Notes under the pieces: generated by a model
What the model saw: the letters and a program-made list of their open reading frames with translations, nothing else
What the model was told of the DNA's origin: nothing
Databases searched by the model: none
Source: Tetradesmus obliquus
Lineage: Eukaryota > Chlorophyta > Chlorophyceae > Sphaeropleales > Scenedesmaceae
Assembly: GCA_030272155.1 (NCBI GenBank)
Contig: CP126195.1
Location: 2,959,001-3,023,000 of the forward strand
Length of the DNA stretch: 64,000 nucleotides
Direction of reading: 5' to 3'
In this document: in pieces, positions 1 through 64,000 of the stretch
Layout of the letters: each line of letters opens with the position of its first letter
Numbering within the stretch: position 1 is the stretch's first letter
Program-made: the position numbers and the translations under genes

Positions 1-423
1 CAGCAGCAACTGATGAGGGGAAGCACTTGACAAAAACTGCAGTGTTGTGTACTCAGCCACAGCGCTGGACACTAAAAGCTGAAACACACGCGCAGCTGTC
101 CCACTCGTGTGGGTGGCCACCACTCACCTACCGGGCATCAGCTCAATCCACGCCTCTGACTCCACGGGGTTGTGCACTCTGAAGCACTTGTCGTTCTGCA
201 GCAGCTGCCTGAAGGGGCCCAGGCCTGACTGCTGTGTCGTTGCACCCAGCTTTCGCTGGACTGTTTTAGCAACAGATGAGCTGGTTGCGCCCATGGAAGG
301 GCAGCTGATGAGGTGTGCTGCAGCAGCACGCTTGGCACGCGCAGCTGCTGAGATGCCTGGCCAGGCATGGTGCGTTGCTTCCAAAAGTTCGTTGAGCTGT
401 TGCTCTGATATGTCGGTGGTCAT
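1..423 (-). CDS. 5' part of an unrecognised gene (partial, runs off the left edge)
   Basis: An ATG at 423 opens a clean reading frame of about 97 residues that starts MTTDISEQQLNELLEATHHA and ends near residues ESEAWIELMP. It then meets a splice donor, either at 131/130 (gtaggt) or at 127/126 (gtgagt). A CTGCAG-type acceptor at 38-37 opens a second exon (36 to 1) that stays open with either donor and leaves the window. The N-terminal part is Ala-rich and helical and has no obvious signal peptide. I do not recognise the family. The gene lies on the same strand as the coiled-coil gene that ends at 2989. The start is supported by a long acidic/hydrophilic frame with no better upstream ATG. It could be a chance frame, but the frame and splice signals agree. 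Confidence 0.45.
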
Positions 424-2988
424 GGCAGCGTCTTATGAAGCTGTTGTGCCAGTGCTGCTGCTCTTGACTGTTGTGGCAGCAGCGTGTAGGCGCAGTACGG
501 AGTTATGATGCACAGCAACAAACGGTTTGAAGTACCATTGAGCTGTTCAGCACCGGCTGATCGCCAAAAGCTGTCTCGTAACGACACTGAACTGGCACGG
601 ATAAGCCGGGCATCAGCAGTTCAACGCCACCCGACTAGCACCAACAGCTTCAGTTTGTTGAAATAATATAATTTGATGCGCTGTTGCATAGCCCGAGGTT
701 CTGGTCGATGCCAGATCCAGCAAACCCTACGACAGGGCCCAAGGTTCAACGGTCCACGACCTGCTCAGCAGCAGTGCTCCAGGTCAACGTTACATGCTGG
801 GAGATGCCGTGGGACCATTGCAGCATCCCTTTAGTTCGCACCCATGCCGCATCTTTCAGTGCAGCAAACAGAACGCCCTACGATGGTAGTAAAATGCTAG
901 CTGAGCTCAGCACACTGCAGGCTGCAGCCCGGCTGTGAGGCACATTTGGCCATTGTGTGACGAGGCTGCCCTGCACTGCAATATGAGCACACGCCAGCAC
1001 CCCTGACATCCATTATATCTGCCACAGGAGCTTATAGCACAGCACATCTCACCAGCGCTATTGAGAAACCCATGCGCCCAGTCACCTCGCAGCTGCTGTG
1101 TGCTAATGCAGCAAGCAAGATGTTGGTGCTGAAGCTTTGTCTGACCATGCGACTTGGTCATGGCAATGGCACCAGATACAGTCAACGGCACGATTACTTG
1201 TACGTAAATCCAAGTTTGATTCGCCGGCCACATCACAACAAGCCGCCAGCATGCTGTGTACACAGCACATGTGCTGACTGCTGCCAAAGCAATATCCGCT
1301 GTTGAATGGCTCAACGTACATTGAACACAAGACGTTCTAGTTAGTAACTGTCAGACTGCTGATGGTGATATAGAACACTAGCTGGCGACCCAGTGACAAG
1401 ATGCTAGCCGCTGCCTGGGCACACAATATCACGTTTAGCTCATCTCCCCATATGTTCAGGCCAGCAACTAATCCCAAAGAAGCATGGAAGCAAGCATGAA
1501 AGCATATGGAGAAGGCTCAAGAAGAAACTGGATTGGCTCCAACTTTTTGGTTTTGGCTACCACACATGGTCAACAACGGGAGGGAAACAGCAGCTGAAGT
1601 CCAGAAACTGACGAATACTAACCATGTGACAAAAGAAGACATACAAGCAAGCAGCATACCAGCCACACATGAAACAACAAGCAGGGAATTAGTCCAAGGT
1701 CTTGCAACTCTTAGAGCGGCATGGTGAGGATGCCTCTCAAGACTGCATGCGCCAAACCATCAAAAGCAAGCATGCAACAGCACGCAGCGCATCTGCGCTG
1801 CTGCGCTGCAAAAGCTGCACCTCAGGTCAAGCTGTTGCACTGGAATTGCCACAAGGCATGCTCACAAGTGCACATCAAGCCAGTGTGCTAGCAGGCGTCG
1901 ATCACAACTCCACGCTAAGCAACAAGCATGCTCACAACCAATAAGCAGCTACACTACGGTGGGGAGAGCCCAGGAGGTCAGCATTGCAAAGCATCTGAGA
2001 GAGTGAACACCTCTTCGCCCTAACCATATGTCTCTTTCCGACTGCGCATAACACCTATTTGCCATGATGCTGAGCACTGAGACAAGAGACAGGCAGGTGC
2101 CATGCAAGGTGCGCAGCAGTAGCTGCAGCCGGCACTTGTCATGAAGTTCAAGCAGGGATTTGCGGCCATTGCATGCAATGGCAGGTAGGGCAAGCTTTGA
2201 CACCATAACATGCAAGATACTACCGATCATAGGTCCATGCCACTAAGCAATTGCCTGTCTGCGCTGCACACGCTGCAGCCGTAAAACACTGTGCCCTCTC
2301 AAGTGGAGATCATAACTGACAGATCTTCAGCAAAAAACTTGAGGATCAATCCGTCCCACTGGAACCAAACATTGCCGTCCTTCAAAAGATAGGACTGAGA
2401 CAACCAATCACTAGGCTGCCCCTAGGAACTGCAGCGTGCATTGGTACCCACGCTGCACGTGACAAAGGCAGCCCTTTCTACACAAATGGTCCCCTCTGTC
2501 ATGCAAGCTAGTCAGCACCTGCCAACCCAGTCCCCCAATCATAGGCCGCATTGCATCCCAATCCCTCCTCAATGAAGCAGCCAAGCATACCAAAAGAGCA
2601 AACATTGGCAGCATTCATCTGCCCAACTGGATCATCAGCCAGGAAGCACACATACAGCACTCGAAACCTTCACAACAAGCTAGCCCACAATCAGCAGCCA
2701 CAGTGGGAGCAACCATGCGTGGGCTGCGCGTGGGATGGCGGGGCCGTCCAGTGACAACTGCAAAAGCTAGCGACATACGTGATTGAAAACAGCTGCACGA
2801 GGTCATGGCCTGCAGCCACAGTGCCAGACCGAAACACCCAGCAACATTTTCCCCAGACAAATCACCCTTACGCAGCTGGCCCAGTAGTTCAACTCCAGTA
2901 TGATCAGCCCTGCTGCACAAGCGCACCCTCAACTCCTTTGTAGTGGCTGTCTGTAACACTTGCACCTGCCTGAACCCCTCCCTTGTTG
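424..2988. other. Intergenic region: promoter of the left-edge gene and 3' region of the coiled-coil gene
   Basis: No convincing coding exon was found. The short frames here have random-looking composition, no family resemblance and no splice pairs. The part next to 423 should hold the promoter of the left-edge gene. The part next to 2988 should be the 3' UTR of the coiled-coil gene. The CAG/CTG triplet density is lower than in the flanking introns. Confidence 0.5.
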
Positions 2989-3351
2989 TCAAGCATTCTG
3001 TGCTGTTGCTGCTGCTGCTGCTGGCGCTGGCGCTGGCGCTGCACTGCCCCACTGCTGCATCGCCTCTGCCCTCAGTGATTCAAGACCCTGCTCAGTCAGT
3101 GCTGACTCCGCGCTGCCCTTCAGCAGTGACCTGGCGAGCTTGTAATCAGGGCCCAGCCAGTACACAGCACGCAGCAGCTGCTGCCATGCAGCAGCTGACA
3201 GCTGGTGCTCTTGCGCTGTCGCTGCTGCTGCTGCTGACCACTTTGGTTTTGGCTGCTGGCCATATCCAGAGGAGAGGATGGCATCCTTGCCAGGCCTCTG
3301 CTTTGCTGCTATCAGCTGTCCCTGTGGCGAGCTTGAGCTCTGGCTTTCAAA

Positions 3352-3385
<34 letters not shown>

Positions 3386-6300
3386 GTGTACTTTGCAGCT
3401 ACGGTCTGCCTCACGTCCGCATCTGTGTCTGCTACTGCCTCGAGCGCCTCCGCCCAGGTCAGTGGAACGGTGCTGCTGATGCTGCTGTTGATTGCAGGCT
3501 CGCCAGTGTTGCCGGAAGGCCGGTGCAGCACCGTTGCCACACTCACTGCCTTGGTGCGGCCCTCTTTTTGCTGTCTCTCAGCTTCGAGTGCATACGGCAC
3601 TGCTGCTAGCAGCAGTGCATCCACATCAACGCTTGCGCCCTCGCTGCTGCTGCTGCTGCTGCTGCTACTGCAGCTGACTGCGGCCTTGTACACACCCGGC
3701 TGCTGACCATACACGAGCAGCCGCGCCGCTCCCTGCAGCAGATATGCAGTGAATAGGCTGGTCCCTGGCAGCTGCAGCAGCTGCTTCACCACGCTAACTG
3801 ACCGCACTGCTGCAACCCTCACCAAGCACGCCTCCATTGCTGCTGCCAGGTACTTGCCAAGCGGCTTCGCATGCTGCTGCTGCTGCTGCTGCTGCTGGCT
3901 GCTGTTTGCTGAGATCATTCTGGCTGAGGTAGCAGCAGCTGTCCCTGCACCATATTCCCTGTCAAAGGTTGTCAGGTGCTGTGCAATTGCCAGCTTTGTC
4001 GCTGGTGTGAGCTGCTGGTCCAGCCAGTGGACCGCTGCTTTGTAGGAGACATCTGGCTCAAAAGCAGTCAGGGAGTCCTGCAGCCAGCTCAGCTCTGATG
4101 TCAGTGCCAGCATGTGGGCCTTGACGGTGTGCAGCTGCTGAGACATGGCGGCTGCTTCGGTGGCAAGCTGCTGCGACTCAGCGCTGCTGCTGGCTGTCTT
4201 CATCACCTGACGCACAGTGAACAGGACAGGATTCAACAACGTCAATAAATTAGAAGATGTCTTGCGATGTTTATGCAGATTGCTGAAGAGTCCAGGGATT
4301 CAAATTTGTTTGTGATATGATGTGACAGCTGACAACAGCCAACACTAGCTGGCAGCGCTTAGCAGCATGGCCACACACCTGGTCACACATCACAGCCAGC
4401 TGCGTGTTTTGCTGCTGCGCTGCCGCCAGCTGCTGCTGCATGTTACCCGCCTGATCCTGGGCACCTGCCAGCTGCTGCGTTGCCAGTGCCAGCTGCTCTG
4501 AGGTAGCCGACAGCTGACAGTTGAGCTGCTGCACCTGCTGCTGCAGCTGCTGCTTTTCTTGTGCCAGCAGCTGCTGCTCTTCAGCTGTTATGGCAGCTGA
4601 GGCCTTGGCCTGTTCCAGCTGCTGCTGCACACCTGCCAGCTCCTCCGTTAGCTGCTGCAGCTTGACCTGCTGCATGGACTCTACTGCCTCCAGCTGCTGT
4701 GTCATGTTGGCCAGCTCACTGGACAGCTTGTGCTGCTGGCCTGTTGCTGTGTGGGCTGAGGCAAAGACCTGCAAGCACAGTGACAAGAACACCTTAGAAG
4801 CAACCAACAAACCAACCAAGCAACTATCAGCCCCTGGGGTGAAAACCACTGTGTTTGGTGTATAGCTGCTGGATGAGCAGGGGCACTGCGTCACGACAAG
4901 CATCACACAACAGAATGCTTATTTAAATGCACGGCAGACATTGCGAGCTTGATGCCTCTGCTCTGACGTCAAGCAATCAGCAAGTGCCGCACCTCCTTGC
5001 AGAGCACCTTGAGCTTCACACTCTTGCTCTGCGAGTCCACCAGCTGGTGGCGCACACCCGCAAGCTCACGCGTTACCTGGCAGCAGCAGCAGCAGAAGCG
5101 GTGGTAACAGTGCGTTGTATACTCACATTCCATGACTTGTATGAGAGCATCTGGCAGCAGCCAGAAGAAGGACTGCACATAACCAGTGGTCCACAGGAAA
5201 CAATGCCAGGCAACAGAACCATAAACTGCGCAAATTGAGCAGCACGCTCAGCAGCCAGCACCGCGAATCCCGGCCAGGCCTGGCCGCTGCATACCTTGCC
5301 CCATACCTGGCGCAGCAGCTCGTCCGTGACCTTCTGCATGCGTGCCTGCTGCTGCGAGTGCTGCGCTTTGCAGCCGTCAAGCTCCTCCTGCAGCGCCGCC
5401 GCGTGCTCCTCCAGCTGCTGCTGGTACTCATACGCGGCCAGGGCCGCGTTGTCAGCCTGCACACGCAAACAGGCAAGCATGCACTCTTTGGTTCGATGCC
5501 TGCGCTGTCCTGGGGTTAGTCAATCTGAAGCGTTACAGCAGAGCAGCACATTGTGGCAGGGTCTAGGGCTCAGCACTGCATGTTTGCAGCAAACGGGAAA
5601 GCTGCAGCATAGCCTCCGCACTCGCTGGCGTGCGTCCTCAATCTGCTCGATCCTTTCTCGCGCCTCCGCCAGCTCAAAGTGCAGCTCCCGCAGCTGGGCG
5701 CTAATGTCTGCCTCTTCATCTGCTGTGGGGTTCTCATGCACACTGAAGTCGCCGGCAGACTGCAGCAGGCACAGAGCAGAGCAGCCGCGCAGACGTGTGA
5801 CGGTGATGAAGGTCCTGGCTTGTAGTTGTACTGGGTGTGTCACCCGGGATGCGCTGAATGATCTTTGCGGCACGCACCTGCTGCGGCCTGTGCATGCAAG
5901 GCCATACAAGCAAGCCTGGACCCCAACACATGACAGGACATCACGGCTTGCAAGCAACATTTGTTGTGTAGCACTCCGCCTACCTTCAAGAGCAGATCCT
6001 GAACGTCCATGCCTGCTGTTGGCCGCCGCTCACCCTCTGCTGCTGCTGCTGTTGCTGGTGGAGGCTGCAGGGTCTCTGCACCCCCTGCAGCAGCCTGCTG
6101 CTGATCCATCGCCTCAAGCTGCTGCGTCAGCTGCTGTAATTTGGCCTGCTGCTGCAGCTGGGAAGCCTGTGCTGCCCTCAGCTGTGCTGCCAGGCGCGCT
6201 GCAGTGCGCTGCAGCTGGTGCTGGTGGCCTGCTGCCTGCAAGGGGCCGTCCATGGCCTGACAGAAGCGGCAGAGGATGACATACATACTGGCTCAAAGAT

Positions 6301-7337
6301 GCATACATACATGCATGGTAGTTGGTGTACGGGATTGAGCAATCTGGTCAAGTTTGGGGCAGCAGTGTGTGGCTATAGCCAGGCACGTTTGTGAGGAAGC
6401 AAGCAACTGGCACTGCAGCGGCAGCTCGGTTCACGCTGCTTGCCAAGACTCAAGGCAGCCTGTTCAACTCCACGTTTTTGGAAAAGTTCAGCAGCTGCTT
6501 GACAGCACAGCCTATGGTGAATGTTGGTTCAAATAAAAACAGGTGTCCATACCCCTCACCTGCTGCTCCAGTTTCACAATCTTGACCAGCGCAGGGGAGA
6601 GCTCGCTGGACACCTGGCCTACCAGTGCCTGCTGCTGCTGCAGCGCCGCCTGTGCTGCCTGCAGCCCAGGCAGGGCAGCATCTTGGGCAGCCGCTGACCA
6701 GCCCTCCTCCTGCATTGCAACATGTACATAGTCAATGCAACGTAAATCAAACAAAGGCAATACGTTCAAAATGCAGCGTATTATTTGGCGCAGCAGCCAC
6801 CTGGCAGGGCAGCATCCTCAGCAGCCTCCGGCCAGCCCTCCTCCTGCAATGCAGCAACCTGTGCGTATGTACGTGGTGATGCTTACGTCAATCAACATAC
6901 TGTTTGGCAGCAGATGGTTTTGTTCAACACGCTGCAGCGCAGAGCAGAGGGAGCAGCAGCATGGCAGGGCTGATCTCCAGGGCAGGATACTAAGCTGTTG
7001 ACAGCTGCTGCAGCGCAGCTGTGGCGCGGCAACTATGTCACCACCCAGCATCTGCTCCCAGTCCCTTCCTTGATACACTTAGCGGCAGACCTGTGTCGCC
7101 AAGTAAGGCGCAACAGCTGCAGCAGCAGCAGCAGCAGTGCCACCAGTGAACAGCAGCTCAGCGCACCTCGCTGGAGTGGCTCCTGCTGCGGATGTCGGCC
7201 ACGTCCTTCTGCGCGCTGATTGTGCCCTGCACCGCCTGCACCAGCTTGGCAATGCCAGCCTGCACCTGGTGCTGCGTGGATGCCAGCTCCTGCAGCACCA
7301 GCAGCAGCAGCAGCACCAGCAGCAGCAGCAGTAGCAG

Positions 7338-7368
<31 letters not shown>

Positions 7369-7680
7369 CATCTTAGTTTCAAGAAGCATGTTCAGCTTGG
7401 CGCGGCGTTCATGCATACCTTGCGCAGCAGTACATGAGGCTGGGACACAAGTATCTGTGCGAGCGCCCAATCCGGCGCAATATAACCACTACAAACGGTG
7501 TCGCAACGGGCAATCAACAACATGAAGAGTGTTGCAGCTGGAGCAGTGGCCAACCAGAGATGCTCATCTTTTAAAATCGACAGCGTGTGGACTGAGCATG
7601 ACCACAAACCTCAACACACCCCTCTTCTGCGCACCTGTTCGCAGGTCTGCAGCTTCTGTTGTGGGTCCGCCTCCGCTCCC

Positions 7681-7715
<35 letters not shown>

Positions 7716-8345
7716 TGCCAGCTCAGCCTCTGCAGCCGCAAGCCGCTCAGCCAGCTGCTGCAGCCTGGCCTGGTGCTGCTGCTGCTCCAAACGGGCCTTG
7801 TCCAGCTGCCGGATCAGCCGGGCACGCTCATCTGATAGCCGGGGATCGGCGGGCGGCACCGCAACCTGCAGATGGTTGCATGGAGTGAGTATGCATATTT
7901 GTGTTTTGGTAGGCTAAAATGAAGTTGAGGGTGAGCACAAACATAATGGCATGGGTCAGTTATCAGCGCAATCTGCTGCTGCTGCTGCTGCTGCAAGAAA
8001 GTTGTCAAGGCTGCAAGCTGGCGCATGCTTTGTGGCATTCCCTGCGATGGGTCAAGGCATTTCCAGCTGGCATGCTGTCTGCCAGATTCAGCCGCAATCG
8101 CTCAGCACCCCACTCACCACCATGCCTTTACTCTAGTATCAGAAGCTCACCTGCTGCTTTGTGTGGGATCCCACTGCCACGGAGCTGCTGGTGCACACAC
8201 TCTCAGCCAGCTGCTGCTTAGCAGCCGCCAGCTCAGCCTGCAGCTGCTCATGCTCTGCCTGCAGCGCCTGCAGCTGCTGCTGCAGCAGCACCGCCTCCTG
8301 CTCAGCAGCCTCCTGCTTCTTCTTCTGAGCCTTGGCCGCGCTTGC

Positions 8346-8376
<31 letters not shown>

Positions 8377-11300
8377 TTCGGGGCTTTTGCTGCAGGGCTC
8401 TGCTTCTTCTCCTGCTCCTTGGATGCTGAGTCAGCAACTACAGTAGCAGCTGAAGCTGCCTCCGCTGCAGCAGCCGCAGCCGCCTCCAGTTCTTCAACCA
8501 TCTTCTCAGCTTCGGCCAGCTTGGCTTCTGCTGCTGTCAGCTTGGCAGACTTGCGGCTGTTGGACTTCTGTGCGGCCTCCAGCTGCTGGCGCAGCTGCTG
8601 CTTGTCAGCCTGCAGCTGCTGCTTCTCCGTCTGCAGCTGCGCGTGGGCTGTGGCAGCCGCCGCTGCAGCAGCCTCTCCCTACAGGTAGACAAACACAAGC
8701 GCAGCGGCACAGGCAAGGGAGCAATATGTGAGGGGTATGGCCGTGATCTGCTGCTTCTCCGTCTGCAGCTGTGCGTGGGCAGTGGCTGCAGCCGCTGCAG
8801 CAGACTCTCCCTGGAGATGCACAGGCACGTGCACAGTGGAAGAGGCAAGGCAGCAGTAAGTGAGTGGCATGGCCGTGAGCTGCTGCCTCTCTGTCTGCAG
8901 CTGGGCATGCGCGGTGGCTGCAGCCGCTGCAGCAACCTCGCTCTGAGCGATGAAAGGTGTCACATAACGCACAGAGGCGACGGCACAGGCAAGTCAGCAG
9001 GTAGCAGGTCAGTGGTGCAGGCAGTGTTACGTGCACTGTCTGGCGGCGCAGCTCACACTGCAGTTGCATGTGCTTGCTCTGTGCACCTTCTCACCGGGCA
9101 ACAAGCCGGCTGGAATAGGAGCCAACCACAAACTAGCTGTCCACTCTACAGTCAAACCAAGCTCATCACCACACTCCCGACACACCCTTGTACAACCCTG
9201 CCCACCCACCTGCTGTATTGCCTCATGCAGCTTGCTGATGCAAACCTTGCCCTGAGCCAGCTGCCCGCCCTAGAGTGAAACTTGGCCCATCAGTGGTGAG
9301 CCACCACCCTATCCCACACACACCCCTGCTCACCTGCATGCATTCCCACCTGCTGCATCGCCTCATGCAGCTTGCTGTTGCGAAGCTTGCCCTCAACCAG
9401 CTGCAAACCCTACAGTGAAACAAAGCCTGCCACCCCATCCTACAAACACGCCTTTTTTCTGAACATCCTGCGCTCCCACCTGCTGTATCGCCTCATGCAG
9501 CTTGCTGCTGCGCAGCTTGCCCTCAGCCAGCTGCCTCCTCGCCACCTCCATTTCACCATACAGCTGCTGCAGCCGCGCCTGCTGCGGCGCCTGTGCTGCC
9601 TTGGTCTGCTGCAGCTCTTTTGCCAGCTGCTGCTTCTCCTCTTGCAGCTTCTTCTTGGCCAGGCAGGCCTGCTGCGCCTCTGCATCGGCCTGCGGTTGTT
9701 ATAACACATGGCAACATGACAGTTGTAACACATCCGGTCGTAGCGAGGCAGAACGCCTGCTTGAGACCAGCTCGATGCAACGCAAGTGATTGCTGGGACT
9801 TGCATGCGCATGGACCTCTTGCGAATGCCTTGTGCTGGCTATGTCAGCTACGTGACACGCAGCTGACAACCGCACAGACCCTGGTCAACAGAAAAAAACA
9901 GAAGCGAAGCGCGCGCAACTCACCTGCTTGCACTGCTCCTCGGCCTCTGCTGCCCTGTCAGCCGCCGCTGCGGCCTGCTGCTGCGCTGCCGCCAGCTGGC
10001 TGTTGAGCTGCGCCAGCTGTGCATTGGCAGCCGCCAGCTCAGCGTCCATGCCCTCCTCACGGCACTTGAGCAGCGTGTGTGCCTCCAGCGCATCCTCTGC
10101 AGCTGCAGTGGCCTGCGGCAGAGAAGAAAGAGAATAATTACATCGGCAGAGAACAGCAGGCGGTGATTGCTGCACAGCACGGTTCATGGTAGAAGACGTG
10201 GAAAGCAACAGCAGCACGCGTGCTGGCAGCACATCATTGGCCCCTGCAGTGGCCTGCAGCAGAGGACAGAACACAGCAATTGTTGCACATTGAGGGTTGC
10301 AGCAGCCGCCAGCTCAGCGTCCATGCCCTCCTCACGGCACTTGAGCAGTGTGTGTGCCTCCAGCGCATCCTCGGCCGCTGCAGTGGCCTGCGGTAGCAAA
10401 TACAACACAATTGTAGACGTACCTGAGATATTTGAACACATGTCAGCACAAACTGATGGATGCGCAATACACTTGTTGGCAGAGGTTACAGGAACAGGAG
10501 CAGCGGGTGTGCCTCCAGTGCATCCTCTGCTGCTGCAGTGGTTTGTGGCGGCAGCAGCGTTGTGTGCAGCGGTGTTTCAAACGCAATGATCATTACACAC
10601 CACAGCTTATGAAGTAGTGGGTGCGGCAACTATGGGATGTCGCAGCCATTTACTTCTAACCCATCTGCTGTGCGCACCTTCTCGCAGAGGAACTGCAGCT
10701 CCAGCCACTTCTGCTCAGCACTTGCCAGGTCAGCAGCCAGCTGCTGTGCCTTGGCATCTGCTGCTGCCTGCTGCTGCCTGCTGGCCTGCAGCTCCTGCAG
10801 CAGCTGGTCCTTCTCCGTGGTCAGCTGCTGCTGCGCCTTGACTGCTTTCTTACCTGCCGACATTGCCTGCAGGCAGAGCAGAGCGTATGCCACTTTTCTG
10901 ACGACTGCAAGCAGGTGAGAAGATGGTCTGAAGCAACCAGTGGCGCAGACCGCTGGCAAGATGCGGTATGCGAAAGTTGCAGCAGTGGTCAACAGCATCA
11001 CAGATCACAGAAAATGGAAGCACTGGGGCGTTGCATGCGTGTGTGGCGGCTTCACGTGCGCAAGCGACGCTGCTTGCACGCATGCATGCTGGCAGCACCC
11101 ACCTGCTGATACAGGTCTTCCAGCCGAACAGCTTTCTGCTGTGCTTCTGCTGTGCACTGCTGGGAGCTGCGCAGCTCATCTGTCAGCTGCTCTGCCCTGC
11201 TGCGTGCTGCTGCTGCCGCCAGTTGCGCCTCCTGCAGCTGCTGCTGCAGGGCCTCAACATCCTGCAGGTTACTGCTGCTGTTGCAGCTGGCCCTGTCAGT

Positions 11301-11654
11301 GGAGGACAGCAGCGTATCAGTGTCTGCGGCGATGTCACATGTCACGACTTGTGCCACCACGAGTGCTGCTGCTGCTGTCTCTGGCTCCGCTGCTGCACCG
11401 TCCCTGCCCTTGCATGGCTGGGGTGTTGCTGGCTGGGCCGCCCACTTCCAAGTTTGCAGGAAGTGAAAGATGGTACAGATGAGGGCAATGATCTGGCTCA
11501 ACCCTTGGACCACCCACGGCAGGCCGTTGCCATTGTCCGAGCCCGGCACTGCTGCAGTGACGCTTGCTGTACTGCGGACGGAGTTGCGGCCGTCGCCGCG
11601 TCGCGACTGCAAACTGCATGCCCCTGCTGCAGAGGTCTGCTTGCGCTTACGCAT
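2989..11654 (-). CDS. Large coiled-coil protein with an N-terminal membrane segment, 14 exons, family not recognised
   Basis: Exons on the minus strand, all phase 0: 11654-11103, 10866-10678, 10112-9924, 9689-9480, 8678-8151, 7865-7635, 7289-7167, 6709-6560, 6256-5984, 5759-5622, 5456-5307, 5076-4993, 4768-4379, 4206-2989. Joined they give about 1,474 residues. Residues about 48-68 (SQIIALICTIFHFLQTW) form a membrane-spanning segment after a basic N-terminus. Nearly all the middle is Gln/Ala/Leu/Glu heptad coiled coil (QQLEAMDQQQ, EKQQLQQQVQQL). The last exon adds about 405 residues with a folded-looking segment (KPLGKYLAAAMEACLVRVAA) and Ser/Gln runs. The ATG at 11654 was chosen because the frame upstream has no other ATG; a TATA-like element lies 114 bases away. 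Overall it resembles a golgin- or mitofilin-like tether, but no diagnostic motif supports a name. Mini-exon copies at 9210-9260 and 9350-9400 could add 34 in-frame residues. A 21-nt mini-exon near 7415-7436 is also possible. Confidence 0.75.
6800..6850 (-). repeat. Partial copy of the 6709-6560 exon (acceptor plus exon 5' end)
   Basis: The minus strand reads a TGCATTGCAG acceptor followed by a frame starting EEGW, ending in AAEDAALP and then GGTGGC. This repeats the first about 43 bases of the next exon with a few substitutions. The copy lies upstream of the true exon. Confidence 0.75.
8740..8990 (-). repeat. Two partial upstream copies of the 8678-8151 exon
   Basis: Two units of about 125 bp repeat the intron end, the acceptor and the first about 70 bases of the exon that begins at 8678 (AAAATAHAQLQTEKQQ). 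Both copies then diverge (ITA or TAMP in place of LQADK) and lack a donor at the matching place, so they look non-functional. Confidence 0.8.
9210..9400 (-). repeat. Two downstream mini-exon copies of 51 nt, each with intact splice sites
   Basis: Copies at 9400-9350 (LVEGKLRNSKLHEAMQQ) and 9260-9210 (LAQGKVCISKLHEAIQQ) repeat the last 17 codons of the 9689-9480 exon (LAEGKLRSSKLHEAIQQ). Each is preceded by GCAG and followed by GTGGGA or GTGGGT. Each is exactly 51 nt and phase 0, so either could be spliced in without a frameshift. Confidence 0.8.
10230..10560 (-). repeat. Three partial upstream copies of the 10112-9924 exon
   Basis: The acceptor and first codons of the exon (ATAAAEDALEAH) recur at about 10550-10500, 10390-10300 and 10260-10245, spaced roughly 140 bp. 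The 10390-10300 copy holds about 30 exon codons almost unchanged, then switches to intron-like sequence without a donor. Confidence 0.8.
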
Positions 11655-12748
11655 CTTCCTGAATTTCAGCTGCCTGAAAGGCTTACGGCTGCACCGGTGA
11701 AACCGACAGCGCTGCCATGCACCCGTGTAATACACACCAAGGAATTCAACTAAATCGTGTGCTGGATCATTATATACTCACACTAGGCATACGGCAGGCC
11801 CTTGTGCAGGCAATGCGAACAACCAGCAGTGCTACAAGAAGAACGTTTTTTTGGCGCGGCTATGAGTCACCTGGGCATAGAGAGCACGCCAACACATCAT
11901 CGACATTTTCAAGCTATAATAATAGATTTCACGAAATTTATGTCAGCTCTGCGGCGTGAGAAGTTGCAAGAAACGACCCGGTACGCCGGAAGTACAGGTC
12001 AGTGACTTTCTGACGTTCGCTTGGCCAGACACAAGAAGCGCGCACAAGAACAATGGTAACATGGTCATGAACATCATTCCAGATAGCAGCAAAATGTTGA
12101 ACTGTTGTTAGCGGTTGTATGGTGGTCCAGAGTGAGGACAACACAAGATCCCGGTACAGGGCCCTGTTAAGACAGATGCACTGTCTTTGCCAGCATGTAT
12201 GTCCAATTTGTAAATGGCATGCTGGTTGATCACACACTTGTGCTTGTCTAGAGTTATGCGCAGTCAGGGACCTGAGCCCGCACGCACATCTGGTTGCAGC
12301 AGGGCTGCTGCGGTGCAACTGCCGCTGCAGCATGCTGACCTGGCAGACTGGAAGCTGGCGTGCATACCACCGCGAAGCGCGATGCATGACACAACGAAGG
12401 CAGTCATAATGATAATGCTAGATCAAATATACTATCATTGTGGATGAGCATCAGCACTATCGCAGCTGTGCTGCACAGAGTCCAAACGCCTGCTCTTGTC
12501 GCTTGCGAGCGGCTCTCCAAACTTGGAGCATTGACAAAAACGATCTGATCTGCAAAAATGAGGGAAGAGAAGGGCTGTTGGATGCTTTGCTTCAAATCCC
12601 TCCCGATCACTGGTCGCCTGGTTTCAGGGTTCTGCCTGTGGATCTTGGTGCCAGTACTGGCAAAGAGCACGGGCGCTCACTGTCAGCGCTGGAAGAGGAC
12701 GATCTCTCAATTATCTACCTTCCCAGCAGAAACCAGCAGACCGCAAAC
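11655..12748. promoter_or_regulatory. Divergent intergenic region between the coiled-coil gene and LHCA
   Basis: About 1.1 kb separates two divergent start codons. It is more AT-rich than its surroundings and nearly free of triplet runs. No coding exon was recognised. It should hold both promoters, including that of the light-harvesting gene; no specific light-response element was identified. Confidence 0.5.
11768..11776 (-). promoter_or_regulatory. Possible TATA box of the coiled-coil gene
   Basis: The minus strand reads TATATAATG, 114 bases upstream of the ATG at 11654. Position and sequence fit a TATA element. No transcription start can be seen. Confidence 0.35.
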
Positions 12749-15649
12749 ATGGCCCTGCTCGCAAAGTCTGGTGTTCGCGCAGCTGGCGTTTCCCGCAGGT
12801 CCTCCGTGGCCTGCAGGGCCCAGGTGTCTCGCCCCACATGGTGTGTACGCGTGCTGAGCAGCCCCGGCAGCCGAACCAGGTCACACCCACCGGGCATGTT
12901 GACAGATGCTGACCCTAGCATTCGCTGATTAGGTACCCCGGAGCAACCCCGCCCCAGCACCTGGATGGCTCCATGCTGGGCGACTACGGTGCGTGACGAT
13001 CGAGCAGCGAAATGGCGCGCAGCAGGCCTGGCTGGGCATGCAGCAGCAGCAGAGGCAATCCCCAGTGCATCCAGCAATGATCCTGGCTGGCTGCACCCCT
13101 CTGATCAGCTGCAACGCTCTAAATCCTCGCAGGCTTCGACCCCCTGCGCCTGGGCACCAACCCCGAGAGCCTGAAGTGGTACAGGGAGGGCGAGCTGTAC
13201 AACGGCCGCTGGGCCATGGCTGCAGTTGCTGGCATCCTGTTCACCGACCTGGTGGGCCTGCCCAAGTTCTGGCTGGCCGGCGCTGAGGTGAGGCGCTTGC
13301 AAATGTAATATGTGTTATTCTGTTGTTCAGCACAGCATTGGGCCAGTGTACAAGGAGCCATGCGCCTTGTGTTGAGGCCGGCAGCAGCGATCTACAGCAG
13401 CAGGAGCTGTGCCAGGTGGTTGCATGTGGAAGGTTCCGCTGCAGCAGCAGAGCAGAGACCAGTATTCGCAGCAGCATGGCAGCAGCCACAGCTTGGTAGT
13501 GCTGGGGCAGTGCTGAAGGGCTTAGCAGCTGCCGGCTTATCACTGGCGAGGAGCCTAATGGCAGACAGCCAGCAGCTGCTTGCAGGAGATGACAGGAGTC
13601 TACCGATCGCCAGCAGACGTGACTGCAGCAGCAGCAGCTGCTTTGGCGTTGGCTAGCGCTCTATCTGCACAGCGCGTTTAGATCATTTTGGCAGCATTTG
13701 GAACTGCACAGCTGTGATGCTGATGAAGACGGTCAGCGCAGATCCTTTGGGGCAGGTCATCGCTACAGCTGTTACACAGTACACAAGCACGCAGATGGCC
13801 GTGAAGCTTCAGCAAATCCAGCGTATTGGAGCCGGGTGTGCGCAGCAGTGCCTGTCAGCTTGATCTTGAATCTTCGCAGCAGTTGCTACAGCCGCAGCTG
13901 ACATCACAGCAGCACTCTGCTCCGCCTCAGCATGGCATCCTGCTTATACCCATCATGCGGCAACACAGCGTTTGGAGGGGCCGCAGTGCGCCCCTGGCCA
14001 TCATGATCTACACCAGCAGCAGCTCTGCACAACTCAAGGCGTAGGATGGAGCAAGCAGCTGATCCGAGCCTGCTGCTGCTGCTGCTGCTGCTGCTGTTTC
14101 TTCTTCCGTTGCAACAGCAATACCCCATTGACAACAAGGTGCTGGTGGCCATTGAGGTGGTGGTCATGGCCATCCTGGAGGGCAAGCGCTACGAGGGCTA
14201 CAAGAAGACCGGCGAGGTGCGGGGACGGCCCGCTGCTGCTATGTGTAATTGGGCAGCAGTCGGGTAGCAGTTGCAGCTGCACCTTGAGGCAGACCGGGAT
14301 TGCTGTGTGTCACATGGCAGGATAGCAGCTGGGTGGAATGGAGGTAGCTGAGCTTGATACATCTCTGGCAGCAGCAGCAAACACGGCAGCAGTGAACTGC
14401 TAGGGTTGGCTGAAGGGGTGGGAAGGGTCGGCAGTGGTGGTTGGGTTCGGGCAGCCAGTTTGTAGTGATTACTTGGTAAACTCATCTGTGCAGCAGCCAC
14501 GGTCACAGCAAGAGGCAGGTTGAAAGAGTACAAGGCATTTGCCTTGAGGCTTTGTGTGTGGTGCTGTCACTCAATGCTCTCTACTTGTAGTGATGATAAC
14601 AGAGCAGCTATGCCGTGCTGATGTTCCGACGGCAGGGGCGCAGCTGCACAGGTGCTACTGTAGCACGCCTGGTTGTACAATTCTGCCGTGCAGCTGTGTA
14701 TGGTTTCGGCAGCTGCGCTGGAGTGCCAGCATATGCCTTTGGTACTGCTGAAAGTCCTTGCTCAAGTTGCCAGTCAGTGCAGCTCTATCAAGTACTTTCA
14801 GCAGTGTCAATGCCGCAGCGAACACAGCAGCCGCAGCAATCGCTGTGGTGCTCTCGCCACCCCTTGCGCCTTGCCATTTCATCATTTGTTCCGAAAGTCC
14901 ACGAGCGGGGGTTTATGATGCTTTCTGTCATGTATCTGCCCCGCAGTGCGGCTTCCTGGGCTTCTTCTTCGACTCCATGGGCATGTGAGAGCTCTCGGCT
15001 CTGCTTTCACCTTGATCCTGCGTCCAACCCCACCTGATCTATCTGCTGTTGTCTGTTGTTTTGCACCTTGCAGTGCGGCTTCCTGGGCTCCTTCCCCTTT
15101 GACCCCATGGGCATGCGCAGCGAGAAGACCAAGCTGAACGAGCTCAAGAACGGCCGCCTGGCCATGCTGGCCTTCATCGGCTTCTGCAGCCAGGCCGCAG
15201 TGCGCGGGCTGGGCCCCATCGACTGCCTCAAGCTGCACCTGGAGGACCCATGGAACAACAACAGTGAGTGGCGCGTGATTGCTGCTGCTTTGTTTCTGTC
15301 CCTGTTGCTGTCCTGTTCATGTTGTGCCCAGCTGCACCTGTAGGTTCTCTGGAACATCAGCACTGAGCCGCGCAGACATGGTCGCGCACCATGTCAGCTG
15401 CAGCACAGCTGTGCAGGCGGCCGCCGAACTGCTGCTGACTCCTGCCCCATCTGCCTGCCTGCTTGCTCCTGCGCCTTTGTCACCTTGTGCCTTGCAGTCT
15501 TCACCAGCTCTGTCGGCCCTGAGAGCGTGGTGACTGTGGCGCTGCTGTGCGTGTGGCCCATCATCATTGAGGCCACCAAGTCCCTGAACAAGGGCAAGCC
15601 AGAGAGCGTGCCTGTGTTCCCATGGGCCGAGCCATGGAACCAGCAGTAA
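12749..15649 (+). CDS. Photosystem I light-harvesting chlorophyll a/b-binding protein (LHCA type)
   Basis: Exons 12749-12840, 12933-12988, 13133-13287, 14118-14216, 15074-15263 and 15498-15649 join in frame to a protein of 247 residues, normal for an Lhca. The N-terminus ([20 protein letters not shown]) is a chloroplast transit peptide. The mature start [16 protein letters not shown] and the [11 protein letters not shown] stretch are typical of LHCI. The three membrane helices are visible: helix B with [14 protein letters not shown], helix C around [14 protein letters not shown], and helix A with [12 protein letters not shown]. The chlorophyll ligands Glu/Arg of helices A and B are present. 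Position E+3 in helix B is Asn rather than the common His. The protein acts in the thylakoid membrane as PSI antenna. The exact LHCA number cannot be set without alignment. Intron 3 is 830 bp. Intron 4 carries a truncated copy of the next exon. Confidence 0.93.
14944..14990 (+). repeat. Truncated upstream copy of LHCA exon 5
   Basis: A GCAG acceptor followed by [13 protein letters not shown] and a GTGAG donor-like end repeats the start of the true exon at 15074 ([14 protein letters not shown]). The intron between the two holds an ordinary acceptor. Confidence 0.85.
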
Positions 15650-16847
15650 GCAGCAATCAAAACACATGTACAGCTTCATTCTGGTGAAGCCGTGTGTGCT
15701 GCGGATGCTCTGGTGTGCGGGTGAAGGTTGTGGCGGTGTCCTGCAAGTGTTGCCAGCTTGCAGGAAAGCAGCTGGATGCTGTTTCTCGCTTGCAGGAAAG
15801 CAGCAGTTTGCGGAGGTTGGAGGCGGCGGTTGCTCTGCTCCTGGTGTGGCCTGCTCATGTTTGGGCCTGTAACAACAGCGGCTGTGTGTGGCAGCCAGGG
15901 GAGGGTGACGCTGGTGCTGCTGAACAGTGGTGCTGGGCGCATGTGAGCTGCAGGCTGTTGCAGCAGCAGCCCTCATGCAAGGTTTTGTGGGCAGCGTGTG
16001 CTGCTGTACTGTAGCAGTAGCTGCTGGTTGAGTGCCTTGATGCTACGTGCTCAAGTTGCCTTGTTGCAGTGTGTGTAACTCTCTTTCAGGCAAAGGAGGT
16101 GTGCAGCTGTTGGGGACGCAGCGTGCGCAAGGTTAGCTGGTGAGTTGAACTCATCCTGAACTCAACCGTTGAGTGGTGACCAAGATGACTCTGCCTGACG
16201 CATGCTGTGCACCACCCTGCCAGGCAGAGTGTAGATCAACCGCAATCCTTGAACCAACTTGATTGACAGTTTTCAACAATTGATCAGCCCACCAATGTAG
16301 CAGCTGGTTGGTTCGACCACTGAGCCTCACTCAACATCTCACCCACCAGCAGCAGATTCAATCTGGCAGTGCCAGCGGTTCCCTGCTCAAGAACCGAACT
16401 TGCCTGCTCACAAACCATTACTGAATCACCTAAAGGCACAACTGTGTACCAGGCGTGCGGCTGTGCAGCCATAGACGGGCGTCTCTGACCGTATCATGAC
16501 ATTGGTGTGAGTGAGACGAGACACTGGAGAGTGAGGATAGGGTAGTCAGTGACACAAGCGCATGTGAGCTCAAACCGTAGGCCTTGTGATCCTTGAAAGG
16601 AACCCTGTTTGCTCCTTGCATCTGCGTGCTGCCTTGTCTGCGTTAAACAGCACGAAGCCAAGCAGGCTGTCGTCGACCGTTTCGCTCGGGTTCTGCGATT
16701 GCAGCTGTTTTGTTTATTTATAAGCTCCTGAACCAATAAACAACCAATTGGTTTCGAGCCCGCTGTTGTGACTGCCCCCGGCAGTGCCCACCACACACGA
16801 GTGTGTGTAGCAGAATTGCTTAAGGAGGCAGAACCAGGGGTTTCAGA
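15650..16847 (+). other. LHCA 3' region and ABC1K3 upstream region
   Basis: No coding exon was seen. TGTAA polyadenylation-like signals lie at 15868-15872 and 16074-16078. Near 15750-15830 a short block with CTTGCAGGAAAGCAGC occurs twice. The distal part is the presumed ABC1K3 promoter. Confidence 0.5.
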
Positions 16848-19800
16848 ATGCATCAATCTCTGAAACAACGGGCTTGCGCAGGGCAGTGCAGCAGTAGCAG
16901 CAGCAGGAGCAGCGTGCAACAACAGCAGCAGCATGTCAGGGCCACGCATCAGCCAGCACTGCCACAGAGGCGTCGCGTGTCATGCGCAGCAGCAACCAAG
17001 GTAGCTGCATTTCTCATACGGCGCATAGTTCTGCATGTCTCTACACCTGTACATACAACATGCAGCAGCGCGTGCAACCAGCCAACCACAGCACGATTGT
17101 CATGATGTCAGGCAGGAGCCAGAGCACGTGCAGTCAGCAGGTGCACTACGCACCTCGTTTGGCCTGCAGTATATAGCATCATGCCTTGCACTTGACACAA
17201 CATTGGCTATCAAGCAGTTGCTTTGCAGCTCTGCATATCGGTTTGGCTGCAATTACGTATGCCATATGATGCTGCGCCCTGCTGCTGACTTGCTGCGCTG
17301 CCTGCAGACGTCTGTGTCCCAGATGTCAGCAAGCATGAAAGAGGTGCGGCAGATGACAGAAGCAATATGTGCCGTAACTGCAGCAGCAGCAGCAGCAGCA
17401 GCAGACTGTTCAGAAGTAGCCTGTCCTCCATGCTTTTTGTATCGCTCTATATGGGCATGAGACGGCAGTGTGATGCCGCACCATGTTCAGGTTGCATCAC
17501 ATGGGCGGCTGCGGTTACTATGCAGAGCTGCCAGTAGCAGCAGCTAATGTCTAGTGGGTCTCGCCTGTTACAATGGCAGCACACCAAGCTTCCTCGCAGC
17601 TGCCCTGCTCTAGCTATTCTGAAAACAGCTGCACCTTCAGGTTGTTGACACTGGTTTGCACCTTGTTGTTTCCTGCAAGCTGCACTTTGACACACTGTGG
17701 CCACACTCTGTCCCTGAGTCTGACATCAGGTTGAATTGATCTTTGTGCCCTGTTTGCACCCTGCCCTGGCCTTATGTTATTGTCATTGTTATTGTTGTCC
17801 TTTGCAGATGCGCAGCAGCATGGAGGCCTCAGAGAATGAGCAGCTCAAGGTGCTCATGGCAGGGTTCAGGGGCCAGAACCTCGATGAGTCAGACTTTGCA
17901 AACGCAAACGTGCGCATGCGGCTGGTGACAGACTTGCAGGACGAGGGCCTGAATGAGGCACTGCCACTGGCGTATGACCCAGACGCCATCAACAGGTGCG
18001 GATGGAGCATTGATACTTTTGGGGAGTGGTAACAGAGGACTGCATGTTTTGTCTGGCGTTTGTATGTGGCAGCAGTGGTTTTGGGGGGGCAGCAGCAGCA
18101 GCAGCAACGGCAGCAGTACAACATGCAGCGGCTGACAGCACCGTGCGCGCTGGACAGGGATACGACAGACAGGCTGGCGCTGTGGGTTGTGAGATAAGAG
18201 CAACGTAAACGGCAATGGCAGCACATCGGCTAGATCTGCATCAGTGCGCAGCTGCAGCTGCAGCTGGGCGGCAGATAATATCTATGCACAACAGCAGCAG
18301 TTATTGCCGGCCGAATTGTTGCAGCAGGCCTGTGAGCCTGTGGCACCGCTGCTACTTAACTGATGCTTCCTGCAATCAAGACGCGCTTAATCAGCTGCCT
18401 TCTGTGTATGTGCTGTGCTGCTTCAGGTACTGGGACACGCGCCCCACCGCCGTCATCACACGCATCACGCAGCTGATGGGCATTGCTGGCAACTTCATCA
18501 GTGGCCTGGTCATGGACTTTGCGCAGGGTGCGTGGCAGCAGCCTGATTGATACGTTAGACATGTTCCGCCTGCCTGAAAAGTATCACTTGGCTTATGTGT
18601 GAGCATGCGACAAAGTGCAGTTGTTACTCCAGCAGCTGTTGCTGTGTTCAAGGGTATCATCATGGTATGAGCTTCATATGTATTGTATGGGTTGTGTCCG
18701 CTGCAGGCAAGCTGAAGGACAATGAGGTAAAGCGCGCCATCCAGCTGAGGGACATCGTGACCAGCCTGGGCCCCGCATACATCAAGCTGGGCCAGGTGAG
18801 GGCACGGCAGCAGCGCGGGCAGCTTGTGTTGTCACACGTTTTCAGTGTCAGATGGGATGGGCAGTGCAAGTTGGACAGGAAGAGACAATATGTGTCACAT
18901 TGTAATGCACTCTGTTGTGTTGCATGCTGCGAGCGCAATCTGAAGTTGGCGATGCGGCTCCATTGCGCGCAGGCTTTAGCAAAGATCTGCGCTAACCATA
19001 GACAATCTTAGTTACTGTTGTGGTGTTCATCATCTTGCGCCCTGCTGCTGCTGCTGCAGGCGCTGTCCATCCGGCCTGACATCCTGTCCCCCGCAGCCAT
19101 GAACGAGCTGCAGAAGCTGTGCGACAAGGTGCCCAGCTTCGACAGCGCGGTCGCCATGCAGGTGCGCTGACAGGCTGCGTTCGCTGGCTGTGGATGCCAG
19201 TTTTGTTTGCTCAAACCTGTGTTTCAACAGACAATGTTGATGTGTGCAAACTTGGCATCCTGCAAGTGAAACTAGAACAGGCAGAGGCTAGTAAGATCCA
19301 GTGTGAACATATGGCTCCTGTTTCTGGCCCCGTCAGCAGGCAGCGCACACTTCAGCTGCTTGTGGCGCCAGCCGCAGATGCTGAGCTATGTCACACCTGC
19401 ATAATTTTCTAACCTGTTGATGCTGCAGGTCATCAATGACGAGCTGGGTGCTCCCTGGTACGAGATCTACATGGACCTCACCCGTGAGCCCACACTCACT
19501 TTGCTGTGTGTATGTTGTCGCATATCTGTATTGTCAGGTCATCAATGACGAGCTGGGTGCTCCCTGGTATGAGATCTACGCGGACCTCACCCCGGAGCCC
19601 ATCGCAGCCGCCAGCCTGGGCCAGGTGTACCGGGGGCGGCTCAAGACGGGCGAGGAGGTGGCAGTGAAAGTGCAGCGCCCGGGCGTGCTGGTGAGTGGGG
19701 TGGCGCAGCAGCGCTGAGCGTGCAGCTTTCCTTGCTGTTTGGTTTGCTTGTGTTGTTACTGCTAATGCTAATGATTGGAATTGCTGACAGAAATGTACTG

Positions 19801-22631
19801 CAGCAACCCGTGCAATCATGTTGGGGACAGTGCCTTGGCTGGCGCTGTGCGCCAGCTTTCGTGAGTCTAGCAACTTGTGGCGGCTGCTGAGGCGTGGTGC
19901 TGCCCTGGTGCCCTGCAGGAGACTGTGACGGTGGACCTGTACATCATCAGGAAGATCGGGCTCTTCCTGAGGCAGTTCCCACAGGTGGGCGTGAACTTCA
20001 GTGTGAAATCTACATGTAATTGTATGAGCTGCCGCCGCGGCAGCAGCTGCCGCGGACGCAGCAGCAGCAGCTGCAGCAGGGGCATCGGCTGTTGCAGAAA
20101 CATGTCGAGAGCTAGTGACACAGCCTGCCGTTCATCATCAGGTGCATGGCACGCACTGGCGGCACCCACAGCCGCACCAGCTGCAGCCCAGGCTGAATGT
20201 GGCTGCCCTGCTGACAGCAGTCGTTCTATTACCAAGCATGAGCGCAGTGCAATGGACCCAACCTTTGTGCACCATGATAGATGTGTCACATGCTTGTGTC
20301 TGTGCTGCTGTCGTGTCGCGTCATCTTGCAGCTCACCACGGATGTTGTGGCGTTGCTTGATGAGTGGGCTGCGCGTTTCTTTGACGAGCTGGACTATGTG
20401 AAGGAGGGCCAGAACGCGACACTGTTCGCGCAGCAGATGGCCGCCGACCTGCCGCAGGTGGGCAGGGACTGCTCTTGATTGCAGCTCATGTATTCAAAAG
20501 GCTGTTCTGGTGGGCTAAGCTGTCATTGGCGATGCTGTGATGGGGTAAGCAGCCTCTTGCATATAAAAAACGATTAGTTGTTGTGGAGCTGCATTCACCA
20601 TGCTGCCCGCCGGGCCACACAATATGGTGCGGAACGACTGCTGTATGTTGTAGGTTTCACACCGGGGTCAAGATCGGGTGGTGCTGCCGTGCTGTTGTGT
20701 GTGCTGTAGGTGCTGGTGCCGTCCACGTACAGCGCGCTGACCAGTACATTACAGACAATGCTGCTCTCTCAGCTGCTGCCGCGCAATGCAGCTCCCTTGT
20801 ACTAACGCGTATTCGCTGTTCCGTGCTGCTGCTGTGTATGCTGCAGGTGGTGGTGCCGTCCACGATCAGCGAGCTGACCAGCCGCCGCGTGCTGCTGAGC
20901 CACCAAACACCCGCTGCTTCTCAGGCTGTGCTGTGTCACGTGTTGTGTGTGCTGCAGGTGGTGGTGTCGTCCACGTACAGGGAGCTGACCAGCCGCCACT
21001 GAACAGCTTATTGGTTTTGAGCTACAGCCCAGTGCAGCGCCCTGTTGACATGCTTGTGCTGCTGCGCCTGTGCCATGGTTGCAGGTGGTGGTGCCGTCCA
21101 CGTACAGCGAGCTGACCAGCCGCCGCGTGCTGACTGTGTCGTGGCTGGACGGTGAGAAGCTGAGCCAGAGCAAGGCCGATGACGTGGGCGACCTGGTCAA
21201 CATCGGGGTCATCTGCTACCTCAAGCAGCTGCTGGACACAGGCTTCTTCCAGTGAGTATCGTAGCCAATTATGTAGTGGGGGCGGCAGCTGAATGCTGCT
21301 ACTTGAAGCAGCTGCTAGAGATAGGCTTTTTTCCAGTGAGTGGTGTACATCTTTGTGTTGAGGAGGCAGCTGCAGCTGAATGCGGCTAATGCATAGGAAA
21401 TTTTGTCAGCTGCGTCAAGCGCCAGACCCTGTCGCTGTAGCTGGCTGCTGCCTGCTACCGCTTCTGCATGGCGCCTGGGTATTGCGCCCTCTCCTTATGT
21501 GCCGTTTTCAAGCGGCGGCTGTTGTGCAATCCAGCATAAGCCAGCCTCTTCTTTGCACACACAACGCACCTCGCGACAACTGCAGTTGCCGTGTCTGCTT
21601 GCACCCTGCACTGCGCTGACCACCTTGTACTGCCGTCATCAATGCCAAACCCTTTCTTCCTGCAGCGCTGACCCGCACCCCGGCAACCTCATCCGCACGC
21701 CTGATGGCCGGCTGGCCATCCTCGACTTTGGGCTCATGACGCAGGTGGGACGGCAGCATTTTTGGATCACTCGACTCTGTCAGTGGCGGCTGTGCCACGC
21801 ACGGCTGCTTGCATAGTGGCCTGAGCTTGCATGGAGCTGCCGGCAGCCTCCATGCGCAGCATTTTAATGCCCTGTCAGCACACCTGGTTCTGCATCCTGT
21901 GCCACTGGGGATCTATAACCGTCCTTGACTTGCGTTTGTTCTGTCAATCGGGCTCGTGACGCAGGTTGACGACGAGATCAAGTTTGGCATGATCGAGGCC
22001 ATCAGCCACCTCATCCACAGGGACTATGAGGCCATTGTGCAGGTGGGCTAAGCTGCAAGTACATCAGAGCGCACATGTTCGTTGTTGCACTTCACTCTTT
22101 CAGGGAGGGGCGGAGACCTCGCACCATGGCTGTTAGCTGCGCTCCTGGCTAGCGTTCAGTTCCCTGCTTGGCATCTGGGATCTGGCTGTCGCGCGCGTTG
22201 GGTGCTGAATGCCTGGCACAGGTCACTGCTGCATCGATGCATCTGCCAGCAATGCAGCGACAGGGGAGTTAGTCTGTTGTGATCCTGCTGATGTTTGTGC
22301 TGCTGCTGCTGCTGCTGGTGCTTCCTGCTCGCAGGACTTTGTGACACTGCAGTTCATCCCGCCGGGCACCGACCTGCAGCCCATCCTGCCTGTGCTGGCC
22401 AAGGTCTTTGACCAGGTGGGGCGACAGCTGGTCAAACTTCGTGCTCAACCTGCTGGTCAAACCATATGTGCAACCAGCTGCTAAGAGCGGCAACCGTGGT
22501 AGCTGTTGACATTTGTCGTGTGTGCCTTATTCGTTAGTGCTTCTCAGGTGCTGTCTGCATTCAAGTAAGCGGCCAGCAGAGCACGGGCATCTCTATGCCA
22601 GCACCACGCCATTTTCTGACGTGTTTCACGC

Positions 22632-22698
<67 letters not shown>

Positions 22699-24839
22699 CA
22701 GGCGCTGGAGGGTGGTGGCGCCAAGAACATCAACTTCCAGGAGCTGGCCGCTGACCTGGCGCAGATCACCTTCGACTACCCCTTCAGGTGCGGGCTGCTG
22801 CTGCCGCCGTTACTTTACGCCCCACGCGTCCACTCAACCGCGCACAGAATCCTGCCCTGCGTTCCGCTGACAATCCGCGCCATCAGCGTGCTGGCGGCAC
22901 TGATCCTCACACTGAAGTCCCCTGACCTGCTGCTGCAGCAGCCACGCAAGATCCTGCCCTACTTTGCGCTCATTACCCAGCAACTGTCTTGCTGCTGCTG
23001 CTGCTGCTGCGCTGCAGGATCCCGCCCTACTTTGCGCTGATCATCCGCGCCATTGGTGTGCTGGAGGGCATCGCGCTGGTGGGCGACCCCGAGTTTGCAC
23101 TGGTGGATGAAGCCTACCCATACATCGCCAAGCGCCTGCTCACAGACGATTCACCACGCCTGCAGGTGTGTGTGCTGGCTGTGTTGCTTTGCATCCTGCA
23201 TGCCTGCAATTGGTAGTTGGCGGGGCCTACCCCAAGCGCCTGCTCACCAATGAATCGCCGCGCCTGCAGGTGCGTGCAGTGTCTCGTGGGCTTGCTACAC
23301 ACTGCTGCTCCCTGCTGCTCTGCTTGCTGCAAGCCCCTGCTTCTCGTGTTGGTGGCAAGAAGCTATCATGCAGCCTACTAAGCGCATGCTGCGCTGCCGC
23401 TGCCGCTGCTGCTGCTGCTGCTGCTGCAGGCTGCGCTGCGCTACATGGTGTACGGCAAGCAGGGCATCTTTGACGCGGACAGGCTCATCGACCTGCTCAA
23501 CGCCTTTGAGAGCTTTGCAGTTGCCTCACAATCCTCTCGAGGAGACATGGACCAAGAGGTGGCAGCAGCAGCAGCAGCAGCAGCACGCAACGGCAGCGGC
23601 AGCAGCAGCAGCAGCAGGAACGGTCTGTTTGGTGGCGGCATCGGCATCTTTGGGCCGCAGCTGATACCGCAGCTGCCCCAGCTGCCGCTGCCGCTGCCGG
23701 TGCCCGGTGCTGCGTTTGGTGACGGCACTGTGGCTGTGGCTGGTGCTCCTGGCATTGGGCTGTTTGGGCTGCCTGCGAACCGCTTTGACCTGCGGCAGCA
23801 GAGCACGCTGGATAGCCAAGGCAGGCTGCGGGAGGCCCTCAGGCGAGCCCACAAGGCCAGCTGCGTTGCATGCAGCTGCTTCTGTTCTGTTCCTGTTCTC
23901 CTGTTGTCTTGCTGGCATATACTGTGTCCGTGGGTGCTCCAGGTATGCTGTAGGCTGCCACTTTCTTTGTCTTTTGCAAAGTCATGTGGCGCGCCAGCTC
24001 AGGCGCATGCCTGCTTCTCTGCTGCATTTGTCCTTGACCCTGCTGCTGCTGCTGCCGCCGCAGGTTCATCTTCTCGCCCGAGGGCAGCTTCTTCCGCACC
24101 TTTTTGCTAGATGAGGTGGTCAAGTCCATTGATGCGCTGTCAAGGGAGCAGCTGGTGCTGCTGGTGCAGCGGCTGGGGCTAGCAGGCGTGCGCGTGCCCG
24201 TACTACTGCCAGGTGGGTGTGGTGGCATAGCGCTGTTGAGACATCTGAGACTGCATGCCTGCATTGCTCAGCTGCACTTCCGCAGCTGGGCAGCAGCTGG
24301 GTTTGGCTGGCTGGCGTGCGCATGCCTGTACTACTGCCAGGTGTGTGTGCGTGGTGTGGTGGCGAGCTGGTGTGAGACTTTGTGGCTGCATAGGTTGGCT
24401 GTATTTCCTAACAAAGTGCAGCTGTCACGCCCTGCATCGACCTGCTGTGTTGCACCATGTGGCAGTTGTCTTAGTGCAGCCTTGGCGTGCATTCACCATC
24501 TGCGATTCACGCACGCGTCGCCATGTCTCAACACTGCTTCTGCTGCTGCCACCTTGCCCACCGCTTTTTTCTAATGGCTACTCAACAGGTGCTCGGCAAG
24601 CCTCCGTGCCGCTGTCCCCACACATCTCAGAGGAGGATCGCCAAGTCGTCGACAACGTGGTCAAGATTGTCAACTTCCTCACAAAGGGCTCACTGTCAGG
24701 TGCTGGCCCTGCTGACGCCTCGCTACTGCTGGAGCTGCTGCCAGTGCTGCCCACGGTGGCACGCGAGGTGCTGCCGCAGGTCACCAGCCAGCTGATCAGC
24801 AGGATCTCTGCGCGTGCTGTGCGTGAGCTGTACACGTAG
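16848..24839 (+). CDS. ABC1K3: Plastoglobule atypical kinase ABC1K3
   Basis: Eighteen exons: 16848-17000, 17308-17343, 17808-17995, 18427-18527, 18707-18795, 19060-19161, 19538-19690, 19919-19984, 20332-20457, 21085-21251, 21666-21744, 21965-22042, 22335-22415, 22702-22787, 23018-23165, 23430-23842, 24064-24212, 24589-24839. They give about 821 residues. The first exon has a Ser/Arg-rich plastid transit peptide. ABC1 hallmarks are present: KLGQ in AYIKLGQALSIRPD, the Ala-rich loop PIAAASLGQVYRG, Lys in VAVKVQRP, HADPHPGN and the metal-binding DFG. The segments ILPVLAKVFDQALEGGGAKN and RIPPYFALIIRAIG match plant ABC1K3 as I remember it. That family works with ABC1K1 on plastoglobules in plastoquinone and tocopherol metabolism. 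An Ala/Ser/Gly insert follows residue 'SRGDMDQ' in exon 16. The intron after exon 16 is GC-AG. Exons 1 and 2 are least certain. Many introns carry partial exon copies. Confidence 0.92.
19429..19483 (+). repeat. Partial upstream copy of ABC1K3 exon 7
   Basis: The acceptor and VINDELGAPWYEIY recur 109 bp upstream of the true exon at 19538. A change from CCCGGAGC to CCGTGAGC in the copy creates a donor-like GTGAGC. Inclusion would add 55 nt and shift the frame. Confidence 0.9.
20710..21000 (+). repeat. Three partial upstream copies of ABC1K3 exon 10
   Basis: Acceptor plus a version of VVVPSTYSELTSRR begins near 20710, 20847 and 20959, ahead of the complete exon at 21085. Spacing is about 110-137 bp. 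The third copy ends in an in-frame stop right after TSRH. Confidence 0.9.
21297..21345 (+). repeat. Downstream copy of the ABC1K3 exon 10 end with its donor
   Basis: The bases encoding YLKQLLDTGFF plus the GTGAGT donor at 21252 are repeated about 80 bp further on as LKQLLEIGFF-like sequence followed by GTGAGTGG. Confidence 0.85.
22845..22985 (+). repeat. Two partial upstream copies of ABC1K3 exon 15
   Basis: Sequences resembling the exon start, which encodes IPPYFALIIRAIGVL, occur near 22848-22895 (ILPCVPLTIRAISVL) and 22947-22980 (ILPYFALIT) before the true exon at 23018. Confidence 0.85.
23205..23272 (+). repeat. Downstream copy of the ABC1K3 exon 15 end with its donor
   Basis: A diverged YPKRLLTNESPRLQ followed by GTGCGT repeats the exon end YIAKRLLTDDSPRLQ at 23165, about 106 bp downstream. 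Confidence 0.85.
24290..24350 (+). repeat. Downstream copy of the ABC1K3 exon 17 end with its donor
   Basis: GGCGTGCGCATGCCTGTACT and the following CTGCCAG|GTGTGT repeat the exon end at 24185-24218 with few changes. Confidence 0.85.
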
Positions 24840-24854
24840 AGCAGCTTTCCCTGC

Positions 24855-24960
24855 AGGGTCATGTTGATGGCTGACAGCATGGCAGTGGCGCGGGAGGTGC
24901 TGCCGTACGCGCCCAGCCAGCAAGATCTATGTGCGTGCTGTGTGTGAGCTGTACACGTAA
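24855..24960 (+). repeat. Diverged copy of the ABC1K3 terminal coding end in the 3' UTR
   Basis: About 20 bases after the TAG stop, sequence matching the end of the last exon (AREVLPQ...RAVRELYT, stop) is repeated, including GAGCTGTACACGTAA. It is a duplicated C-terminal coding end that now lies in the 3' UTR. Confidence 0.85.
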
Positions 24961-27900
24961 ATGGGCAGGGCAGGGCTTCTGTAGAAGCTGCTTGGGTGTC
25001 TGCATGTGCTGTGCCGCTGAGCTGTGTATTGCAGCCGGTGATAGCATGGGCCAAAGTGGTGTAGATACGCACCAACAGCACCTATCAGCGGCTTCGTGGT
25101 TGTCTGCGCATGCGTTGCGGCAGTGGCTCAAAAGGGCCGACTGACTGTTGCATGTGTGCTGTGCGGCGCAGTGTGGTGCTGCCGCCTCTGCGGTTTAGAG
25201 AGAGTGTTGCAGGTTTTGATCAATGTCACTGGCTGCATGAGTGAGTATGTGTTAGTTCCCCAAGTTGCCACCAACAACTGGCCAGCGTAGTGACAAATCG
25301 CGGCCCAAGCTGCATGCAATGTGCATGCCTAGAATCGTCCTATTTGCATGCGAGCAGGGCCTGGCTAACCCATTGCTGGGCAGTCAGATGTAGGTGGTTC
25401 TGGGTGCAGACTGTGTGAGGCATTCTGGTCATGGATACACGTGGCTAGCAGGCAACTGTCCGCAACTGTCATTTGTAGTGTGGTGTTGATGCTTTCTGAG
25501 AAGAAACAGGCTTGTATATACACATATGTTAGCTGTGTTAGACTTGGCAGGGTCGATCTGGTGCATGCACAGATGCATTCATCAAAGTGCAGGGCCAGGG
25601 TGCTTCATGCGACAGCTGTGACAGCAACAGCTCGCCGCACCGCTGCTGCTGCTCCTGCTGCCGCCGTGCTCGCGCTGCAGCATGCTAATCTGTGGTGGCT
25701 TGATCAGACACTCATCTGCAGTGCTGTTCAGTGCTTGCTGTTCGGACGGCTGTTTTGCTGAGTTCTCACTTTTACAGTGTTTCTTCCCTCTTGAAGGCTG
25801 TGTTAGTTCATGCTCAGTGCTCTGGGTTCGAGCTTGCACTGGGCAAATGCGGTTAGCTGTGCTGCTGGCGGTGTGAGGGTCGAAACTTGGTGGCTGCTTG
25901 ACGGGCATTCAGCGCAAGCCGCCAGGCGGTGCTATATTGTGCAGGGTCGTGCTGCCCACGTCGCCTGACTCGCTTCTATTGAAGTTTGGTTGGTGTTGTT
26001 GTAAGCGGCACACATGCAAGGCTGTGTTGTGCACCTGCTGTGCTGGAGCAGGCCATTCAACCCGGGCAAAGATCTTGAAATGAGAGTCCCTGTCACTCTG
26101 CGCTGTTGGGGCACAGCCTGGCTGAGGGGGGCTCAGCGCTGCTAGCAATGTGGAGCTCTCTGGGCCTGTCGAGCCCTTGCAAGGAAACGGGGTACCCCAT
26201 ACCCGGTGTATTACACCCTAGTATGGTACACACCTGTCGCCACTTTCACATAAGCTATTCGAACATGCTATGCTACGAGTCAAACGGTCAGGCAGCACAT
26301 ACACCAAATACAGCATAGTTGCAAACGATGCAGCACCTAACAAGCCAGTGCGTGCACAACAATTTTGTTTCCAGAAGCAGGGGATTCCCTGTGCACGCCA
26401 GCGGTCCACAGGCACACACTGTGTGCCCTGTGGCACGCAGCTGCCGCCTGCAAGCGTGGCGACCCACCGGCTAACGCCGCCCCTGCCGGCAAGCACACGC
26501 CGCACTCGCATGCATGCATATGAGCACACGGCAGTGCATGCATGCACGCCAGCTGCCCCGCGGCCCACCATGCGGATGGGCCATCCAGCTCCCAGCGTTT
26601 ATCCACACGCTATCCTGCTGCGCGCTTCCAACAGCAGCAACCTTCCTGCCAAACATGCAACTCTGCCACCTGCCGGAGAGGCAGAGTGTACACAGAGGAG
26701 CAGGGACTTGCAGTGCTGTGATACTGCAGGTGCTGAGCGACTGCAAAGCACATACGTGGCGCAGACCATCTGTGACGCGATTTAACAAATATTCAACCTG
26801 CCCTTCACAACAGCCACGTGTTCACAGTGTACTCAGGCCAAGAACCGCAGATATGCCCATCTATGCGGGCGCTACTGATGCAAGAGCCAGCAGCCTGCCG
26901 CATGATGCAAGCAACCTCAGCACGGCAGATGTAAGACAGCCAGGATCTGTGTGATGCATTGTGGTCTCAAGTAATGCAATGTGCTGTGCACTGCAGCAAT
27001 AGAAGTGCAGCGAGTGCATTTCAACCTATCTGTCAGCATCAATACTTCAGCACTTGGCGAGACTTGCTTTGCGCCCGTTTGCTGCACAACAATCTGCTGC
27101 ATGCAGCCCAGGATGTGGGAGCAAGGCTGCCCCATACCGCCCACGAAGGCGGCACCAACAGATAACCACACAAACCAAATGTATCCTTGTGTTTCAAAGC
27201 GTTTTGAACTGCAACAGATCAACGCAACTTGTGGTGCAGGCACGTGATAGCCAGCAACGTGGACAATGGCAGTAGCGCCCTTCAAGCAGTCATATCGTGC
27301 AGGCAGCCCAAAGAGTGGACATGGAAACGCCGCGGTGGATGCCGAATTGGTACAAAGCTGCTGCAGCATGTGGCATAACACACTGGTGGTACTTGCTGCT
27401 GCTTCACGAATATGCACTTGTATCATCAGGTGGCAATCAAACGCACTGTGCACAGCAGCATGCCATGCCAGCAGGTGCTGCCGCCCTCATCATCCCAGCA
27501 GCTGCTGGTCAGCTCTTGATGTTCTACCTGGAAAGCCACCAGAGTCTGATTACGCTTACGGCCACATCAGGGGAGTCACTGCAGCAACAGGTTGCTGCAG
27601 CCGTCATCAATTGTGGTTGTGCTACAACCACAGTCAGTGGCGGTGGCTGTGCTTTCGCTGCCATGGGAAGAAGCTGCAGGTCGGCTGCTCTTTGCTGCTC
27701 TTGCTGCTCTCCTCTGCCAGAGGGGCTGCAGGACCGCCCGGCGCTTCCTGCAGTGCAGTATTCAGCGGCCCATGATGAGCAATTTGAGCGACCAATTCTG
27801 CTTGTATCGGCCTGTTGATGGCTGTTGCAAGTTGCAGCACAACATGCAGCAGTACCTCCTGAACACATCATCCTATTAAATTTGGTGGTGTGGTACTTAA

Positions 27901-28158
27901 GCTTACTCCCATGTGCAGCACTGTGCTGCATCGTGTGCCTGTCGCACCTTGAAGATGCTGCTGAGGCTGTGTCCTGGAGTCGAGACACCGGGGCTGAACA
28001 GAGTGTCCTCATCTGTTACAACGCTGGAGCATGGTGCCGTGATGCTGAGACCCTTCCTGCTGGACTGCATGGTGCTCAAATATGTTTGCCTGCTGCTGCC
28101 AGGTGCTCGCTGTTCAGTTTCGTGCCTGTGGCCACCACAGCGCTCTACTGCCCGAAGT

Positions 28159-28383
28159 CTAAGGAGCAGTAGAATATCTGAGACGAATTGAAGACTCCTG
28201 TATCACAAGGTCGGCAGCAAGTAGGGGAGTTTTTGACTTGCGTTGAGTGGCGCGAAACAGCTGACGCAGGTTGCTGAGGTTGGGTAGCACCGTTGAGTTG
28301 TTGTTCAGACGTGTCTTTCTGTGTTTACCGATGAGTTGCTCCTCAGCTTCGTCGAAGTACCGAACAAACTCCGTACGTGTCAT
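28159..28383 (-). CDS. Small hypothetical ORF of 74 residues
   Basis: An ATG at 28383 opens a complete frame beginning MTRTEFVRYFDEAEEQLIGK and ending IRLRYSTAP. Composition is mixed and charged, with no poly-Ala, poly-Gln or poly-Ser and no CTG bias, unlike the surrounding shadows. It could be a real small protein or the remnant of an inserted element. It lies 150 bp from the HMOX1 start on the other strand. I do not recognise it. Confidence 0.3.
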   Translation of the reverse strand: MTRTEFVRYFDEAEEQLIGKHRKTRLNNNSTVLPNLSNLRQLFRATQRKSKTPLLAADLVIQESSIRLRYSTAP

Positions 28384-28534
28384 GACACCGAGTGTTCTGT
28401 CCCCTCGGCAAAGCTCAGTTGTGCTTCATCAGTCCTTCCCGACGTTGACGGTTCAAAGTAGGCTGGGTTACAAGTGTTTGTTCACGGTGTAGCTGTGTGG
28501 CAGATCTTTCTTGGCATACGCTAGACTCGGCAGG

Positions 28535-30469
28535 ATGTTGCACGCCTCACGATCGCTGCAAGGTTGCCGGCAAACTAGTGTGCAACAGTCATGCAGAGCT
28601 GTGCCGATACAGGCGGGCAGAAGGCGGGCGGTGCACGTAGTAGCGCATGGAGCACCCTCGGCCAGTGCCCAGAAGGGCCTGAAGATGACAGGTGGGCATG
28701 CAATCAACCCGGTAACGGATTCTGCTTATCAACAAATGCCCGTGGGTGAGCGAGCTGGAGGCCCTGCTGCAGGTTTCGTGGGCGAGATGCGTGCTGTAGC
28801 GATGAAGCTGCACACCAAGGAGCAGGCGCCTAAGGAGGGCGGCATCGAGGCACCCAAGCCTGCTGTGGTGGGTGGCTGGATTTCATGGGCAGCTGCATAG
28901 CGCCAATGGGCAGCCTGCACCGGCCAGACTGGAGGCGAGCAGCACACTGCGTGGCAGCAGCTGCAGGCCTGTGTGCATGGAAACCATCAGCAGTGTAAAG
29001 TCTTCACTGATGCTGGGACTGCGTGCAACATATCCTTTTTAAATTTTGCATGTGTCTCTGCTGCTTGCAGTGGGCTCCCACGCTGAAGGGCTACCTGCAG
29101 TTCCTGGCAGAGTCAGAGGTTGTGTATGATGCCTTTGAGAGCGCCCTGCAGGAGGCATCTCACCCAGAATGTGAGCTTCCTGCAAGCAGTTAGCAGCAGC
29201 TAACGGCCGGTGCTATCAGGTTCTGAGTTCTGCTCCCAACAACAGCTGTGCCACTCTGCTCTCACACCACAGCATGCAGCTGCATCCGGCATCTCGCAGC
29301 GCACAGGCACACTGCAGCCGTGTGTGTCTCTTCACCCGTTCGTCTGTGGTGCTCGCTGCTGTGACTGCTGTCTTGTCTGCACACAGACGCCAAGTTCCAG
29401 AACACAGGCCTAGAGCGCACCGCAGCGCTGCGGGAGGACATCAAGTGGATGCAGCAGACGTACAACCTGCCGGCCCCTGTGGTTGAGGGGGATGGGCCAG
29501 GCAAGCGCTATGCGCTGCACCTGCAGCAGCTGGCGCGTGACGACCCTCAGTACTTCATCTGCCACTACTACAACTTCTTCTTTGCACACACCGCTGGCGG
29601 CCGCATGATTGGCACCAAGGTGCGGCGGATTGAGCAGCAGGCTGATGAGTCAGCAGGAGCCCTCCTGCAAGCAACAGGTCTTTGCCGATGGCGACATGTA
29701 GCAGCAGCAGGATAGAGCTCGAATGGGATGCCGGCAGGCGTGGCATTCCTAGCTCGGAATCAAAGAGGCTGTGTGCAACTGGCGGACCTTATCAAGCATC
29801 TGCTTGATTAACGGCGTCTGGGGCAGCTGCTTAGCAGCAGCTGTGGCAACCAAGGAGCAGTGCGCAAGTGTGTGCCATGTGCGCAGTGAGGTTGCCAGCC
29901 TGGCCTTCGACAAAAAGCAATGGCCATCCACCAGCAAAGCAGTTGATGATACGAAATGCCGGCCTTCTGCTGTACCATGCTTCATCCCTTGCAAGCGCAC
30001 TATTTCACCAAAACTCTCTCTCACACCCTGTGCAACCATACAACACCACACACACAGGTCGCCCAGATGCTGCTTGACGGCAAGGACCTGCAGTTCTACC
30101 AGTACAACGGTGATGTCAGTGAGCTGCTTGACGGCGTGCGTGCCAGCCTCAACGAGCTGGCGGAGCACTGGACGCGCGAGCAGAAGGACCATTGCCTGCG
30201 CGAGACACAGGATGCCTTCCGGGTGAGACGATGAACAGCTCATAGACCTGCTTGCCGCTGCGCTGTCGCATGCTACCACGCTGCTGCTGTTTGCTTGTTC
30301 ACGCTGGATGATGGGCGTGTTGTGTTTCTTGCATGCACCCATCACCCCTTAGTTTGTGCCAGGCATCCGCTGTCTCTCACGCGAGCTGCTGTTGCTGCCG
30401 CCCGTCTTGCTGCTGCTCGTGCTGCTGCTGCAGTACTCTGGCATGCTGATGAAGTGCATGACTGAGTAG
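28535..30469 (+). CDS. HMOX1: Plastid heme oxygenase (bilin synthesis)
   Basis: Five exons, 28535-28867, 29071-29170, 29387-29619, 30058-30222 and 30434-30469, give 288 residues. The N-terminal about 40 residues (MLHASRSLQGCRQTS..) form a transit peptide. MRAVAMKLHTKEQAPKEGG carries the proximal heme-ligand His of the plant/cyanobacterial HO1 family. WAPTLKGYLQFLAESEVVYD, LREDIKWM and YNFFFAHTAGGRMIG complete the all-helical fold. The last exon (YSGMLMKCMTE) follows a CTG run and matches the usual AFKYSG end of the family, so reading through 30360-30433 as coding was rejected. The enzyme opens heme to biliverdin in the plastid with ferredoxin as electron donor, feeding bilin signalling. This gene shows no obvious exon copies. 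Confidence 0.93.
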
Positions 30470-31941
30470 GCGCAGCAGCTGGTGTGTTGTGACGAGCAGG
30501 GCGTGCTTACAGCTGACAGGGCAGGGCTGGAAGCGCTGGCAGGCTCTGAGGCCTGCACTGGGGTGCAGCACTGCTGGAACAGCCTGACTGGCGGCTGCAG
30601 CTGGGCGTTGTCGCTGGCAATGTTGTGGCAGCAGCAGCGAAGCTGCGGCTGCTGGTGCAGCAGTTCTGCCAGCGCTGCAGCAGCTGCAGCTGCTGCTCAA
30701 TTGCAGCAGACAGAGCAAACCCCTTGGAGTTGTCGGTACTGCTGATGCTGCTGGGTGTCAAGTGCCTGGGTATTCGGCCAGTGGGGTCTCTCACAATGTG
30801 CAAAGTTGCAAACGGTGTGCCTGCAACAGTGGTGAGGCCCAGGCGGGGAAGGAGTGAGTGAGATTTGAGTGTTGTGCTTCTAGGTGTGTATTGTGCACAT
30901 CTGTGTAGTTGCCACTGTCAGCAGCGGCACGTCACCGGAGCACTTCCGCAGCTTTGCAGTGTGTATGCTTACTATGACTAGCAGGGTGTGCTGTGTGTAT
31001 TCAACTTCCATCTGCCCTACAAAACATAGTAGGTGCTGCCTTAGTGGGGGCAGAACAGTGCGTGCCTGTCCTGCGGTCAACAGGCAACACCTGAGCCAGC
31101 GCTTTCAGGCGTGATAGGGGTGAGCAACTGGCCCAGGCAACACGCTGTGCGCATCCCAGGTGCCTTTGCTCTATTGCTGGCACCCCTACTGCCTGTGGTG
31201 CATACTGGCGTGGCGCGGAGGGGTGGTGATGGATGGGCCAGGGCGCATGTGTCAGGCCTCCGTGCCATGTGCGCATGCCGTGGCGTGCGGTTGTGGTTGC
31301 TGATACCGCAGTCCATTCAGCCAGCCCTGTCCACGTTGCTTGCATTGGCTCTCTCTGTCATGGCGGCGTATATCCTCGGCTGCGGCTGCTACAGCTGGTG
31401 TGGCAGCACATATGTCCAGCAGTGCAGTGAAGCTGCGCAGCTTGTCTTGACCTGGTGTATCCTGGCAGGGTGTTGGGTTCTGCCTTCGTCTGCAGCCTTG
31501 TGCTCCACAAGCGTGTTTGAGGCAGTGGCTTCCTGGCTGTTTCGGGTTGCTAACCACAGGTGGCGCATCATGCACAAAGTTTGTGACTGCCAGTAGCAGT
31601 TGCCTTGAAGTGCGATGTTAGCGCAGCAGATCTGTACAGACTCATTGGCTATGCTATGTCACATAGTGTTCCGTACGTTAACGTTCTCAACCTGATCTCA
31701 TCGTCAGTTGGTACCTTGGAGTTCGAATATAGGTCGAGCCTTCAAGGGTCGAGGTCAGGCTTGAAGCTCAACCCCAACAAAGCTTGTGAACACCATCGGT
31801 ATGGCGGGCGTGTTACTAACCACATCTTCACATACATTGCAATGTCTGTGGCACAGCTGTGCCCGCCGCAGACTAGTCCAAGTACTTGGTAACAATGCCC
31901 AGAACGCGACGAGAAAACAGGTACTTGCTAATCACCCATCA
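30470..31941. other. Convergent 3' regions of HMOX1 and the DUF1499 gene
   Basis: No exon with family resemblance was seen. Open frames such as 31111-31596 are Cys/Trp/Ala-rich and unsupported. The stretch is best read as two 3' UTRs plus spacer. Confidence 0.5.
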
Positions 31942-33268
31942 TCAGTCCGATCCTTGAAAGCCCTCCGCCCTCAGGTTCAGGTCTTTGCTGTAGTCAAGCC
32001 CAGGTGGCGGCGTGGGCCCAAAGTCGTCAAACGGCGACTCCCCAAAGAACAGCGCGCGCCGCCTGTTGCGCAGGATGGGCACCTCCTCCCAGCCCAGCCG
32101 AATGCGCACTGCCTCCAGCAGCTGCCCTGGCTGGCCACCCATGATGCTCAGCAGCGCGGAGCTGAGGAAGCCAATGTTTGCTGCAGCAGCAGTGCTGGTG
32201 CTGCTGCTGGTAGTGGTGGTGGCGCCTGTGGCGGAAGTGGAGGGCGAGCTGGGGCTTGGCTGCTGCTGCTGAGGCGCTGCACGTACTGCTACCTGCAAAC
32301 AGGATGGCCGCAATGCAGATCAGAGCACATTCACCCTCCTGCGCCAGGCCTGAGCATCAGAGGGGGCATCAAGGCAGCGACTATAGCTAGCTGTGCTTGG
32401 GGTGCACGCTGTGTAGCACACTCGCATGTGCAGCATGCACCCTTGATCTTGCGCAAGTGCCAGGCAAGCATTACGCTAGCAACCCTGCAGCAGAGACAAC
32501 AGCATCCATCAGCATCACCAGCACACCTGCCTCTGCAGACTTCACCAGTGCACACATGCTGTAATGTCAACACAGACAACCTAAAGGCACCTAGAGACAA
32601 CCTGAAAGCCAGAGAAACTGCACTAGTGCACTCAGCAGCTCACCGTGTTGTCATTTTCAGCAAACAGAAACTCCAGGTCCACAAGCCTGCCACTTGACCC
32701 TGCCACTCCTGGCGTGCTCCATATGGCGTACACGTAGTCGCCCCGCTGCTGCTGCACAGACGCGCCCAGCTCCTGCGCAGCACCAAAGGCATCACCCACA
32801 GCTGAAATGCACGCAAGAGGACGAAACTACGGGTCTTGACCCACAGAACCGAGGTAAGTAAAGTTGGACAATCTAGTGCATGAACAATGCAAAGCTGCGC
32901 ACCTTCAAGCATTGCTGTAAGTGCACAACTACGCACAAGCATGTACTCCTGGGTGTGCACATCAAGCCAAGCCTTCTGCCTCGAGCAGCAAAGGTAGCGC
33001 CTGGCAATCAAACCCTCGCTGCGTCCACACTCACTTTGCAAAGACCTATCCAAACACACACTCTGCACAAAGAACGCAGCAGCTGCCCTGCAGCACCTCT
33101 AGTGCCATACACATAGTGTCATCACATCATGTTACTTCACATTTACATGCTGTCGCAATCATTCGCCGCTGGTCTATCAACCAGGTCCCTCACTGCCACT
33201 GCCTGGCTGCCATACTGTACTGTAGTCATCTTCATTTTGCTGCAATCCAAGCATTGTTTACACAGCAT

Positions 33269-33301
<33 letters not shown>

Positions 33302-33832
33302 CTCCCCCCACCTCTAGTGTGTCTACCAGGTCCCTCACTGCCACCGCCTGGCTGCCATCAAACTGCCAAGGGGCCACAAAGTGGGGCGGTCGGTCATCAT
33401 AGCTAGAGGAGCAGGGGTCGATGCCGCTGCAGCTGCCTAGGGTGCCGTCAACAGGGCCCAAACCTGATGCAGCGGCAGCAGGACCAGACGCAGCAGGATT
33501 GAAAGGGGTGTGCATTGGATTCATGAGGCTGCAATTGCAGAGCTAACAACGAATCATGTGGCATCCTGTGCAACAGCAACAGGCCTGTGCCTGTGGTCCT
33601 TACATGTTGGGCATGTGCCACCGAAGCTTGCTACATCATCAGCATCTGCTCCTGCTGCCGATGATGGATGCTCGCCAGTCAACAGCAGGAAAGGAGATGC
33701 AAGCAATGCATGTAGGACTTGGCGCCTTGGCGCTGCTCTGCATGCCACTTTTGATCTGCTACTGCTTCTGTTAGTGCTACTGCACCTGCTCAGCTGACGC
33801 TGGTGCTGGAGTTGTTGCGTAGACGACATCAT
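31942..33832 (-). CDS. DUF1499-family protein, probable thylakoid lumen
   Basis: Exons 33832-33604, 33463-33312, 32975-32903, 32801-32644 and 32292-31942 join in phase to about 320 residues. The N-terminus has a Ser/Arg-rich transit region, then a twin-arginine RRQVLHALLASPFLLL hydrophobic stretch and SSAAGA, which suggests Tat export to the lumen. The body shows LGPVDGTLGSCSGIDPCSSS, DDRPPHFVAPWQFDGSQA, DYVYAIWSTPG, RLVDLEFLFAENDNT and WEEVPILRNRRRALFFGESP. This is the layout I associate with DUF1499 proteins of plastids and bacteria. Its biochemical role is unknown. Exon 3 was chosen on phase and is the weakest. A Gln/Ser/Thr linker of about 40 residues splits the domain at the start of the last exon. 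The gene is head-to-head with the INSIG-like gene. Confidence 0.75.
33174..33216 (-). repeat. Downstream copy of the DUF1499 gene exon 2 end
   Basis: The bases encoding GSQAVAVRDLVD at the exon end (33360-33312) recur here with few changes, and the donor has been lost. A CAG/CTG run lies between the two. Confidence 0.85.
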
Positions 33833-34070
33833 CGTATCTAAAAACAACAAGCTTGCTCATGTGATTGACGTTGTGGCAGGTACGGGATGGAACGTTGCGG
33901 CAGCGAACAGCAATGCACTTGGTTGGTGGTCCAAAGCCCTAGCATCCCTCGAACCATCATTTGTGACATACCACCACTGCGTAAATGACCCTTTACATGT
34001 AATTACAGCGACCGACGTTTCGATCGTGTCCAATGCGTGCAGCCTGCAGCTAAAAGTTCGCTTCATCAGC
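33833..34070. promoter_or_regulatory. Shared 238-bp divergent promoter region
   Basis: Only 238 bases separate the start codons of the DUF1499 gene (minus) and the INSIG-like gene (plus). The segment lacks triplet repeats and is comparatively AT-rich. No defined element was identified. Co-regulation is inference from geometry. Confidence 0.5.
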
Positions 34071-34795
34071 ATGTCTCAGTTGCTACTGAACTTCAGCAAG
34101 TGCTGCCATCCAGCACGAAGCAACCTTGGTAGTCAAAGACAAACTCATTGTATTAGGCTCTCAGTCCGAAACAAAGCCAGCAGGAGCGACAGTAGCAATG
34201 CAGCAGCAGCACAGCCAGCAGCAGCTGGCAGTCCACCCTACAGCTTTTTCCTTCCCAGGCAGGCTGTAGCACTGTTTGCATCAGGTGCAGTGCTTGGGCC
34301 ATTCTGTGATGGACTTCACTCCCAGCACGATGTCCTGCACTACGCCAACCCCAGCATCAAGCTGCAGCTGCAGCTAGGTGAGCTCCTGTGCCAGCCGCAG
34401 TACATGCTGTCAACAACCTCAAGCCGGTTGGTGCGACAAAGCAGATGCAGCAGTTAATGCAGCAGCTTGCAGGCACCAGCTATTTCTTGGCTGTGCTGCT
34501 GCCAGCAAGCGCGACAGGTGCACAAACCACAGCAGGGTTTCCGCATTATCAGCCCTGTACAGGGCAACATGTAAATAGGACGATTTTAAGCATGGTAAAA
34601 GCAACATGTTTCTAACGTTGATGCAAATGTGCAGATCACACAGTTACCAGGAGCTTCATCAACATAACTCCAACAGAACCAACTGACTGGCATGCAGGCG
34701 GTGTGTCGTGGTCTTTTGAGACATGCTGGTGGGTGCCGCTGCTGTTTGGGCTGGCGGGGCTCATCCTAGGCCTGGCTGTGCCGCTACTGGATGAA

Positions 34796-34828
<33 letters not shown>

Positions 34829-34955
34829 CAGCAGAGAGGCCAGCAGCAGCAGCAGCGGCTGTTAGGTAAGCTGTTTGGGCTGGCTGGGCTTATTTCGGGC
34901 GTGGCTGTGCCGCTGCTGGATGAACTGGCAGCAGCACAGCAGGGAGGCCAGTAGT

Positions 34956-34989
<34 letters not shown>

Positions 34990-36043
34990 GCAGCGGTTGT
35001 TAGGTGAGCTGCCATAGCTGGTGGAGCTGAGGCAGCAGCAGAAGCAGAAGAAGCAGCAGGGACACAGTTGTTGCTGGCACCTGCGCGGGCATGCTGGGGC
35101 AGCGCAGCAACTGATGCATTGCGCCACGAGAAGCACTCAACGGCGAACGGCCTAACGCAAGCAGGGTAGCAAGCACGCAGCAGCAGCTCTGACCGGCCCC
35201 TCTTTACAGCAACTGGTCAACTGCAGCGATCTGTTGTGCAACTGTATGTGTGGTGACTGTTTGTGCAGGTGCAGCAGCCAATGCGCCGCTGGACCCCGCC
35301 TGGCCTGCTGTGCTGCTGTGCATCAGCCTTTTCGTGGCGCAGGTAAGAGTTTTTTTCCAAAAATTCTCATAACTTCTCAGGTTGTTTCTATTCCGGCCCA
35401 ATGAGCCTGTCATTGGCTTCCCACGTGGGCAAAGAAAGTGTAAAACAAGTTGTGCGCGGGGGATGAGATTGGGCTGCAGCTGCGCTCGCCTGATATGAAG
35501 TGCAATGTCAATGCACATTTGCGCTGCCTTCCTGCTGACTTCGGAAATCAAGCACTGCAAAGGTGGCTACGGGCAACAGCTGCTGGCATACTTCTGCAAG
35601 TTCATGCCTTGTATCACGCGTGTTTCTGTACCTCTTCGTGCAAATCTGCTGAAGTTTTGACCCATCAATGCTTCCATGCCGCTGGTGCTGGTGCTGACTT
35701 GCAGTATGGCTTGAGTGGCATTCTGGAGCAGCCCACCCTTGGTCAAGTCCTGCTGCCTGACATCCCGATCCCTACCTTGGACACCCTACTGTTCACCTAC
35801 GCAATGCTCCACTGGCTGGTGTTTGACAAAACCCCGCAAGGGTTTGGCATGGCGTCACTCACAGCAGTCTGCGGGCCTGCGGTTGAGATGCTTTTGATCA
35901 ATGTGCTGCAGCTGTATCATTATAGCCACCCTGTTGTGTTGGGTGTGCCGACGTGGATTCCGTGGGTGTATTTCTGTGGGGGGCCGGCCGTGGGGAACCT
36001 AGGCAGGCGAGTGTGGAGCCAGTTAAAGTCAAGCACCCAGTGA
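34071..36043 (+). CDS. INSIG-like multi-pass membrane protein
   Basis: Exons 34071-34377, 34698-34865, 35269-35342 and 35705-36043 give 295 residues. The first about 55 residues are Ser/Arg/Ala-rich with no acidic cluster, like a plastid transit peptide. Membrane segments follow: QAVALFASGAVLGPF, WWVPLLFGLAGLILGLAVPL, AWPAVLLCISLFVAQYG, TLLFTYAMLHWLVFD and WIPWVYFCGGPAVGNLGRRV. The order matches the INSIG family: WWVPPCCG-, FDRSRSGFGLG- and GGITMGNIGRQ-like blocks in the animal proteins, recalled from general knowledge. The Asp in VFDKTPQGFGM sits where animal Insig has its functionally important Asp. Animal Insig retains Scap and HMG-CoA reductase in the ER. No such partner is implied here and the location may be plastid. 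A poly-Ala/Gln insert (exon 2 end) lies in a loop. Confidence 0.8.
34866..34995 (+). repeat. Downstream copy of the INSIG-like exon 2 end
   Basis: FGLAGLISGVAVPLLDELAA, an in-frame TAG, a CAG run and CGGTTGTTAG|GTGAG repeat the end of exon 2 (FGLAGLILGLAVPLLDELAA ... RLL|GTAAG). The stop makes inclusion non-productive. Confidence 0.9.
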
Positions 36044-37170
36044 CAAGGGCCGTGATGCCGCCGTTGACATAGAGGTTGTGTAACATTACAAAGATGGGAA
36101 CCATACCCATCAACCCAACGACCATGAACAAATCATCCACCCTAGCCTCCGTGCAGACCAGGACAAATCCACGGCAGCAACACACAACACACCACTGGCA
36201 AGAGTATGCCGCTGAGCACCCGGCTCCTGATTATCATCGTGTGCGCAAACGCATGCGAGGCGGATGGCAGCCACTCGCCAGATACCCTACTACAGCGGAC
36301 AGTGATGCGCCGCCAAAAGCTGCTGCAATGCCTTGGCAGGATGACTGGCCTCATCATCAGCCTAGCTGCCATCAAAGCTGTCAGGTGAGTGCATGCACGT
36401 GCATACACGTGCCACGGTACCAAGCAACTGAATGGCCGAGCAACACATGCACAGTGCAGCACGTCTGTGCACAGACTCGAAGGAAGCAGGCACAGCTGCG
36501 CACGTGCACGGCATGTACGCAGAGTGCACGGAGTGACAGAGAAGAGCTGCAGCTTCACACCTGCATGCAACTGCGCTGTGCACGGCTGACACAACGAGTG
36601 CCACGGCACAATGCTGCGCACAGTGAGCCGCGGCCAGTGCATGGAATGCGCTGCTGCTGTGGTTTAAATGTGCATGTGCAACACAGTTGAGCAGCCACTG
36701 GCGACACCGTGCAGGCGCACAGCATAGCCAGCACAGCGTGATGCGTCTCGTGCGTGACGGCTCGCAGCCATGGTGAGCTCACGCACAAACGTGCTGTGAA
36801 CGCCGGCACGGCAACAGCAGAGCAATGGGTGGCACCAGTCAGCCATGGAGAGTCACAGCTGCCAGAAGTAGTCACTACTGCTGTACTGCTGCTGCTGTGC
36901 TGCTGCTGCTGCCATCCTGCTGCACGCCTGTGCAGGGCGGTGGGCGTGAGGTGTGTGGTGTGCAGGAGAGGCTTGGTAGACAGGTGGTCAGCGCTGCTTT
37001 TTTGCCACCAGCCTCCAGATACAGCTGCTCATGCTTCTGAGCATCTGGCTGTAGTGACTGTGCAATGGCGAGATAGCATGCCGCCATTGCTCAGCGCCAG
37101 ACCTACACCATGCCATCCACATGTAGTATGGTGACTGTGATATGGGTGAATAGTAGTTTGCCACAATTGC
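36044..37170. other. Convergent 3' regions of the INSIG-like gene and WDR83
   Basis: A TGTAA signal at 36079-36083 lies about 40 bases after the INSIG-like stop. The rest (36100-37100) contains many TGCA/CACGTG-type short words but no supported exon. Confidence 0.5.
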
Positions 37171-37766
37171 TCAGCGCCAGACTTTGACCGTGCCGTCGAC
37201 GGAGCAGGTCAGCAGGCAGCTCTCGCTGGGGTGTGCTGCCACGCCACACACGACTGACTCGTGTGCCTGGAAGCTGTGCACCAGATCAGCGTCAACCAGC
37301 TCCCAGTAGCACACACGGCCTGCAGCAGCAGCAGCAGCAGCAGCAGCGGCGGCAGCAGTGCCGGCAGCAGCAGCAGGAGAAGCAGCCACGTTTGTGTGTG
37401 AAGTTTGGTTGTGCCTTGCGGGGTGCAAAAACTTGCAAAGTGCAGGACCGGCATCAAGGAAGCGCTGCACCATACAGGGATTGATGCATGCCAACCACGA
37501 GCACGGCCAGCTGCTGTTTTGCACAACAGAGGCATGCCAGCAGGTGCGGCCGTGCAGCGATTGCAGGTACAACAGCACAGCTGCCCCTCACCATCTTCGC
37601 TGCAGCCCACCACATGCTGATCGTCAGCCAGCAGCGCACAGCCCATGCGGGTGTTGCTGTGTGTGTGGCCCCTGCAAGGCCATGCATGCGAGGCAGGGCA
37701 GGTGCAGGACATGAACAGAGAGTGAAGCGCGTCGCAGACAGAAGGGCGTGTGCAGCAACATTTCAG

Positions 37767-37802
<36 letters not shown>

Positions 37803-40800
37803 CCCCGCTGCTGCAAACAACTTGCCCGCTTCAATCGCGCACCGCAGTGGCTCATAAGCGGAAGCGAAGAGACACTGCTGAAACCAGTCAGTCAGTAGCA
37901 TAGTAAAGCTGGTGTGTTTTGCAGCATCTCACACTGTCCCTCCCGCGTGCATGCAACCTTATTCCCAACCACTCACATCGCAGCCCACCTGTAGCTGGCC
38001 AGCAGCTCAATACAAACGTAGCCACGTCCACACAACACGCACACAACCTTGGGTAGCCACTGCTGCTGCTGCTGCTGCTTCTGCAGCCCACCTGTAGCTG
38101 GCCAGCAGCTCCCCTGCTTGCACATCCAGCAGCCGCAGCCTACTGAGAAGAGCCACTCAAAGGCAACGTCACCAATATCAGCAAGCACTACTGATGCACA
38201 TCCCACACACCGCAGCCCACCTGTAGCTGGCCAGCAGCTCGCCTGCCTGCACATCCAGCAGCCGCTGACAATTGACCAAGCAACATCAGCACAACACGCA
38301 CGAAAGACCCGGCAACTGCTGCTACTGCTGCAGCCCACCTGTAGCTGGCCAGCAGCTCGTCCGCGTGCACATCTGGCACCCCGGCCGACTGAGAAGAGCT
38401 ACTCCAAGGCAGCATCACCAATACAAACAAGCACTGCTGATACATATCCCACACACCGCAGCCCACCTGTAGCTTGCCAGCAGCTCCCCTGCTTGCACAT
38501 CCAGCAGCCACAGCCGACTGGGAAGAAACCTACTCAAAGGCAGCATCACCAGTATAGACAAGCACTACTGATGCACATCCCACACACCGCAGCCCACCTG
38601 TAGCTTGCCAGCAGCTCCCCTGCTTGCACATCCAGCAGCCACAGCCGACTTTGGAAGAAAGCTACTCAAAGGCAGCATCACCCGTATAGACAAGCACTAC
38701 TGATGCACATCCCACACACCGCAGCCCACCTGTAGCTGGCCAGCAGCTCCCCTGCTTACACATCCAGCAGCTGCAGACGATTGAGCAACATCAACACAAC
38801 ACGCACAAACCTTTGGCAGCTATTGTTGCTGCTTGCCCCACCTGTAGCTGGCCAGCAGCTCCCCCACCTGCACATCCAGCAGCCGCAGCCAACTGAGAAG
38901 AGCCAATCAAAGGCAGCATCACCACCAATATAAACAAGCACTACTGATACACATCCCACACACCGCAGTTCACCTGTATCTGGCCAGCAGCTCACTTCAA
39001 ACCTCACCACATCAACACAACACGCACACAACCTTAGGTAGCTGCTGCTGCTGCTTCTCACCTGTAGCTGGCCAGCAGCTCGCCCGCCTGCACATCCAGC
39101 AGCCACAGCCGACTGAGAAGAGCCACTTAAAGGCAGCATCACCATTACAAACAAGCACTATTGATACACATCCCACACACCGCAGCCCACCTGTAGCTGG
39201 CCAGCAGCTCCCCCGCCTGCACATCCAGCAGCCGCAGACGATTGACTCAGCAACATCAACACAACATGTACAAAACCTAAGGTATCCGCTGTTGCTACCT
39301 ACCTGTAGCTGGCCAGCAGCTCGCCCACCTGCACATCCAGCAGCCACACCCGACTGAAAAGAGAGTCACTCAAATCAGCTTAACCAACATAGCAAGCACT
39401 AATGATGCACATCCACACACCGCAGCCCACCTGTAGCTGGCCAGCAGCTCCCCTGCTTGCACATCCAGCAGCCGCTGACAATTGGCCAAGCAACGTCAAC
39501 ACAACACGCACAAAACCTCCGGCAACTGCTACTACTGCTGCTGCCCACCTGTAGCTTGCCAGCAGCTCGTCCGCCTGTACATCCAGCAGCCACAGCCGAC
39601 TGACAAGAGCCACTCAAAGGCAGCATCACCAATATAAACAAGCACTAATGATACACATCCACACACCGCAGCGCACCTGTAGCTGGCCAGCAGCTCCCCT
39701 GCTTGCACATCCAGCAGCCGCAGACAATTGACCAAGCAACATCAACACAACACGCACAAAACCTCCGGCAACTGCTACTCCTGCTGCTGCCCACCTGTAG
39801 CTTGCCAGCAGCTCCCCTGCTTGCACATCCAGCAGCCACAGCCGACTGAGAAGAGCCACTCAAAGGCAGCATCATCATTACAAACAAGCACTATTGATAC
39901 ACATCCCACGCACCGCAGCCCACCTGTAGCTGGCCAGCAGCTCCCCCGCCTGCACATCCAGCAGCCGTAGGCATGAGTCCAGGCACGCCGCCAGCACGCA
40001 CAGGCCGTCATGCGTCAGCGCCAGCTCAGCAATTGGGTGGTGCAGCTCATCGCTGTAGGCGCGGCCCATGCGCACGTCGAAGCGGCGCAGCGAGCCGTCA
40101 ACGCTGCCGGCTAGGATGGCGGGGCCGACAGATAACACGCTGGTGACATCGTCCTGAGGTTTGAAACAAAAGCAAAGAGGGCAGCAAGAAGACGCAGCAG
40201 GGAGTGGTGAGGCCACGTGCTCTGTGTCAATGTTATGGGTGGAAGCAGTCCTGCAGAAATTGCACTTGCAGGAAGATGTGTCAGCGCCAGCTCAGAGATC
40301 GGGTGGTGCAGCTCGTCGCTGTAGGCGCTGGCCATGCGCACGTCAAAGCGGCGCAGCGAGCCGTCAACACTGCCGGCCAGGATGGCGGGCCCGACAGCTA
40401 ACACGCTGGTGACATCATCCTGGATGGTTGGGGATATGAAGATGGAAGGCAGCAAGAAGAGGCAGCAGAGGCGTGATGAGGCCGCGTGCTCTGTAACACT
40501 GTTGTGCGTGGACGCGCTCCTGTGTAAGTAGCAAATGCGTGAAGATGCAAGTGCAAGCTGCGCTGCAGGTGCTAACGCCAGCAACCATGCTGACACGGTG
40601 ATCGAGGCATTGTTCCACTGCGGAGCACCGGGACAAATAAGCCAGTCACAAAGCGTGTATGTTGTTTGCTGCCTGAGCCACTTCCAAGTGCCTGCACGGG
40701 GTCAAGCAAATCTGCTGCTTCAGTCTGCTGCTACAACTCGAACCACCACTCCATTGCATGCCATGCTCACAAAGTCCAGCCACCCCCGTATTGAACCTTT

Positions 40801-40971
40801 GCAGCCACATCTACCACAGATTCTAGACACCCCTGCTGCTGCAGCGCACCTTGAACTGCCTCATGGTCTGTATGGGGTCGATGGACCTGCTCCTGCAGTC
40901 CCACACCTTGACGCACTGGTCATGGCCCCCGCTGACCAGCACCTCGTCAGAGGCAGCATGCACCACCTGGA

Positions 40972-41015
<44 letters not shown>

Positions 41016-41940
41016 GTAACGCCACCGCCAGGCACTTCAACAGCAGCTGAGGCAGCAGTACTTACAAGGCACAGAGAGGAACACGGCAGCCAAACCCACC
41101 CCACACATGCAGAAGTATAAGGCCCACAGCCATGCCACTCTGCTGCGCGCCATGCGCTGCTGCTGCACCCCAGCTTGCGAGCACTGCCCTCTCCTATACA
41201 CTGTGCGAGCCGCACCTCTCCTGCTGCTGCTGCTCTTGCAGTCGGTTTTTGCCGGCAATACACTACAACTGTCAGCTTTCTCTCTCACCGTGTTGATCCT
41301 TGCGTCATGGCCCCTGAACTTCCGGATAACATTGCCAGAAGCGACATCCCAAAGGAACAGCTGCCGGTCGCCTCCTGCTGATGCCATCTGGCTGTTGTCG
41401 GTGCTGACTGACACGTCCCTGACCTCATAGCCGTGGCCTTTGTAGACCTTTATGTCAAAGCCCTTGTGAGGGTTCCATAGGCGCAGCGTGCGGTCCTGCA
41501 ATATTTGGATTTGAACGTATGTGTGGGTGATCGCAGGGGGTATGTGTGAGCAGCACATAGCGCATGGTGTGGCTGATATGTGTGAGATGTCAGCCACACG
41601 AAAGGTGCGAGGTGCGAAGTAGAGGCGACATAGGGTTTGCAACTGGGTAGGTGCTCAGCGTGCAAACAAGTGCAGGACGTGAGCAACGTGCTGCTTCTTA
41701 GGAGTGCTGTTGCTGCAACCGCTTGCACAGCACTGACTGAAGCCGACACTGCCGCTGCTGTTGACATGCTAAAATTCCTGGCTGCCTGTTAAATGAGTAC
41801 AAAGGGGAGTCCTGCAAGCTGCTGCAGCCACCAACCTTCCCACAGGAGATGCAGTAGGTGCCCTTGGGGTTGAACCTGACGTTCAGCACTGGCCCTTCAT
41901 GGCCTGTGAGGTTGAAGACAAGATTGCTAGGAAGCGACAT
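37171..41940 (-). CDS. WDR83: WD40-repeat protein WDR83/MORG1
   Basis: Exons 41940-41836, 41495-41289, 40966-40850, 40153-39924, 37671-37592 and 37319-37171 give 295 residues, close to the family's about 315. WD repeats are visible in order: NLTGHEGPVLNVRFN, DRTLRLWNPHKG, YKGHGYEVRDVSVS, RQLFLWDVASGNVIRKFRGH, HDQCVKVWDCRS, DDVTSVLSVGPAILAGSVDG with RRFDVRMG, CLRLLDVQAGELLASYRGH, VVGCSEDG with VCYWELVD, and DGTVKVWR. The start MSLPSNLVFNLTGHEG fits the family; a longer N-terminus (ATGs further upstream in the same frame) is possible but would run into the divergent promoter. WDR83 is known as a MAPK scaffold and a spliceosome-associated WD40 protein; the role in algae is not established. Intron 4 (39923-37672) is dominated by an array of exon-end copies. 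The gene is head-to-head with WDR92. Confidence 0.92.
37980..39923 (-). repeat. Intronic array of about 16 copies of the WDR83 exon 4 end
   Basis: Sixteen copies of LLDVQAGELLASYR with the adjoining donor (CTACAG|GTGGGCTG) start, on the plus strand, near 37986, 38090, 38217, 38333, 38463, 38595, 38727, 38838, 38970, 39058, 39187, 39299, 39428, 39547, 39673 and 39790. The true exon end is at 39918-39924. Spacing mostly alternates between about 111-119 and about 126-132 bp, giving a two-type unit of about 245 bp. In type A copies a CTTCTCAG precedes TCGGCTGTGGCTGCTGGATG; the cassette between that AG and the donor is 51 nt and in frame. Type B copies (CAATTGTCAG or CAATCGTCTG lead-in) are not obviously in frame. 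Copies near 37986 and 38970 are truncated. Confidence 0.93.
40270..40424 (-). repeat. Partial upstream copy of WDR83 exon 4
   Basis: An acceptor and DDVTSVLAVGPAILAGSVDG through HHPISELALTH repeat the 5' two thirds of the true exon at 40153, about 270 bp upstream. The copy stops before the DGLCVLAACLD segment. It is nearly identical, so this duplication is recent. Confidence 0.92.
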
Positions 41941-42337
41941 GTGAGGCGGAGGTGCTGGGCCCTGCATGATGATGCCTACGCTGCTGTTGAGAAAAAGTGC
42001 TGGATGAGGGGCAGCAGCAGCAGCAGCAGCAACAGTGTCAGCAGCAGCAGTCGCCAAAGCAGGCGATAACTCCATGCAACATATACGCAGTGAACGTATG
42101 TAAGGCGAATAGTGCTGACATCGGGGCAAACGAGGAAGGCGTTGAGGCCTGCCAAGGGTTTCGCGAAGGTGACCTGTCACAACAACGAGTTCAAGCCCTT
42201 TGCTGTGTGTACTAGGTTCAAGCGCCACCAAATACTCGATATCATGTGAATTTTGTGGTTGATGATCGCAAACAACACTGGGGTCGTGTTCTATCACTTG
42301 GTCAGCCATCAGTAGACGTCTTGACCAAGCGGCAAAC
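41941..42337. promoter_or_regulatory. Divergent promoter region between WDR83 and WDR92
   Basis: About 400 bases separate the two start codons. A CAG-rich stretch lies at 42009-42055, next to the WDR83 side. No TATA-like element was clear. Confidence 0.5.
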
Positions 42338-45300
42338 ATGCTGGACGCCACCTGCACGCCGCAAATCTTAGAGCACCTGCAGAAAAGCCTTACACATACA
42401 GTTTACGACACCAAGTGAGCAACTGCTGGACACGAAGGTTGCACTTCAGGCAGCAGCGTCATCCTGCTAACGTTCCCGTGTGTTTGTGCTCCTGCAGATG
42501 GATCCCAGGCACAGCAAACTTCGTAGCAGTTGGGCAGCATGCACGAGGCACCGGATGCTTGCAGGTGAGCATTGGTACTCGGCAGGAGTGCTGAAACTCT
42601 CCCAGCACCTCGTGCCAGGCTGGCACAGCGCACACCTGAACAGCAACATGCATGCCGGGGTTTGTTGCATGGAGCAACTTGCTGCTTTACCACTGTGGTC
42701 CAGAACTACATGTAATCCTGTATGGTGCAAGCAGCCTGTGTCTTTGGCTGCAGTACATGGGTGCTGTTGCTTGCAGGACAGCAGCTATGCTTATCACATG
42801 ACCTTGTCAGTTGTGCTCACTTACAAGCAATCGCTCATCACCTTGTAGCTCATGCACACCGCTTAACGCCATAGCCACTGCTGCATGCTTGCAGGTCTAC
42901 CAGCTAGAGGGCACAGATGCAGTAGTAGCACGCAGCATAGAGGGCCAAGCTGGCTTCAAGTGCAGCCACTTTGGAGCAGGCAGAGTGTCAGAACCGCGCC
43001 TTGCAGTGGGCACCTTTGATGGCAAGCTGCAGCTGTGGGATCTAGAGCAGCCAAAAGAGCCGCTGCTGGATGTGCAGGCGCATGCATCCATAGTCAACGC
43101 AATAGACGCTTTCGGCGGCCAGGTGGGCAGGCGATCAGTCAGCAGCACGCAACAATGATAAGGCATCCTGCAAGTGCCGCTGCTGTCTAAATGTCACAGA
43201 AGCAACCGCCTCTGATGTGGCTCAGCACTCTGTTTGGCATTGATGCTGTAGCTATGGCAAGGGGGGCAAGCACAGCAAGGCTGATACAGCCAATTCGGAA
43301 GAGTCCTTGTACTGTGCACCTGCACAGGTTGGAGCTGTGCATGTTTTAGATGGTGAAGTGGCATAGTTACTGCAGGAACTTCAACCAATAGTGGCCACTT
43401 TACTCTTATCCTGCAGTCATACGGCTACGGACCGCCGGAGCTGGTGACATGCGGCAGGGACGGCTGCGTGCGCGTGTGGGATGTACGGCAGCACGATGCG
43501 CCAGTAGCAGCCTTTGAGCCAGCAAACAGCAACAACGTGCGGTGAGTGGGGCTTGGGATGATGCCAAGCAACCGGCAAGCAACAGCAGCAGCAGCAGCAG
43601 TAGGGCGCGGCACACTGTTGCTGGGCTTGAGCAATGAGCTCAGGACGTGTGGTGTTGTGCAGGCTGGTTGCGTCTTTGCTGGCTGTGGAGTAGCGCAGCT
43701 GCGCAAGCTGGTGCACGCCGCCGCTGCTACTGCATCTGCTTCTGGCACTGCAGCAGCAGTGCAGCTTTAACCTTTACGGAGCTTTGCACACTGCATGCTC
43801 AAGCTGAGAGCTGCCTGGGGTGCTGCTGCATGCAGGGACTGCTGGTGTGTAGCGATAGGCAACTCCTATGACGACCAGGAGCGCTGCGTGCTGGCAGGAT
43901 ATGACAACGGCGACGTCAAGATGTTTGACCTGCGCATGAACAAGGTGTGCTGCGCATGCGCATGCGCGCGTGGACATTGCAATGATGGCTGATGAAGCAT
44001 GCTTGCCAGGGCTCGCAAGCAGGCATGCAGCAGCAGCTGAGTGCAGCGACACCTGAACTAGCAGATGGCAGAGTTCTATCGAGGCCGCCTTGCAGCGACG
44101 GCAGCAGTGCTGCTGCTGCGGCGACAGCCCCAATTGCTTGTCACCGCCACACTCCAGTGCGCCGAATCCTGCAGGCAGCTGCTCAGCAGTGCTGTGCCAG
44201 CTGCACCCCGAATTTGGCTTTCACTAAGGTCTGCTGTTGTCCCTCCCTGCTCTGTCCTGCAGCTGCGGTGGGAGATGAACGTCAAGAATGGCGTGTGCGG
44301 GGTGCAGTTTGACCGCCGCGACATCCCCATGAACAAGTTTGTGGTCACATGCCTGGAGTCTCAGTTCCACGTGTTTGATGCACGCACGCAGCACCCGCAG
44401 AAGGTGTGCGGCGCACCGAGACAGCAGCATCAGCAGTCAGCAAGCAGGCAGCTGTGGCTGACTTGCAGCAGTAACCATGGCAGCAGCAGCGCAGCATGGA
44501 TGTTGCTTGTGGCAGCAACAGCATCCCGGTGTATGAAGTGATGCTGTACCTGCTACAAATGGTTCCTCCCTGCCTTGTGTGTCATATAACAACTGTTGTT
44601 GTTATGTGCTTGCTTGATGTTGCTGTGCAGGGCTTTGCTAGTGTGAGCCAGTCCATCAGCACAGGCTCTACGCTGTGGGGTGCACACCACATGCCGCAGA
44701 ACAGGGATGCAGTGATGCTGGCTGCCGGCGATGGCTCGCTGTCGCTGTGGAAGTACCAGTACCCAGACCAGCGCAAGGTCAAGGTGGGTGCTGGCTGAGC
44801 ACAGCATACCATATATGTTATATAACACGTGTTAGTAGAGCTGCCGGCCCGCAGGCACTGGCTCCACAGCTCCAAACGTGAAACACAGTGCTGTGCAGTG
44901 GGCAGTTGTGCGTGCTGTGACTGTGCGAGCCTTGCATGATGAGCTGCATCGTGCTGGCGTCTGGCACTGCTGGCAATGCAGCAAGTAGCTGAGCCGCCAC
45001 AGCAGCTGCACGCTGCTGTTGTCCTGCGCTTGGTCAACATGACTTTGACCCTAACTGCCTGCAGGACCATACTGGCAAGGAGGTGGTAAGCCACACTGCT
45101 CACAACTGGTCAATTGCTGAGCCGCCTTATACGTTGCAATCCAAAAAAACATGTAGTCTAAAATATGTAGTTGCTGTGCTGCTCATTCTCGTGCTTGTAG
45201 GACCAGGATGGCAAGGAGCTGGGCGTGGCGGGCAGCGTGCAGCAGCTTGCGCAGCGCAGCCTCTCCTCGCAGCCGGTCAACAGCTTTGACTGGAGCCCCG

Positions 45301-45380
45301 ACAAGCAGGGGCTGTTTGTGTGCAGCGCGCTGGACCAGTGCCTGCGTGTGGGCTTCGTCACAAAGCTGCACAAGCTGTGA
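42338..45380 (+). CDS. WDR92: WD40-repeat protein WDR92 (Monad; dynein-arm preassembly factor)
   Basis: Exons 42338-42414, 42498-42564, 42895-43122, 43417-43541, 43836-43944, 44263-44403, 44631-44783 and 45201-45380 give 359 residues, against 357 in human as I recall. Matching blocks include [142 protein letters not shown] and the ending [14 protein letters not shown] with VTKLHKL. WDR92 works with the R2TP/prefoldin-like chaperones in assembling axonemal dynein arms in the cytoplasm. Its presence therefore suggests that the alga, or its gametes, builds motile flagella. Two TGTAA signals lie at 45475-45486. Confidence 0.94.
45062..45094 (+). repeat. Short upstream copy of the WDR92 last-exon start
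   Basis: GCAG followed by GACCATACTGGCAAGGAGGT and GGTAAG repeats the first about 20 bases of the terminal exon (DQDGKEL) at 45201. It has its own donor-like GTAAGC. Confidence 0.8.
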
Positions 45381-46174
45381 CAGGGGTGTGGGCCTGTCCA
45401 TGTTTTTTTTTATGTTTTTTACGCACGGAAGAGCATATCTCAAGCAGGCTTGCCTGTTTCTGATGCGCAGGACTTGTAACTTGTAACAGGGGTGTGGCTG
45501 TAGGCGTTTGAATGTAGGCTTGGCTGTGGCTGCTGTGCTGGGCGGCAGTGTTTGTTTGCCAGGGCTGCCAGCGCTGCAGCACGACCAGGTTGTAACAGGG
45601 TTGTTGACGATATGCAACACAACTCAATGTCCAGATGTATGTCTCAATGTCCAGTTTAATCCGCAAGGTGTGTACTTGCCTGTCAGTGCATGTGTGCCCT
45701 AGGGGCCTGTTAGTGTGCCTGTGCTTCCAGCAACGACAAAGCTTGCAGCGTCAGGATGGCTGGCATAAGCGGGCTGTGGCAGCACACACGTAACTCAACA
45801 TGGATGTAGCTTGAACGCTGCGGCCTGTCACAACAGCAAGGCAGATGCTGGGTGCCCTGGCAGTATTAGTGTCAGGCCTGCAAGCTGTCATCACATGCAC
45901 TCAGTGACTGATGACGAGTTGCGTAGGGCTTTGTGCCAGGGCTGTCATGAGCTTTTAACACAAACGGATGTCACGATCGCCCTGTTTTCTTAGCATTTTG
46001 AAACAATTGCTCGTCGCTGCCTACTAGGCTGTCGGTCGTCGTACGTCTCTCAAGGCAACTGTAGTGCACCTGATATCTCCAGCATCACTACTCATGGAGG
46101 CCTGATCTTTGGCGGTAGCGCGCAACACGTTCGATAGATATAGGAGATGACGGCAGCAGCAGGCGGCATATGCC
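45381..46174 (+). terminator. WDR92 3' UTR with TGTAA signals and spacer
   Basis: TGTAA occurs at 45475-45479 and 45482-45486, and TTGTAACAGG recurs near 45591. The phrase CAGGGGTGTGG after the stop is repeated around these signals, so the 3' end has also been locally duplicated. No exon is visible up to the next signal-peptide exon. Confidence 0.5.
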
Positions 46175-49100
46175 ATGCAGCGCATACCTCGAGTGCTGCT
46201 TCTGCATCTGCTGCTGCTGCTGCTGGCTGGTCTTCTGTGGAGGCCGGCTGTTGCAGCCAGCGCCCCTGCTGGGTCCAAACTTGGGCCTGTTAATTTACCT
46301 GCTGTGATCAGCACTGCAGCAGCAGCAGCAGCAGCAGCAGCTGCCTCAGCAGTTTTTTTCTGCTCCAGGGGTGCAGGCAGCAGCTGGGCCTGATGCGTAT
46401 GCTGCAGCAGAGCAGGCTGCTGACATGTCCCTGGCATCCAGGTGGGCCTACAAGTGCTGCTTGGATGCATTTTTAAATGACAGCAGCGATTTATAATTTA
46501 AATGACAGCAGCGAGTAGTAGTGCTGCTATAACACAGTGTGCTGTGTTGATCATTGACAGCAGAGCATGACACATTGTCGAACGCTGCCACATTGGAGTA
46601 CCTTATAATGCAGCACTGCTTACATGTACTCCAGCACCAACATGCAGCATACCTCCCACCTGACATGCCTCGCATCATGCTGGCGCTTGCTGCTGTGCGT
46701 GCTGTGTAGGCTGCGCAAGCTGCAGCAGACCTCGACTGGCTTTCCATACATACCCACAACCTGGGAGCCAATACGTACTTCATACCCTTTGACTCTTGGC
46801 TACGCTAGTGGCGGCGGCAGCAGCGTGTGCTTTGCCTTGACCCTTCAAGCAGGCACCACCTTAAGTGGCCTGTGCGTATCACAGCAAGGCTGGGGATTGT
46901 ACAGCGCTACTATAATTGGCATGGGGCTGCAAGTGGGTGAGTGTGCTGCTGCGGCGCGCCGCATGCAGTCGCGCAGCGTGCGCGACGAACTACCGTGCAT
47001 GTGCGTGTATGTGCACTGGCCCAACTTGGGGATGCATGTGGATGCAAGGTGTGCCGTCAATCCAGCTGTATTGTGCAGACAGCAGCACAGTGGCAGCACA
47101 AGCTCCCGACAATGCTGCCTTATGCGCGATGCTCACTTCTGAAGGTTGTTGAATGGATGAGACGGCACGCTGTGTAACACAAGTATCCAGCATGCGGCCA
47201 CGCGCCCGCACAATTATCATCATGCATCTTCCTGCGTCACTGGTGCACTGTCCCTGTGCTCTGCAAGCGTTCTATCACTGCGCTGCACAACAATGTTGTC
47301 AGTACGCCAAGACAACACTCATTCACAGATACTTCTGCACGTCTTTTTGGCCTTGCTGGTGGTCTGCCACTATGTAGGCCTGGGATGCGCAGGCAGCGTT
47401 GTGTCAGCAACCCTCAACGGGTCGTCAGTGACGCCAAACGTGACAATCAACACCACCAGAGCCACGGGGGTGCTCAACGTCAGCAGGAGCGTTGCTTCGA
47501 CAGCAGCAAACAACGTGCAGTTGTGTTTCGCGCTGGGAGGAGCCTGCCCCAACATCAACTCACTGTGCACAAATAGCGCCGGCGCTACTCCCCTGTGCGG
47601 CACCTTCGTCGCTGTCAATTGCAGGAGCACAAAAGTGCGGCTGTGTGTCTGATGGCTGGGCACTTGTGCTGCATGCATCATGTCATGTGGATCAGGGACA
47701 GCTCCACAGAAGGAAAGTGACAGAGCTATGCACCTGCTTCTGGCTGCCGGCTGCCTTGTATTGCGAGTTTTGTTGCCTGTCTGCCTTGAACTCTGCGTCA
47801 TTCAGTGTGTGATGTGTCACACATCACCGAGTCGTGCGTACCAGCATGCGAGTTGGTGCACTGCAGCAAAGTATGGTAAGTCAGCACCTGCAGTGTGTGC
47901 TGGCAATCAAGGACATATGCCTGCTGCCGGTCTTATTAATGCTGCTGGCTGGTTTTCTGTGGCTTGCAGAGCAACTGTGGTGACACGTGCGATCCTGTGA
48001 CGGAGTCAAGGTACCAGTATGTATGGGCAACATTCAACGTGAACATCCCATATGCGCCGCCTCCGCCGAGCCCACCGTGAGTGTTAGTGAGAACGCCCGC
48101 ATGCATTTGCAGCACACAGGGGTTGTTGGTTTCTTTTGTGCTGAGCGCCCTTGCTCGACTTGTGCCAAGTCACATTGCATGGGGCATGGAAGACAAACTG
48201 CTGGGCTTGTGCAAAGCCACCAGTATGCTGCAGATCGACAGCGCTGCCAGCATATGCTGCAGCAGGGATACGTTCACATGGTCCGAGCATGTATCTTTTG
48301 AATAGAGCTCAGCAGCTGCACGCGTCTTTTGTGACCTGCTTGCAGGCCTCCCCCACCGCCACCTCCGAGCCCGCCACCCCCCAGCCCACCGTGAGTGCAA
48401 GTAGACAGCACTGCGTCACTCCATGGCTCGCTTGGCTGGGCCAGCTGTTCATTTGTACTATGTAGCTGATGCAACGCTGCCGATGGTAATGTGTCAGGGG
48501 TAGAAAAACAGCAGTGAAGAGAGTGCTGTGACAGCAGTGGCGTTTGCGACAAATGATGCGAGTGATATCAGCAAGTCAATCACAGCCCATATGCATGAAC
48601 GTGCACCTATAGCTATCTTGGGCGTGCCACCAACTGCGGCTTGCAATGCTATCAATTTGTTTGAATTTAACCCAATCTGTGCATGCTGCCTGCAGGCCGC
48701 CATCCCCGCCACCTCCACCAAGGCCTCCGTGAGTGACAAACAGCCAGCCACACATCAAGCACTTGCTGCAGCTGCACAGCGCCATCTGTTACACTCATTG
48801 GCTTGTAGCTACACACTAAGTGCACACAGCAGTGCGTCAGCTGCCGCTGATACAGCACATCGCTGCCCCAATCGAGCCAATGTTGCTTGCTGTGTTGCCT
48901 GCAGGCCTCCTTATCCGCCTCCGCCTAGCCCACCACCACCCAGCCCACCACCGCCCAGCCCACCACCACCGCCCAGCCCACCACCGCCCAGCCCGCCCCC
49001 ACCCAGCCCGCCACCACCCAGCCCGCCACCGCCTAGCCCACCACCGCCCAGCCCGCCGCCTCCTAGCCCGCCACCGCCTAGCCCACCACCCCCACCCGAC

Positions 49101-52100
49101 GCCAGCCCACCACCTCCACCTGATGCCAGCCCACCACTGCCACCCCTTGTGGACAGCCCACCACCCCCACCCGATGCCAGCCCACCACCTCCACCTGATG
49201 CCAGCCCACCACCTCCACCTCTTGTGGACAGCCCATCACCCCCACCTGATGCTAGCCCACCACCTCCACCTGATGCCAGCCCACCACCGCCACCCCTTGT
49301 GGACAGCCCACCACCCCCACCCGATGCCAGCCCACCGCCCCCACCTGATGCCAGCCTACCACCTCCACCTAATGCCAGCCCACCACCTCCACCTCATGTG
49401 GACAGCCCACCCCCCCCACCTGATGCCAGCCCACCACCGCCACCCGTTGTGGACAGCCCACCACCCCCACCCGATGCCAGCCCACCACCTCCACCTGATG
49501 CCAGCCCACCACCACCCCTTGTGGACAGCCCACCACCCCACCCGATGCCAGCCCACCACCTCCACCTGATGCCAGCCCACCACCGCCACCCCTTGTGGAC
49601 AGCCCACCACCCCCACCCGATGCCAGCCCACCACCTCCACCTGATGCCAGCCTACCACCTCCACCCCTTGTGGACAGCCCACCACCCCCACCCGATGCCA
49701 GCCCACCACCTCCACCTGATGCCAGCCCACCACCTCCACCTCTTGTGGACAGCCCACCACCCCCACCTGATGCCAGCCCACCACCTCCACCTGATGCCAG
49801 CCCACCACCTCCACCCCTTGTGGACAGCCCACCACCCCCACTTGTTGCCAGCCCACCACCGCCACCCCTTGTGGACAGCCCACCGCCGCCACCTGATGCC
49901 AGCCCACCACCCCCACCCGATGTCAGCCCGCCCCCACCTGATGCCACCCCGCCACCGCCACCCGTTGTGGACACTCCACCACCACCAGCTGACACCCCAC
50001 CACCACCGTATGTGATAGACAGCCCACCACCGCCAGCACCCGCGCCTGACAGCCCACCACCACCGCTAGACAGCCCACCACCAGCAGCAGCGCCGGATAC
50101 GCCACCACCGCCAGCAGCAGCGCCCGATACGCCACCACCGCCAGCACCAGCGCCAGACAGCCCACCACCGCCAGCACCAGCAGCAGACAGCCCACCACCA
50201 CCAGCAGCAGACAGCCCACCACCACCCGCAGTGCCCGATGCGCCACCACCACCAGCACCGCTGCCGGACAGCCCACCACCGCCAGCAGCAGACAGTCCAC
50301 CACTACCAGCTGTCCCCAATACGCCGCCGCCGCCAGCACCAGCGCCTGACAGCCCACCATTAGATAGCCCACCACCACCAGCAGTGCCGGATACACCACC
50401 ACCGCCAGCACCAGCGCCTGACAGCCCACCAACAGCAGACACCCCACCACCACCAGCAGTGCCGGATACGCCACCACCGCCAGCACCAGCGCCAGACAGC
50501 CCACCGCCACCAGCAGCAGACAGCCCACCACCACCAGCAGCAGCGCTCGATACGCCACCGCCGCCAGCACCAGCGCCAGACAGCCCACCATCAGACAGCC
50601 CACCACCACCCGCAGTGCCCGATACGCCACCACCGCCAGCACCAGCGCCTGACAGCCCACCATCAGACAGCCCACCACCACCAGCAGTGCCGGATACGCC
50701 GCCACCGCCAGCACCAGCGCCTGACAGCCCACCATCAGACAGCCCACCACCACCAGCAGTGCCCGATACGCCACCACCGCCAGCACCAGCGCCTGACAGC
50801 CCACCATCAGACAGCCCACCACCACCAGCAGTGTCGGATACGCCGCCACCGCCAGCACCAGCACCAGCGCCTGACAGCCCACCGCCACCAGCAGCAGATA
50901 GCCCACCACCACCACCACCAACACCACCACCACTGTCACCACCCCCACCAGCAAATGCTGTTCTGTTGCAACCACCGCCACCCCCACCACCCGCCGTGTC
51001 TAGCAGTGGCCCGGCTACAACACCGCCACCTGCGTCCCCACCTGCCCCTCCACCACCACCCACGCCTGCCACTCCCGCAGCAGTTGTCATTGGCGGCAAC
51101 TTATCCTTCTCAGGTGCGGCAACCAAGGCACTTCGTGTCTGTCAGAGTGCACTCAGCGTATACTGAACACCCGCATGGTGCCCAGCACCCGGCAACCAAC
51201 AGATCTGTTGCAAACGTACTCATGCTGGTGTTGCAGGCACATTCACGCCGCACATGTCGGCAACTGCATTCTGATCACTGCCCTGCATAAACTCTACCAC
51301 CGCTACATACTTCAATGCCGCGCAGGGCTGATGGTCACTTCCATGGGCCCCTCGCTTATGCATGCACAGCTGATAACCAACACACCTGCTGGCAAACTGC
51401 CCATTCTGCAGCACCCGTTACCCTGCCTGTGTGATTGCTTTGCAGGTTTGACCGTCACTTCAATGGGTCCCACGCTGATGCATGCACAGCTCACCAAGCA
51501 GCGCATTGCAGCGCTTAATGGCAGCCTGGTCTTCGGCTCCCTGGGGGGCCTGCTGGTGCCTGTGGTGGGCAACTTCAGCCTACAGGTGCGGCAAATTTGG
51601 CCTAGTGAGGTGTTTGTTATTGTGAGATACCTGCGGCTTTTCATCACCTTCATGTAATGGCATGGTACCTGTGGTGGGCAACTTCAGCCTGCAGGTGCGG
51701 CAACTCTGGCGTCTTTTGTTTGTCGGCTGTGTTTTCATGTGCGATAGCCGGTAACCATTGATCACGCATGTTCAGTGATATGGTGCCTGTGGTGGGCAAC
51801 TTCGGCCTGCAGGTGCGGCAAAGCAGCTTTGGTTGTTTAAACTGTGCGGAATTGCAGCGGTAGCCGCACACAAATGCCTGCAGGTGCGGCAGCTGTGTGT
51901 CAAGTTGCAGCAGGCAAGGGTGTCAACGTGGCGGTGTGCGTGGCTGTCTGTGCTGCCTAGCGCTTGGAGTCACAGCTCGCAGGATTCATTGTAGGCATGC
52001 ATGTGAGTGGCTGTAGGCCAAACACATGCAAGTGCACGGCGCTGCTTCTGTGTGAGCTGGCGGGCTGTGCTGCAGCGCTTTTGCCGCACGCATGGGCTGT

Positions 52101-54008
52101 GTTGTGTCTGCTGGGGTTAAACATGTACACCTGAGCAATGGGCATGATGCAGCCATTCTTGCTGAACACGCCATCAACTGTCAGACAGTGCAGCTGCTCA
52201 GCTATGAACAGAGCTGGTATGATTTGTTCAGCATGCAAGTCTGGGCACACCTACTTGGACTGTGAGCAACGTGCCCTGACACGTCCAATGTTGCTGCGCT
52301 GCTCTGCTCCTGCAGCGCACCATGAACTGGACTTGGGATGCTAGACTGCAGTGCTTCACAACCACCATCGAAGTCGAGGGCACCCTCGTCATGACGCGTG
52401 TTATAACACACAACAGCAGCAGCAGCGGCCAAGAAGTGACTGACACCCTCAGCCCCAGCGTCAATGGCAGCCTCACTCTTCGAAGCAAGAGCTACGTTGG
52501 TCCGGGGTTTTCAGGCCGGTACAACTGGTCCGGAGATCTGGTAATGGTGCCAAACCCCTTTGCTGTTTGGAACTTGAGCCCTGCAGCAGTCTTGGAGGCA
52601 GCTCATGCTGCACCACCACCATCAGCTCATGCTGCGGGGCCCAGCCCTGGGCCTGCGGGGCAAGCAGCAGAGCAGCGAGCCGCAGCACATGCAGCTGGTA
52701 GCAGCAGTGATTTTCATAATTCTCAGGAACGCAGTGGCAGCAGCGGTAGCAGGAGCAAGAGCGGTTGCGGCAATAATGCTGGCAGCAGCAGTGAGGCATC
52801 GTGCACTGCACGTCTACCTGTAGCTGCCGGCGGTGGCACAGCTGCACACTTGCCTGGTAGCCGCAGCAGTAGCAGCAGCAGCGGCAGGGCACTGCTGCAA
52901 ACCAGCCGCGGCAGCAATACCAGCAGCTCGCACCTACCTGTTGTCGGTCAAGTTGTGGTGCGAGAGTTTGGCGCCCACATCAACATCAGCAGCAACAGTG
53001 ACATCTTTGCGCCATCCACGGCTGATGATCACACAATGGTTGTCAGCGGCGCTTATCAGCCTGGACTTGGTGTGTCAGAGGCCTGCTGGGGTACAGTCAG
53101 CTGCCCTGTGATACATACCCCGCAGCAAGGAGCACCAGAATCAAATGAGCTGATTGACTCACAGCCTGGTGCTGCAGGCAGTACAAACAGCAATAATAAC
53201 AGTACACCGCCAGCAGCTGCAGCCGCCATCCCGCCAGCAGCAGTCGTCGAGTGGATCCAGATCGCCGGTGGGCTGGGTGGTGGGCTGATGGCGGCTGCGC
53301 TGGTGGGCTGGCTGATCGTCGTGTTCATGAAGCGCGCTCAGCAGGACGAAGATGAGGCGCAGCAGCGGAAGGAGCGGCAGCAGCAGCAGGCAGCTGACGA
53401 GGCAGCTGACGAGGCAGCATGGCAGCAGCTGGACCAGCAGCAGCAGGAGCAGGCTGGTGCAGCAGTAGATGAAGTCAGCAAGCTGCCAGCTGGTGCTGCT
53501 GGGAATGAAGAGCTGCTGCCATCTGGCAGGAGTACTAAGTCGGGCGGTCAACTAGAAGTTTGAATGGATCAGCTGAGGCTGCCACCCGTGCTGCTCTTGT
53601 GCTGACTCAGCAGCAGCAGCAGCAGCCTGCTGCAGCAGCAGTGCAAGCCGGCAATCTGTCAGAGCGGCTCTACAAGCCCTTCACTGGGCAGCGCAGGTTG
53701 CCAGCTGAGGCAGCTGCAGCAGCAGCAGTGCAAGCCGGTAATCGGCCAGCTGTTGTGTCAGCGCAATGGGCCCTGGCAGGCAGTGCTGCAGGCGGGTTTG
53801 CGCAGCAGCAGCCAACCGCAAGAGGTGGCTGGGATATGCCTGCTCCTGCAGATGGCAGGCAGAGTATGAGCACTGCTGTTGCCCTGCACGGTGCTGCAGC
53901 TGGCAGCAGCGCAGAGGCAGCAGATGCTGCCGCAGGCCGGCAGCAGCAGCAGCAGCGGCAGGGGCTGCTTGGCTGGCTGGGGAGGTTGCTGTTTGGTGAG
54001 CAGCATCA

Positions 54009-54049
<41 letters not shown>

Positions 54050-54623
54050 GCCCAGCAGGCAGACCCGTTAAAGCTGATTACCTGCATGCAAGTGCAAACC
54101 GCAGCAGGCAGCCACGGCCTGGTCATGCTAGTGCTGCTGTGCACAGCAGAAGCAGCAGCGGCCTTTCCAGCATGGGCTATACTGCTGTCATGCCGTATGA
54201 TGACGAGGCTGAAGCAGCAGCAGCAGCAGCAGCACGGCCTGCGGCAGCAGGCAGCAGCGTGGCAGCTGGTGGCGGCTGGGTTGGCAGTGCTGCTGCAGGC
54301 CGGCAGTCCCTGCGGCGGCGCATAAGGCTGTCCACATCTGAGAACAGCCTAATGCGGCTGCAAAGCAGCAACAGCAGGCAGCAGCAGCAGCAGCAGCAGC
54401 AAGTGCCGGGCCGGCCGCATTCCTCAAGCCCTGTAGGGGGCAATGAAGGGGCAGCTGATCTGCCCAGTCCACGCAGGACAGGCAGGTGGTTTGACGCCAC
54501 TACAGATGCTGCTGCTGGTGGTGCTGGTGGTGCTTCGGCGGCGGCGGCAGAGCCGGATGGCAATTCTTTGGGGATAGGCAATAATAGTTCGTTCACGGCA
54601 GATACACCAGAGGCTTCAGGACT

Positions 54624-54664
<41 letters not shown>

Positions 54665-54804
54665 ACAGGCGTAGCAATGCGGCTGGCAATGCATCGGTGC
54701 AGGCGCCTGGTGCACGGGTGGGTGCTGCTGGGGTGCCCGGTGATGACAGCACGAGAGATGGACAGCAGCCGCAGCTGCGGCACAGGGCGGAGCTGCAGGA
54801 ATGA
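46175..54804 (+). CDS. Membrane-anchored pherophorin-like hydroxyproline-rich glycoprotein
   Basis: Exons: 46175-46229, 46369-46441, 46710-46936, 47378-47634, 47970-48076, 48346-48390, 48696-48728, 48905-51113, 51446-51585, 52316-53557 and probably 53611-54804. A signal peptide ([19 protein letters not shown]) leads into a pherophorin domain: FPYIPTTWEP, SSVCFALTL, CAGSVVSATLNG, NNVQLCFALGGACPNINSLC, SNCGDTCDP. A Pro-rich rod of about 750 residues follows, first DASPPPPP/LVDSPPPPP units, then DTPPPPAPAPDSPP units. Next come a second extracellular domain, one membrane span near 53262-53331 (LMAAALVGWLIVVFM) and a Gln/Ala-rich cytoplasmic tail. If the 53-bp intron at 53558-53610 is not real, the protein ends at 53563. 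The rod has a one-base frameshift near 49531-49545. Pherophorins are cell-wall glycoproteins of volvocine and related algae; a membrane span and tail are unusual. Sex-agglutinin-like or wall-receptor roles are speculation. Confidence 0.8.
48905..51113 (+). repeat. Proline-rich minisatellite in one exon
   Basis: Two repeat families follow each other. From 49080 to about 49980, units of roughly 30-75 bp encode DASPPPPP and LVDSPPPPP. From 50035 to 50890, units encode DTPPPPAPAPDSPP with SDSPPPPAVP. The upper strand is almost pure C/A and the lower strand is G/T-rich with many GGTGG runs, so it could form G-quadruplexes. The 585-residue Gly-rich frame on the minus strand is a mirror of this repeat. 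Confidence 0.92.
51320..51395 (+). repeat. Partial upstream copy of the pherophorin-like gene exon 9
   Basis: LMVTSMGPSLMHAQL repeats LTVTSMGPTLMHAQL of the true exon, about 120 bp upstream. Confidence 0.88.
51655..51900 (+). repeat. Three downstream copies of the exon 9 end with donor
   Basis: VPVVGNFSLQ|GTGCGG of the exon end (51585) recurs near 51663, 51780 and, in shorter form, 51873, spaced about 95-120 bp. Confidence 0.88.
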
Positions 54805-57417
54805 GCAAAGAAAAAATAAAAAAACAGAGGCTGTTCGAGGGAGGGGAGGCGACCTGCTCCTTGCTTGCATTGACGACGCATTTGCCCTTGCCAAAAGCTG
54901 GAGATTGTTTGATGTGCTACGTTTGTGCACAGTAGTTTGGTAGTTGCTGGATTGTTGTGTGGCGTGTGTTGCTGGTGTGCATGTGCGCTGTATGCACATT
55001 GCGAGGTGGTCAACATGTTTGTGCAGTTTGTGGCACGGTGCGGTCGCATGCAACGCGTTGATCAGGCAGCAGCATGCTTTGGCAACAGCTGGCGGCTGTC
55101 AGCAGTGACAAATCACCCGGCTGATATGTCACATCAGCGCTTTCATCATTAGCCCGCTGCGATCTGGTTCGACCCTACGCCTTGTTGTTTTGTCGTTGCG
55201 CGACCTTGCTTGTGGCTCTGTTGTTGCCTGCACCAGCCACGCTAGAGTGTACATAGCTGCCCTCTCTTGAAACACCTGCATTGCGCGTTGCAACTGACAG
55301 TGTGGGGTGCACTCTTACAGTTGCAGCCAGAGCCACTCTGTCTATGTATGGCATATGGCTGGCTGCCGCTTGAGCTTGATGTTCGCTGAACCTCTTGGTC
55401 TTTGTTGTTATGCTTGCACTTGACAAGCCAAGGGAATGCACGACGCATCATTGCACACTGTGCAGCTTGCAGGCATTTGAGGGAGCTTATCCATTAGCAG
55501 CAGCTTGAATGGCATGCATGAAACATGGCACATTTGCAGTTTGCAGGCTGACTCTGACTATGACGATAAAGTCATGTTTGAGGGTCATGCAGAACTCTGC
55601 CTCTCTCTTTTGGGCATCTCGCAGCACCCAGCTGCTGTTCAGTCAGCGCGGGTATTGTCAGCCGCCCTGTGCTGTGGCTGGCTGCTGCACGCACGAAGGA
55701 AGGTGGCTGCTGATTGCAGCAAGCCTTCTCCACAACTCCATCTTCACAACTTTGGTGGCTTGCTTCTATGTGTGTGCTGGTACATCATAAGCACAAGTGC
55801 TATTTGCGTGTGCAGCCTGCACAGTTGTTGGTTCACAGGATAGCCAGGCGGCAGTGGACGGTGGTGGGATTTCCCGTGACGTGACGCATACATGTCAACC
55901 CGACAGCAGCTCAGGGCACGGAAGTGCCAGGTGCTTGAGCAAACGTGGCACGTATTGTGCAGTTGACTGCAGATGCACTTGGTGCTGCTCCTTGTGCTCT
56001 CCAGTCTGAGGGCAAGGCTGCATTGTGCTACATGGAACTGTCAACTGGATGTGTAGCAATGACGACAGAAGCACGGCCGTGCTGCACTACCATCACTTGC
56101 AGAGCAGGCGCTGATGGTGTGTCATGCAATGCAGACTAGCGACGGGGCGGGGAACAGAAACTGCACAGGTAGCACCAGCAAGAGACGAAGATGCCATGAC
56201 GCTGTTGCTCAGCAGGCTGCTGCTTGTGACGGCATGTTTCACAGCAACGCTTCCACGTTGGTGCCATTCAAGTGACGCCTGCTTGGCGGTGTTTGTGTTG
56301 CTCAGGGTGCAGTGCATCAGGCTGAGTAGGGTGCATGTGAGCGTGATTATTTGATGGCTTTGTATGCATGGTTTGCCCACTGATGCGTGGGTGCACGGCC
56401 ATTGACTTGCGCTTTACAGCAGATGTGCAAAGTTGCAGCCTGCATTTGGACGGTCCACTGACCTGTTGCGGGCCGTAGTTACATGCGCCTGACATCAGGA
56501 CCACCGAGCTGTCTTTTAGTGCACGGTTTGGCAGCACAGATGCGCAGGCGGGTCTTTGGAGGGGCATGTTGCTGTATGCTGCCGGCACTTTGCTGTGCTG
56601 GGCCAGCACTGCTGGCATGCTGCAAGATGGGTGTGTGCATATTGTGTGCTGCAATGCGGCAGCTGCGTTGCATGTTTGTGCTTAAATCAGGTGTTAAAGC
56701 GGCTTGGTTCACTGACAATGCAGCCTATGTTGATGTTTCCTTTGCCTGACAGTTGCCAAGGTTGCACTTGCTGCAGGGCCCCTTGAAATGAGGACTACTT
56801 GCTGAGTGCCGCCCACCGGCAGATCTGATGGATAATTTATGCATCATAATGTTCCTATTTGTGCTCAAACAAGCGCGTCAGCCACTCGATTCCTGTTCCA
56901 GCACCAGCTGTCACTTCTTTTTGTACCAAGCTCACGCTCAGGGTGCACTGCTCACAATGTAGCTTTGTTATGCATGAAGGAACTTGCAACGTTATGCCTG
57001 CTAGCACCGTGATCGACTGCAACGTTCGCTAGGCACTGCAGCTCAGCTCGCATAACGCCCCGACTCCCACCTCCACTCGTTTGAGCTGTTTTGCCAGTGT
57101 ATATTCATCCCCGTCAACCTGTTCATCCGTTTCACCACGACATGCCTCAGTTGAACTCGGATCTTGGCTGAGCAGTAGCCTTGGAGATCAGCAGCAGAGC
57201 AGCACAGCATATCAACTTGGCGTTGTAGCACTGCCTAGTCACACAGCGGAGGCAGCTACGCGGCGTTCACGCTGTCAGCATCCAGGCTGGCAGGGGCAGC
57301 TGTCAATGCCCCATCCTGCAAGCACCTATTGCACCACTGGCCACAGCAGCAGCAGGCACAACCTGAAGCCTCCCTGACAGCTGCGCCAGCCTGTTTAGAC
57401 AAATTTGAACTGGCAGT
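54805..57417. other. Intergenic stretch without a recognised gene
   Basis: An A-rich run follows the last stop (54810-54830). No splice-supported exon or family resemblance was seen in the remaining 2.6 kb. The last part is the presumed promoter of the SGNH-like gene. Confidence 0.5.
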
Positions 57418-59463
57418 ATGAAAGCTGTGTTGAAGGTGCTGGTTGGCATATTGGCTGCCACGTCAGCAGTGCTGCTGTACTTCATCGTAAGTGCTGTTAA
57501 GCAGGCATCTGTTCAACAGCATGCCTGGGAGCAAGCAGTGTGCAAATCCCTGATGCCGACAAGAAAACAGCAGCGCTGAGACCACCATGCATCTATGCAT
57601 ACATGCGAAGACATCACGCATGCACAATGATGCTGTCAGCAGCCCAGCCGTTGAACGGCAGAGGCAGCAGCAATTCCACAAGACTGCACCGCCGCACCAA
57701 CAGCAGTCGCTGCAACCACCGCTGCCGCAACCATCTTCCGCCTCTGCGCTGCCTGCAAATCCACACTAATCATATCCACACTAATCAAATTCACACTAAT
57801 CAGATCCACACTGATCAAATCCACACTAATCAGATCCACACTGATCAAGTCCACACCCTACATCTCCCACCCCGCCTCCCGCCCTGCGCAGATCCACGAG
57901 TTCAACCCTTTCCTGCGCCGCTGCAACCCAGACGTCTGCAGCAGCTACGCGCTGTCAGCGTTCCGTGTTCACAGCAGCTCCCACTCAGACGGTAGCCCTT
58001 GCCAGTATGGCAGCCTGCCTGGGGTGCTCAGCTTCAATGTGATGAAGCCTGCGGGGTCGCGCTGGCAGACTGCGCTGCCTAAGTGCCAGCTGGATAATCT
58101 GCTGATGCCCAGTTCGCAAATGGGTGATGTGAAAGTGCTGGTGAGTGCAGGTGTTTTTTTCTGCAGTTCTGTGTGCCTGTTTCATGCTGTGCCTGTTTCA
58201 TGCACAGGCAGGCATAGAGCAGCGCAACCTGTTGATGCCCAGCTCTGAAACAGGGGATGTGAAGGTGCTGGTGAGTGCGGCATGGCTCAATCTGAGCTTC
58301 CTGCGCAAGATGCAGCTGCTGCTGCGCTTACATTGCTGCTGACATTACTAACCACTGCTGCTGCTGCTGCTGCTGCCGCCGCTGCTACTGCTGCTCTGCG
58401 CACAGCTACTTGGCGACTCGGTCGACGCACGCCTCACGCGCGAATGGTGCAGCGAGCTGGAACAGCCGTTGCGCTTCACTCCGCCAGCAAGCGTGAAAGG
58501 CAGTGTGGCAAGCTTTGCAGCTGCAGCCAAAGCAGCAGCAACCGGCGGCAGCAGCAGCAGCAATGCAAGCCTTGCTGATGCGGATGAGTGCTGCAAGGAT
58601 CGGGATGTGATGTACTACTGCAGACCTGAAAGGCGCAAAGCCGCTGCTGGTGCTGCTGCTGGTGCTGTGAATGGCGGTGGCAGCATCAGCCTCGGCATGT
58701 ATCACATTCTTGGGGTTCACTTGGATGGTCCCTTCCACACAGGTGGGTGATGGGGCTTCGCTTGGCACGGCATCAGCAGCAGCAGCAGGCCAGCAGCCAG
58801 CCGCACACGTGTGCTGCATGACCAGCTGCACGTTCGTGGTGCATTTGCATGTCAAGCAGCACAAACCTGGGCTTAGCAATAATCGGCAGTGGCACCCCAG
58901 CATGCACGTAGCGCAGGTCACAGCCAGCTGTTGGGCTGCCAATTCTAGCCTATCATTGCTCATGTGTGTACGTATGGCAAGGGCGCCACGTGAAAAGAAC
59001 ATGTGCGACCCCTTGCCTCTCAGTAGTGTTGTGCAACATTTGCGTGGACTTTGATAGCGGTGACGCGTCGCGCTGCACAAACAGCGCTGCAATCTGTGTC
59101 TTAATGGACCCATTGCATGACGGCCGGCCTGCTGACACTAGACCCACATAACGCAAAACCCACACAACATCACTCTGCTGTGCAGGGGCCAAGGGCAACT
59201 TCCTCACGCGCATTCCCCTGGCGCTGAAGACCTTTGAGGCGGTGCAAGGCGCCCCGCCACACCTGGTGCTGCTGCACAGCAACTTCTGGTGAGCTGGCCG
59301 GTGGCTGGATGTGTGCACCGGGTCTGGGAAGCACTGCCAGTTGCACAGCAGCAGCAGCAGCAGCAGCGCAGCTCTGACCTGGTGCTGCTGCGCAGCAACG
59401 TCTGGTGAGCTGGCTGGCTGCTGTTTGTTTGCGCTGGGTCTGAGAAGCATTGCCACTTGCACT

Positions 59464-59501
<38 letters not shown>

Positions 59502-62500
59502 GCGGCTCTGACCTTGTGCTGCTGCACCGCAACTTCGGGTGAGCTGGCTGCATGGTGGCTGTTTGTCTGCGCTGGGTCTGGGAAGCGCTGCCTCTCGCAC
59601 TGCAACTGCTGGTGAGCTGACTTTGTGCTGCTGCACAGTAACTGCTGGTGAGCTGGCTGCATGGTGGCTGCTGCTTTGTGCTCTTGCTGCGACGCGGCGG
59701 GTGCCTGTTAGCACATACACAACAGCAACCCCACCATCACCTCTGCGATGTGTCACACTCCGTGCTGTGCATGCTGTTGCCTGTGCTACATGCTGCCAGG
59801 GACCAGAGCCGCATGTGACAGCAGCAGGCGCAGCACTGAACTTGCTTGGTCACTGTGCGACTGCAGCACACACCTGCGCTGCAAGTTAAGGCACGTACAG
59901 AAGCAATGACACGATTACCGCTGCGTTCTGTTCCGGGCTGTCCGTGCCGTTGCCAAACATGCTGCTGCCGTTGCTGCATGCTGCCAGGGACCAGAGCCGC
60001 ATGTGGGAGCAGCAGCAGGCCGGCTACGGCCACCTCAACAAGCTGCTGCCTGATGTGGTCTTCTCCTGGAGCAGCAACTTCAGCCTCATGCTGTCCACAA
60101 CAGCAGAGCTGCTGCCTGAGGTGCGTGTGTCTCCTGCACAGGCAGGGGTGTGAGGTGCTACAAGCAGGGCTGTGATGCCGGCACACATAACAGCAGCAGC
60201 AGCAGCCGGCAGCAACTTCAGCCTCATGCTGTCTACAACAGCGGAGCTGCTGCCTGAGGTGTGTGTGGCTACACGGGCAGGGGTGGGGGTTACGATGCTA
60301 AGCGCAGAGCTGTTTGCCGGCACACATAACAGCACCTTCAGCCTCATGCTGTCCACCACAGCAGAGCTGCTGCCAGAGGTGTGTGTGTGTGTGTGTGGCT
60401 CCTTCATGCACAGGCAGGGGTGTGAGGTGCTGGAAGCAGGGCTTTGATGCCGGCGCACTTAGCAGCAGCAGTGAGGCATCATGTGCAAGCTCCTGATGCC
60501 GTCAAACGCAGCAGCAGCAGCAGCGGCGGCAGCGGCGGCTGCATAATGCAGACTGGAGTAGCCTGCTGCGGCAGCAGCGCGGCTGCATGTGCAGATGGTG
60601 ACTGTCGTTGTCATAAGGATGATGTGGATGCATGGGAGCAGGATAGTTGTACTGGTGGCAATGCTGGCAAACGTTGTGTGGATGGCTGGTCACATCCTGG
60701 CTGTTTGCTGCTGCTGCTGCTGCTGCTGCCGCTGCTCTGCAGGCCACGCTGATGGCCACGCGCACTGCAGCCTTCCCAGCTTTCTCAGCCAACTGGCTGG
60801 GCCGCTGGTGAGCGGACTTGGGTTTAAGGTCAGGGTGGAGGTTGACAGCCTAGCCTGCTGCGCGTGGTTATGGCAGCCTCCCCGGCCTCCTCAGCCAACT
60901 GGCTGGGCCGCTGGTGAGGGGGCAGGGCGGGGTGGGGAGGGTGTCACAGTCTAGCTGCTGCCAGCTGTCTTAGCCGGGCTGGCTGGGCCACTGGTGCGGG
61001 GGGAGTCACAGCCTAGCTGCTGCGTGTGATGGCAGCCTTCTCAGCCAACTGGCTGGGACGCTGGTCAGGGGGCGGGGCAGGCAGAGATTCACCGAACCTA
61101 GCTGCTATTTGTGTGTGTTTGATGAACTGTCACTGATGATGGTATGCGCGGGGAGTGCCTGAGGCGTTGTGCTTATCGCAGCACGCACTCATCCACATGT
61201 GCGCAGTCTTTGTTCTCATCTGTGTTTTCGGTAGACGGCGTTGTGCCGCAGGCTTTACACCCAAGACACAAGCTGCATCATGACTGACCAAGATCTGCCA
61301 TGTTTCATGCAAGCACCATCGCCACTGATGGTCAGGCCAGATTTGGAGAAGCCGTTGACGTATTTGTGTTGCGCCCTGCAGGCCCTACATCCAGCAGCTC
61401 AAGCTCGGTTGTCAGCCCTTTTTTCAGCAGCACGCTTTGATCACAACACAAGCTGCATCCTGACTGGCTTTGTGTTGTTTGACATAAAGGGCTGTTGACC
61501 CTTTATTCAACTACACATGATCACGACAAACTGCATCCTGACCGGCTTTTTTTGTTGTGCTGCAGGCCCTACATCCAACAGCTGAACATGGCAGCCAGCC
61601 AGCTGGCACAGCTGTTGGTGCTGCATCCAGCAGCAGTAAGATGTACCAAAAGCCGCATCATGACTGCCTTTTGCATGCTGTTGCGCTGTGCCGCAGGCCC
61701 TACATCCAGCAGCTGAACATGGCGGCCAGTGAGGTGGCGCGGCTGCATGGCGTGGTTGTGGTGGATGTGGCTGGCATGGTGTTCGGGCTGGAGCCGCGCC
61801 AGTACCTGCAGGACCAGCACCACCCCAACAAGGTGTGCACGCAGTCCTGTATCTTGAATTGTTATCTCGGTTTCTGTTGTGTCTGTGTTCAGGCTGGAGC
61901 CAAGACAGTACCTGCGGGACCAGCACCACCCCAACAAGGTCGGCGCGTAGTTCTGTTTTGCAGTCATTGTTTTGTGAATTGATGCGGCTGGCATGGTGTT
62001 CGGGGTGGAGGCGCGCCAGTACCTGCAGGACCAGCACCACCCCAGTCGGGTCAGCAAGCTGTTCGGTTATGTGGTTGTATGGGATTGGATTGCGTTGGAT
62101 TAGGTTAAATTGCATTGGCTTGGGCTAGTTTGGATGTGTGATGTGTTTATGGTTGGCCTGGCGCGCCAGTGCCTGCAGGACCAGCGCCACCCCAACAAGG
62201 TCGGCCAGCAGTTGTTGCATCCGTGACTATGCACATCCTGCATGCCAATCAACCCCTGCATGCCGAGCAAACCCTGCATGCTGCAGCTGCTTCAGTCAGC
62301 CAGCAAATGTGGCAATGCAACGCTGAGTTTTCATGCTGGCGTCAAGCACTTTCTCGTTGTGTGTTGTACCTGACTGCAGCCGTGCTCGCTGCCGCCGTGC
62401 CGCTGCAACTGCTGCAGGTCGTGCTGCTGGAAGCTGCCAACATTGCAATGAACCTGCTGCGGCAGCACCAGCAACAGCAGCAACAAGACACGGGGCAGCA

Positions 62501-62840
62501 GCAAGCAGGGGACCCAGCTTCGCAAGCCAGTAGCACAACTCCGGACGATGATGATCTCGGCGCAGATGCCAACAAGGATGACAATACTGATGTTGCTGCA
62601 AACACAGGCGATGCCAGCAGTGATGCAGGCCAGCCTGAGGGTGCTGCTGATGTAGCTGAAGGCAGTGCTGCTGCTGCTGCGGGCCCAGCTGATGTGAAGG
62701 GCGGCGGCAGCAGTGCTGCGGCTGACAGGCAGGCGCAAGGCGACTCGCAGCGCGCTGCCGCACCCAACCGCAGCAGCAGCAGCAGTAAGACTAGTAGCGG
62801 TAGCGGCGGTGCTGGCGATCATTCTGACGTGCCGCAGCAT

Positions 62841-62874
<34 letters not shown>

Positions 62875-62975
62875 GTGGTGTGATGCCTGCGGGCCAGCAG
62901 GCTGCCGGCGGTGTCAACGTCACACGCAAGGCGCTGAATAGCAGCCAGCAGCAGGCGGGGCTGCCGGGGCTGTAG
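57418..62975 (+). CDS. Type II membrane SGNH-hydrolase-like protein
   Basis: Exons 57418-57486, 57892-58140, 58406-58742, 59186-59288, 59988-60120, 60743-60807, 61697-61832 and 62380-62975 give about 560 residues. Exon 1 is a signal anchor (KVLVGILAATSAVLLYF), so a Golgi or secretory-pathway lumen location is likely. A Cys-rich segment (FLRRCNPDVCSSY) precedes LLGDSVDARL, which fits the block-I nucleophile Gly-Asp-Ser. HLVLLHSNFWDQ fits the oxyanion Asn region, and DQHHPNK fits the terminal Asp/His block. The family is SGNH/GDSL-like, as in carbohydrate O-acyl-transferases or esterases; the substrate is unknown. The last exon encodes an Ala/Gln/Ser/Asp-rich low-complexity tail. Its join is one base out of phase with the preceding exon, so that acceptor or an intermediate exon is unresolved. 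Six of the seven downstream exons have partial copies next to them. Confidence 0.75.
57757..57860 (+). repeat. 15-bp minisatellite in intron 1 of the SGNH-like gene
   Basis: About seven direct copies of ATCCACACTAATCAG (variants CTGATCA, AATTCAC) run head to tail and end about 35 bases before the acceptor at 57891. The copies are exact multiples of 15, so the opposite strand has a spurious DLISV repeat frame. Confidence 0.9.
58207..58271 (+). repeat. Downstream copy of SGNH-like gene exon 2 end
   Basis: NLLMPSSETGDVKVL|GTGAGTGC repeats NLLMPSSQMGDVKVL|GTGAGTGC at 58140, about 130 bp further on. Confidence 0.9.
59370..59655 (+). repeat. Three downstream copies of exon 4 end
   Basis: HLVLLHSNFW with donor (59288) recurs as LVLLRSNVW near 59378-59405, LVLLHRNFG near 59508-59541 and a shorter form near 59620-59650. 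Each is followed by GTGAGCTGGCTG. CAG runs separate them. Confidence 0.9.
59785..59830 (+). repeat. Upstream copy of exon 5 start, carrying a stop
   Basis: CATGCTGCCAGGGACCAGAG repeats the acceptor and start of the true exon at 59988. In the copy TGG becomes TGA, so inclusion would terminate translation. Confidence 0.88.
60205..60382 (+). repeat. Two downstream copies of exon 5 end
   Basis: NFSLMLSTTAELLPE|GTG occurs at the true exon end (60120) and again at about 60209-60258 and 60335-60379, with near identity. The donors are GTGTGT. Confidence 0.92.
60865..61075 (+). repeat. Three downstream copies of exon 6 end
   Basis: FSANWLGRW with donor (60807) recurs near 60871-60915, 60960-61000 and 61029-61062, each followed by GTGAGG, GTGCGG or GTCAGG. 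Confidence 0.88.
61378..61625 (+). repeat. Two upstream copies of exon 7 start
   Basis: GCAG|GCCCTACATCCAGCAGCT appears near 61378 and, with one change (CAACAGCT), near 61564, before the true exon at 61697. The second copy continues as NMAASQLAQLL and then diverges. Confidence 0.9.
61888..62205 (+). repeat. Three downstream copies of exon 7 end
   Basis: LEPRQYLQDQHHPNK with donor (61832) recurs at about 61890-61939, 61985-62049 and 62155-62200, with changes such as YLRDQ, HHPSR and CLQDQRHPNK. The copied segment contains the presumed catalytic Asp/His block. Confidence 0.92.
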
Positions 62976-64000
62976 CATGTGGCTGCAAGATGCCATCTCA
63001 TCATCATGTTACCCATCAAGCCATAGCATCGACGCCATCGGCAAGATGCCATCTGTTGACTTGCCGGGCCTTGTAACTCGCAACATGCGGCCGTGGATGC
63101 CATCTCTTGACTAGTCATGCCTTGTAACATGTGGCCCCTTCTAGAGTGAGTGAGCGTTACAGCCAGCAGGCATTGCATATGCTGTTTGGCTTTGCCGGCT
63201 GCCCCTGCTGCTGCTGCAGGCGCAAGGCTGTGGTAGGTGTGGCCCTACAGGTGCGGCTTCGGCACGGCAGTCATTGTAAGGACGATTGTAATATAATAGT
63301 GTTACAAGACTGATGAACCGCACAAGTCACCCCAGCTGCACATCACCTGCGCTGCACCTTCGTCAACATCATATGCGCTGCATCAGCATCAACATGCCAT
63401 CATCTTGATATGATGACTGCATCATCGCAACTACAGGACGATACCCCCGCCGCCGCGTGCACCTCACACACTTCTAGCGGCATCTTTTGACCACAGCTTC
63501 TGCTGCTGGCAACTGACCACCACAAACAGTTGAGGCGCTGTTCATGACGGATCCACAGATGTGACATGCAGCTGCATCAGTGCTCATTGCTTTGCACAAT
63601 CTACTGCATAGCAGCAGAGCAGCAGCCAGCAAGGAGCTCCCTGACAGTGTGCAAGGAATGAAGCAGCAGATTGATGCTTGTACATGCTAGCAGCGATCAT
63701 CACCACCCCGGACAGATCTAGATGAAGGCAAGCTCTTAAAACATACACACAAAACGACTGGCCAGTCCGCTGTCAGGCCACAAGCGCAGCCTCTTAGCAA
63801 CTCAGCACAGCACACGCGGTGCTGCACCCCTGATATAGATCACCATGGTGCAGGAAAAGCATGGAACATAGCTGCTGTTTGTCTTTTCCATTCAGTTCTT
63901 GCGTATGTGTAGCCGATGTCAAGCAGCGGGCCCGCGGGCCCAGCAGCAGCCACAGCTGGAAACAGAACTGCCAAGGTTCGTGCTTGTGCTGGACCATTAC
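62976..64000. terminator. 3' region of the SGNH-like gene with repeated TGTAA signals
   Basis: Between 62985 and 63130 the phrase GATGCCATCT occurs several times, and CCTTGTAAC occurs twice (TGTAA at 63072-63076 and 63123-63127), so the 3' end signal is locally duplicated. Beyond 63150 no exon or RNA gene was recognised. Confidence 0.5.

Follow-up and report, generated by a model that had tools for sequence, protein, structure and literature searches.

Tandem exon duplication copies whole exons whose function is retained, and introners are dispersed families. Introns can also be gained by tandem genomic duplication (TGD, the AGGT model; available part of PMC3443670), as in the case of a potato RdRp gene (available part of PMC4974935), and small tandem duplications are described as arising through fill-in and end joining at staggered breaks (available part of PMC8355091). 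The window that we analyzed, a 64-kb stretch of Tetradesmus obliquus DNA, contains partial copies of exons, which we call echoes, next to the exons from which they derive. None of the best matches listed in the open-licence literature describes exon-edge echoes with the spacing found here. The duplication itself is of a known kind that is unusually common and regular here; the spacing is narrow, 95-155 bp, and fresh full pairs are scarce.

As in TGD intron gain, a short direct duplication within a gene supplies sequence that resembles a splice site (available part of PMC3443670). Unlike TGD, the units here lie across a junction or stop codon that was already there and lengthen introns already present, with no new intron shown; where the AGGT model has a unit inside one exon and an AGGT motif, so that the new intron equals the unit, the copies in ABC1K3, LHCA and WDR83 hold an existing junction or stop codon. 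Duplications at staggered breaks are likewise direct, short and blind to gene structure, and their copies are adjacent, as some of those here are, but those in the available part of PMC8355091 are insertions of less than 100 bp in the human genome, whereas the spacing here clusters at 95-155 bp and no birth breakpoint is seen. Exon sequence lies beside its source, as it does in tandem exon duplication and in mutually exclusive exons (available part of PMC9013439); the copies here, however, are partial, in place of whole exons that keep both splice sites under coding selection, and carry non-synonymous and some frame-breaking changes. Finally, intron sequence has been gained repeatedly across many genes, as with introner-like elements, but near-identical dispersed introns were not found: both of the two spacers searched against the genome match only themselves. 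On the result for these two, we reject mobile elements as the source of the spacers.

In a self-comparison of the window, we found 66 direct pairs and 0 inverted pairs no more than 600 bp apart at E<=0.01, the orientation expected of small tandem duplication and the one implied by the original prediction. Five dinucleotide shuffles of the window gave 0 direct and 0 inverted pairs under the same limits, and self-BLAST of the whole window at E<=1e-3 gave 85 direct pairs and 1 inverted pair. The copies had also been taken for a property of the genome and not of particular genes, and this claim stood up when the genome (104.66 Mb in 17 contigs) was sampled in twenty 10-kb stretches picked by position alone. 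Direct pairs were present in 16 of the 20 samples, although two of these (L024 and L025) hold satellite-sized units only and a third (L009) holds one pair at an offset of 557; the 20 samples contain 7 inverted pairs. Sample L025 (positions 1-10000; C17:1000001-1010000) consists of a 4282-bp head-to-tail unit at ~100% identity, and positions 1-6000 of L024 (C16:1000001-) form a satellite-like array with a unit of ~277 bp at ~95% identity, beyond which lies another array of ~350 bp.

In the samples, offsets are most frequent at 100-160 bp and rise again near 240. The window and samples together (264 kb) contain 54 single-pair clusters and 40 multi-pair clusters at offsets up to 600. Forty-two of the single pairs, 13 from the window and 29 from the samples, have an offset of 60-220 bp, with a mean of 130 and a standard deviation of 21 bp, and 37 of the 42 lie within 95-155 bp. 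If the 264 kb are typical, this corresponds to one two-copy local duplication per ~6 kb (42 in 264 kb). We call a pair spaced if at least 25 bp of unaligned spacer separate the copies, and full if the tandem copies are adjacent; by this definition, 33 of the 42 are spaced and 9 are adjacent or full, and the spacers keep partial residual homology. The copied piece averages 67 bp in the 33 spaced pairs, so that the originally proposed unit of 80-140 bp matches the spacing more closely than it does the piece. An assembly artefact is unlikely, because nearly every copy differs from its source.

Copies had been predicted in nine named genes, and self-BLAST recovered them at eight of the nine places. 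The features in the window are as follows.

6661..10549, - strand: pairs 6661/6793, 8614-8945, 9131-9535 and 10027-10549, in what the original prediction called a coiled-coil gene.
14947..14985, + strand: LHCA, acceptor-side echo lying upstream of its exon (start 15074) at an offset of 127 (HSP of 87% with a 3-bp gap).
15330..15373, + strand: LHCA, weak downstream copy (77%) of the exon end 15231-15274, donor side.
19429..19487, + strand: ABC1K3, upstream echo of the exon starting at 19538, offset 109, 93%.
20710..21000, + strand: ABC1K3, three upstream echoes (from 20710, 20847 and 20958) of the exon starting at 21085.
21301..21339, + strand: ABC1K3, donor-side echo lying downstream of the exon that begins at 21085 and taken from its 3' part, offset 83.
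22845..22976, + strand: ABC1K3, two echoes upstream of their exon, which begins at ~23016, the nearer echo with a degenerate acceptor.
23225..23276, + strand: ABC1K3, donor-side echo lying downstream of the exon that ends at 23166 and taken from its 3' part.
24282..24354, + strand: ABC1K3, downstream echo of an exon's 3' part, donor side.
24885..24960, + strand: ABC1K3, the last exon's 3' part up to the stop codon, copied past the gene's stop, 77%.
33166..33213, + strand: copy of 33311-33358 from self-BLAST, offset 145; the acceptor-side reading is uncertain.
34741..35011, + strand: full tandem pair 34741/34870, period 129, upstream of the INSIG domain matches (35.8-36.0 kb).
37988..39923, - strand: WDR83 intron with 16 arrayed units, downstream echoes of an exon's 3' end (at 39924).
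40276..40547, - strand: WDR83, upstream copy of the acceptor and the exon's 5' part, offset 266.
51322..51822, + strand: pair 51322/51442 (acceptor side, by reading) and array 51554-51822, in a stretch named pherophorin-like in the original prediction.
58096..58278, + strand: pair 58096-58148 / 58226-58278, donor side by reading.
59261..62213, + strand: six echo clusters (59261-59670, 59770/59958, 60071-60471, 60767-61081, 61556/61687 and 61764-62213), in a stretch likewise named SGNH-like.

The ninth place is the presumed WDR92 position, which weak WD40 matches put at 41.8-48.2 kb; no local copy was found in 41800-48200, even at E<=0.05, while its neighbours have many. Among the gene names given earlier, LHCA, ABC1K3, INSIG and WDR83 have domain or homologue support, but coiled-coil, pherophorin, SGNH, WDR92 and DUF1499 drew no support from Pfam scans over part of the window and strands. 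For ABC1K3, the best match among those listed is Tetradesmus obliquus OEZ85_002788, at 94% for a query without one exon, and few residues differ when the two are set side by side. The window also contains a 15/30-bp minisatellite at 57756-57856, with 92% matches for the 30-bp unit.

We read exons by eye from three-frame translations in ABC1K3, LHCA, WDR83 and the SGNH-like stretch; exon edges beyond ABC1K3 and WDR83 come from reading the sequence. In all of these, upstream echoes run from the acceptor to a break within the exon, and downstream echoes run from a break within the exon to the donor. The rule of direction in the original prediction thus holds wherever the source exon was read, that is, for 10 ABC1K3 copies (6 upstream, 3 downstream and 1 past the stop codon), 2 LHCA copies and 17 WDR83 copies. 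The copies also place decoy-like splice sites in introns, as had been proposed. The ABC1K3 copy at 22944 has CAA in place of the acceptor CAG, and the copy at 24885..24960 has no splice site at its edge.

The same arrangement appears in the wider sample. At >=86% identity, all 22 spaced pairs can be read with one end at a coding edge (10 at an acceptor, 10 at a donor and 2 at a stop codon), where the classes were assigned from splice consensus and frame, those of 33166 and 59770 being the least certain, and where in most sample pairs the working exon is not told apart from its copy. In 17 of these 22 best-preserved pairs, one of them cut by a sample edge, similarity ends no more than 11 bp from the coding edge. 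Geometry forces this direction: a tandem unit whose breakpoints fall on either side of a junction, one of them within the exon, must leave the exon edge outside the exon.

A process of duplication or copying anchored at splice junctions, as the original prediction proposed, is therefore not needed, and we consider it highly unlikely. Acceptor or donor consensus does stand at the edges of most well-preserved pairs. However, 3 of the 33 spaced pairs appear to be bounded by a stop codon, including the 77% pair 24756/24885, which would make the rule one about the edges of coding segments. Of the 22 best-preserved pairs, 5, one of them uncertain, carry 22-34 bp of flanking intron. Moreover, the same edge pattern comes out of a simulation in which random unanchored tandem units of ~125 bp have a constrained source exon and a freely decaying copy. 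Among simulated spaced pairs of >=86% identity, similarity stops no more than 10 bp from the junction in 42 of 69, and in 62 of 97 with more indels. By identity, the proportions are 11/14 (>=92%), 31/55 (86-92%) and 103/248 (<86%), and with twice the indels 22/29, 40/68 and 129/275, respectively. Anchoring at splice junctions is not supported; as a whole, the observation in the original prediction is partly confirmed and its interpretation partly supported.

Our preferred reading, to which we assign a probability of roughly 0.6, is that the echoes are leftovers of unanchored direct tandem duplications in which the exon half stays recognisable longest. Such duplications, with a unit of ~100-150 bp, would arise throughout the genome. 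Where a unit straddled a coding edge (acceptor, donor or stop codon), one copy would complete a working exon and the other would fall on the non-coding side, and would hence hold the edge and the adjacent part of the exon. As the non-coding copy decayed, its exon half would be set against a source that selection keeps constant, and its intron or UTR half against a partner that drifts as well; similarity beyond the coding edge would go first because both partners drift there, and a sharp exon echo would be the end product. Presumably all spaced pairs started out as full tandem units; a breakage mechanism probably lies behind the duplications.

Several measurements point to a unit that included an intron half. 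Copy length and spacer length are anticorrelated (r=-0.57, 33 pairs), and their sum stays near 130. Flanking sequence resembles its counterpart more closely past the coding edge than past the truncated end (Wilcoxon p=0.0001 on 27 of 33 pairs, with 6 of the 33 excluded, 5 as unclassified and 1 at a sample edge), with a mean z of 0.51 on the junction side and -0.44 on the truncated side and z>2 in 2 and 0 pairs, respectively; since exons and introns differ in composition, the Wilcoxon value overstates the strength of this test. Of 52 spaced pairs, 16 show similarity of spacer and flank at p<0.05, where 2.6 are expected, in a comparison that left out L024 and L025 and took in array members, in which a neighbouring echo can cause similarity. 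Against this reading, a gapped split test of window spacers, with arrays taken in and L024 and L025 left out, gave no more than 9 rows of 31 with z>2. In two full two-copy pairs with a known junction, exon halves match at 35/41 and 131/144 and intron halves at 34/48 and 92/125; these are 2 of 9 rows, since the other 7 exceed one period and count the next echo as intron, and the first of the two pairs overlaps the next copy by ~10 bp.

The balance of spaced and full pairs is harder to accommodate. Spaced and full pairs number 8 and 0 at >=92% identity, 14 and 1 at 86-92%, and 11 and 8 below 86%; well-preserved full units exist in multi-copy arrays (for example, L022 and L023), which lie outside the single-pair count. 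A simulation with 0.12 indels per substitution misfits these counts at any mix of ages (G=59.5), and adding long indels leaves a misfit (G=24.9). An indel-rich simulation fits (G=4.0, with sparse age bins propped by pseudocounts), but it produces 0.169 gap openings per mismatch in spaced pairs where we observe 0.071 (17/241), and 0.218 in full pairs where we observe 0.157 (49/312). Tandem decay without extra assumptions is thus rejected: it fits the edges, but the spaced:full counts need more indels than are observed.

These counts, together with the intron halves of arrays, keep two rivals alive. In the first, a template switch or fill-in repair inserts a nearby 40-100 bp piece ~125 bp away across an unrelated spacer, so that most echoes were never full tandem units. 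This would account for the 22 spaced pairs among the 23 single pairs at >=86% identity, for the two spacers that match only themselves, and for several pairs at 93-98% copy identity that lack spacer homology, among them L018:591 (98%, p=0.16) and L012:4838 (96%, p=0.50). It would also suit three arrays (61764, 60767 and ABC1K3) in which echoes are 78-90% alike in their exon halves and 55-69% in their intron halves, against a random level of 0.61 +/- 0.08; in the array at 59261, exon and intron halves are equally alike. We nevertheless consider it rather unlikely, since randomly inserted pieces should hold a variable amount of intron, while most well-preserved pairs stop at the coding edge, and since spacing anticorrelates with copy length and residual homology lies on the junction side. 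In addition, 25 of 55 spacers match elsewhere in the 264 kb (L024 and L025 left out), many of them at neighbouring repeats or simple CAG/CTG sequence. A genome-wide process that deposits an exon piece ending at the coding edge ~125 bp off in an intron or UTR, with a spacer unrelated from birth, is kept open by the near absence of well-preserved two-copy full pairs and by the unrelated spacers in arrays, and seems to us quite improbable.

In the second rival, tandem duplication is followed by continued exchange (gene conversion or unequal recombination) that goes on renewing the exon half but not the intron half. In its favour, the echoes of the 61764 and 60071 arrays are star-like, with source-echo differences about half of the echo-echo differences, and the same ratio is found for 2 of 3 ABC1K3 echoes. 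A toy conversion model, however, reaches only ~1:1 spaced:full pairs at >=86%, where 22:1 is observed. Furthermore, the ABC1K3 echo at 23225 keeps a glutamate codon, as in the relatives P0001 and P0002, where the source exon has aspartate and two other relatives differ; it has therefore not been overwritten since that change. We regard continued exchange as very doubtful.

The WDR83 array bears on both exchange and decay. Its spacers are of two types, A (128-132 bp, 9 units) and B (88-118 bp, 7 units), which mostly alternate, suggesting an amplified two-unit block; an expansion of this form would fit exchange within an exon-derived repeat. The likeness of A and B spacers is not significant (87 of 500 shuffles reach the score), which counts against our preferred reading. 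In favour of that reading, units of the same type have diverged to a similar degree in their exon-derived and intron-derived parts when gaps are left out, with identities of 0.901 and 0.894 for A-A and 0.860 and 0.863 for B-B; with gaps counted, they are 0.901 and 0.861 for A-A and 0.828 and 0.665 for B-B.

The copies examined decay without coding constraint, consistent with leftovers of tandem duplication. In the 7 of 11 source-copy alignments that are in the right frame (the 4 in the wrong frame were excluded), copies and sources are separated by 10 synonymous and 23 non-synonymous changes, and some copies have gaps that break the frame. Coding constraint on the echoes is contradicted by these counts and by the ungapped WDR83 rates. 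A self-trained coding model, with L011, L024 and L025 excluded, gave a weak signal and was set aside. In the covered parts of 5 ABC1K3 and 3 WDR83 homologues, read by eye, each exon segment occurs once and the echo peptides are absent from 8 of 8 proteins, among which P0005 and P0006 end early and P0005, P0006 and P0123 bear transcript-assembly names. The echoes are thus left out of those proteins.

If the 264 kb are typical, many of these duplications leave echoes in introns that resemble splice sites. Such echoes offer raw material from which decoy sites, cassette exons or longer introns may arise, and they can mislead gene prediction. Selection that acts on exons alone can impose what looks like a sharp rule on undirected duplications. 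Judging from its sequence, one WDR83 echo type could form a cassette of 51 nt, in frame and with a good acceptor. Elsewhere in the window, at 21945-21960, the acceptor before an ABC1K3 exon appears to resemble a short copy of the 3' end of the preceding exon.
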